Source: Panorpa germanica (Eukaryota > Arthropoda > Insecta > Mecoptera > Panorpidae). Taken from it: DNA of 64,000 nt. Positions 1 to 64,000 of this stretch are shown in pieces. The first letter of the stretch is position 1; each line of letters opens with the position of its first letter. Below the pieces are notes generated by a model. The model was not told the DNA's origin, did not search any database, and was given only the letters and a program-made list of their open reading frames with translations. Position numbers and translations under genes: made by a program. The stretch is from the NCBI GenBank assembly GCA_963678705.1, contig OY783208.1:682001-746000 (forward strand). Direction: 5' to 3'.

Positions 1-80
1 TATGCATTGGAATTTTCTAAAAGATCTCCGTAGAGACACGCCAATACACATTTATTAACATCAAGTTCAATCAATAAATG

Positions 81-404
81 AACCTAAAACTAAAATCGAG
101 ACAGAATGTGCTTCGAGAACTAATCCAGTCGTCTAAAAAGGCTTTTCGACTTTTATGATACTTTTGATATGTTTAATGACCCAGCCGCTTTAAATCCGGG
201 TTCTCGAGACGTGCCTCGAACTCCACCAGCCCCAGGGAGTGTTCAGGGGGGCAAGGGGAGCACCAGAAGGCCGGAGAACGAACGTCCTTGTGTCTCTGTT
301 GTCCAGTCAACCATTCTTTTGTTGTCGATACAAAAAACTTTAAACTGGCGCAAACAACCTTTTCTAAATCTTGCAGCATCCTCGCTGTATTCAAATATTA
401 GTAA
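81..404. other. GC-rich insert between inverted family A pieces
   Basis: This stretch is clearly richer in G+C than its surroundings, with CCAGCCCCAGGGAGTG and similar runs. Short open frames exist on both strands (73 aa minus, 81 aa plus), but I recognise no domain. It may be a fragment of a retroelement or a captured gene piece. Confidence 0.35.
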
Positions 405-408
405 AATT

Positions 409-950
409 TTTTAATTGTTGATTGAACTTGATGTTAATAAATGTGTATTGGCGTGTCTATTTTATTAAATATCTAAATGTTGACGTAGATATAGCAATTA
501 AAAGTTTGAATTGTAGTTTTAGCGCTAGAAATGGTCGGCCATATTTGTATGACGTGAAATGCGTTTTAACGTCAGTTATTTGTTGAGTAGGTCAGTGCTT
601 TGGTAATGTTTTGTAGCTGTTGGTAGTCGAATAATCAAGTCAAGTCAAAGAATAATAAGTTTTTATTTTATTTAACCCTGTTACGGTAGACATAATATTG
701 GAATTTGATTGTTCCTTGAAATAGCTGTAAATAATATTTGATATTTTGATATATAAATACATATAGCAGAGATTTATGAGCTGTAAGGTTGGCAGCGGTT
801 GTGATGTCACATGCACTTGGAATGTGTACAACGTTGAATCCCTTTAATAATTAAAGAGACAAAATGACTTTTTTAATTGTTAATATCTCCTAACATATAA
901 GGAGTTCTAGTAACCCACTTTATCAATATGTAGTACACTTTTATCAACCA
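409..950 (+). mobile_element. Family A element, 5' end truncated
   Basis: Begins in the AATTGTTGATTGAAC part of family A and runs through the AGCGCTAGAAATGGTCGGCC core to the AGTACACTTTTAT tail. A 45-bp piece of the same family lies inverted at 33-78, so the stretch 81-404 is bracketed by inverted family A sequence. Confidence 0.85.
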
Positions 951-959
951 ATTGTATTA

Positions 960-1110
960 CCAAATTTCAACTTTCTATCTTTGACGAGCAAAAAGTAAAA
1001 ATTTGTTTTTTAGTTTTTCCAAAATTACGGGTTTCCAGGAAATTCAGGGGAAAATCCGAGGACACTAAAAGTCTTAGCATGTTCTTCTCTACGAAATAGA
1101 CAATTTTTAG
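960..1110. repeat. Family G repeat
   Basis: Contains AAAATTACGGGTTTCCAGG and AAAGTCTTAGCATG...TCTCTACGAAATAG, also found at 31,845-32,070 and 38,310-38,560. Confidence 0.8.
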
Positions 1111-1139
1111 GTTATTTAGACATTTAAATATACACTTGG

Positions 1140-1345
1140 AACATTATAATATAGAACGCAACAGCTGCTATAGCTTTGACGTTTAATTCTGCATCTCTTT
1201 TGCACTTCTCTTGTTTAACAGTGATGGTAAATGGTAGTGGGGAAGAAGAAGACTATTTCAATTGTTAACAACTTCTATAATATTGCGAATTGAATAAAAA
1301 TAAATGAATATTTGAGGTTATGTTAGCCTACTTTATCAATAGTCT
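1140..1345. repeat. Family H repeat
   Basis: Contains CAGCTGCTATAGCTTTGACG and GATGGTAAATGGTAGTGGGG. Inverted relative to the copies at 18,212-18,465 and 57,272-57,425. Confidence 0.8.
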
Positions 1346-1930
1346 TGCAAAAACATAGTCTGCGCTTAGTTTTACGTCTATCGTAACAATTTGTAAAACA
1401 TGCAATTACAAAATCAACCTTCTAATATAGGTATTACATAGAAATAAATATTACTTCTGGTTTGAGATATAGCTATCTCATTCTAACACATTCTAATTAA
1501 AACAACAGACAGAGATAACAATAGCTTAACTGTAAAATCATGCTTAGAAAAACAACTTTCTCTTTAGCTTGGCAAATGTTAAATTCTTGATCAAGAAGTA
1601 ATTGGAGCAGTTGCTTTGTTTATTGGTGGAGGGGATAGAAGGGTAAAGAGGGGTTAAGAGGAGGGGGGGGGGCGGAATGTGTTTGTCGAAGAAAGAACAT
1701 AGTATACATTAAAATAATATTTAATCACGAATATCTGTATCACTTTTTCTTGTTTATCTGGAAAACTATAACTTGCACAAAAATTTTGTGAAAAACTTTT
1801 TTGTAGATACTTAAATTACCTACATCTTTTGTTAATGACTTTTTGTTGTAGCTTCTATGGTAAAAAAGTTACACGCAAAATCGTTACTTTTTTGTATAAC
1901 TTTTTTATTATTAAGGTCAAAACGATCAAA
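1346..1930. other. AT-rich stretch without a gene
   Basis: No coding frame. A run of ten G-rich bases sits near 1,661-1,675. The end of the stretch (about 1,750-1,930) reads like the TTGTAGA/TTTTTTATTATTAA repeat sequence also seen at 8,570-8,700 and 9,843-9,990. Confidence 0.5.
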
Positions 1931-2715
1931 AAGAAGCACATTTTCGATAATGTTTTTTGACGACACAGTTAATATATAATTATTTCTATAATTACTACAT
2001 GATAAAATAACATTTAAAGAATACTTTGTGAAATTTTCATAAATAAATATCAAGAAATGAGCCATTGACAGCGAATCTCCGGTGACGTCACAAAAAAAGT
2101 AACTCATAACTCATCACTGGATTATTTGAAATCAAAAAACCAAAATGATTTCATTAGTTGATAAGTTTCTGCAGGACACCCTGTTAAGTAACTCGACAGC
2201 GTTACCTCGGCATTTATGTAAAGAGAGAGTGTGCAAAATTTCATTGCGGATCGGTGCAGTAGATTTTGAGCTAGACTCTGAAAAAGCTAAGTGTGAGAAA
2301 AACGCGTTTAAAAATTTCAAAGAAAGACGAAACCAGACCAGAGAGGTGAAGACTTAAAACTCTATATCTCCGACAGTTTTACTCCAATCGACTTCAAATT
2401 TTCACACAATAAACTTAATATGTTGTACATTCATATAAATAAATAAAAAAAAGTTGAAACCTTCAAAAACCACCCCCCTCCCCCATCTTAAGATAAACAC
2501 AAAAAGTGATTATAAAGTAAGAATTGTGTTCCAAATGAGGCGATACCTTTTTGCTCGTCCGCCATTTTTGTTGCATGCTAATTTCATGGCTCATATTTAA
2601 CATATATAAAGAACAGGCTTTTACAATTTTTTACTTTGTCTTACAAAATTACTTAAGTTAATTTTTCAATATAAAACGTTGTTATTAAAATAATCGTGCA
2701 GTTAAGTTAATATGA
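1931..2715 (+). repeat. Family B element, longest copy
   Basis: Includes GTGACGTCACAAAAAAAGTA... and the short open frame 2,145-2,357. Its distal part (2,500-2,715) also matches 11,598-11,840 in reverse. No terminal inverted repeat was identified. Confidence 0.8.
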
Positions 2716-3010
2716 AGAAGACAATACTTCTCCAAATGTAAATATTTTAGTATAATAACTAATACAGTTTCAAAGAAATGCATTAAAGAGTTTGTAAGAC
2801 AAAGATCGTGACACATAAATGGGTGTGGCCGTCAGAAACATAATAAATGAATATCTTAACATCAGTATGACAGTAGCAGAATACAAAAATAGTTGCATTT
2901 TACCTTCCTCCATATATTTCTTGATTCAGGGGTGTACTTTCATCGTCGGAGAAGTTGTCATCACTGCCCCCAGGAGGCCGTAATCCTGTATTTGCCATAT
3001 CTGTAACAAT

Positions 3011-3806
3011 AAATTAATTTATTATTAACAATTAAAAAAGTAATTTTGTCTCTTTAATTATTAAAGGGATTCAACGTTGTACACATTCCAACAATTAATT
3101 TTGATTTTAAATTTGGCGCCTGTATGTCTATAGAAGAATCTGATACAAGTGCCTCACCCCCCTCCACACTATCAGCGTCCACCCGCCACCCACACACCAG
3201 CACGTTTCAACTTGCAAACGAATCAAATATTTATTTCAAATTCAAATATTTTGTTAGATTGATCTGGAAACTATATCCATCTCTTTCCTTCAACAGGCAA
3301 TTGAACAAAGTGTCTCAAGCTCGTCTTTATCTGTAACACATCCACCGACATAACCCTAACACTAAATTCAATTGTTTACTTTAGAAATATTTTTAAAACA
3401 ATATTGCTGTCTCTTTCTTTTACATAGAAAAATCTTATGCACTGCTCTAACACATTGTAATAATTTTTCTCTAAAATGAAACATTGCAAAATAATGAACA
3501 GAACTTGTGATGACTTACCGGTCATTGATCTCGGTGCAGGTGTGCAAACATAAACAAAACCAGATGCGTTGTTGCCATATTTACATTATTAAAATTAAAG
3601 TTATGTTTTAATGAATTTACAATGTTGCACTACATGTTACGTCATAAATATGGCCGACCATTTCTAGCGCTAAAACTACAATTCAAACTTTTAATTGCTA
3701 CATCTCCGTCAACATTTAGATATTTAATAAAATAGACACGCCAATACACATTTATTAACATCAAGTTCAATCAACAATTGAAAAATCGACCACTAAAAAG
3801 TGAGGA
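3011..3806 (-). mobile_element. Family A element interrupted by family C
   Basis: Left part 3,011-3,082 and right part 3,640-3,806 are family A in reverse orientation, ending GAGGACACAAGCCCATT. Family C (3,083-3,640) lies between them. Confidence 0.85.
3083..3640 (+). repeat. Family C element
   Basis: Carries the 70-codon frame 3,124-3,336 and the CATTGATCTCGGTGCAGGTG segment. Copies occur at 9,255-10,000 and 33,997-34,680. Its border with family A (CTACATGTTACGTCATAAAT) is the same as at 9,240-9,255. Confidence 0.8.
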
Positions 3807-4070
3807 CACAAGCCCATTGAAAGAAATGAATCATTATTTCTACAAGGAATTTCCTATTATTTAAGTTTTATTTCGTAAATTTATCTTAGTCGACTAGGAT
3901 ATAATGACGCATCAAAAACAGTCATAAGCTATTGATACGCTATATCATGAGAAATATTGTTCCAAGCGTATAACGCTTTCGTTTCAACGCAGTAAAACAA
4001 AATTAAACAATTTTTAAAATGTTAAAAGTAAAACAGGTCCTGGTTAAGGACGCTAGGGACACTTTAAAAG
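3807..4070. other. Intergenic stretch, nothing recognised
   Basis: No coding frame and no repeat family shared with the rest of the window was found. Confidence 0.5.
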
Positions 4071-4071
4071 T

Positions 4072-4365
4072 AACATTTCCACTCACTATTTTAATTTTGT
4101 ATTTAATTGTTATATAACAAGGTCCAATGTTCCTAAATTCAAGAAAACTGTATCATATTATAACCTCCAAAATGTGACAATCTGTAAAAAAAACAGTAGG
4201 ATTTATTTTTAAAATAAGTTCAATGTCAGTTTATCAAAAATAAAGAAGTAAAACCAATTTCTATTACTAATTGTTATTAAAAACAGCAATTTTAATTATT
4301 TCACATTCAATCGAACTGTCAAAATTTATATTACTAACGACGCATGCGTACTAACAGAATTAACT
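4072..4365 (-). repeat. Family E repeat
   Basis: Contains CAGTAGGATTTATTTTTAAA and ends at ACGACGCATGCG. Other copies are at 7,378-7,570, 13,312-13,580 and 16,905-17,150. Confidence 0.85.
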
Positions 4366-4383
4366 AACCTCAAATTAGAACAC

Positions 4384-4490
4384 GTTGAAAACTATGACAT
4401 TAAAACACAACCTACAATGCTCAGAACGTTTGTTACCCATCATCAAACAAGTCACTGTCATAGCCTCACTTTTACTTTACTTAAACAAAT
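4384..4490. repeat. Two-copy repeat, also at 15,712-15,830
   Basis: Shared words include CAACCTACAATGCTCAGAAC / TAACCTACAATGCTCAGAAC and AACAAGTCACTGTCATA. Confidence 0.75.
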
Positions 4491-4869
4491 GTGTCTTAAC
4501 TTTAAATATTGTCCACTGCGTCCTTAATTCTTACTGGACAGCCTTGGATTCATGATACTATTCCTGTCTCATTCACTCTACATATACCGTTGTATAATGC
4601 ATCCCTTTCTATCACATTGCACACATAAGTTACTATTTCTGAGGTGTGCCTCGAACCATATTCAACAAAGATACTTTTATTTTTATAATTTAAAGGTTAT
4701 ATACATTTTTTTCACTTCCTGTTCAATATGTCAATCAATTTTATAAAATTTATTTTTATGCTTTAATTAAAATACTTGAAGGTTATGTAAAAATGGTTGG
4801 TGTCTTTAATGGAATGGTTAGAATCTTTGATAATTAGTAAAAATGCTTATATACAAATATTTCACTGTA

Positions 4870-5406
4870 CATATTGATAAAGTGGGTTACTAGAACCTCA
4901 ATTGTTCAATTATTTGTTAATAACTCCTTATATGTTAGGAGATATTAACAATTAAAAAAGTCATTTTGTCTCTTTAATTATTAAAGGGATTCAACGTTGT
5001 ACATATTCCAAATGCAGGTGACGTCACAATCGTTGCCAACCTTACAGCTCATAAATCTCTGCTATATGTATTTATATATCAAAATATCAAATATTATTTA
5101 CAGCTATTTCAAGGAACAATAAAGTTTCAATATTATGTCTGCCTTAGCAGGGTTAAATAAAATAAAAACTTATTATTCTTTGACTTGACTTGATTATTTC
5201 GACTACCAACAGCCACAAAACATTATATTACAAATATGGCCGACTATTTCTAGCGCTAAAACTACAATTCAAACTTTTAATTGCTATATCTCCGTCAACA
5301 TTTAGATATTTAATAAAATAGACACGCCAATACACATTTATTAACATCAATTTCAATCAACAATTGAAAAATCGACCACTAAAAAATGAGGACACAAGCC
5401 CATTAA
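4870..5406 (-). mobile_element. Family A element
   Basis: Runs from TATTGATAAAGTGGGTTACT to the GAGGACACAAGCCCATT end; its other terminus has diverged. Confidence 0.85.
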
Positions 5407-5590
5407 TAAACTCATAAATTCCGAATTTCATGAACTTGTGCATTTGATTGAAAATTTCATGTAAGTATCTAATGGAGAAAATTATTATTTCAATTGAATA
5501 TGGTTCAGAAAACATCAAGCTTTCGATTCAAATAATACAAATAGTATGTGGAACGAACAAATCACTAAAATCATTGACATTGACATAATC
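5401..5590. repeat. Shared flank next to a family A end
   Basis: About 180 bp immediately outside the family A terminus is repeated, inverted, at 62,385-62,573, also touching a family A terminus. Marker words are TCCGAATTTCATGAACTTGT and ATGGTTCAGAAAACATCAAG. Confidence 0.85.
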
Positions 5591-5942
5591 GGACGTGCTA
5601 GGATTACCTTAAGACAATGGTGATGTTAGAATCTTATCAAAAATAAATAGCAGCTTATTCTATCATTTTTATTACGTAAAAAAACCAACAGCTTGTGCTA
5701 ATAGAACGTAATTGAATAAAGGAATATGTCCTTGATGTCAAAAACCATTAATACAGTTTATAGCAGCGATTTGTTGCATAGAATAGAAAGGTGGTTAACC
5801 TGAGTAGACTGAGCACGAGTTGTGTAGTCGCCACGCCTCTGGTGGCAGAATTGTGAAACTAGTCTTTACTTAAAAGGCGGGATATTTGAAATATTATTCA
5901 TACGTATTTCAAAAATATGGATAAAATATTAATGATTTAAGT

Positions 5943-6703
5943 TAAGGAGGTACAGGACGTTAACGTAAATGATGAAAACGTTGTGAAATTTGGAGGGTCG
6001 ATACAAATAGTTAAAATACATGCTGTCACAAAATTTTAGAGACCTAGGGTTCATAGTTCTCTTTTTATACATGATTAAAAATAGTCATTTTCCATACAAA
6101 TCATAATTTTTAGCTCAATTTCACCACATAATATAACTTTTAACTATAAAAAAATGGTGACACGGCTTTCAAAAACTAGGTGTATATAAAAGAATCTTTT
6201 CTGTAACTATTGCAAAAAGAAAATTATCAAAAGGATACTTATTTACGAAAATATTTAAATAAAACCAGTAAGAAACAGTAAATGTAGGTTATAAGCCGGC
6301 AACGTTGCAAATGGCAATTTGAGCGGGAAATTCAAAATCGGAATAAATGTTATATAAAATATAACAATTTATTGGTCAAAGAACCAAATCACGCATGCGT
6401 CAACACACGTAAATTTACAGCGTTGCCAAATTTATTATTCCTTTTTAAAAATATTTAATTTGTATTTAAATTGAATTAATAAAAATTTGATATTAATTAT
6501 AGGTAATTTTTAATTTATGAAACTATTATATGCATAAAAAATCATTTTAACAAGCAAAAAGCAGTTTAATAGGGAATTGAAAAATTTATTTTCAAAGGTA
6601 CAGTCCCAATATTTGCTCGTCCTTCATGTACTTCATATTTTGCATTTCGTATTACCGAGAGATAAACTTTTTGCATTGACGGTACGTCCTGTACCTCCTT
6701 AAT
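5943..6703 (+). mobile_element. Family D element with TTAA target duplication
   Basis: Bounded by TTAA-GGAGGTACAGGACG on the left and CGTCCTGTACCTCC-TTAA on the right, a perfect 14-bp terminal inverted repeat flanked by TTAA. TTAA duplications are the signature of the piggyBac superfamily, so this is probably a piggyBac-type non-autonomous element. It contains CACGCATGCGTCAACACACG. No transposase frame. Confidence 0.85.
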
Positions 6704-6734
6704 TGTTTATATCTTCAATAACATTGCGACTATT

Positions 6735-6805
6735 TAAAACAAATCACATTTGAGATCCTGATAGTTAACTTTATCAGTACATGTAATATACATTTCTAGA
6801 ATGGG
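6735..6805. repeat. Two-copy repeat of about 70 bp
   Basis: Inverted near-perfect match to 53,113-53,195 in a PINX1 intron (word TTGAGATCCTGATAGTTAAC). Confidence 0.8.
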
Positions 6806-6806
6806 T

Positions 6807-7121
6807 CTTAATTTCTATAAATCTCTGCTTTATGTATTTATATATCAAATTATCAAATATTATGTCTGCCTTAACAGGGTTAAATAAAATAAAAACTTAT
6901 TATTCTTTGATTTGACTTGATTATTTGATTACCAACAGCTATAAAACATTACCACAGCACTGACCTACTCAACAAATAACTGACGTTAAAATGCATTTCA
7001 CGTCATACAAATATGGCCGACCATTTCTAGCGCTAAAACTACAATTCAAATTTTTAATTGCTATATCTCCGTCAACATTTAGATATTTAATAAAATAGAC
7101 ACGACAATACACATTTATTAT
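6807..7121 (-). mobile_element. Family A element, truncated
   Basis: Keeps the middle and the CCAACAGCT to CACATTTATTA part; both termini are missing. Confidence 0.8.
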
Positions 7122-7377
7122 CAAATTTAAAAATTTGAGATATTGTCGCTGTAAGCGCCATCTTAATAGTCGATTAAATATTATTAGAAAGTAAATTACA
7201 AAATGGCCGACCTTAGCGAAATGTCAAGAATTTTGATTCTTGCCATTATTATGTTAATTGTGTCAAATATAAAAAATGACAATGAATTAAAATTCAAATT
7301 ATTAATGATGTTTAAATAGCTATCGTAAAAACTATAAGAGGTTAGAACAGGAGTGGATTCACTCTTTGAGGTTAGTT

Positions 7378-7570
7378 AATTCAGTTGGTGCGCATGCGTC
7401 GTTAGTAATATAAATTTTGACAGTTCTATTGAATGTGGAATAATTAAAATTACTGTTTTTAATAATAATTAGTAATAGAAATTGTTATTACTTCTTTATT
7501 TTTGACAAACTGACATTGAACTTCTTCTAAAAATAAATCCTACTGCGTTTTGACAGAATGTTTTTGTTAA
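7378..7570 (+). repeat. Family E repeat
   Basis: Starts GGTGCGCATGCGTCGTTAGT and runs to CCTACTGCGTTTTGACAG. Confidence 0.85.
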
Positions 7571-8029
7571 TTACGTATATTCCTATATGCTATACAATTT
7601 AAATTAAATACAAAATTAAAACTGATAGTTTAGCTGTGAAAAATACATAGAAATCGACTCAGTTCTTTCAGATTTTAACGCCGCCATTTTTAAACAATAG
7701 CAGCGCCTCTAGTGGTAGAGATTTGTATTTGTCAGTCACTAAACGTCAAAAATGATTGCATATTTAATTTTACCAACACATAAGACAATACCCAACGCTT
7801 TTGACCTCCATTTCTATTTTCGATCGAAAACAATGCAAGGAATCCGAGAGAGCAATTAAAAAGTGTGCGATAACCTCAAAGATAAACCTATTATACTCCT
7901 CTATTACTAATGCTAATTTAGCTACAATGTGTTTTTTTAATTAAAGAAATTAATCATTAATTTCTTTTCTGTATTTAATTAAATAAAATTGTTTTTAGTC
8001 GGCATTGGCCAGAAATCTATGGTTTTAAT

Positions 8030-8710
8030 TTATTTATATTGACGTACAACATATTAAGTTTATTGTGTGAAAATTAGAAGTCGATTGGAGTAAAACTGTC
8101 GGAGATATAGAGTTTTAAGTCTTCACCTCTCTGGTCTGGTTTCGTCTTTCTTTGAAACTTTTAAACGCGTTTTTCTCACACTTAGCTTTTTCAGAGTCTA
8201 GCTCAAAATCTACTGCACGGATCCGCAATGAAATTTTGCACACTCTTTCTTTACATAAATGCCGAGGTAACGCTGTCGAGTTACTTAACAGGGTGTCCTG
8301 CAGAAACTTATCAACTAATGAAATCATTTTGGTTTTTTGATTTCAAATAATCCAGTGATGAGTTATGAGTTACTTTTTTTTGTGACGTCACCGGAGATTC
8401 GCTGTCAATGGCTCATTTCTTGATATTTATTTATGAAAATTTCACAAAATATTCTTTAAATATTATTTTATCATGTAGTAATTATAGAAATAATTATGTA
8501 TAAACTGTGTCGCCAAAAAACATTATCGAATATATGCTTTTTTTATCGATTTGACAAAAAATCTTTTAGCTTATAACTTTTTTATTATTAAAGTTAGAAC
8601 AAAAAGTTATATATAAAAGTTGTAGGTAATATCACAATCTACAAAAAAGCTCTTTACAAAATTTTTGTAAGAGTTATAGTTTTCGAAATAACAGCACGAT
8701 AATATTACAC
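8030..8710 (-). repeat. Family B element
   Basis: Contains the reverse of the 70-codon frame (8,115-8,327) and GTGACGTCACCGGAG, then the TTGTAGGTAATATCACAATC segment. Confidence 0.8.
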
Positions 8711-9140
8711 CTAATTCTTAAGATGGTGTCTTCGCAAAATCAAATTTAATTTCAGCTTTGACGTTTCTACACGTTGACTATTTGTTATCTTCTTAATTAA
8801 TTGGCATTTCTTTTATTGTGCGTTCATTTTTAATTGGCTATTACCAGTAATTAGTTAGAAAATATTTACCAGCAGAGCCTCCCGCTGCCAGAAAGCAAAT
8901 AGAACATAACACTGCAAGCATATCGTCTAATTGCGAGTGAAATCTTATGTTTATTAGTAGAAATCATAGCTTTAACTTGAGAATATCATATTCCTAACTG
9001 TTTAATAGTGAAGCACACGCAATTACTGCAACAACAGTTACTGAAACAGCTTCTATCAAGTCGTTACTTTAATGTAAATAAACCTAACCTCAAAATGCTA
9101 CTACGGAACGCACGTGACACGATTTTAAAGTATCAGAACT
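8711..9140. other. Intergenic stretch, nothing recognised
   Basis: A 77-codon frame beginning at 9,008 runs into family A and has no recognisable domain; I treat it as non-coding. Confidence 0.5.
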
Positions 9141-9149
9141 TATCGATGT

Positions 9150-10215
9150 CTGTTATTAAATATCTAAATGTTGACGGAGATATAGCAATTAAAAGTTTGA
9201 ATTGTAGTTTTAGCGCTAGAAATGGTCGGCCATATTTATGACGTAACATGTAGTGGGAATATTACAATTATTTAACTTTAAATATTTAGATCGTGCAACA
9301 TTGTAAATTCATTAAAACATAACTTTAATTTTAATAATGTAAATATGTCAACAACGCATCGTGTTTTGTTTATGTTAGCACACCTGCACCGAAATCAATG
9401 ACCGGTAAGTCATCACAAGTTCTGTTCATTATTTTACAATGTTTCATTTTAGAGAAAAATTATTACAATGTGTTAGAGCAGTGCATAAGATTATTATATG
9501 TAACAGAAAGAGACAGCAATATTGTTTTAAAAATATTTCTAAAGTAAACAATTGAATTTAGTGTTAGGGTTATGTCGGTGGATGTGTTACAGATAAAGAC
9601 GAGCTTGAGACACTTTGTTCAACTGCCTGTTGAAGGAAAGAGATGGATATAGTTTCCAGATCAATCTAACAAAATATTTGAATTTGAAATAAATATTTGA
9701 TTTGTTTGCAAGTTGAAACGTGTTGGTGTGTGGGTGGTGGGTGGACGCTGATAGTGTGGAGGGGGGTGAGGCACTTGTATCAGATTCTTCTATAGACATA
9801 CAGGCGCCAAATTTAAAATCAAAATTGAATTTGATGATTCATTGTTGCGCTTATAACTTTTTTGTTATTAAAGTTACATCAAAAAGATATTAACAAAAGT
9901 TGTAGACAATATTATTATCTACAAAAAAGTTATTTACCAAATTTTTGTGCGAGCTATAGTTTTCAAGATAATCACAACTCGGTCTTTGTATTTCACTTTG
10001 ATTGAACTTGATGTTAATAAATGTGTAAACTTGTCAGAGTGTGTCATGAATATGCTATCTCTTTTACGCTCTATTGTATAAAAGAGACAGCAACATAGCG
10101 GACGTGATGTCACATGCAGTTGGAATGTGTACAACGTTGAATCCCTTTAATAATTAAAGAGACAAAATGTTTTTTTTTAATTGTTAATATCTCCTAACAT
10201 ATAAGGTACACTTTT
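9150..10215 (+). mobile_element. Family A element split by family C
   Basis: Family A at 9,150-9,250 and again from about 9,998 and 10,105 to 10,215; family C fills the gap. Confidence 0.75.
9255..10000 (-). repeat. Family C element, longest copy
   Basis: Inverted relative to 3,083-3,640. Includes the tail with TTGTAGACAATATTATTATC that the first copy lacks. Carries the frame 9,587-9,799 on the minus strand. Confidence 0.8.
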
Positions 10216-10340
10216 ATGGAAAGTGGTTATTTTTAATCATTTAAAAGTAAAACTATGAACCCTAGGTCACTAAAATTTTGACACAGCGTGTGTTTAACTA
10301 TTTTTAGCGATCCTCCTAATGTTTTGTGCCTCCTTAAGAC
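10215..10340 (-). mobile_element. Family D fragment, diverged
   Basis: Reads AAACTATGAACCCTAGGTC, then ATTTTGACACAGCGTG, and ends TTTTGTGCCTCCTTAA: the left end of family D in reverse, with the terminal TTAA. Confidence 0.65.
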
Positions 10341-10786
10341 AGAATTGTCGACGTATGTCTAGTTCAACAAAGCCAGTATATTATTATAACACAATTTCTC
10401 ATATTTCTAAGTTAAACAAAAAACGACTAAACTTTTCTATCGGGCTGACACGCGGTAACCTCAGTATTTAAATACAGATTCTTTAAATACACTACAAACT
10501 TACAGGTTATAAATCATAACTCTGTAATTAAGTACTGGTATTACCCCATTTCATCACTACGATTAATTTCTAAGAGTTCCGTATGACCTACTTTCACTTG
10601 TAAATTTCATTATATTTACACCAAGTATAATATTATTCTTATATTTGAATTAAAAATGTTAAAATAATTATATAATCATAAATTAATGAACAGTTACGTT
10701 GTCTGGCCAAGTGGATCTTGTCCTACTTTATTTGTAGTGTGAAAAGGTCTTATTTTACAGATACTTAATAATATTAGGACAAGTTT
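10341..10786. other. Intergenic stretch, nothing recognised
   Basis: AT-rich, no coding frame above background, no shared repeat found. Confidence 0.5.
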
Positions 10787-11145
10787 ACAGCTCATAAATC
10801 TCTGCTATATGTATTTATATATCAAAATATCAAATATTATTTACAGCTATTTCAAGGAATAATCAAATTTCAATATTATGTCTGCCTTAGCAGGGTTAAA
10901 TAAAATAAAAACTTATTATTCTTTGACTTGACTTGATTATTCGACTACCAACAGCTACAAAACATTACCACAACACTGACCTACTCAACAAATAACTGAC
11001 GTTAAAATGCATTTCACGTCATACAAATATGGCCGACCATTTCTAGCGCTAAAACTACAATTCAAACTTTTAATTGCTATATCTCCGTCAACATTTAAAT
11101 ATTTAATAAAATAGACACGCCAATACATATTTATTAACCTCTAAA
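10787..11145 (-). mobile_element. Family A element, truncated
   Basis: From TTACAGCTCATAAATCTCTG to CAATACATATTTATTAAC; both termini missing. Confidence 0.8.
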
Positions 11146-11149
11146 AAAT

Positions 11150-11597
11150 GAGTTGGCAACCCAATTCTTTCTTACCAAAGTTCCCTACACCAAATTAACA
11201 AATCACCAACAATTTAAATCAACAAAGAAATTCGATTCGGCCATTTTTAATTTGACAGCGAAACATCAAACTTCCTTATAACAAAATATATTTAAAAAAA
11301 AGTCATATAAAGAATTAGAAAGAGATAGCTGTATGTGGTGTGAAAGAGATAGCTCTATATATGTTAATGTTCTTTTAAAGATATGTTTATATACTTCATA
11401 TTGAGAGAATAAATCGAGAGAACAAAATTATGTGGTACCGTAAGAATTCAATTTTATTCCCGGTTAAGTAGTAGTCAAGTTTCAAATAAGAAGTATATAT
11501 GGCATTGACGATATATATATATATTGAAAGTGAAAGGAATTTTTTTTTATAAGATCAAAGCAGTTGTTACCAACATTTTAAAGCGACTTTATTATAA
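11150..11597. other. Intergenic stretch with a short TA run
   Basis: Contains GATATATATATATATTG near 11,509. No gene or shared repeat recognised. Confidence 0.5.
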
Positions 11598-12345
11598 ACT
11601 CATATTAACTTAACTGCACGATTATTTTAATAACAACGTTTTATATTGAAAAATTAACTTAAGTACTTTTGTAAGACATAGTAAAAAATTGTAAAAGCCT
11701 GTTCTATATAGATGTTAAATATGAGCCATCAAATTAGCGTGCAACAAAAATGGCAGACGAGCAAAAAGGTATCGCCTCATTTAGAACACACTTTTAACTT
11801 TATAATCACTTTTTGTGTTTATCTTAAGATGGGGGAGGGGAGTGGTTTTTGAAGATTTCAACTTTTTTTATTTATTTAAATTATTGTATAACATGTTAAG
11901 TTTATTGTGTGAAAATTTGAAGTCGATTGGAGTAAAACTGTCGGAGATATAGAGTTTTAAGTCTTCACCTCTCTTTTTGAGAGTCGGTGTCCTCTCTAGC
12001 TCAAAATCTACTGCACCGATCCGCAATGAAATTCTGCACACTCTTTCTTTACATAAATGCCGAGGTAACGCTGTCGAGTTACTTAACAGGGTGTCCTGCA
12101 GAAACTTATCAACTAATGAAATCATTTTGGTTTTTTGATTTCAAATAATCCAGTGATGAGTTATGACTTACTTTTTTTGTGACGTCACCGGAGATTCGCT
12201 GTCAATGGCTCATTTCTTGATATTTATTTATAAAAATTTCACAAAGTATTCTTTAAATGTTATTTTATCATGTAGTAATTATAGAAATAATTATATATTA
12301 ACTGTGTCGTCAAAAAACATTATCGAAAATATGCTTTTTTATCGT
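11598..12345 (-). repeat. Family B element, long copy with internal change
   Basis: Matches 1,931-2,715 in reverse. The internal frame is altered around 11,975-11,998 (CTCTTTTTGAGAGTCGGTG), showing that the frame is not preserved among copies. Confidence 0.8.
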
Positions 12346-12784
12346 TTATTGCATATAATAATTGGATATTTGAGGTTATGTTAGCCAACTTTATCAATAT
12401 GTAAATTCACAAGCCCGTTAAATAAGTGTAGCGGGCGTTTTACCCATTTTACCGACCCTGGACGTTCTATAATGCCATGAATCAATTCCAGCAAGTTGCT
12501 AAACATTTCTAACAACATTCTAAACCATATCTAACAGCCGTTTGACATTTGAAAACGCTAGAACGTTATATCCTAGGTCTCCAATGATTGTGCCGCCTAC
12601 ATGAATCGTTCCAGCGATTGTTAGTCATTGGACAGCTTAAGAAACCAAGGGCAACTCTTGAAAGAAACGAAATATCAAAATTCCACTTACACTACTATTA
12701 AAATAGAAAAGATTTTAACAATTTCTTGAAATATTGACCTCTGCCATTTCTTTGAATCAGAGCTACTCAGCTTTTTTATTTTCG
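12346..12784. other. Intergenic stretch, nothing recognised
   Basis: Slightly GC-richer than its surroundings (GGGCGTTTTACCCATTTTAC near 12,432) but without an open frame worth naming. Confidence 0.45.
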
Positions 12785-13305
12785 CATTTTTTCGATAATG
12801 TTTTTTGACGGTACAGTTAATATATAATTATTTCTATAATTACTACATGATAAAATAACATTTAAAGAATACTTTGTGAAATTTTCATAAATAAATATCA
12901 AGAAATGAGCCATTGACAGCGAATCTCCGGTGACGTCACAAAAAAAGTAACTCATAACTCATCACTGGATTATTTGAAATCAAAAAACCAAAATGATTTC
13001 ATTAGTTGATAAGTTTCTGCAGGACACCCTGTTAAGTAACCCGACAGCGTTACCTCGGCATTTATGTAAAGAAAGAGTGTGCAAAATTTCATTGCGGATC
13101 GGTGCAGTAGATTTTGAGCTAGACTCTGAAAAAGCTAAGTGTGAGAAAAACGCGTTTAAAAGTTTCAAAGAAAGACGAAACCAGACCAGAGAGGTGAAGA
13201 CTTAAAACTCTATATCTCCGACAGTTTTACTCTAATCGACTTCAAATTTTCACACAGTAAACTTAATATGTTGTACATTCATATAAATAAACAACAAGAA
13301 ATTTG
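12785..13305 (+). repeat. Family B element
   Basis: Carries the frame 12,993-13,205 and GTGACGTCACAAAAAAAGT; stops directly before a family E copy. Confidence 0.8.
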
Positions 13306-13311
13306 AAACCT

Positions 13312-13580
13312 TAGTTGGTGCGCATGCGTCGTTAGTAATATAAATTTTGACAGTTCGATTGAATGTGGAATAATTAAAATTACTGTTTTTAATAACAATT
13401 AGTAATAGAAATTGTTTTTACTTCTTTATTTTTAACAAACTGACATTGAACTTCTTTTAAAAATAAATCCTACTGCGTTTTGACAGATTGTCACATTTTG
13501 GAGGTTATAGCTCTATTTAATTTAGAAATATTGAACGTAATTTAAATACAGAATTAAAACAGTGAGTGGGAATGATACTT
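13312..13580 (+). repeat. Family E repeat, longest copy
   Basis: From TTGGTGCGCATGCGTCG to AAAACAGTGAGTGGGAATG. Confidence 0.85.
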
Positions 13581-14115
13581 TAGCGGTCTAATTTAATGTA
13601 AAACTACGCAAAATTTCATCAATCTTGCTCTAAAATTGTGCAAGTAATCAAAGAACAACCAAAAGTGTTACCAAACTTGCAAAATTTCACAAAATATACC
13701 AATGACTAATATAAAATTTCGAAATGTTTCTATATTTCAAAACACTGCTACGTTTCTTAATTTGTGGGAGTGAAATGGGGGTTGGTGGGGGGGAATGAAG
13801 TACCCTATATCCTTCATAAGGTTTTATTCTATATCTGTGCGAAATTTGGTCCAGATGGGAGAAAGATAAAGTCGTCAAATTTAATTTTATATGTAAAGTA
13901 GAAAAATATATGTTTACCTTTTAAATGAATTTATTTATATCCTATACAAAACTCGTCACTTTCACTAAATGTAATATAAAAATTAACTTTTCATTATTAA
14001 TAAATTTTATGACGCATTTTTTATATTATTTAAATTATATTTTATTTCATATATATTTAAAAATAAAACTAATATATTTGAAAAAACACAATTTAATATT
14101 AATTTTTATGGTTGA
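13581..14115. other. Intergenic stretch without a gene
   Basis: Includes a G-rich patch (about 13,767-13,795) and a very AT-rich block (13,920-14,110). The 63-70 codon frames here look like chance. Confidence 0.5.
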
Positions 14116-14210
14116 ATTAATTAACACGCGGTTCTAGCACCTTGGCGACGATCTCCAGCGAGGTGGGCTTGACAACTAGCGAAGAAATCTCGCTCAAGAC
14201 AAGAAATATA
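14116..14210 (-). other. GC-rich, coding-like patch
   Basis: On the minus strand a frame reads LSEISSLVVKPTSLEIVAKV, then LEPRVN and a stop at 14,116-14,118. Base composition is far above the local average. It may be the tail of a degraded coding sequence or transposon protein; I do not recognise it. Confidence 0.35.
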
Positions 14211-14463
14211 GTGGTTTAAAAGAATTGTTATAAAGCCGTCACTCTCTAACACGTTCAAGTGTATGAGAGAGAAAGAGATAGAGAGATATTCAACAGGTAT
14301 TTTGAACTAACTTGAAAATATAGAAAGTTCAATATTATATAAAGGCGTTTACACACGTTGATTTTTGTTTGAACAGAAAAATGAACACGTTTTTATTTTG
14401 ATAACTAATTTGATGAACAACACATGTAAATATTACGTTAATTTACATAAATGAGGATGAATG

Positions 14464-15060
14464 GGCTTGTGTCCTATGTCTTAATTTCTATAAAAGTGTA
14501 CTACATATTGATAAAGTAGGTTACTAGAACTCCTTATATGTTAAGAGATATTAACAATTAAAAAAGTCATTTTGTCTCTTTAATTATTAAAGGGATTCAA
14601 CGTTGTACACATTCCAAATGCATGTGACATCACAATCGCTGCCAACCTTACAGCTCATAAATCTCTGCTATATGTATTTATATATCAAAATATCAAATAT
14701 TATTTACAGCTGTTCCAAGGAATATTCAATTTTCAATATTATGTCTGCCTTAACAGGGTTAAATAAAATAAAAACTTATTATTCTTTGACTTGACTTGAT
14801 TATTTTGACTACCAACAGCTACAGAACATTACCACAGCACTGACCTACTCAACAAATAACTGACGTTAAAATGCATTTCACGTCATACAAATATGTCCGA
14901 TCATTTCTAGCGCTAAAACTACAATTCAGATTTTTAATTGCTATATCTCCGTCAACATTTAGATATTTAATAAAATAGACACGCCAATACACATTTATTA
15001 ACATCAATTTCAATCAACAATTGAAAAATCGACCACTAAAAAATGAGGACACAAGCCCAT
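14464..15060 (-). mobile_element. Family A element, full length
   Basis: Both termini present: ATGGGCTTGTGTCCTATG and GAGGACACAAGCCCAT. Confidence 0.92.
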
Positions 15061-15711
15061 TGTGACAAGGCAAAAGTTGATTATTATCAAAATAAATTTA
15101 AAATTTATCTAAACAATTTTACTTAATATACTAATATACATTGTGACTTAAATGAATCAAATTTCCATTGCTTAGCGTTCACGCAAAAATTACGCCCTAA
15201 ATTTTAGTCCCCCCTCCCCCTTCCTCTCAATCCAATTGGTATACCCTCTGTTCTGATGTCACAAGTTTGAAAAAATATATTTCTTCCACATATATATGAA
15301 GCCACGACACCATAAATACTACCAACATAGTTGGAGATCGTCCATGGAAGCAGCGGTAATAAATTTGAGGTTAAATAAATTAAATATAAATTTAATTTAA
15401 ATACATGTTACAATAAAATAGCAGAAAAGCAGCAGTTTAAGTTTTTTTAACAGTTGAACACTAACCTGGACGTCCATAAGGGGCCTTTAAGTCTTCGCTG
15501 TGACGTCACTCATGTTGCGGTAAAGTTTACGTGATTGTATTTCTTCATTCTCTTGGATTAGTTCCGAACAAAAACGATGGCGCTGCGGTAGCTTCATTAT
15601 TTATTATTTTGATTATCTAAAAATTAATGAAAATGTATCAATACGCAGAAAAAGTAATGGAATCAGTCAATCTGTTGGTTATAGCTGTAACAAATTTGAA
15701 TTTCGCGTGCG
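15061..15711. other. Intergenic stretch, nothing recognised
   Basis: A short motif, GCCACGACACCATAAA (near 15,301), recurs near 19,424. No gene. Confidence 0.45.
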
Positions 15712-15830
15712 TATGACGACTATGATATTAAAGCATAACCTACAATGCTCAGAACGTTTATTACCCATCATCGAACAAGTCACTGTCATAACGTCACTTT
15801 TATTTTATTTAAACGATGTGTCAAAAGGTT
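15712..15830. repeat. Two-copy repeat, partner of 4,384-4,490
   Basis: Same orientation as the partner; see the shared words given there. Confidence 0.75.
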
Positions 15831-16296
15831 TATTTCTTCGCTAAACAAATATTTTAATATATCTTTAAATATATACTTTGTTAATATATAGTAGTATTTA
15901 TAATCACTATAAAGATGTATTAAAACATAAACAATTTGATTTATTGTAGTACATAATCAATTTCCAACAAAATTTGTATTTAAAAATGGATAACACTCGA
16001 TACGCCTGATTAGCATGCAACTAAGTATACACTTTCATATATATTTTATGTGTATGTTTACACCATCTTCAAATTAAGGAGGATAACTCAGCAACGATTC
16101 TTCCGATTGATTTGAAATTTCTACCAGATATTCATAAAAGAATTATCTAAAACACTGCGTTCCAAGTTTTAGGTTATTACTAGCCGTTTTTGCTTAATAA
16201 CTATTTTCAGAACCGAAATTACTTTCGTGCCAACATAAAGTTTATTCTCACTCATTGTTTTAATTTTCTTTGTTTTTAGCGCCAATGTTTCTAAAT
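15831..16296. other. Intergenic stretch, nothing recognised
   Basis: AT-rich; no frame and no family match found. Confidence 0.45.
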
Positions 16297-16298
16297 GC

Positions 16299-16893
16299 GC
16301 TTGTGTCCTCATTTTTTAGTGGTCGATTTTTCAATTGTTGATTGAAATTGATGTTAATAAATGTGTATTGGCGTGTCTATTTTATTAAATATCTAAATAT
16401 TGACGGAGATATAGCAATTAAAAGTTTGAATTGTAGTTTTAGCGCTAGAAATGGTCGGCCATATTTGTATGACGTGAAATGCATTTTAACGTCAGTTATT
16501 TGTTGAGTAGGTCAGTGCTGTGGTAATGTTTTGTAGCTGTTGGTAGTCGAAATAATCAAGTCAAGTCAAAGAATAATAAGTTTTTATTTTATTTAACCCT
16601 GTTACGGCAGACATAATATTGAAATTTGATTGTTCCTTGAAATAGCTGTAAATAATATTTGATATTTTGATATATAAATACATATAGCAGAGCTTTATGA
16701 GCTGTAAGGTTGACAGCGGTTGTGATGTCACATGCATTTGGAATGTGTACAACGTTGAATCCCTTTAATAAATAAAGAGACAAAATGACTTTTTTAATTG
16801 TTAATATCTGCTAACATATAAGGAGTTCTGGTAACCCACTTTATCATTATATAGTACACTTTTATAGAAATTAAGACATAGGACACAAGCCCA
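16299..16893 (+). mobile_element. Family A element, full length
   Basis: Runs from ATGCGCTTGTGTCCTC to AGGACACAAGCCCAT. Flanked by TAA on both sides, the clearest target-duplication candidate in the family. Confidence 0.92.
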
Positions 16894-16904
16894 TTAAATA
16901 ATAC

Positions 16905-17150
16905 TATATTATATTATAACTTCAAAATTGTGACAATCTGTCAAAACGCAGTAGGATTTATTTTTAAAAGAAGTTCAATGTCAGTTTGTCAAAAATAAAG
17001 AAGTAAAAACAATTTCTATTACTAATTGTTATTAAAAACAGCAATTTTAATTATTCCACATTCAATCGAACTGTCAAAATTTGTATTAGTAACGACGCAT
17101 CCGCACCAACTGAATTAACTAAACTCAAACTAACCTAAAATCTTTCAAAA
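16905..17150 (-). repeat. Family E repeat
   Basis: Abuts the preceding family A copy. Contains CAGTAGGATTTATTTTTAAA and ACGACGCATCCGCACC. Confidence 0.8.
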
Positions 17151-17164
17151 CAGTGAGTGGGAAT

Positions 17165-17660
17165 GTGGCTTTATTCTGCGTCTACATTATTAACTGAGAT
17201 ATTAGCTTTAACTGTAGTTACCACCTCCAAGAGAAAAAGAAACCTCACTTTATATGCAATGCAAATGTGTCTTATTATTCATTCCTTGTTGAAGCGCTGA
17301 AGAACGTTAACAGAAACTGCGCATGCGCAAAACGAATAAAAAAATATACAATAAAATTATTAAAACGAAAATGTGAGGTTATATTTCATGAAAACAATTA
17401 TAAAATTAATAATATTGTGATTAAACGATATAATTAAAGTGATTGATAAATAAAATGTATTAGTTTACGTAAAAAAACAAGTTTGCAACGAAAGTGAAAT
17501 TAATAAATGATATTTACATCATTGTTAAGTTATATAATATTGTATGTGTATTAAAATATAGTGCTATCTCTCTCTAACATATGTGTTAAAATTGAAGGTG
17601 ATAAAATTAATAAAATCTGAAAAATTATTTGCAAGTAAGACGCTTCATGCATAAATTATG
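17165..17660. other. Intergenic stretch, nothing recognised
   Basis: Contains one GCGCATGCGC palindrome near 17,320. No gene. Confidence 0.45.
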
Positions 17661-17663
17661 TCC

Positions 17664-18198
17664 TATGATTGTGTCCTATGTCTTAATTTCTGTAAAAGTG
17701 TACTACATATTGATAAAGTGGGTTACTAGAACTCCTTATATGTTAGGAGATATTAACAATTAAAAAAGTCATTTTGTGTCTTTAATTATTAAAGAGATTC
17801 AACGTTGTACACATTCCAAGTGCATGTGACATCACAACCGCTACCAACCTTACAGCTCATAAATCTCTGCTATATGTATTTATATATCAAAATATCAAAT
17901 ATTATTTACAGCTGTTTCAAGGAATTCAAGGACTTGATTATTTGACTACCAACAGCTACAAAACATTACCACAGCACTGACCTACTCAACAAATAACTGA
18001 CGTTAAAATGCATTTCACGTCATACAAATATGGCCGACCATTTCTAGCGCTAAAACTACAATTCAAATTTTTAATTGCTATATCTCCGTCAACATTTAGA
18101 TATTTAATAAAATAGACACGCCAATACACATTTATTAACATCAAGTTCAATCAACAATTGAAAAATCGACCACTAAAAAATGAGGACACAAGCCCATT
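17664..18198 (-). mobile_element. Family A element
   Basis: Left terminus degraded (GATTGTGTCCTATG), right terminus intact. It lacks the segment between GTTTCAAGGAATTCAAGG and the ACTTGATTATTTGAC part. Confidence 0.9.
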
Positions 18199-18211
18199 TG
18201 GTTGTACCACT

Positions 18212-18465
18212 GTATATTGATAAAGTTGACTATCATAACCTCAAATATCCAATTATTTTTATTCAATTCGCAATATTATAGAAGTTATCAACGATTGAAA
18301 TAGTCATTGCCTCCTCACCTTCTTCCCCACTACCATTTACCATCCTTGTTAAACAAGAGAAGTGCAAAAGAGATGCAGAATTAAACGTCAAAGCTATAGC
18401 AGCTGTTGCGTCAACTCATAATGTCGTGATATAAAACGAAAAATAAATAACATTACTTCAGGAAT
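18212..18465. repeat. Family H repeat
   Basis: Begins 14 bp outside the family A end and contains GCAAAAGAGATGCAGAATTA. Confidence 0.8.
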
Positions 18466-18884
18466 ATTACGCAGTAAAACTTTAAATAAATATATCTCCG
18501 TCAATTTTTGGATATTTAGTGAATTGAAAACGACAATATAACCAACCCCCAATTAGTTCATAATCAAATTAATCTCAATGCTACCACTTTCTTTACAAAA
18601 ATTTCGCACTCTTCAATACAAAGTTTAGTAGCCTCTGTGATTCCTATAATCTTAGCGCTATTTTAACCAAATTTTAAAGAATTATTTGTTGGAATCTTAC
18701 CAATGATTTGGGGTACTATACCCTCCCAATAATTTCCCCCTCTTCCTCCAAAACAGCGTTAAAAATATTGGAACATTTTTATATAACAGCGCAAATGTGT
18801 ACCATGCCACTATTGCAGTCTCCATGTAATTTTTTAAGTAGAACTCAAAACTTTTTTTTTCATTTTCTTTTTATTTATTTTATG
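18466..18884. other. Intergenic stretch, nothing recognised
   Basis: A 68-codon frame from 18,708 overlaps a family B edge and is considered chance. Confidence 0.5.
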
Positions 18885-19375
18885 AATGTAAAACATATTA
18901 AGTTTATTGTGTGAAAATTAGAAGTCGATTGGAGTAAAACTGTCGGAGATATAGAGTTTTAAGTCTTCACCTCTCTGGCCTGGTTTCGTCTTAGCATTTT
19001 CAGAGTCGGTGTCCTCTCTAACTCAAAATCTACTGCACCGATCCGCAATGAAATTTTGCACACTCTTTCTTTACATAAAAGCCGAGGTAACGCTGTCGAG
19101 TTACTTAACAGGGTGTCTTGCAGAAACTTATCAACTAATGAAATTATTTTGGTTTTTTGATTTCAAATAATCCAGTGATGAGTTATGAGTTACTTTTTTT
19201 GTGACGTCACCGGAGATTCGCTGTCAATGGCTCATTTCTTGATATTTATTTATGAAAATTTCACAAAGTAATCTTTAAATGTTATTTTATCATGTAGTAA
19301 TTATAGAAATAATTATATATTAACTGTGTCGTCAAAAAATATTATCGAAAATATACTTCTTCTTTATCATTTTGA
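18885..19375 (-). repeat. Family B element
   Basis: Same core as other copies, but the start codon of the short frame is changed to ATA and the frame is interrupted. Confidence 0.8.
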
Positions 19376-20820
19376 ACTAAGCCGAATTTAGTGTATCTTT
19401 TTTATTGTCTCAAAGATGATGATGGCCACGACACCATAAAAACTGCCAACAATAGCATGAGGCTGTCAGTGATAGGACTCAGCATCGGAAATAGGCTGAC
19501 GTTAAATATATATATTTAAAATAAAAAATAAACCTTCTTTAAGATATTTTCTCCTTCCACCTATCTTCTTTAGGCCCTCCTCCACTTGTTGTTTTGTCCT
19601 CATACCCTGCCCCCCCCCCCCGTTTCCCTTCCACACATTCCTTTTACAAACCCTAACCTCCTAATATCAATTTCTATCTTAGATAGAAAATTGTCTTGCA
19701 ATGTTAGTTTGCCGTGAAGTAATTCCAAGGTTAATTTTCTATTTATTATTTCTATTGTAGTGTTTTTGCCATTAGGTACTACATTCTTCCGCCTTAAATC
19801 GTTAAATTACATATCATTGTGATTAATTACATACAATCCACGTATTTTCACTCCTTCCAAAAGAAACAAGAAAAATAAAAACAAAAGAGATAGATTTAAA
19901 CCCCTATTGCTTCTACCCCTCCTGTTCCTCAATCTGTGCTTCCCTTCACTCTCTGCATAATGTCCTTTTCTGTGCTTCACCGTTTAATTTTCAACTTTTT
20001 CTAAATATACACTTACTAGCTTGCCACAAACTAATTCCAAGGTTAATTTAACAGTGACATTGTCATAAAACGCGGTAATACTTGAACAATTTAAAAACGC
20101 AGGTCCGAATTAACTAATAGACGAAGAAGATAATTGTTTTTGGGCCCGTAATTTGGTGGGCCCGATTCCAATATTCAAATTATGATCAGTTACGATTGAT
20201 TTGCATTGGGCCTAAAACTACAAATAATTAAAAATGCATATAAATATAAAATATATATAGAAGAGAAGCACCGATTTTATTCAGGACCCCAGGGGGGCTT
20301 AATCCAGAGTTGGGTTTATTAAATAAACAAACGCTATGTCATATCTTGAACGGTCTATGACGTCACTATTGTAGTTTTTCACACAAACAAATTCTTACTT
20401 ATAATTAACATAATTTAAAATGATAAATTATGCCAAATATTGTTTAAACTCTTTCACTTTATCACTTACAGAACTTTAAAAACACACAACACAAATTCCA
20501 AAAAATAAGAATTTCAATCAAAAATAAAACTGAACCGATTTTGTGTTTACATTTAATTTATTTCAACAAAAAATTCAAAAAAAATGCAACAAGTGTCAAA
20601 CATGCACAAATATTTTCATCCCATAACCAAAAAAAAGTGGTTTCCAAACTGTGGGGCATGGCACTTAAAGAATATCGATATTAATCTACAAAATTCCCTA
20701 CCTAAAACCTATATTTAACTAAAAACCCGAATAAAAAGAGGGTGAGATATAAGGGAGGAGGGCGGTACTACTATTGGTAGTTAACTAAAGTTTGGAAACC
20801 ACTGATATATTTAAAAAAAC
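19376..20820. other. Intergenic stretch without a gene
   Basis: Contains a C run near 19,612-19,621 and CAGGACCCCAGGGGGGCTTA near 20,283. No open frame of note and no copy of the families described here. Confidence 0.5.
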
Positions 20821-21344
20821 ACTTACCAAAGCTCATTGTCACTGCTTTTGAAACCATGAAGTGAGCTGTAAGTAAAGAAAATTAATTAGATAAAATTGTA
20901 AAAGAAATTTGAATATATATTTAGTATACACAGTTTGAGAATCACCTTATTTATAATATCCTAGTGCAAGATGGCTCCTGCCACTAAAGATGAACTGCTG
21001 CACAGCACTGAAAAAAATCTGCAATAAAAGAAAAAATTTGTTAATGAAAATATTCTCCAAATTATTTAAAATATTCACAAAATTTTATTGACATACTTTT
21101 TAATTATAAACAAAGGCTGTCTGTATAAATCAGGTGAGCAGGGAGGCTACGAAGGTCGTGTAGTCCAGCTGTAACAACAGAAAAGCGTTGGTTAGAAAAT
21201 AATTATCAAAAATAAATAATAAATGGTATCGATATTGAAATCCTGAATTACCTGTCTTCAAGAAGTCCACAGCACGAAGGCTCCCAGCCTCTGCTTCCCC
21301 GTTGCACTCACTTTATTTAAAATTAAAAGCCTTATCTTATAACA

Positions 21345-21500
21345 TTCTCTCTGTGACGTCACTTGTCCGGAATTGGACTAGTTTGATATTTATTTTTTTG
21401 TTAATTACAAACTTAATAAACGGTAATAAATTTAGCAATATTAACAAATAAATTAATATCATACTAGTCCAATTCATGACGCACGACGCCAGAGAATAAG
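21345..21500. repeat. Small inverted repeat with arms of about 50 bp
   Basis: GGAATTGGACTAGTTTGATATT near 21,371 is mirrored by AATATCATACTAGTCCAATTC near 21,456. A CRE-like TGACGTCA on the left corresponds to ATGACGCACGACG on the right. It could fold into an imperfect hairpin. Confidence 0.55.
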
Positions 21501-21621
21501 CTACAAAATAGGCCCTTTCGTTTAAAGCACTGTTACATTTAGTTCTTATTTAAAATCACTTTTGTCCTTTGTTTATAACAGCTTCCACTTTTATTTAATT
21601 TGTTTAAAAATATTTATTTAT

Positions 21622-21905
21622 AAATTTTAAATCTCTAGGAGCTTATCGCGCACGAAGCTACAACTAGAACGAACCGAACCGAACCGATTTATTTATAAAT
21701 TTAATATAGAATTAATTATTATTAATTAATAACGAAATTTTAAATCTCTAGGAGCTTATCACGCACGAAGCTACAACTAGAACGAACCGAACCGAACCGA
21801 TTTATTTATAAATTTAATAAAGAATTAATTATTATTAATTAATAACGAAATTTAAAATCACTAGTAGCTTATCGCGCACGAAGCTACAACGCGAACGAAC
21901 CGAAC
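21622..21905. repeat. Tandem repeat, 113-bp unit, about 2.5 copies
   Basis: The segment with ATCTCTAGGAGCTTATCGCG starts at 21,631 and recurs at 21,744 and (as a variant) 21,857, an exact spacing of 113 bp. Each unit has a GC-richer half holding CGAACCGAACCGAACCGA and an AT-rich half ending TTATTAATTAATAACG. The third unit is diverged and stops near 21,905. Confidence 0.9.
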
Positions 21906-21958
21906 GAACGTACGAAAGCTGTAGGGAAAAAAAACATACATACATTTCAAAAATATTG

Positions 21959-22060
21959 AACTAATCCATTAAAAATTATATTTTCTACTTTATAAATAAG
22001 TTGGAAATTTGTAAAATGTTTAATTAAAATAAATGTAATTAATTTTTAATGGATTAGGTG
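21959..22060. repeat. Short inverted repeat
   Basis: CTAATCCATTAAAAATTA near 21,961 is mirrored by TAATTTTTAATGGATTAG near 22,040. Confidence 0.65.
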
Positions 22061-22317
22061 ACACTTGTTGCAATACCAACACCAAAAAAATATAAAATAA
22101 ACTTACGGTCTGAACTCTGCTATTAATTTTACAGCAAACAGGATACCACCCCAACGATTAAGTTGTCCTCATCATATTCTAAAAGAAAGAAAATTTTATT
22201 AAGAAAAATGTTGACTCATACTTTAGTATATAAGTATATAATTATACTTTAAGAAATAAAAGAAGTTTGTCATAGATCATATTTAAGATGACAGTAATTA
22301 TTCAGTAAACCTACACT

Positions 22318-22697
22318 TTTTGTTTTTAAACTTGTAAAAAAACTACTGCACTTTTTTGTGTTTTGTGTCGATTGTTGTATACTCAAAAGACGTACAATTC
22401 ACTAATTAATAGTCATTGTACCACTTTTAATTAAGAAATAAACAGTATTAATATTTAAAGTTGATGTTTACAATTTGAGGTTAGAATGAACTTGACAGTG
22501 TTGTATATATTAAAGAAAATGACACATTCCACATTTAAAGATCAACTTTAACTATTAATTTTGTCTATTTCTTAATTAAAAGTAGTTAAATGATTATTAC
22601 GTAAGATTTGTACATCTTTTGACTAAATTAAAAGCATAACAACACATTCGAATATGCTGTAGTTTCTTTACAAATGTCAAAACAAAAAAACACATAA
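22318..22697. repeat. Fold-back element with arms of about 150 bp
   Basis: The left arm (about 22,318-22,470) is the inverted match of the right arm (about 22,540-22,697). Examples are TTTTGTGTTTTG against CAAAACAAAAAAACACA and TTTAATTAAGAAATA against TATTTCTTAATTAAA. The loop is about 70 bp. No coding frame. Confidence 0.75.
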
Positions 22698-22900
22698 CCA
22701 AACATCACACGGACCATAATCAAGATGACAAATTAAATGAAAAGAATTACTTTAAAAGAAAACTAATAATAAGACAATGTGTTAATAAATAAACAGTATA
22801 TAATACTTACAATATAAACAGAATCAAAATCCTATTGTTGTCCACGCCAAGGTCAACAAACGTCCACAGGTGCATAAAAACTTAATACACTTTCACAAAA

Positions 22901-23327
22901 TTCAAATCACATATTGGTTATTATAAGTCACTAATTGTTTTTTTTTAAACTGCACTTAATCCACTTGTTAATTTTTTTATAAACTTACATAAAGAATTTA
23001 ATGTTTAAGCTATGCACCAATTCTATTACGTATTGCCGCTATTTTACTTTGACAGCTGTGAAATTAGTATTGCCTGATGTTTAGTGTTGCCCGGATTTAT
23101 TTTACTGTGTTACCATAGATACATTTGATCAACTGTTGATAAAATTGTCTAAGTAAGATTAATTATTACTATAATTTCAACTTGATTATATATTTAGAAG
23201 CCAATACATGAATATATATTTAAAAATAATTAAAATTTGGTTTTTTATATGTAAATATATTATCGGTTTGAAACCCGACTGCTATATCTTCTGGTTCGAA
23301 CCCTGGACCAGTGTTTTGTTAGCTAGA
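22901..23327. other. AT-rich stretch, nothing firm
   Basis: Near 23,300 GGTTCGAACCCTGG looks like a polymerase III B box, but no A box or tRNA fold was found. Confidence 0.4.
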
Positions 23328-23861
23328 ATGGGCTTGTGTCCTCACTAATTTTATTAAATATCTAAATGTTGACGAAGATATAGCAATTAAAAGTTTGAAT
23401 TGTAGTTTTAGCGCTAGAAATGGTCGGCCATATTTGTATTACGTGAAATGCATTTTAACGTCTGTTATTTGTTGAGTAGGTCAGTGCTGTGGTAATGTTT
23501 TGTAGCTGTTGGTAGTCAAATAATCAAGTCAAGTCAAAGAATAATAAGTTTTTATTTCATTTAACCCTGCTAAGGCAGACATAATATTGAAATTTTATTG
23601 TTCCTTGAAATAGCTGTAAATAATATTTAATATTTTGATATATAAATACATATAGCAGAGATTTATGAGCTGTAAGGTTGGCAGCGGTTGTGATGTCACA
23701 TGACTTGGAATGTGTACAACGTTGGATCCCTTTAATAATTAAAGAGACAAAATGACTTTTTTAATTGTTAATATCTTCTAACATATAAGGAGTTCTAGTA
23801 ACCCACTTTATCAATATGTAGTACACTTTTATAGAAATTAAGACATAGGACACAAGCCAAT
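23328..23861 (+). mobile_element. Family A element
   Basis: Starts ATGGGCTTGTGTCCTCACTA with an internal deletion right after the terminus; ends GGACACAAGCCAAT. Confidence 0.9.
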
Positions 23862-24656
23862 TGAGTTTTATCCAACGTAACAAAGGTTACCTATTACGTA
23901 AACAATGTTACCTAATATACAACGTATTGTGATTGTGATTTTTAAGAATTTTATGACAGTGTTGCCAAAGTTATTATTACTTTTGCATTTCAATTGAAAT
24001 AATTTTGCGAAAAAGAGATAAATATTTTTTTTAGGTTGGATTTATTTAGCAAAGTGTTTATTTTATCAAAAAAATGTTTATATAAAAGTTGTAGATCGTT
24101 AAAAATCCTTTAAAATGGTGGCTGATAAGTTTAGATACTGTAACGGGTTTAAGAGATATGGGTAAAATTGTGAGTGCATGCACTCGAAGTGAAGTGGTCA
24201 ACTTTACAGCGGTGTAGCTCAATATCTATCAGACATACTAAAGAATGTTGTATACACAAATTGTAGCAAATTGAGCCCTCTATCAGATTGATAATAACTA
24301 TTTTTATCGTAGGACTCACTGTTAACGAGTTATTGCTAAAAATAATTAAATTAGTCAGCAAAGTTTGTTTACCATAAGATAACTTTTATATTTATATTTA
24401 TACTTATTCATCACTATATTTAAACGAATAGAATAATACAAAACTTCCTTCCCCTCTCCTCGTTTCTCCTCGTCTTACAGCAGACCTTGCGGATGACGTC
24501 ATCAATAAGAAATGTTGTGTTTTTTTAATTGCGATTTCTCAAGTGAATACCAATGTGTCATTATATAAAAAAAGTGTAGTGTAAGAATAAGAATAATTCT
24601 GTAAAAGTAAAGAATAATGAAATGCTGGACTTTAATTGTAATTAATAAATTAAATA
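23862..24656. other. Upstream region of the four-span gene
   Basis: Holds a repeat piece at about 24,060-24,150 (AAAATGGTGGCTGATAAGTT) found inverted at 52,497-52,585. The promoter of the gene starting at 24,657 must lie in or near this stretch; no specific element identified. Confidence 0.45.
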
Positions 24657-27600
24657 ATGATTCCATGTGAAGGTACAAACCTATTTTTGGCAGCCTGTGT
24701 TGCCGCAGCGTTATGTCTGGTAAGTGTTTTGTATTTTGTAGTGCATTTAGAGAATTTTCTTAGGAATTTACATTTTAAGGAGGTATAGGACGTTAACGTA
24801 AATGATGAAAACGTTGTGAAATTTGGAGGGTCGATACAAATAGTTAAAATACATGCTGTCTTAAAATTTTAGAGACCTAGGGTTCATAGTTTTCCTTTTA
24901 TACATGATTAAAAATAGTCATTTTCCATACAAATCATAATTTTTAGCTCAATTTCACCACATAATATAACTTTTAACTATAAAAAAATGGTGACAAGGCT
25001 TTCAAAAACTAGGTGTATATAAAAGAATCTTTTCTTTAACTATTGCAAAAAGAAAATTATCAAAAGGATACCTATATACGAAAATATTTAAATAAAACCT
25101 TTAAGAAACAGTAAATGTAGGTTATAAGCCGGCAACGTTGCAAATGCCAATTTGAGCGGGAAATTCAAAATCGGAATAAATGTTATATAAAATATAACAA
25201 TTTATTGGTCAAAGAACCAAATCACGCATGCGTCAACACACGTAAATTTACAGCGTTGCCAAATTTATTATTCCTTTTTCAAAATATTTAATTTGTATTT
25301 AAATTGAATTAATTTTGCATTTATTAAACTATTATATGCATAAAAAATCATTTTAATAAGCAAAAAGCAGTTTAATAGGGAATTGTAAAATTCATTTTCA
25401 AAGGTACAGTCCCAATATTTGCTCGTCCCTCATGTACTTCATATTTTGCATTTCGTATTACCGAGAGATAAACTTTTTCCATTGACGGTACGTCCTGCAC
25501 CTCTTTAAATAGCAATATCTCGATAACGACGTGGTCAATAATGTTCATTTTTCTTTATGAGGTCTGTGACTACGATTTTTATAACACATCAAATTTTCAT
25601 GAAGTTCCTGCATTACGTTTGGAATTTAAACCAACAAATGTGTATTCTCCATAAGAGCCCCTGAAATATATGTGACATATGTAACACTTAACAAATTCGT
25701 TCTCAATACTTGGGTAAATGAACTCCAATTCTTCTGAAAGTTGTTGTAAAAGATATTGTAGACGCCCCTTTACTAATAATAGAGCGTGGGGCCCCCATGC
25801 ATATCAAGGCGTGTGCCCCAAATGCATATTTATTATCTCTTGTAACACGTTCAGGCATGCTGGTTTGTTCTACATACTTTAACGGTGTATCAATAGGAAC
25901 TGACTGTTTTTAAATCTGGATCAAACCTAAAATATAGCAATTTTTTTAGATATTAAAAATGTGTAGTAAAGCTAATGAATGGGAATTTTTTATAAAGCTA
26001 GGCACACACTATCTGGTAAATCACAAAACATGGATTATAATTATATTATTTACAAGCTACTACTTTTAAACGCTCATTTGTTGAGCAATCAAAAGAAATC
26101 CATGCCTTGTTATGTCATCACCGGATATCCGGTTAAATTGTGACCATTTCTTGACGTGACACATGCCAGCAATGATGTTTTATTTTATATTTTTTCTATC
26201 GTTAAAGGCGAATATGCCGTTAAAAATTACATATTCTAGCTAGGTGCAACAAATTTACAATACACTAGCATTAGTTACAATCTAAGGCCCTATTCCCACT
26301 TACTGTTTTGATATTTTAATGTAGATTTGAGGTTAGGTATTCCTTGTCACATTTCTACGTGTTTTATATTATATATATATATGGAGAGAGAATGCTGGAG
26401 CTGAAAGTGTGTCCAAAATGTGTTCGAGAGAGAAAGGTATATATTTCTATTTGTTCTTTATACGCATGCGTCGAAAGTGACAGCTGTCAAGTCATAGCTG
26501 TCTAGATATAATACGTGACAGTTGTTAAATATGACATTATATTGATGTAGAATATGTAACTATAACAAAAAACGTGAATAGGCTTGTGTCCTCATTTTTT
26601 AGTGGTCGATTTTTCAATTGTTGATTGAAATTGATGTTAATAAATGTGTATTGGCGTGTCTATTTTATTAAATATTTAAATATTGACGGAGATACAGCAA
26701 TTAAAAGTTTGAATTGTAGTTTTAGCGCTAGAAATGGTCGGCCATATTTGTATGACGTAACATGTTTTGTAGCTGTTGGTAGTCTTGTGTATCTAGTACG
26801 CAAAGAATAAGTTTTTATTTTATTTAACCCTGTTACGGCAGACATAATAATGAAATTTGATTGTTCCTTGAAATAGCTGTAAATAATATTTGATATTTTG
26901 ATATACAAACACATATAGCAGAGATTTATGATCTGTAAGGTTGGCAGCGGTTGTGATGTCACATGCATTTGGAATGTGTACAACGTTGAATCCCTTTAAT
27001 AATTAAAGAGACAAAATGACTTTTTTAATTGTTAATATCTCCCAACATATAAGGAGTTCTAGTAACCCACTCTATCAATATATAGTACACTTTTAAAGAA
27101 ATTAAGACATAGGACACAAGCCCATTTCTTTACATATTTAATATTTATTATATCTAGACAACTGTCACTTTCGACGCATGCGCATAGAGAACAAATAGGA
27201 ACATATACCTTTCTCTTTCGCACACTTTTAATCTATAGGAAAATAGGCTATTCACACTCTATATATATATGCTCTAAGGTGCGCATGCGTCGTTAGTAAT
27301 ATACATTTTGACAATTGTTGCAGTTGTCCTACCTAGTCGGTTTCTCCTGCGAGTTATCGTGGTTGCTGGAAGCCAGGGGCTCACTACCTGCAGCCTCACA
27401 TATCCTGTGCATAGGCCTACTGGTCGTCTTCTTAAGCTGCACGGCCTTAATTTATGGATTAGCAACGGTACCTTAATAAAAACTATGATAAGTTGACTTT
27501 AACCCAAAAGAACCCCAGTGAATGAGGTATAAAATAATGCATTGTTATTTTTCCAGGGTACATTTAAGGGCCCCATCATTTGGGCGGTTGTTATAGGCAC

Positions 27601-30381
27601 ATTTTTGATACCAGAACTGGTTCTAGTGATATATACAATTACACACCATTGGGTAAGTTTCTAATTCAAGTTGAAACTTGTTCTAAGATATTAGTGACGT
27701 CATACGTGAGTTATATACATTGCATACTAATCAGGGGCATGTGTATGTAATCCACAGTACATGGCCATTTTCTCTCGCGAAATATAGATGGCGATACTAT
27801 ACAGCAGGTTAAATATTATCAAAAAACCATGTTTTTCTATGTTTAAATTGTTTTATGTAAGTAACTATAAACGCGAATCAAAATCTAAAGCTGCAATTAG
27901 TAAGATGAATAACGTATCTACATTTTAAGCTTTCTTCCACTGACTTCTAATGAGTTGCAACATTTCTAAGGGTTTGTCATAAATTTTATAACCTTTATTA
28001 TGGTTCTCAAACTTACCCTTAAGACTTAAAAATATATAGAGTATTGGATAATATACCAGTCATAGAAGAATTGGAATTGAACTAGAAAATATAGCAATAT
28101 TCATTTTCAAAACTTATTTTTGCGGTTCCAACTTATTAAAGTCAGTGGAAGAAAGCTTAAAATGTAGATACGTTATTCATCTAACTAATTGCAGCTTTAG
28201 ATTTTGATTCGCGTTTATAGTTACTTACATAAAACGATTTAAACATAAAAAAACATGGTTTTTTTTATGATATTTAACCTGCTGTTTAGTATCGCCATCT
28301 ATAGTTCGCGAGAAAAAATGGTCACTTTAACTATATATGTAATACCCCTGAAATCTATGCAACATATTATACATTTGTTATATATTAACTGTTCTTTGTT
28401 AATTTTTCAGGGTTTACAATCTAATCACGGACTTACAGAACTTGTGGGCTACCTTGTTCGCTTAGTTTTCGATTGCATTGGCCTCCTCTGTGTTATCCCT
28501 TTAGCTATAAGGTAATATTACTTGCCTAATATTCATTTTGAATGATTTTATAATACTTATTCTATTCTCCGATAGTTGGCGCGAAGAGCAACAAGTTTTA
28601 AAGCAATTACAAGGTCTTGCATCAAGATTACAGCTTCCTCATCATCATGTACCACAAATTAATTCACTTAGAGGCAGCCTTAGAGCAAGTGCATTGAGAA
28701 AAAATCATATTGGTCACCAAAATAAGGCATATACTGTTGATGAAGTTGACGGGTTTGTTTTCTTGATTAGTGAATATTTAAACCTATAAATTTATCTTTT
28801 AATTATTATTTATTTGCAGGAGTAAAAATAATTTGTACGATAGCCAAAGTGAATTCGACGCTAGCTTATTTGTCCCTCAGCAAATGGTCCCAGATTATTA
28901 CCAAATTTCGCCATATACAGGTAACAGTTTTATTTCTTCATGAGTGGGCTTGTGTCCTCATTTTTAGTGGTCGATTTTTCAATTGTTGATTGAACTTGAT
29001 GTTAATAAATGTGTATTGGCGTGTCTATTTTATTAAATATCTAAATGTTGACGGAGATATAGCAATTAAAAATTTGAATTGTAGTTTTAGCGCTAGAAAT
29101 GGTCGGCCATATTTGTATGACGTGAAATGCATTTTAACGTCAGTTATTTGTTGAGTAGGTCAGTGCCGTGGTAAAGTTTTGTAGCTGTTGGTAGTCAAAT
29201 AATCAAGTCAAGTCAAAGAATAATAAGTTTTTATTTTATTTAACCCTGCTAAGGCAGATATAATATTGAAATTTTATTGTTCTTTGAAATAACTGTAAAT
29301 AATATTTGATATTTTGATATATAAATACATATAGAAATGGGCTTGTGTCCTATGTCTTAATTTCTATAAAAGTGTACTACATATTGATAAAGTTGGTTAC
29401 TAGAACTCCTTATATGTTAGGAGATATTAACAATTAAAAAAGTCATTTTGTCTCTTTAATTATTAAAGGGATTCAACGTTGTACACATTCCAAATGCATG
29501 TGACATCACAACCGCTGCCAACCTTACAGCTCATAAATCTCTGCTATATGTATTTATATATCAAAACATCAAATATTATTTACAGCTATTTCAAGGAACA
29601 ATAAAATTCCAATATTATGTCTGACTTGACTTGATTATTTGACTACCAACAGCTTCAAAACATTACCACAGCACTGACCTACTCAACAAATAACTGACGT
29701 TAAAATGCATTTCACGTCATACAAATATGGCCGACCATTTCTACCGCTAAAACTACAATTCAAATTTTTAATTGCTATATCTCCGTCAACATTTAGATAT
29801 TTAATAAAATAGACACGCCAATACACATTTATTAACATTAATTTCAATCAACAATTGAAAAATCGACCACTAAAAAATGAGGACACAAGCCCATTGAAAA
29901 TTTATCGTTTTCAGAGAAGCGCAGTCAATCTCTAATGGACCTGAGGAATATGGACATAAAACCTGAAAATACTGATCACAATTTTTTGAATAGCATGAAG
30001 CAATATTGGATAAACAATACTTCAAAAGTAACAGACGAATTAACTAATTCACTGTTACAAGATCACCGCTTAAATTTTAATAATTCCATTAAAATACAAA
30101 ATAAAATTTATCGAAAAAGTTTATCCTTGGATAACCTAACCTCAATTCCAGTTAAAAATGTTAACAATTATTTAGGCTATAATCAAAAGCAAAATAACTT
30201 GTTTTATAATAATCAGATAGATATTAGACCTGGAGGTGCTTATTATTATTCAGCACCTAGAGGAAGAGATCTTTGTTATGGTGATGTGCCAATTTATCAG
30301 GTACCTGGTGCTACTACAAGCAAAATATCTTTAAGCGCGGAATCAGACGATTTCACTAAATATAAAGATGTCGCTTTATAA
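24657..30381 (+). CDS. Four-transmembrane protein of unknown family, seven coding exons
   Basis: Coding exons as I read them: 24,657-24,719; 27,324-27,467; 27,557-27,652; 28,411-28,511; 28,576-28,752; 28,820-28,920; 29,915-30,381. All introns are GT-AG and the joined frame is open (1,149 nt, 382 aa). In-frame stops lie just upstream of the ATG. Hydrophobic segments sit near residues 7-29, 48-68, 74-96 and 111-134, followed by a roughly 245-residue polar, Asn/Ser-rich tail that is presumably cytosolic. That is the layout of a small four-span membrane protein. I do not recognise a named family and assign no function. Exon 2 is short and GC-richer than its surroundings, which supports its being coding. 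Introns 1 and 6 carry family A elements, and intron 3 carries a long inverted-repeat element. Exon borders are inferred by eye; an RNA-seq alignment could change the small ones. Confidence 0.75.
24776..25507 (+). mobile_element. Family D element with TTAA target duplication
   Basis: Second copy of the 5,943 element, in intron 1 of the four-span gene. The left TTAA-GGAGGTATAGGACG is clear; the right CGTCCTGCACCTC-TTTAA has one change. Confidence 0.85.
25515..25665. repeat. Family F repeat
   Basis: Contains ATCTCGATAACGACGTGG and CCTGCATTACGTTTGGAATT. Copies in a UFC1 intron (43,295-43,470) and a DDHD1 intron (61,676-61,880). Confidence 0.85.
26371..27270. repeat. Inverted repeat split by a family A insertion
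   Basis: Left arm about 26,371-26,520 and right arm about 27,146-27,270 share inverted words such as ACGCATGCGTCGAAAGTGAC against GTCACTTTCGACGCATGCGC. The family A copy at 26,578-27,126 sits at the centre. Confidence 0.75.
26578..27126 (+). mobile_element. Family A element, short subtype
   Basis: Left terminus ATAGGCTTGTGTCCTC, right terminus AGGACACAAGCCCAT. Lacks the ATGCATTTTAACGTC segment (subtype with CATATTTGTATGACGTAACATG). Confidence 0.9.
27281..27316 (+). repeat. Family E terminal fragment next to a splice acceptor
   Basis: GTGCGCATGCGTCGTTAGT... ends about 8 bp before the acceptor of exon 2 of the four-span gene (27,322-27,323). Confidence 0.7.
27763..28322. mobile_element. Family I element, short form
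   Basis: Arms of about 210 bp (27,763-27,975 and 28,110-28,322) are inverted copies of each other, with about 135 bp between. The same arms bracket the longer element at 60,319-61,437. The loop keeps ATTCATTTTCAAAAC, the last bases of the LINE fragment in the long form, so this is probably its deletion derivative. Confidence 0.8.
28945..29336 (+). mobile_element. Family A element, 3' truncated
   Basis: Starts GTGGGCTTGTGTCCTC and breaks off at ATACATATAG, where the next, oppositely oriented copy begins. Confidence 0.88.
29338..29895 (-). mobile_element. Family A element, full ends
   Basis: With the preceding copy it fills nearly the whole last intron of the four-span gene. Its right end is 19 bp from the splice acceptor at 29,914. 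TGA flanks the pair on both sides. Confidence 0.9.
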
Positions 30382-30904
30382 AAGGTTTGTTTCTTCGGAA
30401 TATTTTTGCGTTTTCTTAAAAAAATTGACGTTTGATTTCTTTTAAACTTCGAAAGTTTATATACTACCCTCTTTTGAATCCCCATGAATTTATTTTAATG
30501 ACAAAACTGAATTAACTATTAGGTTATAATTAAAAATGTTCTGCACGCTAGTCGAAAAGTTTCCATTGATTTTAGGTAATCACATAAGCAGTTTAACGGA
30601 CAAAATTCATAGTAGAGTTAAAGAAGAATCTATTTTATACTATCAATCAAAATTTGTAATCAATTCGATGATTAGTGGTTGAAATATTTACAAAATTTTG
30701 ACGACAAGTTTGTCAGATAGCAAAGAACACAACCAATAAGTCATTTTATAAGAAATGTTACAATTTATATATTTATTCTTGTTACTAATATATACCTATG
30801 TATTTTATATTAAATATTTTAGAAGTAAAAGTTTGTTGTTTACCTTTTTTCACCACCCTTCCAGAGTTGCAAATGATCTTATCTTGAAGAATAAATCTGC
30901 AAGT
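30382..30904. other. 3' region of the four-span gene
   Basis: Presumed 3' untranslated region and beyond. AATAAA hexamers lie near 30,889 and 30,909. No gene. Confidence 0.45.
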
Positions 30905-30911
30905 CGAATAA

Positions 30912-31830
30912 AGTCTTAATTTCTATAAGACTGTGCTATAGATTGATAAAGTGGGTTACTAGAACCTCAAATGTCCAATTATTTATTAATAACTCCTTAT
31001 ATGTTAAGAGATATTAACAATTAAAAAAGTCTCCTTAATAATTAAAGGGATCAACGTTATAAACAAGGAATCTGCGTGTGACGTCACAGATTTAATATAT
31101 TAAATAATATATACAGATGCATTGGTCCATTGATTTAGAAAGAAATAAATCAGGATTTGCTAAATATGAACAAATACATTTATTATTTGATAAATTTAAA
31201 TGAAATAACAAAGTTAGCTCTTATACTGGAAAACAATTAGCAATATTAAAAGCACTGGAAATTAATGAAAATATCAACAATAATAAAATTATAATAATAA
31301 CGGATTCTTTAAGTGTTTTAAAAAATTTAAATTCTAATGATAACAAATCAAATAATGATATTTTGACACGCAAAATTTAGGGGGTGTATTTCAATTTAAT
31401 AAATAAGAATAATACCATAAAATTTATGTGGATACCAGGACATTGTGGAATAAGAGGAAACGAAATTGCGGATAAATTGGCAAAGGAATCAATAAATTTA
31501 GAAATTGAGATGAAAGTGAAATTACCTTCATATGAAATTTTTAATATAATCAAAAAATAAAACTTCAATTTAAGAAACCAAGATTTCATTAACAAAAGTC
31601 AGTTAAAAGGAAGAGATTATTATATGTTACATCCAAATTTAAGTAAGAAGAGATGGTTTAGAAATGAGCCCCGCAAAATGATATCAACTATAATCAGAAT
31701 CAAAAGTAATCATTGTAAAACTCACCTGTCCAGCTCACCTGTACAAAATTAATATTAAATCCGACGATAGATGTCAATGTGGTGAAGAAGGAACTTTGGA
31801 TCATATTATATTTGAATGCATAAATTATAG
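30912..31830 (-). mobile_element. Family A-like end joined to a LINE RNase H fragment
   Basis: 30,912-31,090 resembles the CTTAATTTCTATAA...GTGACGTCACA end of family A. It is followed by the LINE fragment rather than by the family A core. Confidence 0.7.
31115..31830 (+). pseudogene. LINE RNase H domain and zinc knuckle, copy 1
   Basis: Plus-strand translation gives YTGKQLAILKALE, IIIITDSLSVLKNL and WIPGHCGIRGNEIADKLAKE: the E, D and H...D parts of an RNase H domain of I/jockey-type non-LTR elements. A CQCGEEGTLDHIIFEC knuckle follows in another frame. Stops at DKFK* and after KI, plus a frameshift before the knuckle, make it dead. The reverse transcriptase part is absent. Confidence 0.88.
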
Positions 31831-31844
31831 TTTAATAAAATTTC

Positions 31845-32070
31845 CTACCGGGCCTCTTTTATAACCTTAATACACATGCAAAATTTCATTTTTCTATCTC
31901 TTACAAAGACGAGCTGTCGAGTTATACAGCAAAAAGGAGCCCACTCTTTTCTACTTTTTCTAAAATTACGGGCTTCCAGGAAATTCAAGGGAAAATCCGG
32001 GGGCGCCAAAAGTCTTAGAATTTTTTTCTCTACGAAATAGGCAATTTTTTAAATATACACCATATTGAAA
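31845..32070. repeat. Family G repeat
   Basis: Contains AAAATTACGGGCTTCCAGG and TCTCTACGAAATAGGCAATT. Confidence 0.8.
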
Positions 32071-33094
32071 ACCATTTTATTTTTAAATGATTAAAATATA
32101 TACAATAATTTTATGTAATATTTGTATTTAATATATTATGTTTCAATAAATGCTTCATTATTATAATTATTTACATTTTAGATATATATATTTTTATAAT
32201 ATTTAAAGTGACCTAAAGTACGTACGTACAACTGGAATTAGAGCTGAAAATATTATATATATATTTATATATATTAATCTTATTTCTTTGATAGCTATAC
32301 ATTTAATTCGAGTTCCAGATTCTTCCTTACGCACAATTTAAGTAAAATCTTGGTTATGACACGCATTTTTTTACGTAAATATTATGTTTCCAATAATCTT
32401 GTGAAATGCTGAACATAAATCATTAAAATCTTAGAAGAAACCAACATTTTAGTTAAAATAACTTTAGTTAAATAGTAAGAAAAAATCAATTATATTTCAT
32501 TCTAATGTAAAACTAATTGTTATTATTAAATCCTTGGAAATAGGGTGCTTAGAATAGCCTCTATTCCTTATAAATTCACTTACAATACTTTGTTAATGTC
32601 ACCAAATGACTTTTCTATTAATTTCACAATCAATTGCTCTCGAATTATAAAAACTAAACGAAATCTAACAGTGGCCAACATGTTTGTACGTTTTGTCATC
32701 AAGAATGTTGGCCGAGCTTGTCACCAAACCAATATATTCGAGTGTGAATGATTCCTAAATATAAATATTACATTAGTTTACAGATATTTTACGTAATTTA
32801 ATAGCAATTTATATAAATGTGTGTGTTTTTAACCAAGATTTTACGTAACTGTTTTAGTTTTAATTTCTTTCATTGTGTAAAGAAGTTGATTCAAATTTAA
32901 AACCAGTTTTGACCTGTTTATATGATTAAAAAAGAGTGCAAGTGTTGCCCTCCTTTAGCGACGTATTTCCTTAACTCTAAATTAAATTAAATAACAATTA
33001 TTTTATTTAAAAAAAAAAAAATGGACACGTTTTTTGACTGATCATTTAAATAATGCTCGTATATTTATTTGTTTATTCGAAATAACATTGATGA
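32071..33094. other. Intergenic stretch downstream of WASHC2
   Basis: The four-span gene and WASHC2 converge here. Minus-strand AATAAA hexamers near 33,072 and 33,004 and an A run (33,009-33,021) suit the WASHC2 3' end. A 68-codon frame at 32,545 has no recognisable content. Confidence 0.5.
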
Positions 33095-36000
33095 TTATTT
33101 TGATGATTTCCGAGGCATTTTAAAGAGGTCACTGTCATCATCATCACTGTCTCCAAATAATGGTGTAGCTTTTGTTGTTACAGCTTTCGAAGGCGGAGCT
33201 TTTTTAACAACTCGTGATGATGATGTAATGACACTTTTTCCTAATTCACTATCTTTAGGACGATTTTTTTGTTTTTTAACATTAAATAAATCATCATCAT
33301 CATCATCACTAAATAGATGATCATTTTTATTAACTTTTTTTATATTTTTATTAAATATATTTAAGTCATCATCTACTAAATCATTATTTTCTTCTTCCAT
33401 TATTGTTTTATTTAATTTTTTCTCATTTTTCATGAACAATTGATCATCATCATCAAATAGTGGATTTTTGGGATTCGGTTTTGCTTTGTAGTTGTCGAAT
33501 ATATCTTCAGCAGAACCGTCATGCGCTAAAATGGACATTTTTGATAGATTTTCATCAACTTTTGCCTTTTCTTCGGAATGTGTGACATTTCTACTACTGC
33601 TGAATAGCGCTTTGCTCAATAAAGGATCTTGAAATAAGTTATCTTCATTAGTTTCATCAAAAACTCCGTCGAATGTTCGTCTTCCTTTGTCCAAATCGTG
33701 CACAGAAATATTGTTCGCGTTGCTGGAACGAACATTCGATAAACTATTCTCGCTTATTGTCGATTTATTCGTTATCTCACTTGGATCACTGGTTTCTTTC
33801 ATTTTTTCTATTTTTTTGGATGTAGCCATTGAATCTTCTTTGCTATTAATTGTTGCTGGTGAAGTTTCTTCTTCTGCTAGTAAACTATCGTCATGAATTA
33901 ATGATTTTCTGATGGATTCCTGACGGGCTTTTCGTGAAGATGGACGACGTTTTACCTTTATTTTAGCGCGCTCCTAAAAACAAAAAGAAAATGGAATTAC
34001 AATTATTTATCTTTAAATATTTCAATCGTGCAACATTGTAAATTCATTAAAACATGACTTTAATTTTAATAATGTAAATATGACAACAACGCATCGTGAT
34101 TTGTTTATGTTTTCTCTAAAATGTTTCATTTTATAGAAAAATTATTACAATGTGTTAGAGCAGTGCATAAGATTTTTATATGTAACAGAAAGAGACAGCA
34201 ATATTGTTTTAAAAATATTTCTAAAGTAAACAATTGAATTTAGTGTTAGGGTTATGTCGGTGGATGTGTTACAGATAAAGACGAGCTTGAGACACTTTGT
34301 TCAACTGCCTGTTGAAGGAAAGAGATGGATATAGTTTCCAGATCAATCTAACAAAATATTTGAATTTGAAATAAATATTTGATTCGTTTGCAAGTTGAAA
34401 CGTGCTGGTGTGTGGGTGGTGGGTGGACGCTGATAGTGTGGAGGGGGGTGAGGCACTTGTATCAGATTCTTCTATAGACATACAAGCGCCAAATTTGAAA
34501 TCAAAATCGAATTTGATGAGTTTCATTGTTGCGCTTATAACTTTTTTGTTATTAAAGTTACATCAAAAAGTAATTAACAAAAGTTGTAGACAATATTATT
34601 ATCTACAAAAAACTTATTTACGAAATTTTTGTGCGAGCTGTAGTTTTCAAGATAATCACAATTCGGTCTTTGTATTTTAAATTGATGTTAATAAATGTGT
34701 ATTGGCGTGTCTATTTTATTAAATATCTAAATGTTGACGGAGATATAGCAATTAAAAGTTTGAATTGTAGTTTTAGCGCTAGAAAGAGTCTACCATATTT
34801 GTATGACGTGAAATGCATTTTAACGTCAGTTATTTGTTGAGTAGGTCAGTGCTGTGGTAATGTTTTGTAGCTGTTGGTAGTCAAATAATCAAGTCAAGTC
34901 AAAGAATAATAAGTTTTCATTTTATTTAACCCTGCTAAGGCAGACATAATATTGAAATTTGATTGTTCCTTGAAATAGCTGTAAATAATATTTGATATTT
35001 TGATATATAAATACATATAGCAGAGATTTATGAGCTGTAAGGTTGGCAGCGATTGTGATGTCACATGCATTTGGAATGTTGTACAACGTTGAATCCCTTT
35101 AATAATTAAAGAGACAAAATGACTTTTTTAATTGTTAATATCTCTTAACATATAACGAGTTCTAGTAACCCACTTTATCAATAATTAAGAAATTAAGAAA
35201 TAGGACACAAGCCCATTATTTAAAAATTCAAGTTTTATTACTTTCGTGCCAAACCAATAGTACCTCGATTCATAACTAGATGTCACTTATCATATAGGTG
35301 CGCGCTAAGTTTAAATTTGAAACAGTTTCAACATTGAAGACTTGGCTTACCTTAATAGCGCTATTATGCAAAGTAGTATGTGATGGACTCGTTATTTCCG
35401 CTTGTTCTCCACTTCCGGTCGTTACATGATCAGAACTTAACGTTTTGTCACTAGTTGTGGTTTCACTACTGTCACTTAAAATATCATTTTCTAAATGTTT
35501 CACTTTTAATTTATCGTTATCACTTACTAAAGAATCAATTACAGGGTTTACGTTGGCTAAAACATCTTTTTTTGGAGGTTTAGACCCAGGAAGTAATGCA
35601 GAAATATTTATATTTAAATTTTTTGATATTTCATTTGTTTTTCCTGACGATATGACAATTTGTTCATCATTTTTCTCTTTAACATTTATATTTTTAAATA
35701 AGTTCTCATCTAGCTTTTCTAAATCATCTTTATCATCACGGAATCTACTGGCAAATAAATCATCATCACTGTCATTAAAAAGATTTCGATTTCTTGTTAA
35801 TTTGTAATCAAAATCTAAATCCAAAGGCGGTTCGTTATCATATAGAGTGACACTTCGATTCGCAGCTGATGACGCTGATGATGTTTGACTACTGATGATG
35901 TTTTCCAAGTCGTCATTAACATCCACACTCTCAAAGATATCACTCGGAGGTGGTTCATCATCGAAGAAACTTAAATTACTTGATTTAGATACTTTTTTAT

Positions 36001-39000
36001 CTATTTTACTAGAAAACAATGATTCAGAATCATCATTTTTACTAATAACATCAATTTCGGGCGGTCTATCATCAAACAGTCTAGCTGGTGTTACATCACT
36101 AGGTTCCTTTATTGTAAAATCAATCTCCGGAGGACTGTCATCAAAAACACTAATTGTTTTATCAGTGTCTTGTGGTTTCACATCGAAATTGAAATCATCG
36201 TCATCATCATCATCAAATAAACCGAATGATTTCTTATTTTGAACTTCCTTTTCATTTGTTAAGGGGCTATTTTCTTTATTTATTAAATCTAACTCGGGGG
36301 GGCTCTCTTTAAACAAGTTTACTGGTTTTGGAATTTCTTCATTGGGTATTTTTTCAGTGGGTAATGATTTCACATCATTAGAATCATCATTAAATAAACT
36401 AGCAGTCTTTTTCGGAATGGCACCCGTCTCTGTAGGCTTTGTACTAAATAATTCGTCGTTCTTTTTGCTTTTAATTAAATCTCCAAATAAATCATCATCT
36501 TCGTCATCGTCATCAAATAGGCTGATCTTCTTTTTACCTGTGTTTCTTTTATTATCAGAAAATCCGAAATCTATTGGTGGTTCATCGTCGAAGAGGCTGA
36601 CATTCTTCGTTTTTACCGGCTCCGTTTTGACATCATTTACCACAACTGGTTTTTGAGCTCTGTTAAAAAGGTCACCATCCTCACCAAAAAGAACTGCATT
36701 CTTTTTACTAGTAGCTTTGTTATTTTTAACATTTTCTTGAGGCTTTACGAAATCTACATCATCCAAATCATCAAAAATACTTGATTTCGTTTTATCATTA
36801 ATAGATTTAATGAAATCATTATTTTCATCACCAAAAATATTTGTTTTCTTTTTAATATCTTTCTCTAAGGCATCAGTTTTATCATTTTTGACAGGCTTAT
36901 TAGCTACTGGTTTAATTAAATCATCAACAACATCATTAAATAGATTCACTTTATCATTTTTAACAGATTTGGTTCCAAATGATTGCAGAAAATCATCATC
37001 TTCTTCATCATCATCAAAAATAATAGTTTTTCTTTTAATTTCTTTAGCTAAGTTATCAATTGCAACATTTTTGACAGGTTTACTACTAGTAGGTTTGATA
37101 ATTTCGTCATTATCATCAAACATATTCATTTTCCTCTTATTTTCTTTTGTAAAATCATTTTTGTTAAGTTTAGGTTGTAGAAAATCAATATCATCATCAT
37201 CCTCACTGAAAAGATTGCTTTTCTTTTTAATTTCATTGGTTAAATCATCAATTTTAGAATTCTTAACAGGTTTAGTACTGGTTGGTTTGATGATTTCCTC
37301 ATCATCACTAAACAAACTTGACTTTTTCTTAAGCTCTTTTGTGATATCATCAATCTTTTCATTCTTGACAGGCCTACCACTATTTGGCTTTATATAATCA
37401 TCATCTTTTGGCGAACTTGTTGACGCTAAATTATCAAAATCATCAGGCGGAATATCATCAAACAAATTAACAATTTTAGGTTTCTGCGGTTCTTTAAATA
37501 TACCCCCTTTCGGCTTCGTTTCTATTTTCGATGACACTTTAAAATCATCTTCAGAATCATCGTCATCAAACAAACTATCCTTTTGTTTTCTAGGTTTCTT
37601 ATAATCATCAAATAAGTCATCTAATATTGGAGGACCATCATTAAATAACATGGAGTAGTTATCTTTTGGTTTTGGTTTCGACGCAATGATGTTAGAGAAC
37701 AAGTCATCTTCGTCGCTAAATAATCCAGACTCTGTCGTAGCTAATAATTTGTTAATCTTCTGGATCGACTCCTGCTGCGTCGCTGAGTTATTCGAAACAT
37801 TATCATTAGATTTTGTGTCAAAAAGTTTGGAGGAACCGGAAAATATCTCACCCTCTTCTTCTGAGCCATCTCCGAATAAATCACCATGCGCTGTAATTAA
37901 AACTTGACGTTAAATATTGAAAATATAAAATAAACTAGAATTTATCCAATAAAATAATTCGTAATTACATTTCATATTTAATTCTATTTTTAACACAATA
38001 TTTTCAATTTATGTGTTATTTGACCAACTTTATTTGAAAATTTGGGATTTTTTTTTTCGATTCGTAAATAAGTTACCAAGGTTAGCCTATATACAAAATT
38101 TCAACTTTCTAGCACAATTTTTACTCTCGGTAAATACTGCCTCCGTGCCCCCAAATAAAATTTTGAAATTTTGAATTTTTTTTTATTAATAATATACCAA
38201 ATTATTCTAGAATCCAGAATATGAACTTTCTCCAAAGTTCCCTACCGGGCCCCCGAATTTCTTCAACCCCCTCTTTGTCAATTTTTGAATTTCTAATTTT
38301 TGAGAAATGTCAGAATTGAATACCTTAATACACATGCAAAATTTCAACTTTCTATCTTTTACGAATTAAAAGTAATACAGCAAAAAAGGGATCACTTTTT
38401 TCCAGTTTTTCCAAAATTACGGGTTTCTAGGAAATTCAGGGAAAAATTCGGGGACGCCAAAAGTCTTAAAAAAATTTTCTCTACGAAATAGGCAATTTTC
38501 AAAAATATTGAGGAAGCCATTTTCGAGCTACCATACAAAATTCAGTACCAAACATATAAGAATAGAAACATACACTTGGAACATTATAATATAGGATATA
38601 ACAATTATCTTACATTTAGGAGGGGCATCCTTTTCTGCACTGTTTGGGGTGCCTGTGTTGTACTGCAGGGAGTCAGATCTCCATGAAGACGATCCTATAG
38701 TGTTAGCAGCATGTGGAGATTGGCTTAAAGACTGTGAAGATGCTATCGATAAGGTGTCGGATCTGCTGGAATCGATTATACCTTCCTCGCTTTCTGTTTC
38801 ACTGGAGATTTTATCAAATTTGAAGAAATCGCTTGATCCGATAAGGCACGGCAATGGACGATCAACGTAGATGTCTTTAGCACGGAGATTGAACCTTTAA
38901 ACAGAAATAAAAATATATGTGGAGACATAAGGTTTCAACATTTTTAATTTATTTATATGAATGTACAACATATTAAATTTATTGTGTGAAAATTTGAAGT

Positions 39001-41207
39001 CGATTGGAGTAAAACTGTCGGAGATATAGAGTTTTAAGTCATCACCTCTCTGGTCTGATTTCGTCTTTTTGGTTGAAACTTTTAAACGCGTTTTTTTCAC
39101 ACTTAGCTTTTTCAGAGTCTAGCTCAAAATCTACTGCACCGATCCGCAATGAAATTTTGCACACTCTTTCTTTACATAAATGCCGAGGTAACGCTGTCGA
39201 GTTACTTAACAGGGTGTCCTGCAGAAACTTATCAACTAATGAAATCATTTTGGTTTTTTGATTTCAAATAATCCAGTGATGAGTTATGAGTTACTTTTTT
39301 TGTGACGTCACCGGAGATTCGCTGTCAATGGCTCATTTCTTGATATTTATTTATGAAAATTTCACAAAGTATTCTTTAAATGTTATTTTATCATGTAGTA
39401 ATTATAGAAATAATTATATATTAACTGTGTCCTCAGAAAACATTATCGAAAATGTCCTTCTTTTTATCGTTTTGATCTGGAAATGGACAAAATGAATAAT
39501 TTAATAACCTGTTAGCTCCGTCTCCTACATCTTGACTGATTGTTACTGGTTCAAAATGAGTTTCCAAAAGGTCTAAACCAAGGAGGACAGCTTCCTTAGC
39601 GACAGCAACAGGATCAGCTTTAGGCTGCAACGAAATTAAATCATGATTATATAAAAACAAATTGAAAATAAAGAATTTATGTTATAGATATTCGAATTAT
39701 AGTTCAAATTACGAGAGTTCGGCGGCGACGCATACTTAAAAGAAGTTGTGGAGTATAAACTGTCCATATAATGTGTATAGAAACGAATAAGATCGTATTA
39801 TAGATTTATACCGCTTTTATAACTTGTTTTAAATATGAGTTGCCAACGAACCATCGTGATTTAGACTATACCTCAATTTTGGGAGGCTCTATTGTTTTAT
39901 TTTGAACGAGTTCTTCGATGTCTTCTTCGTATACTCGACTTTCTACGAATTGGGAATGTTGCAGAGCTAAAAATCTTGAAACAAACATAATTAATATGAA
40001 TTAATTAATATTTAAAGTGTGTATGCATTTAAATTTGACCAGTTTTTTAAGAGTTGCCATGTTACCTAATATTGTGATTGTATTTAGTCTGCATATGTAT
40101 ATAAAAAACTAAAAAGTATTGAGTACAATCTCCAAAAAACATGTTTTAATATTTAACTACACTTTGAACAAATTAGAATTCGCGCTAGTCGGTAAAACAG
40201 TAAACTAAAAATGTTTTCCCAACTTCCCAACAGATGGCTAAAAATAAAAGGATTAATTATGTAATTAATAAACCTATTTGTTGCGTTTCCTAAGGCAATC
40301 TGTGTATAATCCAATTGACTCATCATATCATCTAAATTTGTCTTCGTTTTTTTGCTTCTTTCTCCTAAATTCTGCAACAAGAAAAAACATTATATCAATA
40401 TAACAAACCTTCTAGAAAAATGGTTGTATTCTTAGCTAATAATATTTAATAAGAAAAAAGTTTTATTTACTTCTGAAAATTTTTGTAGATGAAGCAAAAG
40501 TTTGGAGTCTCCTTGTAGGGTCCAATTATTTGAATGTTCACGAATTTGGCCCGTTGTCCAAGGGACACCATCTCCAGGACCTTCCTAAAACAATAAAATA
40601 AAGAAACCACAGTTTAAGAATTGAGAAATATCACATTTTAATAATTAGCTATTTCAAATCATTATAGTAGCAAAATTATGTGTACTGCTTTAGGAAACAA
40701 TTAATAAATCATATAAACAATATTCAAATACCAAATACAACTATTTAGGTAGGTTTAAATTGTTTTTACGTGTCCAAAGAAGTAAATATTTAAGTTTGGG
40801 AAACTTTTGGCGTCTTAGCAATCTCAGGAACTTAAAAAAGAATATGTTTAAAAGATTGTGTTCCCCTAATTAACCAAATTTAAGTTAATTATTAACATAT
40901 TAGTATATGATGAATAAGTTTTAAACAAACATAATATTTACGTAGATTCTGTGACTCATTTGAGCGGTATATGTAATAGAATCATAATAAATAAATAATG
41001 TTGTGTAAATATTCATTTCTTTTGGTATATAATTATCTTTATAACTATACTATATCTAAAACTATCTCGTTGAAGGATATATAATGAGATAATAATGTAT
41101 ATATATATTAGAATTATATATCATAATATTAGAGGTTAGGTAATACATTAACATAAAAGAATATATTAAAACAATAAGTAACAGTATACAAAACAAAAGC
41201 TTACCAT
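33095..41207 (-). CDS. WASHC2: WASH complex subunit 2 (FAM21), complete
   Basis: This is the large tail subunit of the endosomal WASH actin-nucleation complex. It links the complex to retromer and to capping protein. Coding exons (minus strand): 41,205-41,207 (the ATG only), 40,471-40,584, 40,274-40,371, 39,872-39,974, 39,509-39,624, 38,614-38,894, 35,351-37,890, 33,095-33,973. They join in one frame of 4,134 nt (1,377 aa). The N-terminal head matches FAM21: the PWTTGQIREHSNNW stretch, then FVESRVYEEDIEE, then AKDIYVDRPLPCLIGS. The tail is acidic and holds more than 25 LFa-type motifs (LFDD, LFSD, LFND and variants), which bind retromer VPS35 in the human protein. The last exon opens with a basic KVKRRPSSRKAR segment (about residue 1,090) that matches the capping-protein-interacting region of FAM21. 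The final LFa motifs run to the C-terminus. Introns carry families A, B, C and G. The start shares a 285-bp divergent promoter region with UFC1. Confidence 0.95.
33997..34680 (-). repeat. Family C element
   Basis: In the last WASHC2 intron, 23 bp from the splice acceptor side of exon 8. Shows a deletion of about 65 bp near 34,110 relative to 9,255-10,000. Confidence 0.8.
34681..35217 (+). mobile_element. Family A element, left terminus missing
   Basis: Joins family C directly at AAATTGATGTTAATAAATG. Right end AGGACACAAGCCCATT intact. Confidence 0.88.
38310..38560. repeat. Family G repeat
   Basis: In WASHC2 intron 6. Contains AAAATTACGGGTTTCTAGG and CTCTACGAAATAGGCAATTT. Confidence 0.8.
38930..39475 (-). 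repeat. Family B element
   Basis: Fills most of WASHC2 intron 5. Carries the minus frame 39,042-39,248 and GTGACGTCACCGGAG. Confidence 0.82.
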
Positions 41208-41492
41208 ATTTAAATAATACACAAAACAATTATAATAAAATATCTATATATATCAAAACTAGAAAATATAAAAACTTGTTAACAAAACCTAATTATTTGA
41301 CAGATAATAAATGACATTCCTAATCGGTGCGTTCGTAAACTACGAAGTGTTACGAAAATGTACGAAGTTAAATGATCAGTGATTGGTTGGTGTTTAACAT
41401 CAGAGAAATGTCAAAGCTATTCTACCACGTCACTTGACTGGTTTATTAAATGTCAATTTATTATTTTTATAAAATTAATTTAATTAATTAAA
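41208..41492. promoter_or_regulatory. Divergent promoter region between WASHC2 and UFC1
   Basis: The two start codons point away from each other with 285 bp between them, so both promoters and 5' untranslated regions must lie here, although WASHC2 may have more upstream sequence. The stretch holds repeated CTACGAAG/TACGAAG words around 41,335-41,370 and a CACGTCACTTGAC site near 41,428. No repeat family intrudes. Promoter function is inferred from position only. Confidence 0.6.
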
Positions 41493-43627
41493 ATGGTTGA
41501 TGAAGGTACACGTAAAACTTTATCAAATATTCCACTGTTAAAAACAAAAGCTGGACCAAGAGATGGTGATTTATGGGCAGATCGTTTGAAAGAAGAATAT
41601 ATCTCGTTAATTAAGGTAACTTACAATAATATAACCTAGAAATAGAAATAGCATATGTTTTTAGAGCTCTTTTATATTATAGAAAGAATTAGAGCTCTTT
41701 TAAATATGAAAAGTTCATAATAATAGCTATTAAAATCGCATTGTTTATAGTCTATTAGTCACAGCCTTTTATGCTTCTAATTTTGTTAATAATTATGTAG
41801 TTTATATGTTTTTAATTTATAAGAATGTTTGATCATTAATTTTGAAACTGGGGCAAGTCTATTTCTTAAAAAAGATAGATATTCCTATGTTTAAACAACC
41901 TTTGTTTAAAATAGTAACAATTGCGTAATATTGGCCAATGTAGAAAACGTCTTAATTCTGTGTTCATTTGGATGAAGAAATTCTTTACGTTTTTTGTATT
42001 TATGTCTTATCTACTACAAGAAAAACCTTTAAAATCTCCCAAAAACGAACTTGGACTAGCCCTAGTTTAAAAATAAACCTGTTATACCTTTATTTATTGC
42101 ATAAAATGTTTGATCAATAATTTATTTTCTATTTTTAAGTATACTCAAAACAACAAGGACGCTGATAACGATTGGTTCAAATTAGAATCAAACGAAAGGG
42201 GCACAAAATGGTTTGGGAAATGCTGGTACATTCACGATCTTCGTAAATATGAGTTCAAGGTTGAATTCGAGGTAAAACACTCCTAAATCTACGAAAATGT
42301 TGTAATGGGCTTGTGTCCTCATTTTTTAGTGGTCGATTTTTCAATTGTTGATTGAAATTGATGTTAATACATGTGTATTGGCGTGTCTATTTTATTAAAT
42401 ATCTAAATGTTGACGGAGATATAGCAATTAAAAATTTGAATTGTAGTTTTAGCGCTAGAAATGTCGGCCATATTTATGACGTAACATGTTTTGTAGCTGT
42501 TGGTAGTCCTGTGTATCTAGTACGAAAAGAATAATAAGTTTTTATTTTATTTAATCCTGCTAAGGCAGACATAATATTGGAATTTTATTGTTCCTTGAAA
42601 TAGCTGTAAATAATATTTGATATGCTGATATATAAATACATATAGCAGAGATTTATGAGCTGTAAAATTGGCAGCGATTGTGATGTCACATGCATTTGGA
42701 ATGTGTACAACGTTGAAGCCCTTTAATAATTAAAGAGACAAAATGACTTTTTTATTTGTTAATATCTCCTAACACATAAGGTTCTACTTTATCAATATGT
42801 AGTACACTTTTATAGAAATTAAGACATAGGACACAAGCCCATTACTGTCCAGAAACTCACAAGATGGGCTTTTGTAAGGTTTTATGGGGCCCTGCTAACT
42901 ATTGTTGTACAATGAGGCAAAAATAGTTTCATGTGGACACAGGGCCTTCAGATAAATTTCTTATAAAGCTCGTCTTAAAACCTAAATCGAATTTTTAAGA
43001 ATTACAAAAGCTATTGTTTCTTAAAATAATTAATTTTCTATTTTATAGATTCCTGTTACATATCCTCAAACAGCTCCAGAGTTATCTCTTCCAGAATTAG
43101 ATGGAAAAACAGCAAAAATGTACCGCGGTGGAAAAATATGTCTTACAGATCATTTTAAACCATTGTGGGCGAAAAATGCACCTAAATTTGGAATTGCTCA
43201 TGCTATGGCTTTAGGAGTAAGTATTTTATTTAAGCCAGATGTTCACTGATTCATGCACTATGATCGTGATCATGAAAAATTCACATTTTAAATAGCTATA
43301 TCTCGATAAAGACGTGGTCAATAATGTCCATTTTTCGTTATGAGGTCTGTGACTACGATTTTTATAACATATCAAATTTTCATGAAGTTCCTGCATTACG
43401 TTTGGAATTTAAACCAACAAATGTGTATTCTCCATTAGAGCCCGTGTTCTAATTACTCATAAAAACGGCGTGGTCATTTTTAAACTAATTCAGCAAAGTC
43501 CAGATGCTAAATTAATTAGTTATTACATTATTATTAACAATTGTCTAATTTTTTCTAGTTGGGTCCTTGGCTAGCAGTGGAGATTCCAGATTTAATCGAA
43601 AAGAAAGTTATCACTCCAGACAACTAA
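41493..43627 (+). CDS. UFC1: Ubiquitin-fold modifier-conjugating enzyme 1 (UFM1 E2)
   Basis: UFC1 is the E2 that takes UFM1 from UBA5 by thioester and passes it, with UFL1, to targets such as ribosomal protein uL24 at the endoplasmic reticulum. Exons: 41,493-41,615; 42,140-42,271; 43,049-43,216; 43,559-43,627. They join in frame to give 163 aa, close to the 167 of the human enzyme. The TAK motif (residues 106-108) and the catalytic cysteine, Cys116, in [10 protein letters not shown] are present, as is the C-terminal [15 protein letters not shown] segment typical of the family. The ATG is preceded by AT-rich leader sequence and matches the usual N-terminus. Intron 2 contains a full family A element (42,306-42,842), and intron 3 contains a family F copy (43,295-43,470). 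Nothing suggests loss of function. Confidence 0.97.
42306..42842 (+). mobile_element. Family A element, full ends, in UFC1 intron 2
   Basis: Begins ATGGGCTTGTGTCCTC, ends AGGACACAAGCCCAT, flanked by TA on each side. Short subtype. Confidence 0.92.
43295..43470. repeat. Family F repeat in UFC1 intron 3
   Basis: Same sequence as 61,676-61,880, including AAAAACGGCGTGGTCATTTT. Confidence 0.85.
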
Positions 43628-43963
43628 ATAAACAATTTCTAAAAACTTTTTAATTTGTTAACAAATAGAATGAAAATATTTGATTTATTTCTTTTATTAT
43701 TTTTATAGAAATATTATTTTATTTTATAAGCAAGCTTAAATTATATTGATTAAGAAAAAGAACCTTAAATATATATCACTGGTTTTTGTTAAGTTCAACT
43801 GTATATAGTAATTAAAATTATTAATTAACAAATAAAATATAAATTTAAAGTAAATATTCGTCTAGTTTTGATGGCTGGATAAAAAATACACTTTTGCTAA
43901 ATATTTAGAGCCTTATTAATAATAAGTGAACGTATTTTGAATATTATATTTAGCTTTCTAATA
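43628..43963. other. 3' region of UFC1
   Basis: AT-rich, with several AATAAA-type hexamers (for example near 43,831). No gene. Confidence 0.45.
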
Positions 43964-45121
43964 ATAGGGATTGAGAAAGAACTGTAGAGGCAGCACTACT
44001 GCCGAAAGTGGATCGCTCTGGTGTCATAAATGTAAAGGATTGTGATGTAAACAGCGTAGAAATAGTATTAATAGAAATAAATAATGCAAAAAATAATTAA
44101 ATTCGGGTTCTTGATAATCTTGAACCTTGATAATCAGATTTAATAGGATCTGGAGTAATTGGATCACACCCAACATCTTCAACATTCTTTCGTAAAAGCG
44201 GCAAATTAATTATATTATAATATTGGAATGTTTACTTGCACTTCTGCAGTAGTTACACCATCACGGGAATTTATGTTACAAAAAAAATACTTATGTTCAT
44301 CTAAAACACTTTCATCAACAATTTCATCAGTTTGACATGTTATACTACGAGTTGTTTTTTGTGGAGTAGCATCAGAAGCATAATGATCTTCAACGCTCTG
44401 TGTTTCAATATCTACATAATTATCCTCTTGAATTTCAATTTCATTATTATTATTATTATTAATGATATTCATTTCACTTCGTACATTCCGTTGCCGTAAT
44501 CGTTCGAAACGTTCAAATGACTGAGTGGATTTTTTGGTATTTACTTTACCAGGAAAAATTGTTGGTGTGTATGAAGGATGCCGAGGATGTTCTGACTTTT
44601 GATTATTCACAAAATGATCACTACAAATGCGTGTATTTTTAGTTAGTTCCCAATCCTTTAGATATTTTCTGAAACACAAATTTTTTAAATTTTACTTTTA
44701 CTTATTACTATTTTATTTATTTCATAAAATAATTATTATATAGTTTAATATTCTATTTTATAATACTTAGCTTTTCAAATTTGATTGTGATTAATTAAAT
44801 TTTTTTATTAAAATAATTTACTTACACATAGTTTTTCACTGCATTTATCCATTGTTGACGTTTAAAGGTTATCCATAGTACTCGCAGGGAAACGATAAAA
44901 TTTCACACTTGTATTTTGGTTTTTGTTTTTATATGGCATATTGAAACAGCCACGGATACAGCACGATACTTTTGAAGAAGACATTACTTAAAATTATTTC
45001 GATTAGATTAAAAAAATTATTAATTTAACAAATTCCTTATTGTTTTCTATACCACTTGCCACCACTTTGCTTTACATTTTTCTCGGTAGTTGGCGTCAAA
45101 GTCATGTTTCTCAATCCCTAT
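43964..45121. mobile_element. Candidate small DNA transposon around the THAP gene
   Basis: ATAGGGATTGAGAAA at 43,964-43,978 recurs as its exact reverse complement at 45,107-45,121. Inside each end a weaker similarity continues (ACTAC..CCGA and ATGTAAAG on both sides). The gene between encodes only a THAP finger and a tail. THAP fingers are the DNA-binding domain of P-element transposases, so this could be a P-related element or a deletion derivative. I see no clear 8-bp target duplication, and the right end abuts a LINE remnant, which weakens the case. Confidence 0.4.
44215..44984 (-). pseudogene. THAP-domain protein, frameshifted in exon 1
   Basis: THAP domains are C2CH zinc fingers that bind DNA; they occur in host regulators and in P-type transposases. 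Exon 1 (44,826-44,984) starts MSSSKVSCCIRGC and reaches FYRFPAS, then meets a stop at 44,862-44,864. A one-base shift near 44,862-44,868 restores KRQQWINAVKNYV, which carries the conserved THAP tryptophan. Exon 2 (44,215-44,668) continues with KYLKDWELTKNTRICSDHF, holding the CxxH pair, and YTPTIFP, equivalent to the AVPTxF box. After the finger there is an Asn run (about 44,447-44,461) and about 80 residues of no known domain; there is no transposase or coiled-coil core. The conserved downstream splice site and clean exon 2 suggest the shift is recent or a sequencing error. Perfect 15-bp inverted repeats at 43,964-43,978 and 45,107-45,121 flank the gene. Confidence 0.65.
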
Positions 45122-45345
45122 GGGGCTGTACTAAGAAATGCAACATCATATGCATTCAGACTTTCCAAAACAAAGTTCTGAGGAACATAGTGAATGCACC
45201 ATGGTCATAGGGATCTCAAAGTAACTACAGTAGCTGAAGAAATTACGAAAATAGGAAGAAATCACGAGCAACGTCTCCAACACCATGTCAACGTGGATGG
45301 ACTGACAAGAAGATTAAAGAGAACTAAGCCATTTGAGCTAGGATG
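45121..45345 (+). pseudogene. Jockey-like LINE remnant, C-terminal end of the reverse-transcriptase ORF
   Basis: The plus strand reads WGCTKKCNI, then IQTFQNKVLRNIVNAPW, then a stop. That string (LWG..., IQ.FQ.K.LR.I.NAPW) is the typical end of jockey-clade non-LTR retrotransposon ORF2 proteins. Downstream sequence keeps recognisable fragments in shifted frames (around 45,225-45,335). It is short and broken, and no upstream RT core is present in the window. Confidence 0.7.
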
Positions 45346-45543
45346 ATCAACAATGGTTAATACTCTGACTTCAAGATTATTACCATTATTAAGACCATTA
45401 ACTAGAAAATATTTTATTAGATAGTTTATATTAAATAGTTAGAACAATATAATAGGTATAATAAAAACAAAATATTAAGCTTTGATTTCAATTATTGTAG
45501 CCACCAAACAGTGAACGCTTTTTTAAGGGATGTTTTTTTATAA

Positions 45544-45975
45544 TGGGCTTGTGTCCTCATTTTGTAGTGGTCGATTTTTCAATTGTTGATTGGACTTGAT
45601 GTTAATAAATGTGTATTGGCGTGTCTATTTTATTAAATATCTAAATGTTGACGGAGATATAGCAATTAAAAGTTTGAATTGTAGTTTTAGCACTAGGTCA
45701 GTCATTTGTTGAGTAGGTCAGTGCTGTGGTAATGTTTTGTAGCTGTTGGTAGTCGAATAATCAAGTCAAGTCAAAGAATAATAAGTTTTTATTTTATTTA
45801 ACCCTGTTAAGGCAGACATAATATTGAAATTTTATTGTTCCTTGAAATAGCTGTAAATAATATTTGATATTTTGATATATAAATACATATAGCAGAGATT
45901 TATGAGCTGTAAGGTTAACAGCGGTTGTGATGTCACATGCATTTGAAATGTGTACAACGTTGAATCCCTTTAATA
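45544..45975 (+). mobile_element. Family A element, 3' truncated
   Basis: Breaks at CCCTTTAATA where the next copy begins in the same orientation. Part of the AGCGCTAGAAATGG core is deleted. Confidence 0.9.
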
Positions 45976-46612
45976 ATGGGCTTGTGTCCTCATTTTTTAG
46001 TGGTCGATTTTTCAATTGTTGATTGAAATTGATGTTAATAAATGTGTATTGGTGTGTCTATTTTATTAAATATCTAAATATTGACGGAGATATAGCAATT
46101 AAAAATTTGAATTGTAGTTTTAGCGCTAGAAATGGTCGCCCATATTTGTATGACATGAAATGCATTTTTACGTCAGTTATTTGTTGAGTAGGTCAGTGTT
46201 GTGGTAATGTTTTGTAGCTGTTGGTACTCAAACAATCCAGTCAAGTCAAAGAATAATAAGTTTTTACTTTATTTAACCCTGTTAAGGCAGACATAATATT
46301 GAAATTTTATTGTTCCTTGAAATAACTGTAAATAATATTTGATATTTTGATATATAAATACATATAGCAGAGATTTATGATCTGTAAGGTTGGTAACCTT
46401 ACACAAGGATTGTGATGTCACATGCATTTGGAGTTTGTACAACGTTGAATCCCTTTAATAATTAAAGAGACAAAATGACTTTTTTAATTGTTAATATCTC
46501 CTAACATATAAGGAGTTATTAAAAAATAATTGAACATTTGAGGTTCTAGTAACCCACTTTATCAATATGTAGTACACTTTTATAGAAATTAAGATATAGG
46601 ACACAAGCCCAT
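45976..46612 (+). mobile_element. Family A element, full length
   Basis: Head-to-tail with the previous copy. Longest copy, with an extra TTAAAAAATAATTGAACATT segment near 46,518. Confidence 0.92.
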
Positions 46613-46908
46613 TTCCGATTGAAATATATTTTAATAGATGTAAGATTGTATTGGCGTTCTTATTTCTTTAATTATACAAAAGTTAACGCAGTTATAGAGT
46701 TATATTAAACTGCAGTACAATTTCAGTTTTGTCGCATATAAAGTCACACAATTAGTATTAAATTTTTCTTTTTGTACAATCTCTATAATATAAAATTTGA
46801 TGGAATGCACAACTCAGCTGTTCTAGTAAATGACGTAACACACACAAATCAACACACATCGTACCATGCATTGGAATTTTTATTGGAAGAGACACAATGA
46901 CTTTTTTA

Positions 46909-47458
46909 ATAGGCTTGTGTCCTATGTCTTAATTTCTATAAAAGTGTACTGCATATTGATAAAGTAGGTTACTAGAACTCCTTATATGGTAGGAGATATT
47001 AACAATTAAAAAAGTCATTTTGTCTCTTTAATTATTAAAGGGATTCAACGTTGTACACATTCCAAATGCATGTGACATCACAACCGCTGCCAACCTTACA
47101 GCTCATAAATCTCTGCTATATGTATTTATATATCAAAATATCAAATATTATTTACAGCTATTTCAAGGAACAATAAAATTCCAATTTTATGTCTGCCTTA
47201 GCAGGGTTAAATAAAATAAAAACTTATTATTCTTTGATTTGACTTGATTATTTGACTACCAACAGCTACAAAACATTACCACAGCACTGACCTACTCAAC
47301 AAATAACTGACCTAGTGCTAAAACTATAATTCAAACTTTTAATTGCTATATCTCCGTCAACATTTAGATATTTAATAAAATAGACACGCCAATACACATT
47401 TATTAACATCAATTTCAATCAACAATTGAAAAATCGACCACTAAAAAATGAGGACAAA
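46909..47458 (-). mobile_element. Family A element
   Basis: Left terminus ATAGGCTTGTGTCCTATG; the right terminus has decayed after GAGGACAAAAG. It lies about 270 bp beyond the stop of the Lys/Glu-rich gene. Confidence 0.9.
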
Positions 47459-47724
47459 AGTCAAATACAAATACAAATTTTATATAATATTTATTTTTTA
47501 TATTTATATATTTTAAAACATAAGATTTTAAATACAAAATCATTGTTTTAATATTAAAATTATATATATACGTATATAAGAATCAAAATTAATAAATAAA
47601 TTGTTATTTACACTTTCTGCAATAATTTAACAATCAGAAAGTGTTACTAAAAGAATATTTTTGTTTCTATCCAGGCCACAACAATGGTGTACCCTTCTTG
47701 TAGCTGGAAACATAAATAGGGGGC

Positions 47725-50013
47725 TCAATTTTCATATCCAGTTAAGTTCGTGAGGTTTGCCCCATTAAATGCTTCTTGTTTAAATGTTTCAGACATGTTC
47801 GTTTTAAACGGTTCAAGTATTCCCATTAATTGCTTCCTATTACTTACAGGTCGTCTATTGTTGGTTCTATTGTTGATTCTATTGTTGAATTTATTTGCAA
47901 TAAATATATTACCTGGCAGCCATCTTCTTTCATTACCTTTTGGATTCAGATTTTCCGAAGGTGTATTTTTATTTTGTACAGATTTTTCAGCTTCTAGCTC
48001 CTCAGTTTCGATCAGCTCCTTTTCTGGCTCCGGTACTTCATTGGGGGATACTTTTGATTCGATTATTTCAGTTGTTGATTCTTCATTTGTAAGATTTGAA
48101 GATTGTGTATCTATTAGATCACTTTCTGAATGTTTATTCTTCTTTTTATCTTTTGTCTTCTTTATTTTCGTCTCTTCTTGTAATTGTGTTCCATTTTCTT
48201 GATATATTTCACTAGATTCTTGTATAATTAAATTTTCTTCTGTCTTTTTTGGATTATCTTCAACATTTACTGTGTCATTTTCTAATTCTTGATGTTTACG
48301 CTTTTTCTTTTTCCGTTTCTCAGGTATTTCTGTATTTATCTGTTGTTCTACACCCTTCTGTAATTCGTTCAAATTCTCTGCCTGTTCAGTTTCCATCAGA
48401 TTGTTTTCTGCTTCAATTTCGGGCTCTTTACTATCTGGTACCCCATTTCCTAGTTTTTCAATATTTAAATTAGATTTCTGCTTTTTTTTATCTTTTGCTT
48501 CCTTTATTTTCGTCTCTTCTTCGAATGGTGTTCCATTTTCTTGAGTTATTTCACTAGATTCTTGTATAATTAAATTTTCTTCCATCTTCTTTGGATTATC
48601 TTCAACATTTATTGCTTCATTTTCTAATTCGTGATGTTTACGCTTCTTTTTCTTTTTCAATTTCTCAGATATTTCTGTATTTATCTGTTGTTCTACACCC
48701 TTCTGTAATTCGTTTAAATCCTCTGCCTGTTCTTCAGTTTGTAGCTCATCAGTTTCCATCGGATTTATTACATTTTCTGCTTCAATTTCGAGCTCTGGTA
48801 CCTCATTTCCTAGTTTTTCAATATTTAAATTAGATTTCTGCTTTTTTGTCTTCTTTCTTTTCTCAATAACAACCTCCTCCTCTTTGTGCTTTTCTTTTAT
48901 ATCTGTATTCAACTCTTCTAATACAGAATTAGTTTCCTTATTATTCTCTCCCTGTATTCCTTCATTTTCTATAACTGTTTCTGATTCGTTAGCTTTTTCT
49001 TTCTTCTTACATTTCTTGCTTGGACTATCCTCAACAATTGATGTTTCATTTTCCAATTCTTCTCGTGTCGTACACTTTTTCTTCTTTTTTCGTTTTTCAG
49101 GTAATTCGGAATTTGTTTCTTGTTGTTCTCTCATCTCTAATTGGTGCAAATTCTCTGAATGTTCCACTTCCTGAATTTCTGCTTTAACTTCTGGATTATT
49201 ACTATCTGCGAGTTTATTTTCATTTGTAGTTTCATCAGTTATTTGAGTTTTTATTTCTTCATTTGCTGATTCTTCGTTTGTAAGATTTTTTGAACGTTTT
49301 TTTACAACAAAACCTGGGATTTCTATCAGCCCTTTTCCAAGTGTTTCAATGTTTGAAATGTTGAAGTGTTTCAATGTTTTAGATTCTTTCTTATTATCCA
49401 CCTTTTTATCCAAAGGTTTTCCAAGAATGTTGTTAACTTTTCTCTTGTTTTCAGTTGGTTTCACTTTTTGTTTCTGGAAGTCGTTATTTTTTAGCTTTTT
49501 ATTTTTTTTCGCTTCTTCTGTTTTCGTTTTCTGTTTCTTGCTTGGAATTTCTTCAATATTTGATGTTTCCATTTCTAATTCTTGGTGTTTTCGCTTTTTT
49601 TTCTTTTCTCGTTTTTCTGTTATTTCAGAATTTATGTCTTGGTCCATACTCTGCTCTAAAATTACATTATCATCAACTTCTTTCGATTTTTTATCTTTCT
49701 TTTTGTGTTCTTTTACATCTTCTCCATTTTCCACGACTTCTTTTGATTTTTTTTCTTTCTTTATAGTCTTCTCTGTTTTTTCTAAATTCGCTAAAATATC
49801 ACACAATAAATTTTGATGCCCATTGTTGCCATTTTCAATAGTTTTCGACTTCTTTTCTTTATTTTCATCGACATTTTTTTCTATTTTCACTTCTTCTTTA
49901 ACAAATTCATCGACAACATGTTTTGACTTCTTTTTCTTTTTTTCTGGTATTTCTAAAACTGGTTTATTATCATCGACTCCAGAAGTTTCTTCAGATTTAC
50001 TTTTCTTCGGCAT
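47725..50013 (-). CDS. Lys/Glu-rich repetitive protein, single exon, 762 aa
   Basis: An uninterrupted frame of 762 codons with no intron. The sequence is highly charged: long KEKE stretches and many KKKKRK clusters that would serve as nuclear or nucleolar targeting signals. A motif of the form EK-(K/R)n-KH-x-ELE is repeated four times, near residues 144, 310, 455 and 568. Residues about 392-508 and 509-618 are a tandem duplication of roughly 115 residues, still very similar at the DNA level (48,490-48,840 and 48,160-48,480). The last 70 residues differ: Asn/Arg-rich (RINNRTNNRRPVSNRKQ) and not acidic, possibly an RNA-binding or anchoring tail. I do not recognise the family. The composition resembles the tail of its upstream neighbour PINX1 and of nucleolar proteins generally, so a nucleolar role is a guess. 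The length of the open frame in AT-rich DNA and the CDS-like codon pattern make it a real gene. Confidence 0.75.
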   Translation of the reverse strand: MPKKSKSEETSGVDDNKPVLEIPEKKKKKSKHVVDEFVKEEVKIEKNVDENKEKKSKTIENGNNGHQNLLCDILANLEKTEKTIKKEKKSKEVVENGEDVKEHKKKDKKSKEVDDNVILEQSMDQDINSEITEKREKKKKRKHQELEMETSNIEEIPSKKQKTKTEEAKKNKKLKNNDFQKQKVKPTENKRKVNNILGKPLDKKVDNKKESKTLKHFNISNIETLGKGLIEIPGFVVKKRSKNLTNEESANEEIKTQITDETTNENKLADSNNPEVKAEIQEVEHSENLHQLEMREQQETNSELPEKRKKKKKCTTREELENETSIVEDSPSKKCKKKEKANESETVIENEGIQGENNKETNSVLEELNTDIKEKHKEEEVVIEKRKKTKKQKSNLNIEKLGNEVPELEIEAENVINPMETDELQTEEQAEDLNELQKGVEQQINTEISEKLKKKKKRKHHELENEAINVEDNPKKMEENLIIQESSEITQENGTPFEEETKIKEAKDKKKQKSNLNIEKLGNGVPDSKEPEIEAENNLMETEQAENLNELQKGVEQQINTEIPEKRKKKKRKHQELENDTVNVEDNPKKTEENLIIQESSEIYQENGTQLQEETKIKKTKDKKKNKHSESDLIDTQSSNLTNEESTTEIIESKVSPNEVPEPEKELIETEELEAEKSVQNKNTPSENLNPKGNERRWLPGNIFIANKFNNRINNRTNNRRPVSNRKQLMGILEPFKTNMSETFKQEAFNGANLTNLTGYEN
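48160..48840 (-). repeat. Tandem duplication of about 345 bp inside the Lys/Glu-rich gene
   Basis: Two adjacent units (about 48,490-48,840 and 48,160-48,480) share long near-identical stretches, including the segments around 48,690-48,720 and 48,345-48,375. Both stay in the reading frame, so the duplication lengthened the protein rather than breaking it. Confidence 0.8.
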
Positions 50014-51502
50014 TTTAATGTTGAAAATCTGGAATTATAGTTTCATTAAAATGTAATACAAACTTCAAAACTAGGTGTTAACAGTAAGTGAGCAAATTAT
50101 AAGTGCAGAATTGGGGCCCTATTCCTGAGGCTTGCACATTTTACGAATTACTTTTAAAAAAGTATTTATGAACTATAATAATAATTAATAATAAAATTCA
50201 GGAATAGTACAGCAACATACTTTTAAAAATGATTCATAAAATGTTTTACTTATGGCCCCTGTAGGAGTTGCTGTTTAAGATGAAGTTAAAAACACTAAAT
50301 CCTTAATGTCAGGACCTAGGTTTAATATCATACTCACGATATAACAATTAATAATTAAATAAGCTAATTCTAATAATAAAACTTACCCCAATTGTTCATT
50401 AAAGTTATTAACACTGTGCAATATTTTAGGTTATGTATTTGTAACAGTATTAAATCTTCAGTTTTACATATTAAACCACATTTCTTTACATTAAACTTAA
50501 AAATATAGATTTAGAAAATAAATAATTTGTTGTTTTTATAACTTATATTAATTTAAATAATTAAAAAAAAACACATGTAACTAAAAAACACGTCAGTTAA
50601 AAACATGTGTTATGTTATAAATGGAAATGGCCTGTGTAGAAATTAATAATATAGAATGAAGTAAAAACACTTAAAAAAAGAGCGGGAGTTTTAAAATGAT
50701 TAAATAAATAAATTATTAATTAATTACATTCAAAAGTAATTAATATTTAAACTTATAATCAATCATATTCAATATAATTTCTTAATAGTTCTAATATGCC
50801 TGTGTAGAATTGATAATATAAAATAAAGTAAATGCACTTCACAAAGAGCGGGAGTTTTAAAATGATTAAATAATTTAATTATTAATTAATTACTTTCAAA
50901 AGTAATTATTATTTAAACTTAACATATAAGAAAACAAATGTCCAAGTGTCCTTGATAAATTTTTAATCATATTTGAACGTCACAGGCAACTGTTGTTTTT
51001 CTTCGTTAACAATATTCATAATATCAATACTTTGTGGTGCAGAACATTAGTAAAAACTTTTATCCACCTCCTTTACACTCTGCTATAAAAAGACAGCAAT
51101 TTATAGATGGAAATAGACTTTTTATAACTTTTGTTGTTGTTTATTGATTAAAGAACCAAAACAAGTATTCTAATTGTTAATAGCTCCTATAATATTGCGA
51201 TTATTAAAGAGTACTTGGATATTTGAGGTCTTATTACACAAACCCATTAACAAAAAGCTTAAAATCTATAATTAATATCAAACATTCGATCCATTATTAT
51301 ATTTTTACTGACTTCCTAGATCCACAGGTCGTTTCCTATCTAATAATTATTTATCACCGATGCCTAAGTATTGAAATATCACTGCCTCAACGATCTTGGT
51401 CACGATACTTATATAATATACGAATTACAAAAGAAAAAACATTAGTTTCATCAAGTTTACAAATAATTTATTATCATTTTGTATTAAAACATTAAAAAAT
51501 CA
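50014..51502. other. Intergenic stretch between the Lys/Glu-rich gene and PINX1
   Basis: Both genes run leftwards, so this holds the promoter of the former and the 3' end of the latter. A local duplication occupies 50,628-50,935. A short piece near 51,173-51,230 (CCTATAATATTGCGATTATT) resembles family H. No further gene. Confidence 0.5.
50628..50935. repeat. Direct duplication of about 135 bp, spaced about 170 bp
   Basis: The units at about 50,628-50,760 and 50,798-50,935 share GCCTGTGTAGAA and AGAGCGGGAGTTTTAAAATG. Confidence 0.85.
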
Positions 51503-54307
51503 TCAAAGATCATGCTTTTTAGATTTCTTCTTTTTCTTTTTAGGTTTACTGGGCTCGTCTTCATTATTTACTACATTTTCCTCCTTCGGTTTCTCTAAAT
51601 TTTCTTCATTTTCTTCAATTTCAGCTTTTCTTTTCTTACTTTTTTTAACAACTATATCTTGCTCTATTACTTTATCTGAATCTTTACTTTTTTTCTTCTT
51701 TTTCTTTTTAGGTTCATCTTCAGAAATATTTACAACAGGTATTTCAACTTCCAGTTCTTCGGCTTTACGTTTTTTCTTCTTTTTCTGCTTTTCACTCTCT
51801 TCTGGTTTATTGTTTACTTGTTCAACATCTTTCTTTGTTTTAGATTCATCAACATTTAGATCTACATCTTCTTCACAACTTTTCTTTGATTTTTTCTTTT
51901 TCTTTTTAGATTTTTTAATATTATCTTCTTCTACGATTGCACCAGCTTCATTATCTAATACATTACTGGAGTCTTCGTCTTTGGTTTCCATTTTGAAACC
52001 ACAAAAACCATTTTCAACATTTTCCTGTTCGTTTTCTTTCACAGAACAAAGGACACCATTGGAACCAAGTTTGTATTTACTTTTTCCATACGATGCTGGC
52101 ATTTTTGATTTAAAGTAATCAGCTATACTTTGAGACGATTCTGTGGTTGGAATTCCGAAAGAAAGTCCACCAGGTCTGCAAAAATAAGATAAGGAATTAA
52201 TAAATAATGAATTTAATAAGGTTATATTATTTGTAGTATGTTAAATTTTACTTTTCTTGCGGTTGGTCAAATTTAACAACTCCATAATTCAATTTCGGGG
52301 CTTCTACAGGTTCAGGAGTTGCTAATGTCTTTTTCCCAAATATATTTGCTAAGTCCTTTGCACTGTATTTGGAAATATCTTTGCCTCTTGTAAATTTGTG
52401 ATAACTGAAACAAAAATTGATAATGTTATCAACAGAACAAATGAATCTACTCAATTCAGTTTAAATCTGCAATAGTCCACTATAAAATTGTGTGTACACC
52501 CGTTACAGTATCTAAACTTATCAGCCACCATTTTAAAGGTTTTCTAACGTTCTACAACTTTCATTAAAACATTTTTCCGATAAAATCAATACTTTACGTA
52601 TATTTATTAAATTAAAAATATCTTAACATATTTTTGTTATTAGTAAAGTTTCAAACCAGGAAGTATAGAAGCATGTAGAAGTCGATTTTTATGATTTTTT
52701 TGCAGCTAAATGAAAGCTTCTTTCTTATTTCTGTTTAAACATCTTCTTAGGGCACGTCTTCACCTTCTTAAAAGTATTTTTGGAACGTAAGAATATTAAT
52801 TATTACCTGAGATATATCCATACGCAAGTCACCTTGTTTTTCAGGCAATTATACTATATTATCTATTCTAGAAATCGCATTATTTTTCGATTCACTAATT
52901 ATCTATTAATTAATAATTATAAGAGAATATTTTTGCACCACGTTGGATTGTTATTCACAAAGAGTGTGTGAGCAAAATTTGAGCCCGATAGCTTATCAGA
53001 AACAAGCCTAAATTAAGCACTAAGACATTTACGTTAGAATCTGCTAAAGTCCACTATAAATTTGCTAAAGATTGGTTTGACACACTTAAATTTGTGTTGT
53101 GAACAATATCTTAAATTCTAGAAATGTATATTACATGTACTGATAAAGTTAACTATCAGGATCTCAAATGTGATTTGTTTTAAACAATTAAAGGACCAGG
53201 ATAATTAAAGGGACAAAACTTTGCAAATATTTAAAGTAAAAGTAATAAAGATATTTAATTTCTCCACAGTATTTCGAAAATTGTAAGCCTGTAGCACAAT
53301 CTGTAGCTACATTATAAAAGAAAATAGGATTCTTTTTCTAAGGGGATGATTTCCAAACAACGGTTGCTCCGATTCATGTGATTTTTGTAACACAAATTCA
53401 CAACTTGATAATCTAGAAGTTTTTGTTGAATTAATGGTTTTATTTCAGATGTACTATGTCTTCTAGGTGCCCTACAAATTTAAGAAGAATATGATTCTTC
53501 ATTCTTCGGCGTTTTTACAATTAAAAACACATATTTCGGTACCAGAAAACATGTATCTTAACAGAAACACCTACTGAAATTGATTCTCCGTTCTATTTCA
53601 ACTTTCAGAGGGGTGATACAACCCTTTATTATGGTTTTTATGATACTTACTGTACTCTAGCTTTAGACTTTTTGGATTTTTCTTCCAAGGAAACTCCGCT
53701 AATTTCCTTTTTGGATACAGAAGTTAAAGATTCGCTTTGTTGAAAACGTGTAAAACCAAATCCTGCTGTTTTAGGTTCTTCCTCCTTTTCAACACTATCA
53801 TTTGAATTTTCGCTGCCTTCTAAACTTTTTAACAAAGAATTAAATTGGGTCTCATGCTCGATCCATTGGTCCCCATTATCTTTAAAGCCCATCCCTTAAA
53901 AAAAAGACAAATTAAGAAACCTACTGTAAACATGATATAAAAAATGGTTCAAAATGTTATTTACCTTTGCTGTCATTCTTGTAGGCTACTTTAATATGCT
54001 CTGTCGTTCCATTTAAATTAGCCCCAAGACCTTTTCCACTAGACCAACCCATTTTTTCCAATATTTTTTGACCAAATTTACTGGAGTCTACAAAATTTAA
54101 GGTTAGGTTTTTTTGACATATACTTTAAAACAATTTGTACTGATTATTTTGTAAATATAAAGAAAGAATACTGTGTATTATATGTTTTTTAATTAAGTAA
54201 ACTATTTATATGTAATTAAATATGTGTAATTTACCTTGAGACCAATCTTTACCACGCGGATTTAAAGACCATTTCGTCTTACGACGAGGCTCTGCTAACA
54301 TAGCCAT
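51503..54307 (-). CDS. PINX1: PINX1: G-patch protein, PIN2/TERF1-interacting telomerase inhibitor 1
   Basis: PINX1 is a nucleolar G-patch protein. In yeast its counterpart activates the helicase Prp43 in ribosomal RNA processing; in mammals it also inhibits telomerase. Exons (minus strand): 54,235-54,307; 53,965-54,087; 53,651-53,894; 52,252-52,404; 51,503-52,175, joining in one frame of 1,266 nt (421 aa). The start MAMLAEPRRKTKWSLNPRG matches the family N-terminus. The G-patch (residues about 25-70) shows FGQKILEKMGWSSGKGLGA. Downstream, the WIEHETQFNSLL, SLEEKSKKSKARVHYHKFTRGKD and YFKSKM blocks align with human PINX1 in order. The C-terminal third is Lys-rich with repeated KKKKKKSK clusters, as in human, although longer. 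The largest intron (52,405-53,650) contains dispersed repeat pieces. The gene is head-to-head with the DDHD phospholipase gene. Confidence 0.95.
52497..52585. repeat. Two-copy repeat in the PINX1 intron
   Basis: Inverted match of 24,060-24,150 (AACTTATCAGCCACCATTTT). Confidence 0.75.
53113..53195. repeat. Two-copy repeat in the PINX1 intron
   Basis: Inverted match of 6,735-6,805. Confidence 0.8.
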
Positions 54308-55157
54308 TTTTATATAAAATTAAAGATAATTATTAAAATATAATAATAAATTAATTTATATAAATTCACTATGTTTTAAAGAACCACTCAGAATCACTTT
54401 TAAAACTTTGTTAAACACTTTAGAAGGAGGTTAGGTGACAAATAAAATATAAAGTGAAGTTATCATTGAACAAATACCAAGCTTGTGTTTAATAAAAGGT
54501 TTGTTTCCACAATTGGTTTGTTTCTTTAACTAATTAAAAATTAATTACTTATTAGAATTAATTAATTAAATAAATAATTCTAAGAAACTGGTTAAATATA
54601 AATAAATGAAAGGAACCTTGAAGCTGATTTTACTTTTACAATAAAAGAATTAGTGCAAATAATGCAAGAATTTCAATGACACAGTCTTACCAATATATAA
54701 GTATAGTTAGATATTTTATATTACAAAAATTACACGTGTGTTTTACATTTTTTCAATATTTTCCATTAAATTATATATTAATTAAATATTTAACATAATG
54801 TGTTACATAATATATGAGTCATTTTAAATAAATTTATAATAATATAATATATAAAAAGTGTTCTATTGTTAAAAAATAATAGTTTTTTGTATAGATTATT
54901 CTGCGCCTGTCAGATTTTAATAACGTATATGTGGTGTAATGTCAAAAATGACAATTAATATTTCTGTGTGCAATACAAATGACAAGCAAATGACTAATTA
55001 ATACTTAAAACTAATTATAATCAAAAGATTATTAATATATGTTTTTAAAAGTATTATTTAAATATAATTGTGTTGATTTATTAATAATGTTTTTATATAA
55101 ATTTTGACATAAATTTAGTGTTGTGATTTGTTCAATTAGTCAATAGTTTATTTAAAA
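54308..55157. promoter_or_regulatory. Divergent intergenic region between PINX1 and the DDHD phospholipase gene
   Basis: 850 bp separate the two start codons, which face away from each other. The sequence is AT-rich with runs of TTAATTAA-type words and holds no element of the families listed here. Both promoters are expected in it; no specific factor site could be identified. Confidence 0.5.
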
Positions 55158-58100
55158 ATGAATTATCAAAAATTATTATCTAAATTTAATTATATGAATA
55201 CCGATACTGTTGAAGATGATTATTTTGAATCAGAAATAGATTTAGATAGTGTTGATAAAAATCCAGAGGTTGAAAATAAACGTGTACAATATGAAATATC
55301 TCAACAAAAATTAAAAAACGGTGAAGAAATTTTAATTGTTAAAAATAATGATAGTTCAAGAGATATAAAGGACGAACTTTGTGAAGAGGGTGCTATTCTT
55401 GAAGAGCCTATTCAAGGACTTCGCCCTGAAGAGGTTAGAATTAAAAATAATTATAAAAAACTAGTTTTAGTTCTTGTTTCTATGTAGTTTTTGCATTTCA
55501 TTTTTGTTATAATACATTTAGAATAGAACAAGGTCATTTTTATGATGTCACTAAAACCACTAGCTTTTTATTTTATCTGCATATAATTAGTTTTTACTTA
55601 ATTATAATTCATTATCACTACAACTACTACTTTAATTATCTAATACACTTCCCGAAAATGTTTGATTAACTAAAAATTTTATTAATTTTTGTCGAAATAT
55701 TTATAACCTTACTTACCACTTCAATTTTTGACAGAATTTGATAAAATTTAAGTATGTTGTTAATATAAGTATCCTTAATTTAGTGACCAAGTTTTTAAAG
55801 TTTTGACCAGCTGTAAAGCGAGATATTAATAATAAAAGTGTATATATATAACCTACAAAGTATAAAAAAGGGAGGTCATTATTTTAACATATATCTCAAG
55901 AACGGTTCTTCAGATTTTATTAAAATAACTTAAATATTATAGAGGAATAAATAACGAAACTTTTGACTGTTTTTTAGATTGTTTGATAAGTTAGTAAAAA
56001 AGTTATAAAGGTTTAAAGTTGTAATGGGTTTGTGTCCTATGTCTTAATTTCTATAAAAGTGTACTACATATTGATAAAGTGGGTTACTAGAACTCCTTAT
56101 ATGTTAGGAGATATTAACAATTAAAAAAGTCATTTTGTCTCTTTAATTATTAAAGGGATTCAACTTTGTACACATTCCAAATACATGTGACATCACAACC
56201 GCTGCCAACCTTACAGCTCATAAATCTCTGCTATATGTATTTATATATCAAAATATCAAATATTATTTACAGCTGTTTCAAGGAACAATAAAGTTTCAAT
56301 ATTATGTCTGCCTTAGCAGGGTTAAATAAAATGAAAACTTATTATATTTTGACTTGACCAACAGCTGCAAAACATTACACCTAATCAACAAATAACTGAC
56401 CTATCCCACTACATGTTACGTCATAAATATGGCCGACCATTTCTAGCGCTAAAACTACAATTCAAACTTTTAATTGTTATATCTCCGTCAATATTTAGAT
56501 ATTTAATAAAATAGACACGCCAATACACATTTATTAATATTAATTTCAATCAACAATTGAAAAATCGACCACTAAAAAATGAGGACACAAGCCCATTGAT
56601 GAAATTGACAGCCCCTGTATATATCTTTCCCGGTAAGAAATCGTATAAATGCATTTACTTAAAGTTGCGAAATTATTGGATTTATTTTTGTAGGTTTTCT
56701 GTCTGACTTATATCATATTTCACCAGTTTAAACCCAGGAAAATCGTTTAGAAAGTAGATTCCTTAAATTAAATAATGTTAAGACGTTAACAGAGATAAGA
56801 AATTGTGTTGTGGGCTTGTGTCCTCATTTTTTAGTGGTCGATTTTTCAATTGTTGATTGAAATTGATGTTAATAAATGTGTATTGGCGTGTCTATTTTAT
56901 TAAATATCTAAATGTTGACGGAGATATAGCAATTAAAAGTTTGAATTGTAGTTTTAGCGCTAGAAATGATCGGCCATATTTGTATGACGTGAAATGCATT
57001 TTAACGTCAAGTCAAGTCAGACATGATATTGAAATTTTATTGTTCCTTGAAATAGCTGTAAATAATATTTGATATTTTGATATATAAATACATATAGCAG
57101 AGATTTATAAGCTGTAAGGTTGGCAGCGGTTGTGATGTCACATGCATTTGGAATGTGTACAACGTTGAATCCCTTTAATAATTAAAGACTAACATATAAG
57201 GAGTTCTAGTAACCCACTTTATCAATATGTAGTACACTTATATAGAAATTAAGACATAGGACACAAGCCCATTGATAAAGTTGGCTATCATAACCTCAAA
57301 TATAATATCCAATTATTTTTATTCAATTCGCGATATTGTGCAAAAGAGATGCAGAATTAAACGTCAAAGCATCGACCCATAATGTTTCAATATAATGTCG
57401 TGACATAAAACGAAAAATACATTACATTAATGATTTATTCTCTTTTTAACAGGTGCGGTGGTTTTACAAGTCCATCCAGGATAAGACATGGCTCGAATTT
57501 TCGGGCTACGATTCCCTAAGAATAGAAAAAAAATACCGGGACCTATACAAACATCATTCCAATTCAATACTAGAACACAATGTAGATTTTCCCGAATTAG
57601 AAAATGGTATAGATGCCACAGATATAAATAACATAGAAATAAAATTAGAAAATTTAGAAAATAGAAATTCACAAGCAATATTAACAAATAATATAAAATT
57701 GAATTCAGTATTTGAAAGTTCAGATTTACCAACTTATAAAATAGAAACAAATTTTAATGAAATTTTATCAAAAAATAATAAAATACCAAAATTAGAAATA
57801 AATTTAAAAAATTCTAAAAAATTGCCTTCATCTGTGGATGACAATAATAGAAAAAATGATGAAGAAAGTGTAATTGTTAATAATACAGAAAAAATAGTTG
57901 TTAATGGTAAAATGGACCTTAATGGCCACAATGTTGGCAACAATGGGGTAAGCTTGGAAGAAGAAGATGTCTTTGATGACGCCGAGGAGAAAATTTCAGC
58001 CGAACATATCATCATCAATGAAAGCTACAACAGTAAAAAGAATAGCTTGGATAGCAACAGCTCCAAAGAAGATAAATTTGATCCCACCAGGAGAATTGTA

Positions 58101-61100
58101 GTGAGAGGGGGTGAGTATTCATTAATTGAGGGGCGCTGGGGGGCCTGTGCTTGTGTCCTATGCCTTAATTTCAACAAATCCGTACCATACATTGATAAAA
58201 ATAGCTTCCAGAACCTCAAATGTCTAATTATATTATATTTAAATAATTCACTAATTAATTTTGAATCACTTAACAAAAATTTAGTATCAACAGAAAAAGT
58301 TTTAATCACATCTAATTGGATTTAGATCTTTCTAAACTATAATTTATGCATTCAAATATAACATGATCCAAAGTTCCTTCTTCACCACATTGACATCTAT
58401 CGTCGGATTTAATATTAATTTTGTACAGGTGAGCTGGACAGGTGAGTTTTACAATGATTACTTTTGATTCTGATTATAGTTGATATCATTTTGCGGGGCT
58501 CATTTCTAAACCATCTTTTCTTACTTAAATTTGGATGTAACATATAATAATCTCTTCCTTTTAACTGACTTTTGTTAATGAAATCTTGGTTTCTCAAATT
58601 GAAGTTTCATTTTTTGATTATATAAATTTCATATGAAGGTAATTTCACTTTGATCTCAATTTCCAAATTTATTGATTCCTTTGCCAATTTATCCGCAATT
58701 TCGTTTCCTCTTATTCCACAATGTCCTGGTATCCACATAAATTTTATGGTATTATTCTTATTTATTAAATTGAAATACACCCCCTTAATTTTGCGTGTCA
58801 AAATATCATTATTTGATTTGTAATCATTAGAATTTAAATTTTTTAAAACACTTAAAGAATCCGTTATTATTATAACTTTATTACTGTTGATATTTTCATT
58901 AATTTCCAGTGCTTTTAATATTGCTAATTGTTCTCCAGTATAAGAGCTAACTTTGTTATTTCATTTAAATTTATCAAATAATAAATGTATGTGTTCATAT
59001 TTAGCAAATCCTGCTTTATTTCTTTCTCAATCAATGGACCAATGCATCTGTATATATTATTTAATTAATTAAATTTGTGATGTCACATGCATTTGGAATG
59101 TGTACAACGTTGAATCCCTTTAATAATTAAAGAGACAAAATGACTTTTTTAATTGTTAATATCTCCTAACAAATAATTGGACATTTGAGGTTCTAGTAAC
59201 CCACTTTATCTTAAACTTAAATAAAATCCGCAAATTAAAATAAGAAATTGACCTTTTTCAGGCATGTACGAAGTGGACTTGATAAATCTAACTTGCGAGT
59301 CAATCTATTGGCCAGGAGAGCAGTGTTTCATAACCAGGTAAATATATTTCACTCACTGTTAAAGCTAGCGCACACTATACTATTAAAATGATATTTATTT
59401 TCTGTTTTTCAGGGGGTTATTTTTTTACGATGGATCTTGGCAACCCTTAGAAATGAAACCAGCTCATTTAATGGAAGAAAAACATCTAGAATTATTTGGT
59501 GGAAAAATTCACTCTGATTATTGCACTGGAGGTACTATAAAAACTGCAACAGGTGATACTTACTTTGATAAGCTTTAACTAATATTAATGGGCTTGTGTC
59601 CTCATTTTTTAGTGTTCGATTTTTCAATTGATGTTAATAAATGTGTATTGGCGTGTCTATTTTATTAAATATCTAAATATTGACGGAGATATAGCAATTA
59701 AAAGTTTGAATTGTAGTTTTAGCGCTAGAAATGGTCGGCCATATTTATGACGTAACATGTTTTGTAGCTGTTGGTAGTCCTGTGTATCTAGTACTCAAAG
59801 AATAATAAGTTTTTATTTTATTTAACCCTGCTAAGGCAGACATAATATTGAAATTTGATTGTTCCTTGAAATAGCTGTAAATAATATTTGATATTTTGAT
59901 ATATAAATACATATAGCAGAGATTTATGAGCTGTAAGGTTGGCAGCGATTGTGATGTCACTTTTTTAATTGTTAATATCTCCTAACATTTAAGGAGTTCT
60001 AGTAACCCACTTTATCAATATGTAGTACACTTTTATAGAAATTAAGACATAGGACACAAGCCCATCATTAACTACTGATTAGGTTGATTTTTAAGTAATT
60101 TATATTACTGTTTCTTTTTTTAGTGATACACACAGAAAATTTCACAGAATATCACGTTGCTTGGCTTTCTCCGAATGAAATTTATTTGTACTCCGATAAT
60201 GCACCAAGTAAAATAGTAAGGAGTGTTACGCATAGGCTGGGCTTCCAAAAATGTAAGTTTATTTCAAGAAACGCCTGTTACACGCAACCACTTTAACTCT
60301 TGTGTTAAAATATTAACCAGGTTTTTTGTGTTTAAATCGTTTTATGTAAGTAACTATAAACGCGAATCAAAATCTAAAGCTGCAAATAGTTAGATGAATA
60401 ACGTATCTACATTTTAAGCTTTCTTCCACTGAGATGTTTGAACAAATACATTTATTATTTGATAAATTTAAATGAAGTAACAAAGTTAGCTCTTATACTG
60501 GAGAACAATTAGCAATATTAAAAGCACTGGAAATTAATGAAAATATCAACAATAATAAAATTATAATAATAACGGATTCTTTAAGTGTTTTAAAAAATTT
60601 AAATTCTAATGATAACAAATCAAATAATGATATTTTGACACGCAAAATTAAGGGGGTGTATTTCAATTTAATAAATAAAAATAATACCATAAAATTTATG
60701 TGGGTACCAGGACATTGTGGAATAAGAGGAAACGAAATTGCGGATAAATTGACAAAGGAATCAATAAATTTGGAAATTGAGATGAAAGTGAAATTACCTT
60801 CATATGAAATTTTTAATATAATCAAAAAATTAAACTTCAATTTGAGAAACCAAGATTTCATTAACAAAAGTCAGTTAAAAGGAAGAGATTATTATATGTT
60901 ACATCCAAATTTAAGTAAGAAGAGATGGTTTAGAAATGAGTCCCGCAAAATGATATCAACTATAATCAGAATCAAAAGTAATCATTGTAAAACTCACCTG
61001 TCCAGCTCACCTGTACAAAATTAATATTAAATCCGACGATAGATGTCAATGTGGTGAAGAAGGAACTTTGGATCATATTATATTTGAATGCATAAATTAT

Positions 61101-64000
61101 AGTTTAGAAAGATCTAAATTCAATAGTGAAATATTAGATGTGATTAAAACTTTTACTGTTAATACTAAATGTTTGTTAAGTAATTCAAAATTAATTAGTG
61201 AATTATTTAAATATTTAGAAATTCATTTTCAAAACTAATTTTTGTGGTACCAACTCATTAAAAGTCAGTGGAAGAAAGCTTAAAATGTAGATACGTTATT
61301 CATCTAACTAATTGCAGCTTTAGATTTTGATTCGCGTTTATAGTTACTTACATAAAACGATTTAAACATAAAAAAACATGGATTTAACCTGCTCTATAGT
61401 ATCGCCATTTATATTTCGCGAGTCAAAAATGGCCAAATGTGTATAATTATTAATGCATCTATATTTTTAGCAACTGGTTACAGACTTAAAAGGGGCTACA
61501 GACTTCTGGCTAACGACTCAGATGAGCCACAGGGTGTCTCGCATCTAGTGTTTGTAATTCATGGGATTGGGCAGAAAATGGACACTGGAAGAATCATCAG
61601 AAATACGAGCGCGTAGGTTTATTTAATATTTTACTAATACAGAAATGATCATGACAACTACATTGAAAAATTCACATTTTAAATAGCTATATCTCGATAA
61701 CGACGTGGTCAATAATGTTCATTTTTCTTTATGAGGTCTGTGACTACGATTTTTATAACATATCAAATTTTCATGAAGTTCCTGCATTACGTTTGGAATT
61801 TAAACCAACAAATGTGTATTCTCCATAAGAGCCCGTGTTCTAATTACTAATAAAAACGGCGTGGTCATTTTTAAACTAATTAGGCTCGTATGATTTGTAT
61901 TTAATTACAGAATAATTAACTACCTTAAAGATATTTAATTATGTTATGTAATCAAAGTACAATTCTTTTAATCATCCTATTTTTTACATTGTTTTAGCAT
62001 TTTCGGTTCTTTACCCCTGCAACTTATACTACAAATATAACACCTAATTATTACTATATTATTTTCAGGTTTAGAGAATGTGTGGATTGGCTTAAGAATA
62101 AATATTTCCCTTCAGCAAATCAAAGAGCAGAATTTTTTCCAGTTGAATGGCGGTCCAGTCTAAAATTAGACAGTGGTAATTATCTTTAAAGGAAATCCCA
62201 ATAGGAACAGGAAAAATAAAGAGAAAAATTGTATTATCTTCGTTTTCTATAAAACTGTGCTATATATTGATAGAGCTGGCTACTAGGTCCAATAACTCTT
62301 TGTATTTCAGGAGATATTAACAATTAAAAGTCATTTTGTCTTAAGAAAGATCCTTAAGGAGAGTGACGGATGATTGTGATGATATTTTTACGTAAAATGT
62401 CAATGATTTTAGTGATTTCTTCGTTCCACATACTATTTGTATTATTTGAATCGAAAGCTTGATGTTTTCTGAACCATATTCAATTGAAATAATAATTTTC
62501 TCCATTAGATACTTACATGAAATTTTCAATCAAATGCACAAGTTCATGAAATTCGGAATTTATGAATTTATTAATGGGCTTGTGTCCTCATTTTTTAGTG
62601 GTCGATTTTTCAATTGTTATTGATGTTAATAAATGTGTATTGGCGTGTCTATTTTATTAAATATCTAAATGTTGACGGAGATATAGCAATTAAAAGTTTG
62701 AATTGTAGTTTTAGCGCTAGAAATGGTCGGCCATATTTGTATGACGTGAAATGCATTTTAATGTCAGTTATTTGTTGAGTAGGTCAGTGCAGTGGTAATG
62801 TTTTGTAGCTGTTGGTAGTCAAATAATCAAGTCAAATCAAAGAATAATAAGTTTTTATTTTATTTAACCCTGCTAAGGCAGACATAATATTGAAATTTGA
62901 TTGTTCCTTGAAATAGCTGTGAATAGTATTTGATATTTTGATATATAAATACATATAGCAGAGATTTATGAGCTGTAAGGTTGTGATGTAACATGCACTT
63001 GGAATGTGTACAACGTTGAATCCCTTTAATAATTAAAGAGACAAAATGATTTTTTTAATTGTTAATATCTCTTAACATATAAGGAGTTCTAGTAACCCAC
63101 TTTATCAATATGTAGTACAGTTTTATAGAAATTAAGACATAGGACACAAGCCTATTGTTAAATATGGCGGATCTAGTTTTCAATTTAAATATTTCTGTTA
63201 CTATTGGGGCACCTTTAATTTTATAAATATCCAAAGAGATTTAATAGAGTTGTGTTAATTTGTTCTGTGTTCTAGATATGGTTGATGCTATCACTCCACA
63301 TAATGTTATGAGTATTCGGCATCTTCTAAATTGCAGTGCTATGGACATTATGTATTACACCAGCCCGCTGTATGGCATGGAGGTAAAACTTATTAAGAAA
63401 TTTTGACACATTTGACGCAGGAACGATCGCTAATGTTTTTATAATATGTAGAGAAACGAATAAGAAAAAACTCCATCATATTTCCAATTAAAAAAGTCAC
63501 ATTTTAAGGAAATAATCGAAGAAAATCTTTTTTCTTACGATGAGCATCTTAAAAAATTAAATATATATATTTATTTATGTTGTTTATACGTAGAAAAAGT
63601 TTTGCGGTGGTAAATTTGAACATACAAACCCTAACCGACCTATGTTGAAACGCTAACCGACGTTTTGTGATGTAACAATTGTCATTACTTTTGAAAAACT
63701 TAGAATCATTCAAATATTGTCGTGTAAAGAAAATTAAAGCAAGCGTTATTCGTTTTTTTATAAAATATATTGAAGTTGAGCTACTTTTGATCGTTTCTTC
63801 ATCAATGTAAGAAAGTAATATTCCTAAATTCGGAAATTGAAGGAAGAAAGTATTTTTTGTATGAATATATTCCAACAGCCCCTGAAGCTTATGTGATATA
63901 TCTAACACTTCTTGTTCCAGGTCCAAAGAGGTTTAACAGAGGAACTAAATCGACTGTATTCAATGTTTTTACTACGTAATCCTAATTTTAAAGGTCCTGT
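55158..64000 (+). CDS. DDHD1: DDHD-domain phospholipase A1 (PA-PLA1, DDHD1 type), 5' part, runs off the window
   Basis: Intracellular phospholipase A1 that prefers phosphatidic acid. Exons seen: 55,158-55,433; 57,453-58,110; 59,262-59,337; 59,413-59,552; 60,124-60,252; 61,471-61,612; 62,069-62,175; 63,276-63,382; 63,921 to the window end. They join in frame (about 571 aa so far). Exon 1 is acidic and ends PEE; exon 2 opens VRWFYK and continues SGYDSLRIEKKYRDL, the WWE-like N-terminal block of the family, then an Asn-rich linker (about residues 150-300). Later blocks match DDHD1: IYWPGEQCFITRGLFFYDGSW, HLVFVIHGIGQKMD (residues 451-464), FFPVEWRSSL, DAITP and SAMDIMYYTSPLYG. The catalytic GxSxG serine and the DDHD domain must lie beyond the window. 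Introns 1, 2, 4 and 7 carry five family A copies, intron 5 a family I element and intron 6 a family F copy. Confidence 0.94.
56023..56597 (-). mobile_element. Family A element in DDHD1 intron 1
   Basis: Left terminus ATGGGTTTGTGTCCTATG, right terminus GAGGACACAAGCCCAT. Short subtype with CATGTTACGTCATAAAT. Confidence 0.92.
56813..57272 (+). mobile_element. Family A element in DDHD1 intron 1
   Basis: Both termini present, about 130 bp missing internally. TTG flanks it on both sides if the inverted repeat is taken as TGGGC...GCCCA. Confidence 0.92.
57272..57425. repeat. Family H repeat, shortened
   Basis: Directly abuts the family A end, as at 18,212. Ends about 27 bp before the acceptor of exon 2. 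Confidence 0.78.
58145..59217 (+). mobile_element. Family A-like ends carrying a LINE RNase H fragment (DDHD1 intron 2)
   Basis: Left: GCTTGTGTCCTATGCCTTAA and ACATTGATAAAAATAGC. Right: GTGATGTCACATGCATTTGG through TAACCCACTTTATC, all family A sequence. The interior is the LINE fragment. It begins 35 bp after the exon 2 donor. Confidence 0.75.
58240..59060 (-). pseudogene. LINE RNase H domain and zinc knuckle, copy 2
   Basis: The minus strand shows the same DSLSVLKNL, WIPGHCGIRGNEIADKLAKE and HIIFEC blocks as the other two copies, with the same stop after DKFK and the same frameshift before the knuckle. Confidence 0.88.
59588..60064 (+). mobile_element. Family A element in DDHD1 intron 4
   Basis: Begins ATGGGCTTGTGTCCTC, ends AGGACACAAGCCCAT. 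Short subtype, with part of the CATGCATTTGGAATG region missing. Confidence 0.92.
60319..61437. mobile_element. Family I element, long form, carrying the LINE fragment (DDHD1 intron 5)
   Basis: Arms at about 60,319-60,435 and 61,240-61,437 are inverted copies (for example TAGATGAATAACGTATCTAC against GTAGATACGTTATTCATCTA) and match the arms of 27,763-28,322. The right arm is the longer. The LINE fragment fills the middle. Confidence 0.82.
60437..61238 (+). pseudogene. LINE RNase H domain and zinc knuckle, copy 3 (least damaged)
   Basis: Best copy: after the shared stop at DKFK* it reads YTGEQLAILKALE, TDSLSVLKNL and WVPGHCGIRGNEIADKLTKE in one frame to about 61,024. A shift then leads to CQCGEEGTLDHIIFEC and ELFKYLEIHFQN-stop. 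The RNase H D/E/H/D positions are recognisable; the first Asp region is lost. Confidence 0.9.
61676..61880. repeat. Family F repeat in DDHD1 intron 6
   Basis: Contains ATCTCGATAACGACGTGG and AAAAACGGCGTGGTCATTTT; longest match to the UFC1 intron copy. Confidence 0.85.
62385..62573. repeat. Shared flank next to a family A end (DDHD1 intron 7)
   Basis: Inverted match of 5,401-5,590; touches the left terminus of the following family A copy. Confidence 0.85.
62574..63157 (+). mobile_element. Family A element, nearly full length, in DDHD1 intron 7
   Basis: Begins ATGGGCTTGTGTCCTC and ends GGACACAAGCCTAT. Keeps all inner segments of the long subtype. Confidence 0.92.

Follow-up and report, generated by a model that had tools for sequence, protein, structure and literature searches.

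A protein-dead LINE lineage in Panorpa germanica and its probable uptake by two inverted-repeat families

The 64,000-nucleotide stretch of Panorpa germanica DNA analyzed here (the window) holds three copies of one dead LINE fragment, two of them adjoining inverted-repeat family A and the third lying between arms of family I. The locus raises the question of whether DNA elements captured and multiplied the fragment, moving it between the two families, as the initial annotation proposed, or whether a LINE lineage spread by itself and was taken up later. The reading favored here, at a probability of about 0.6, is that a dead LINE lineage was retroposed in trans, that pieces of it were secondarily taken up by families A and I, and that blocks of C5, a chromosome-sized contig comprising 5.3% of the genome, have a separate history.

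Lesioned copies in the window and their intact parent

The three copies (Table 1) are 96-98.5% identical across their overlap, with within-window blastn identities of 98.5% over 668 bp (copies 1 and 3), 96.0% over 776 bp (copies 2 and 3) and 93.3% over 899 bp (copies 1 and 2, A arm included, E 0). They had been described as an RNase H and zinc-knuckle remnant, of which the RNase H part is confirmed (PF00075, E 2e-11 in copy 3 and 2e-12 in copy 2), while the knuckle gives a weak zf-RVT match (0.077) below the cut-off. The common stop and frameshift are present as described: in all three copies a TGA follows DKFK and 7 bp are inserted before the knuckle, and the fragment was thus already dead before the window copies multiplied. 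A further 4-bp insertion is common to copies 1 and 2, copy 3 being too short to cover the site.

Table 1. LINE pieces, lesions and repeat arms in the window (parent coordinates are 1-5200 of the intact LINE)
Feature	Position	Strand	Basis or parent coordinates
Copy 1, lesioned LINE piece, RNase H and knuckle start	31102..31834	+	parent 4260-4981
Copy 1, 4-bp insertion relative to intact parent	31123..31126	+	approximate position
Copy 1, TGA stop (TTA in parent)	31201..31203	+	parent alignment
Copy 1, 7-bp insertion, frameshift before knuckle	31723..31729	+	approximate position
Copy 2, lesioned LINE piece	58235..59062	-	parent 4260-5089
Copy 3, lesioned LINE piece	60439..61222	+	parent 4321-5097
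Family A arm, 5' side of copy 1	30914..31101	+	window comparison
Family A arm, 5' side of copy 2, junction identical to that of copy 1	59063..59210	-	window comparison
A-like arm, inverted, 3' side of copy 2, 76% to A	58146..58234	+	window comparison
Family I arm left of copy 3	60322..60432	+	
Family I arm right of copy 3	61265..61375	-	
Reference family A element without LINE	59588..60065	+	
Reference family I element without LINE	27762..28324	+	

The placement of the copies within the two families holds in part. Family I arms (98% complementary) enclose copy 3, and A-like arms enclose copy 2. Because the A arm of copy 1 is limited to its 5' side, the description 'within family A-like ends' is true for one of the two copies concerned; on the 3' side, copy 1 breaks off at parent position 4981 into other sequence, which partly recurs in the window.

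The intact parent LINE that the initial annotation suggested looking for is present in the genome. It is at least 5.2 kb long with two open frames, and two copies, L043 and L044 (on contigs C6 and C12), are 99.94% identical across 5200 bp. ORF2 of L043 encodes the endonuclease, reverse transcriptase and RNase H domains that characterize a LINE (PF14529, 2.6e-17; PF03372, 5.1e-9; PF00078, 1.9e-35; PF00075, 1.3e-15), and in a tblastn search, of which the best 150 of 4660 candidates were scored, a 1251-aa frame is found in 13 of the 150 rows. The intact LINE is still present and very young, and, like family I, it is widespread across the genome. The viral contigs searched contained no relative.

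Stepwise decay and retroposition-type ends

Alignment of 46 lesioned copies with 20 control copies shows the order in which the lesions arose. The 7-bp insertion is present in 45 of the 46 (the remaining copy is deleted at the site), the TGA in 43 of 44 copies covering its position, and the 4-bp insertion in 31 of 34. No control has any of these lesions, the 7-bp, TGA and 4-bp sites being covered by 20, 18 and 15 of the 20, respectively. Three intermediates survive: L061 contains only the 7-bp insertion, and L051 and L060 contain the 7-bp insertion and the stop. They show the lineage state at 6/20 (L061), 12/19 (L051) and 17/18 (L060) diagnostic sites. A mosaic origin of these copies by recombination or template switching was rejected, since parental and lineage states alternate along the 20 diagnostic sites and do not form two blocks. 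In a tree, the 46 lesioned copies make up one side of a branch, with 21 others on the opposite side (92/91). The lesions thus arose in the order 7-bp insertion, stop, 4-bp insertion, with copying at every stage; the dead lineage kept being copied. Coding capacity was lost before amplification and an intact partner is present, as in a trans-mobilized retroposon.

The ends of the copies point to the same process. Among the 46 lesioned copies there are 37 different 5' points, and 27 reach the LINE 3' end, compared with 15 of 20 controls (Fisher p 0.27), giving the common 3' end and variable 5' end that are typical of LINEs; the tails vary between copies. The other 19 do not extend that far, and copying at the DNA level would suit these equally well. 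Target duplications of at least 9 bp accompany 5/27 lesioned copies (3.5% in random pairings) and 3/12 controls (1.5% in random pairings); outside the three intermediates the count is only 2/24, which copying at the DNA level would also suit.

Contrary to the expectation that all copies would lie inside A or I ends, 25 of the 46 lesioned copies are flanked on neither side by A or I. Many copies outside the families, with LINE 3' ends and target duplications, had been named as evidence against capture, and this is largely what is seen: 16 of the 25 extend to the LINE 3' end, and 4 of these 16 (L037, L051, L060 and L061) have duplications of at least 9 bp, the duplication part of this evidence being thin.

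Distribution of the lesioned core

As far as the searches reach, C5 alone was found to contain the lesioned core. All 44 of 44 exact genome matches to a 69-nt core lie there, as do the top 58 of the best 150 tblastn rows (of 4660 candidates). A looser genome search for the 7-bp lesion gave 169 matches, 69 of them outside the listing from which contigs are known, which weighs against strict confinement. A small set of random stretches was also sampled, 10 on C5 and 10 elsewhere, each of 1.5 kb. On C5 the core lies chiefly in the outer parts, including both far ends. Reverse transcription in trans would lead one to expect copies on all chromosomes and, as far as seen, these are absent elsewhere. 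The lineage is not wholly confined, because a homogeneous junction piece of 29 nt that includes the 4-bp lesion is present close to the ends of several further chromosomes, C2, C3 and C9 among them. A search bias towards C5 was rejected, given that family I was returned on 13 other contigs and tblastn rows on 23 other contigs. Contamination was also rejected: copies of the LINE native to this genome that lack the lesions lie on C5 too, and one of them, at 5.5 Mb, has an open frame of 823 aa.

An unlikely alternative is that, once a few ordinary LINE insertions had occurred, many later copies arose on C5 at the DNA level, with segmental duplication, template switching or an exchange like that of subtelomeres spreading them through its repeat-dense outer parts. 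This would directly account for the confinement. It is also consistent with repeated and near-equal tblastn scores clustered along C5 (at 2.22-2.39 Mb, ten rows in which two scores recur; near 3.05, 3.44, 21.9/22.1 and 24.6 Mb, row pairs of equal or near-equal score), with the long outer flanks that the A composites (LINE pieces joined to A arms) have in common, with the different points at which the outer arms of the I composites are cut, with the scarcity of target duplications outside the intermediates, with the copies that lack the LINE 3' end, and with the homogeneity of the junction piece near chromosome ends. However, the scattered 5' points, the LINE 3' end reached by over half of the copies and the differing tails are characteristic of reverse transcription that starts at the 3' end, and in reaching that end the lesioned copies resemble the controls.

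It is conceivable, though doubtful, that a protein-dead LINE lineage was long retroposed with its core kept on one chromosome through all three lesion stages, and that a piece of it entered a homogeneous chromosome-end repeat. If so, either trans-mobilized LINE RNA is used locally, or chromosome blocks keep private retroposon histories. The first of these options, in which reverse transcription of dead, untranslated transcripts takes place close to their origin so that the lineage stays on its own chromosome, would explain retroposition-type ends together with confinement through successive stages, but we regard it as highly improbable: the core lies at both far ends of C5, trans-mobilized SINEs and processed pseudogenes spread genome-wide, and we know of no mechanism for such local use.

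According to the favored reading, a lineage of the intact LINE gained the 7-bp insertion, then the stop, then the 4-bp insertion, and was copied on at each stage, as the intermediates show. The common 3' ends, the varied points of 5' truncation and the target duplications of some copies suggest that the dead transcripts were target-primed and reverse transcribed in trans by proteins of the intact LINE. The likeliest reason for the confinement would be that the outer parts of C5, at 0-9 and 20-24.8 Mb, have evolved separately from the remaining genome, perhaps as a block that recombines little, is sex-linked or was introgressed.

Uptake by families A and I, and known systems

Family A is found at both ends in 4 of the 46 lesioned copies and at one end in 14. 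The left junction of copies 1 and 2 with the A arm has five exact genome matches, including three further places on C5. The right junction of the I composite has three exact genome-wide matches, corresponding to copy 3, L034 and L038, all within 400 kb. The I composites have identical LINE/element junctions in more than one copy and different outer flanks, and none is bounded by complete arms, at least one outer arm being cut in each. No clean target duplication was seen at the composites, and inspection of family A by eye left its target duplications equivocal. A recurring CAGGCG motif beside some copies was dropped as a candidate common end, its positions being inconsistent. That a DNA element captured and multiplied a single piece, which moved from one of the families A and I to the other, as first proposed, agrees with the common lesions, the triplicate I composite and the recurrent A junction, but is largely refuted, and now barely credible, given the many family-free copies reaching the LINE 3' end and the different ends of the pieces in A and I (parent 4260 versus 4321 on the left, 5089 versus 5097 on the right).

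Separate uptake from an abundant dead lineage accounts for each composite, and A and I appear to have taken up LINE pieces secondarily, in separate events. Elements of both families would have enclosed or captured pieces of the abundant dead sequence, and the I composite was then copied. Such uptake is ordinary; the confinement of the core to one chromosome is unusual, and among the papers listed in a literature search no title or abstract opening dealt with a LINE lineage restricted to a single chromosome.

HAL1, RIME/NARTc and SIDER are non-autonomous LINE derivatives mobilized in trans. Like them, the present lineage is a protein-dead LINE derivative that keeps the 3' end of its partner and multiplies. 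Unlike them, it shows 5' truncation at scattered positions in all 46 copies examined, its core was found on a single chromosome, and the lesion steps can still be read. Pack-type elements are DNA transposons or MITEs carrying captured sequence, and LINE sequence between inverted arms is likewise seen in the I composite and in the A composite of copy 2. By contrast with Pack-type elements, the composites are few (three found for I), their outer arms are cut at different points, and the LINE lineage would have spread on its own, with capture coming second.

Insertion of retroposons is to be expected on all chromosomes. A one-chromosome core beside a widespread intact relative and a widespread DNA element family could mark a chromosome block whose history is its own, whether through sex linkage, introgression or as a supergene, and for such a history the successive lesions offer relative dates; alternatively, it could reflect RNA or DNA being reused locally. 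The P haplotype of the Formica supergene is a repeat-loaded, low-recombination block for which repeat enrichment is described (PMC13251583). C5 is similar to it in that repeats are enriched in part of one chromosome, but differs from the enrichment described there in that the core of a single lesioned lineage was found only on C5, whose low recombination is hypothetical.

The window copies and an intact relative

The three lesioned stretches of the window are pieces of a single LINE, with copies 1 and 3 being 98.5% identical over 668 bp and copies 2 and 3 96.0% identical over 776 bp (blastn inside the window). RNase H (PF00075) is recognized in the open pieces of copy 3 (E 2e-11) and copy 2 (E 2e-12), and the knuckle gives a weak, sub-threshold zf-RVT match. 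The initial annotation was right in giving all copies the same stop and frameshift, since a TGA after DKFK and a 7-bp insertion before the knuckle are identical in all three, and also in placing copy 3 between arms of the inverted-repeat family I (111 nt, 98% complementary). Common to copies 1 and 2 is a 4-bp insertion close to where RNase H begins, a site to which copy 3 does not extend. The enclosure of two copies within ends of family A, a second inverted-repeat family, holds for copy 2 (an A arm on one side, a 76% A-like arm, inverted, on the other) but not for copy 1, which has an A arm at its 5' side only.

Features on C5 (contig OY783208.1), positions in the window (C5:682001-746000) unless marked
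Feature	Position	Strand	Remark
Copy 1	31102-31834	+	lesioned LINE piece
Copy 2	59062-58235	-	lesioned LINE piece
Copy 3	60439-61222	+	lesioned LINE piece
Further repeat family, recurring	31864-32000, 38322-38451, 1006-1058		adjoins broken 3' end of copy 1
Family A	1-64000		roughly twelve or more copies over the 64 kb; termini ATGGGCTTGTGTCC/GGACACAAGCCCAT
L021, lesioned LINE locus	C5:3.288 Mb		~30 bp of family A sequence duplicated on both sides
Lesioned LINE rows	C5:2.22-2.39 Mb		ten rows, two repeated scores, spacing ~10-50 kb
Dense window repeats	C5:0-9 and 20-24.8 Mb		look much denser than in C5 middle or most of ten sampled places elsewhere

The RNase H frame of copy 3 served as tblastn query against the assembly (464 Mb, 249 contigs), and 150 of 4660 candidates were scored. 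A 1251-aa open frame holds 13 of the 150 scored rows, and two loci with this frame (C6 and C12) have 99.94% identity across 5200 bp; ORF2 contains endonuclease, reverse transcriptase and RNase H domains, and ORF1 (442 aa) gave no Pfam match at E 0.01. This genome thus has an intact, recently active LINE, the parent for which a search had been proposed.

Order of lesions and mode of copying

Forty-six lesioned copies (43 fetched and the three of the window, doubly fetched loci counted once) were aligned with 20 controls taken from tblastn rows below rank 58, 15 off C5 and five on it. Two pairs of fetched loci (L014/L042 and L056/L057) have common flanks, each pair probably being duplicates of one insertion. 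The 7-bp insertion is present in 45/46 lesioned copies, the remaining one (L021) being deleted at the site, the TGA in 43/44 and the 4-bp insertion in 31/34 of those covering the site; none of the three occurs in the controls, of which 20, 18 and 15, respectively, cover these sites. Three copies are intermediates, L061 carrying the 7-bp insertion only, and L051 and L060 this insertion plus the stop. Their share of lineage states at diagnostic sites (20 used) is graded, at 6/20 for L061, 12/19 for L051 and 17/18 for L060, and the states at these sites do not form two-block mosaics. In a tree of 67 rows, of otherwise poor resolution, a branch with support 92/91 separates the 46 lesioned copies from the other rows, and the mean distance is 2.5% inside the lineage, compared with 4.7% to the intact parent. 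The lineage, dead already, kept multiplying and collected more lesions; the earlier claim of death before multiplication is upheld.

In its main features this multiplication is retroposition. The 46 lesioned copies have 37 different 5' points, from parent position 3548 to 4381, their tails vary, and the LINE 3' end (parent 5165 or beyond) is reached by 27/46, compared with 15/20 controls (Fisher p 0.27). End-adjoining duplications of at least 9 bp are found in 5/27 lesioned copies (against 3.5% of random pairings) and 3/12 controls (against 1.5%). Because the lesioned copies cannot make the proteins for copying, these would have been supplied by an intact relative. The main rival is local DNA copying, which could act jointly with mobilization in trans: duplications of at least 9 bp occur in 3/3 intermediates but in 2/24 other lesioned copies, and this thin signal, together with the 19/46 copies lacking the LINE 3' end, leaves room for DNA-level copying in part of the lineage. 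Separately, the ten rows at C5 2.22-2.39 Mb, with their two repeated scores, suggest a segmental-duplication array.

LINE pieces in families A and I

The expectation that all copies lie inside A or I ends fails, as in 25/46 lesioned copies the LINE borders on neither family at either end, and 16 of the 25 reach the LINE 3' end; A stands at both ends in 4/46 and at one in 14/46, and I at both in 3/46. Around the 43 fetched lesioned copies, ~19% of the sequence belongs to family A (188 bases per kb of non-LINE sequence, compared with 161 near the five C5 controls and 50 near the 15 others), and thus some of the contacts with A would be expected even if nothing had been captured. No clear target duplication of family A was seen by eye among the window copies.

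The I composite, an I element enclosing the LINE piece, is real: copy 3, L034 and L038 have common LINE/I junctions (the left one of L038 off by a few letters) and differing outer flanks. Its right junction has three exact genome matches, all on C5 (348, 497 and 743 kb). A fourth match, on C14, has two mismatches and probably belongs to an ordinary I element. The three composites have outer arms cut at differing points, a pattern that does not resemble clean transposition. Five exact genome matches, all on C5, were obtained for the left A/LINE junction that copies 1 and 2 share. Since the A and I pieces differ in their LINE ends, separate captures, secondary and ordinary, are simpler than the passage between families that had been proposed.

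Concentration on C5

Among the matches listed, the lesioned core is found only on C5 (5.3% of the genome), mostly in its outer parts. The top 58 of the 150 scored tblastn rows (4660 candidates) are all on C5, as are 44/44 exact genome matches to a 69-nt pattern that spans the 7-bp insertion (33 at 0.45-5.87 Mb, one at 17.9 Mb and 10 at 23.2-24.76 Mb); in reverse, this pattern gave no genome match. A shorter pattern over this insertion, allowing up to two mismatches, gave 169 matches, and the 100 listed are all exact and all on C5. The 150 scored tblastn rows extend to 23 contigs besides C5, and family I, among 40 scored candidates, to 13; for a window A element, of whose 3451 candidates 40 were scored, C6, C8 and C19 supply three of the best-matching places and C5 all the others. 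Outer C5 looks repeat-dense: among ten random 1.5-kb C5 stretches, six (at 1.4-8.6 and 22.2 Mb) have 206-917 bases in common with the window and the other four (at 11-18 Mb) have none, and 2/10 stretches off C5 match it (216 and 173 bases).

With one mismatch, the pattern of the left A/LINE junction (4-bp lesion included) matches at 23 additional places, 22 of them mutually identical. Eleven are on contigs of known length (C1, C2 twice, C3, C5 twice, C6 twice, C9, C18 and C19), none of them farther than ~180 kb from a contig end and seven no farther than 50 kb; five are on C7, C15, C17 and C21 (twice), and seven on the high-numbered contigs C89, C100, C123, C154, C217, C221 and C239. This 29-nt sequence, nearly letter-identical between places and combining an A-like junction with the 4-bp LINE lesion, is possibly part of a chromosome-end repeat holding a short lineage piece, and its matches speak against strict confinement of the lineage to C5. 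These places are absent from the 150 scored tblastn rows (4660 candidates) and so may be without a similar RNase H core.

The lineage is most likely a dead LINE mobilized in trans, with copies seen where a block of C5 kept a separate history. For outer C5, the repeat density raises low recombination, sex linkage or introgression as possibilities.
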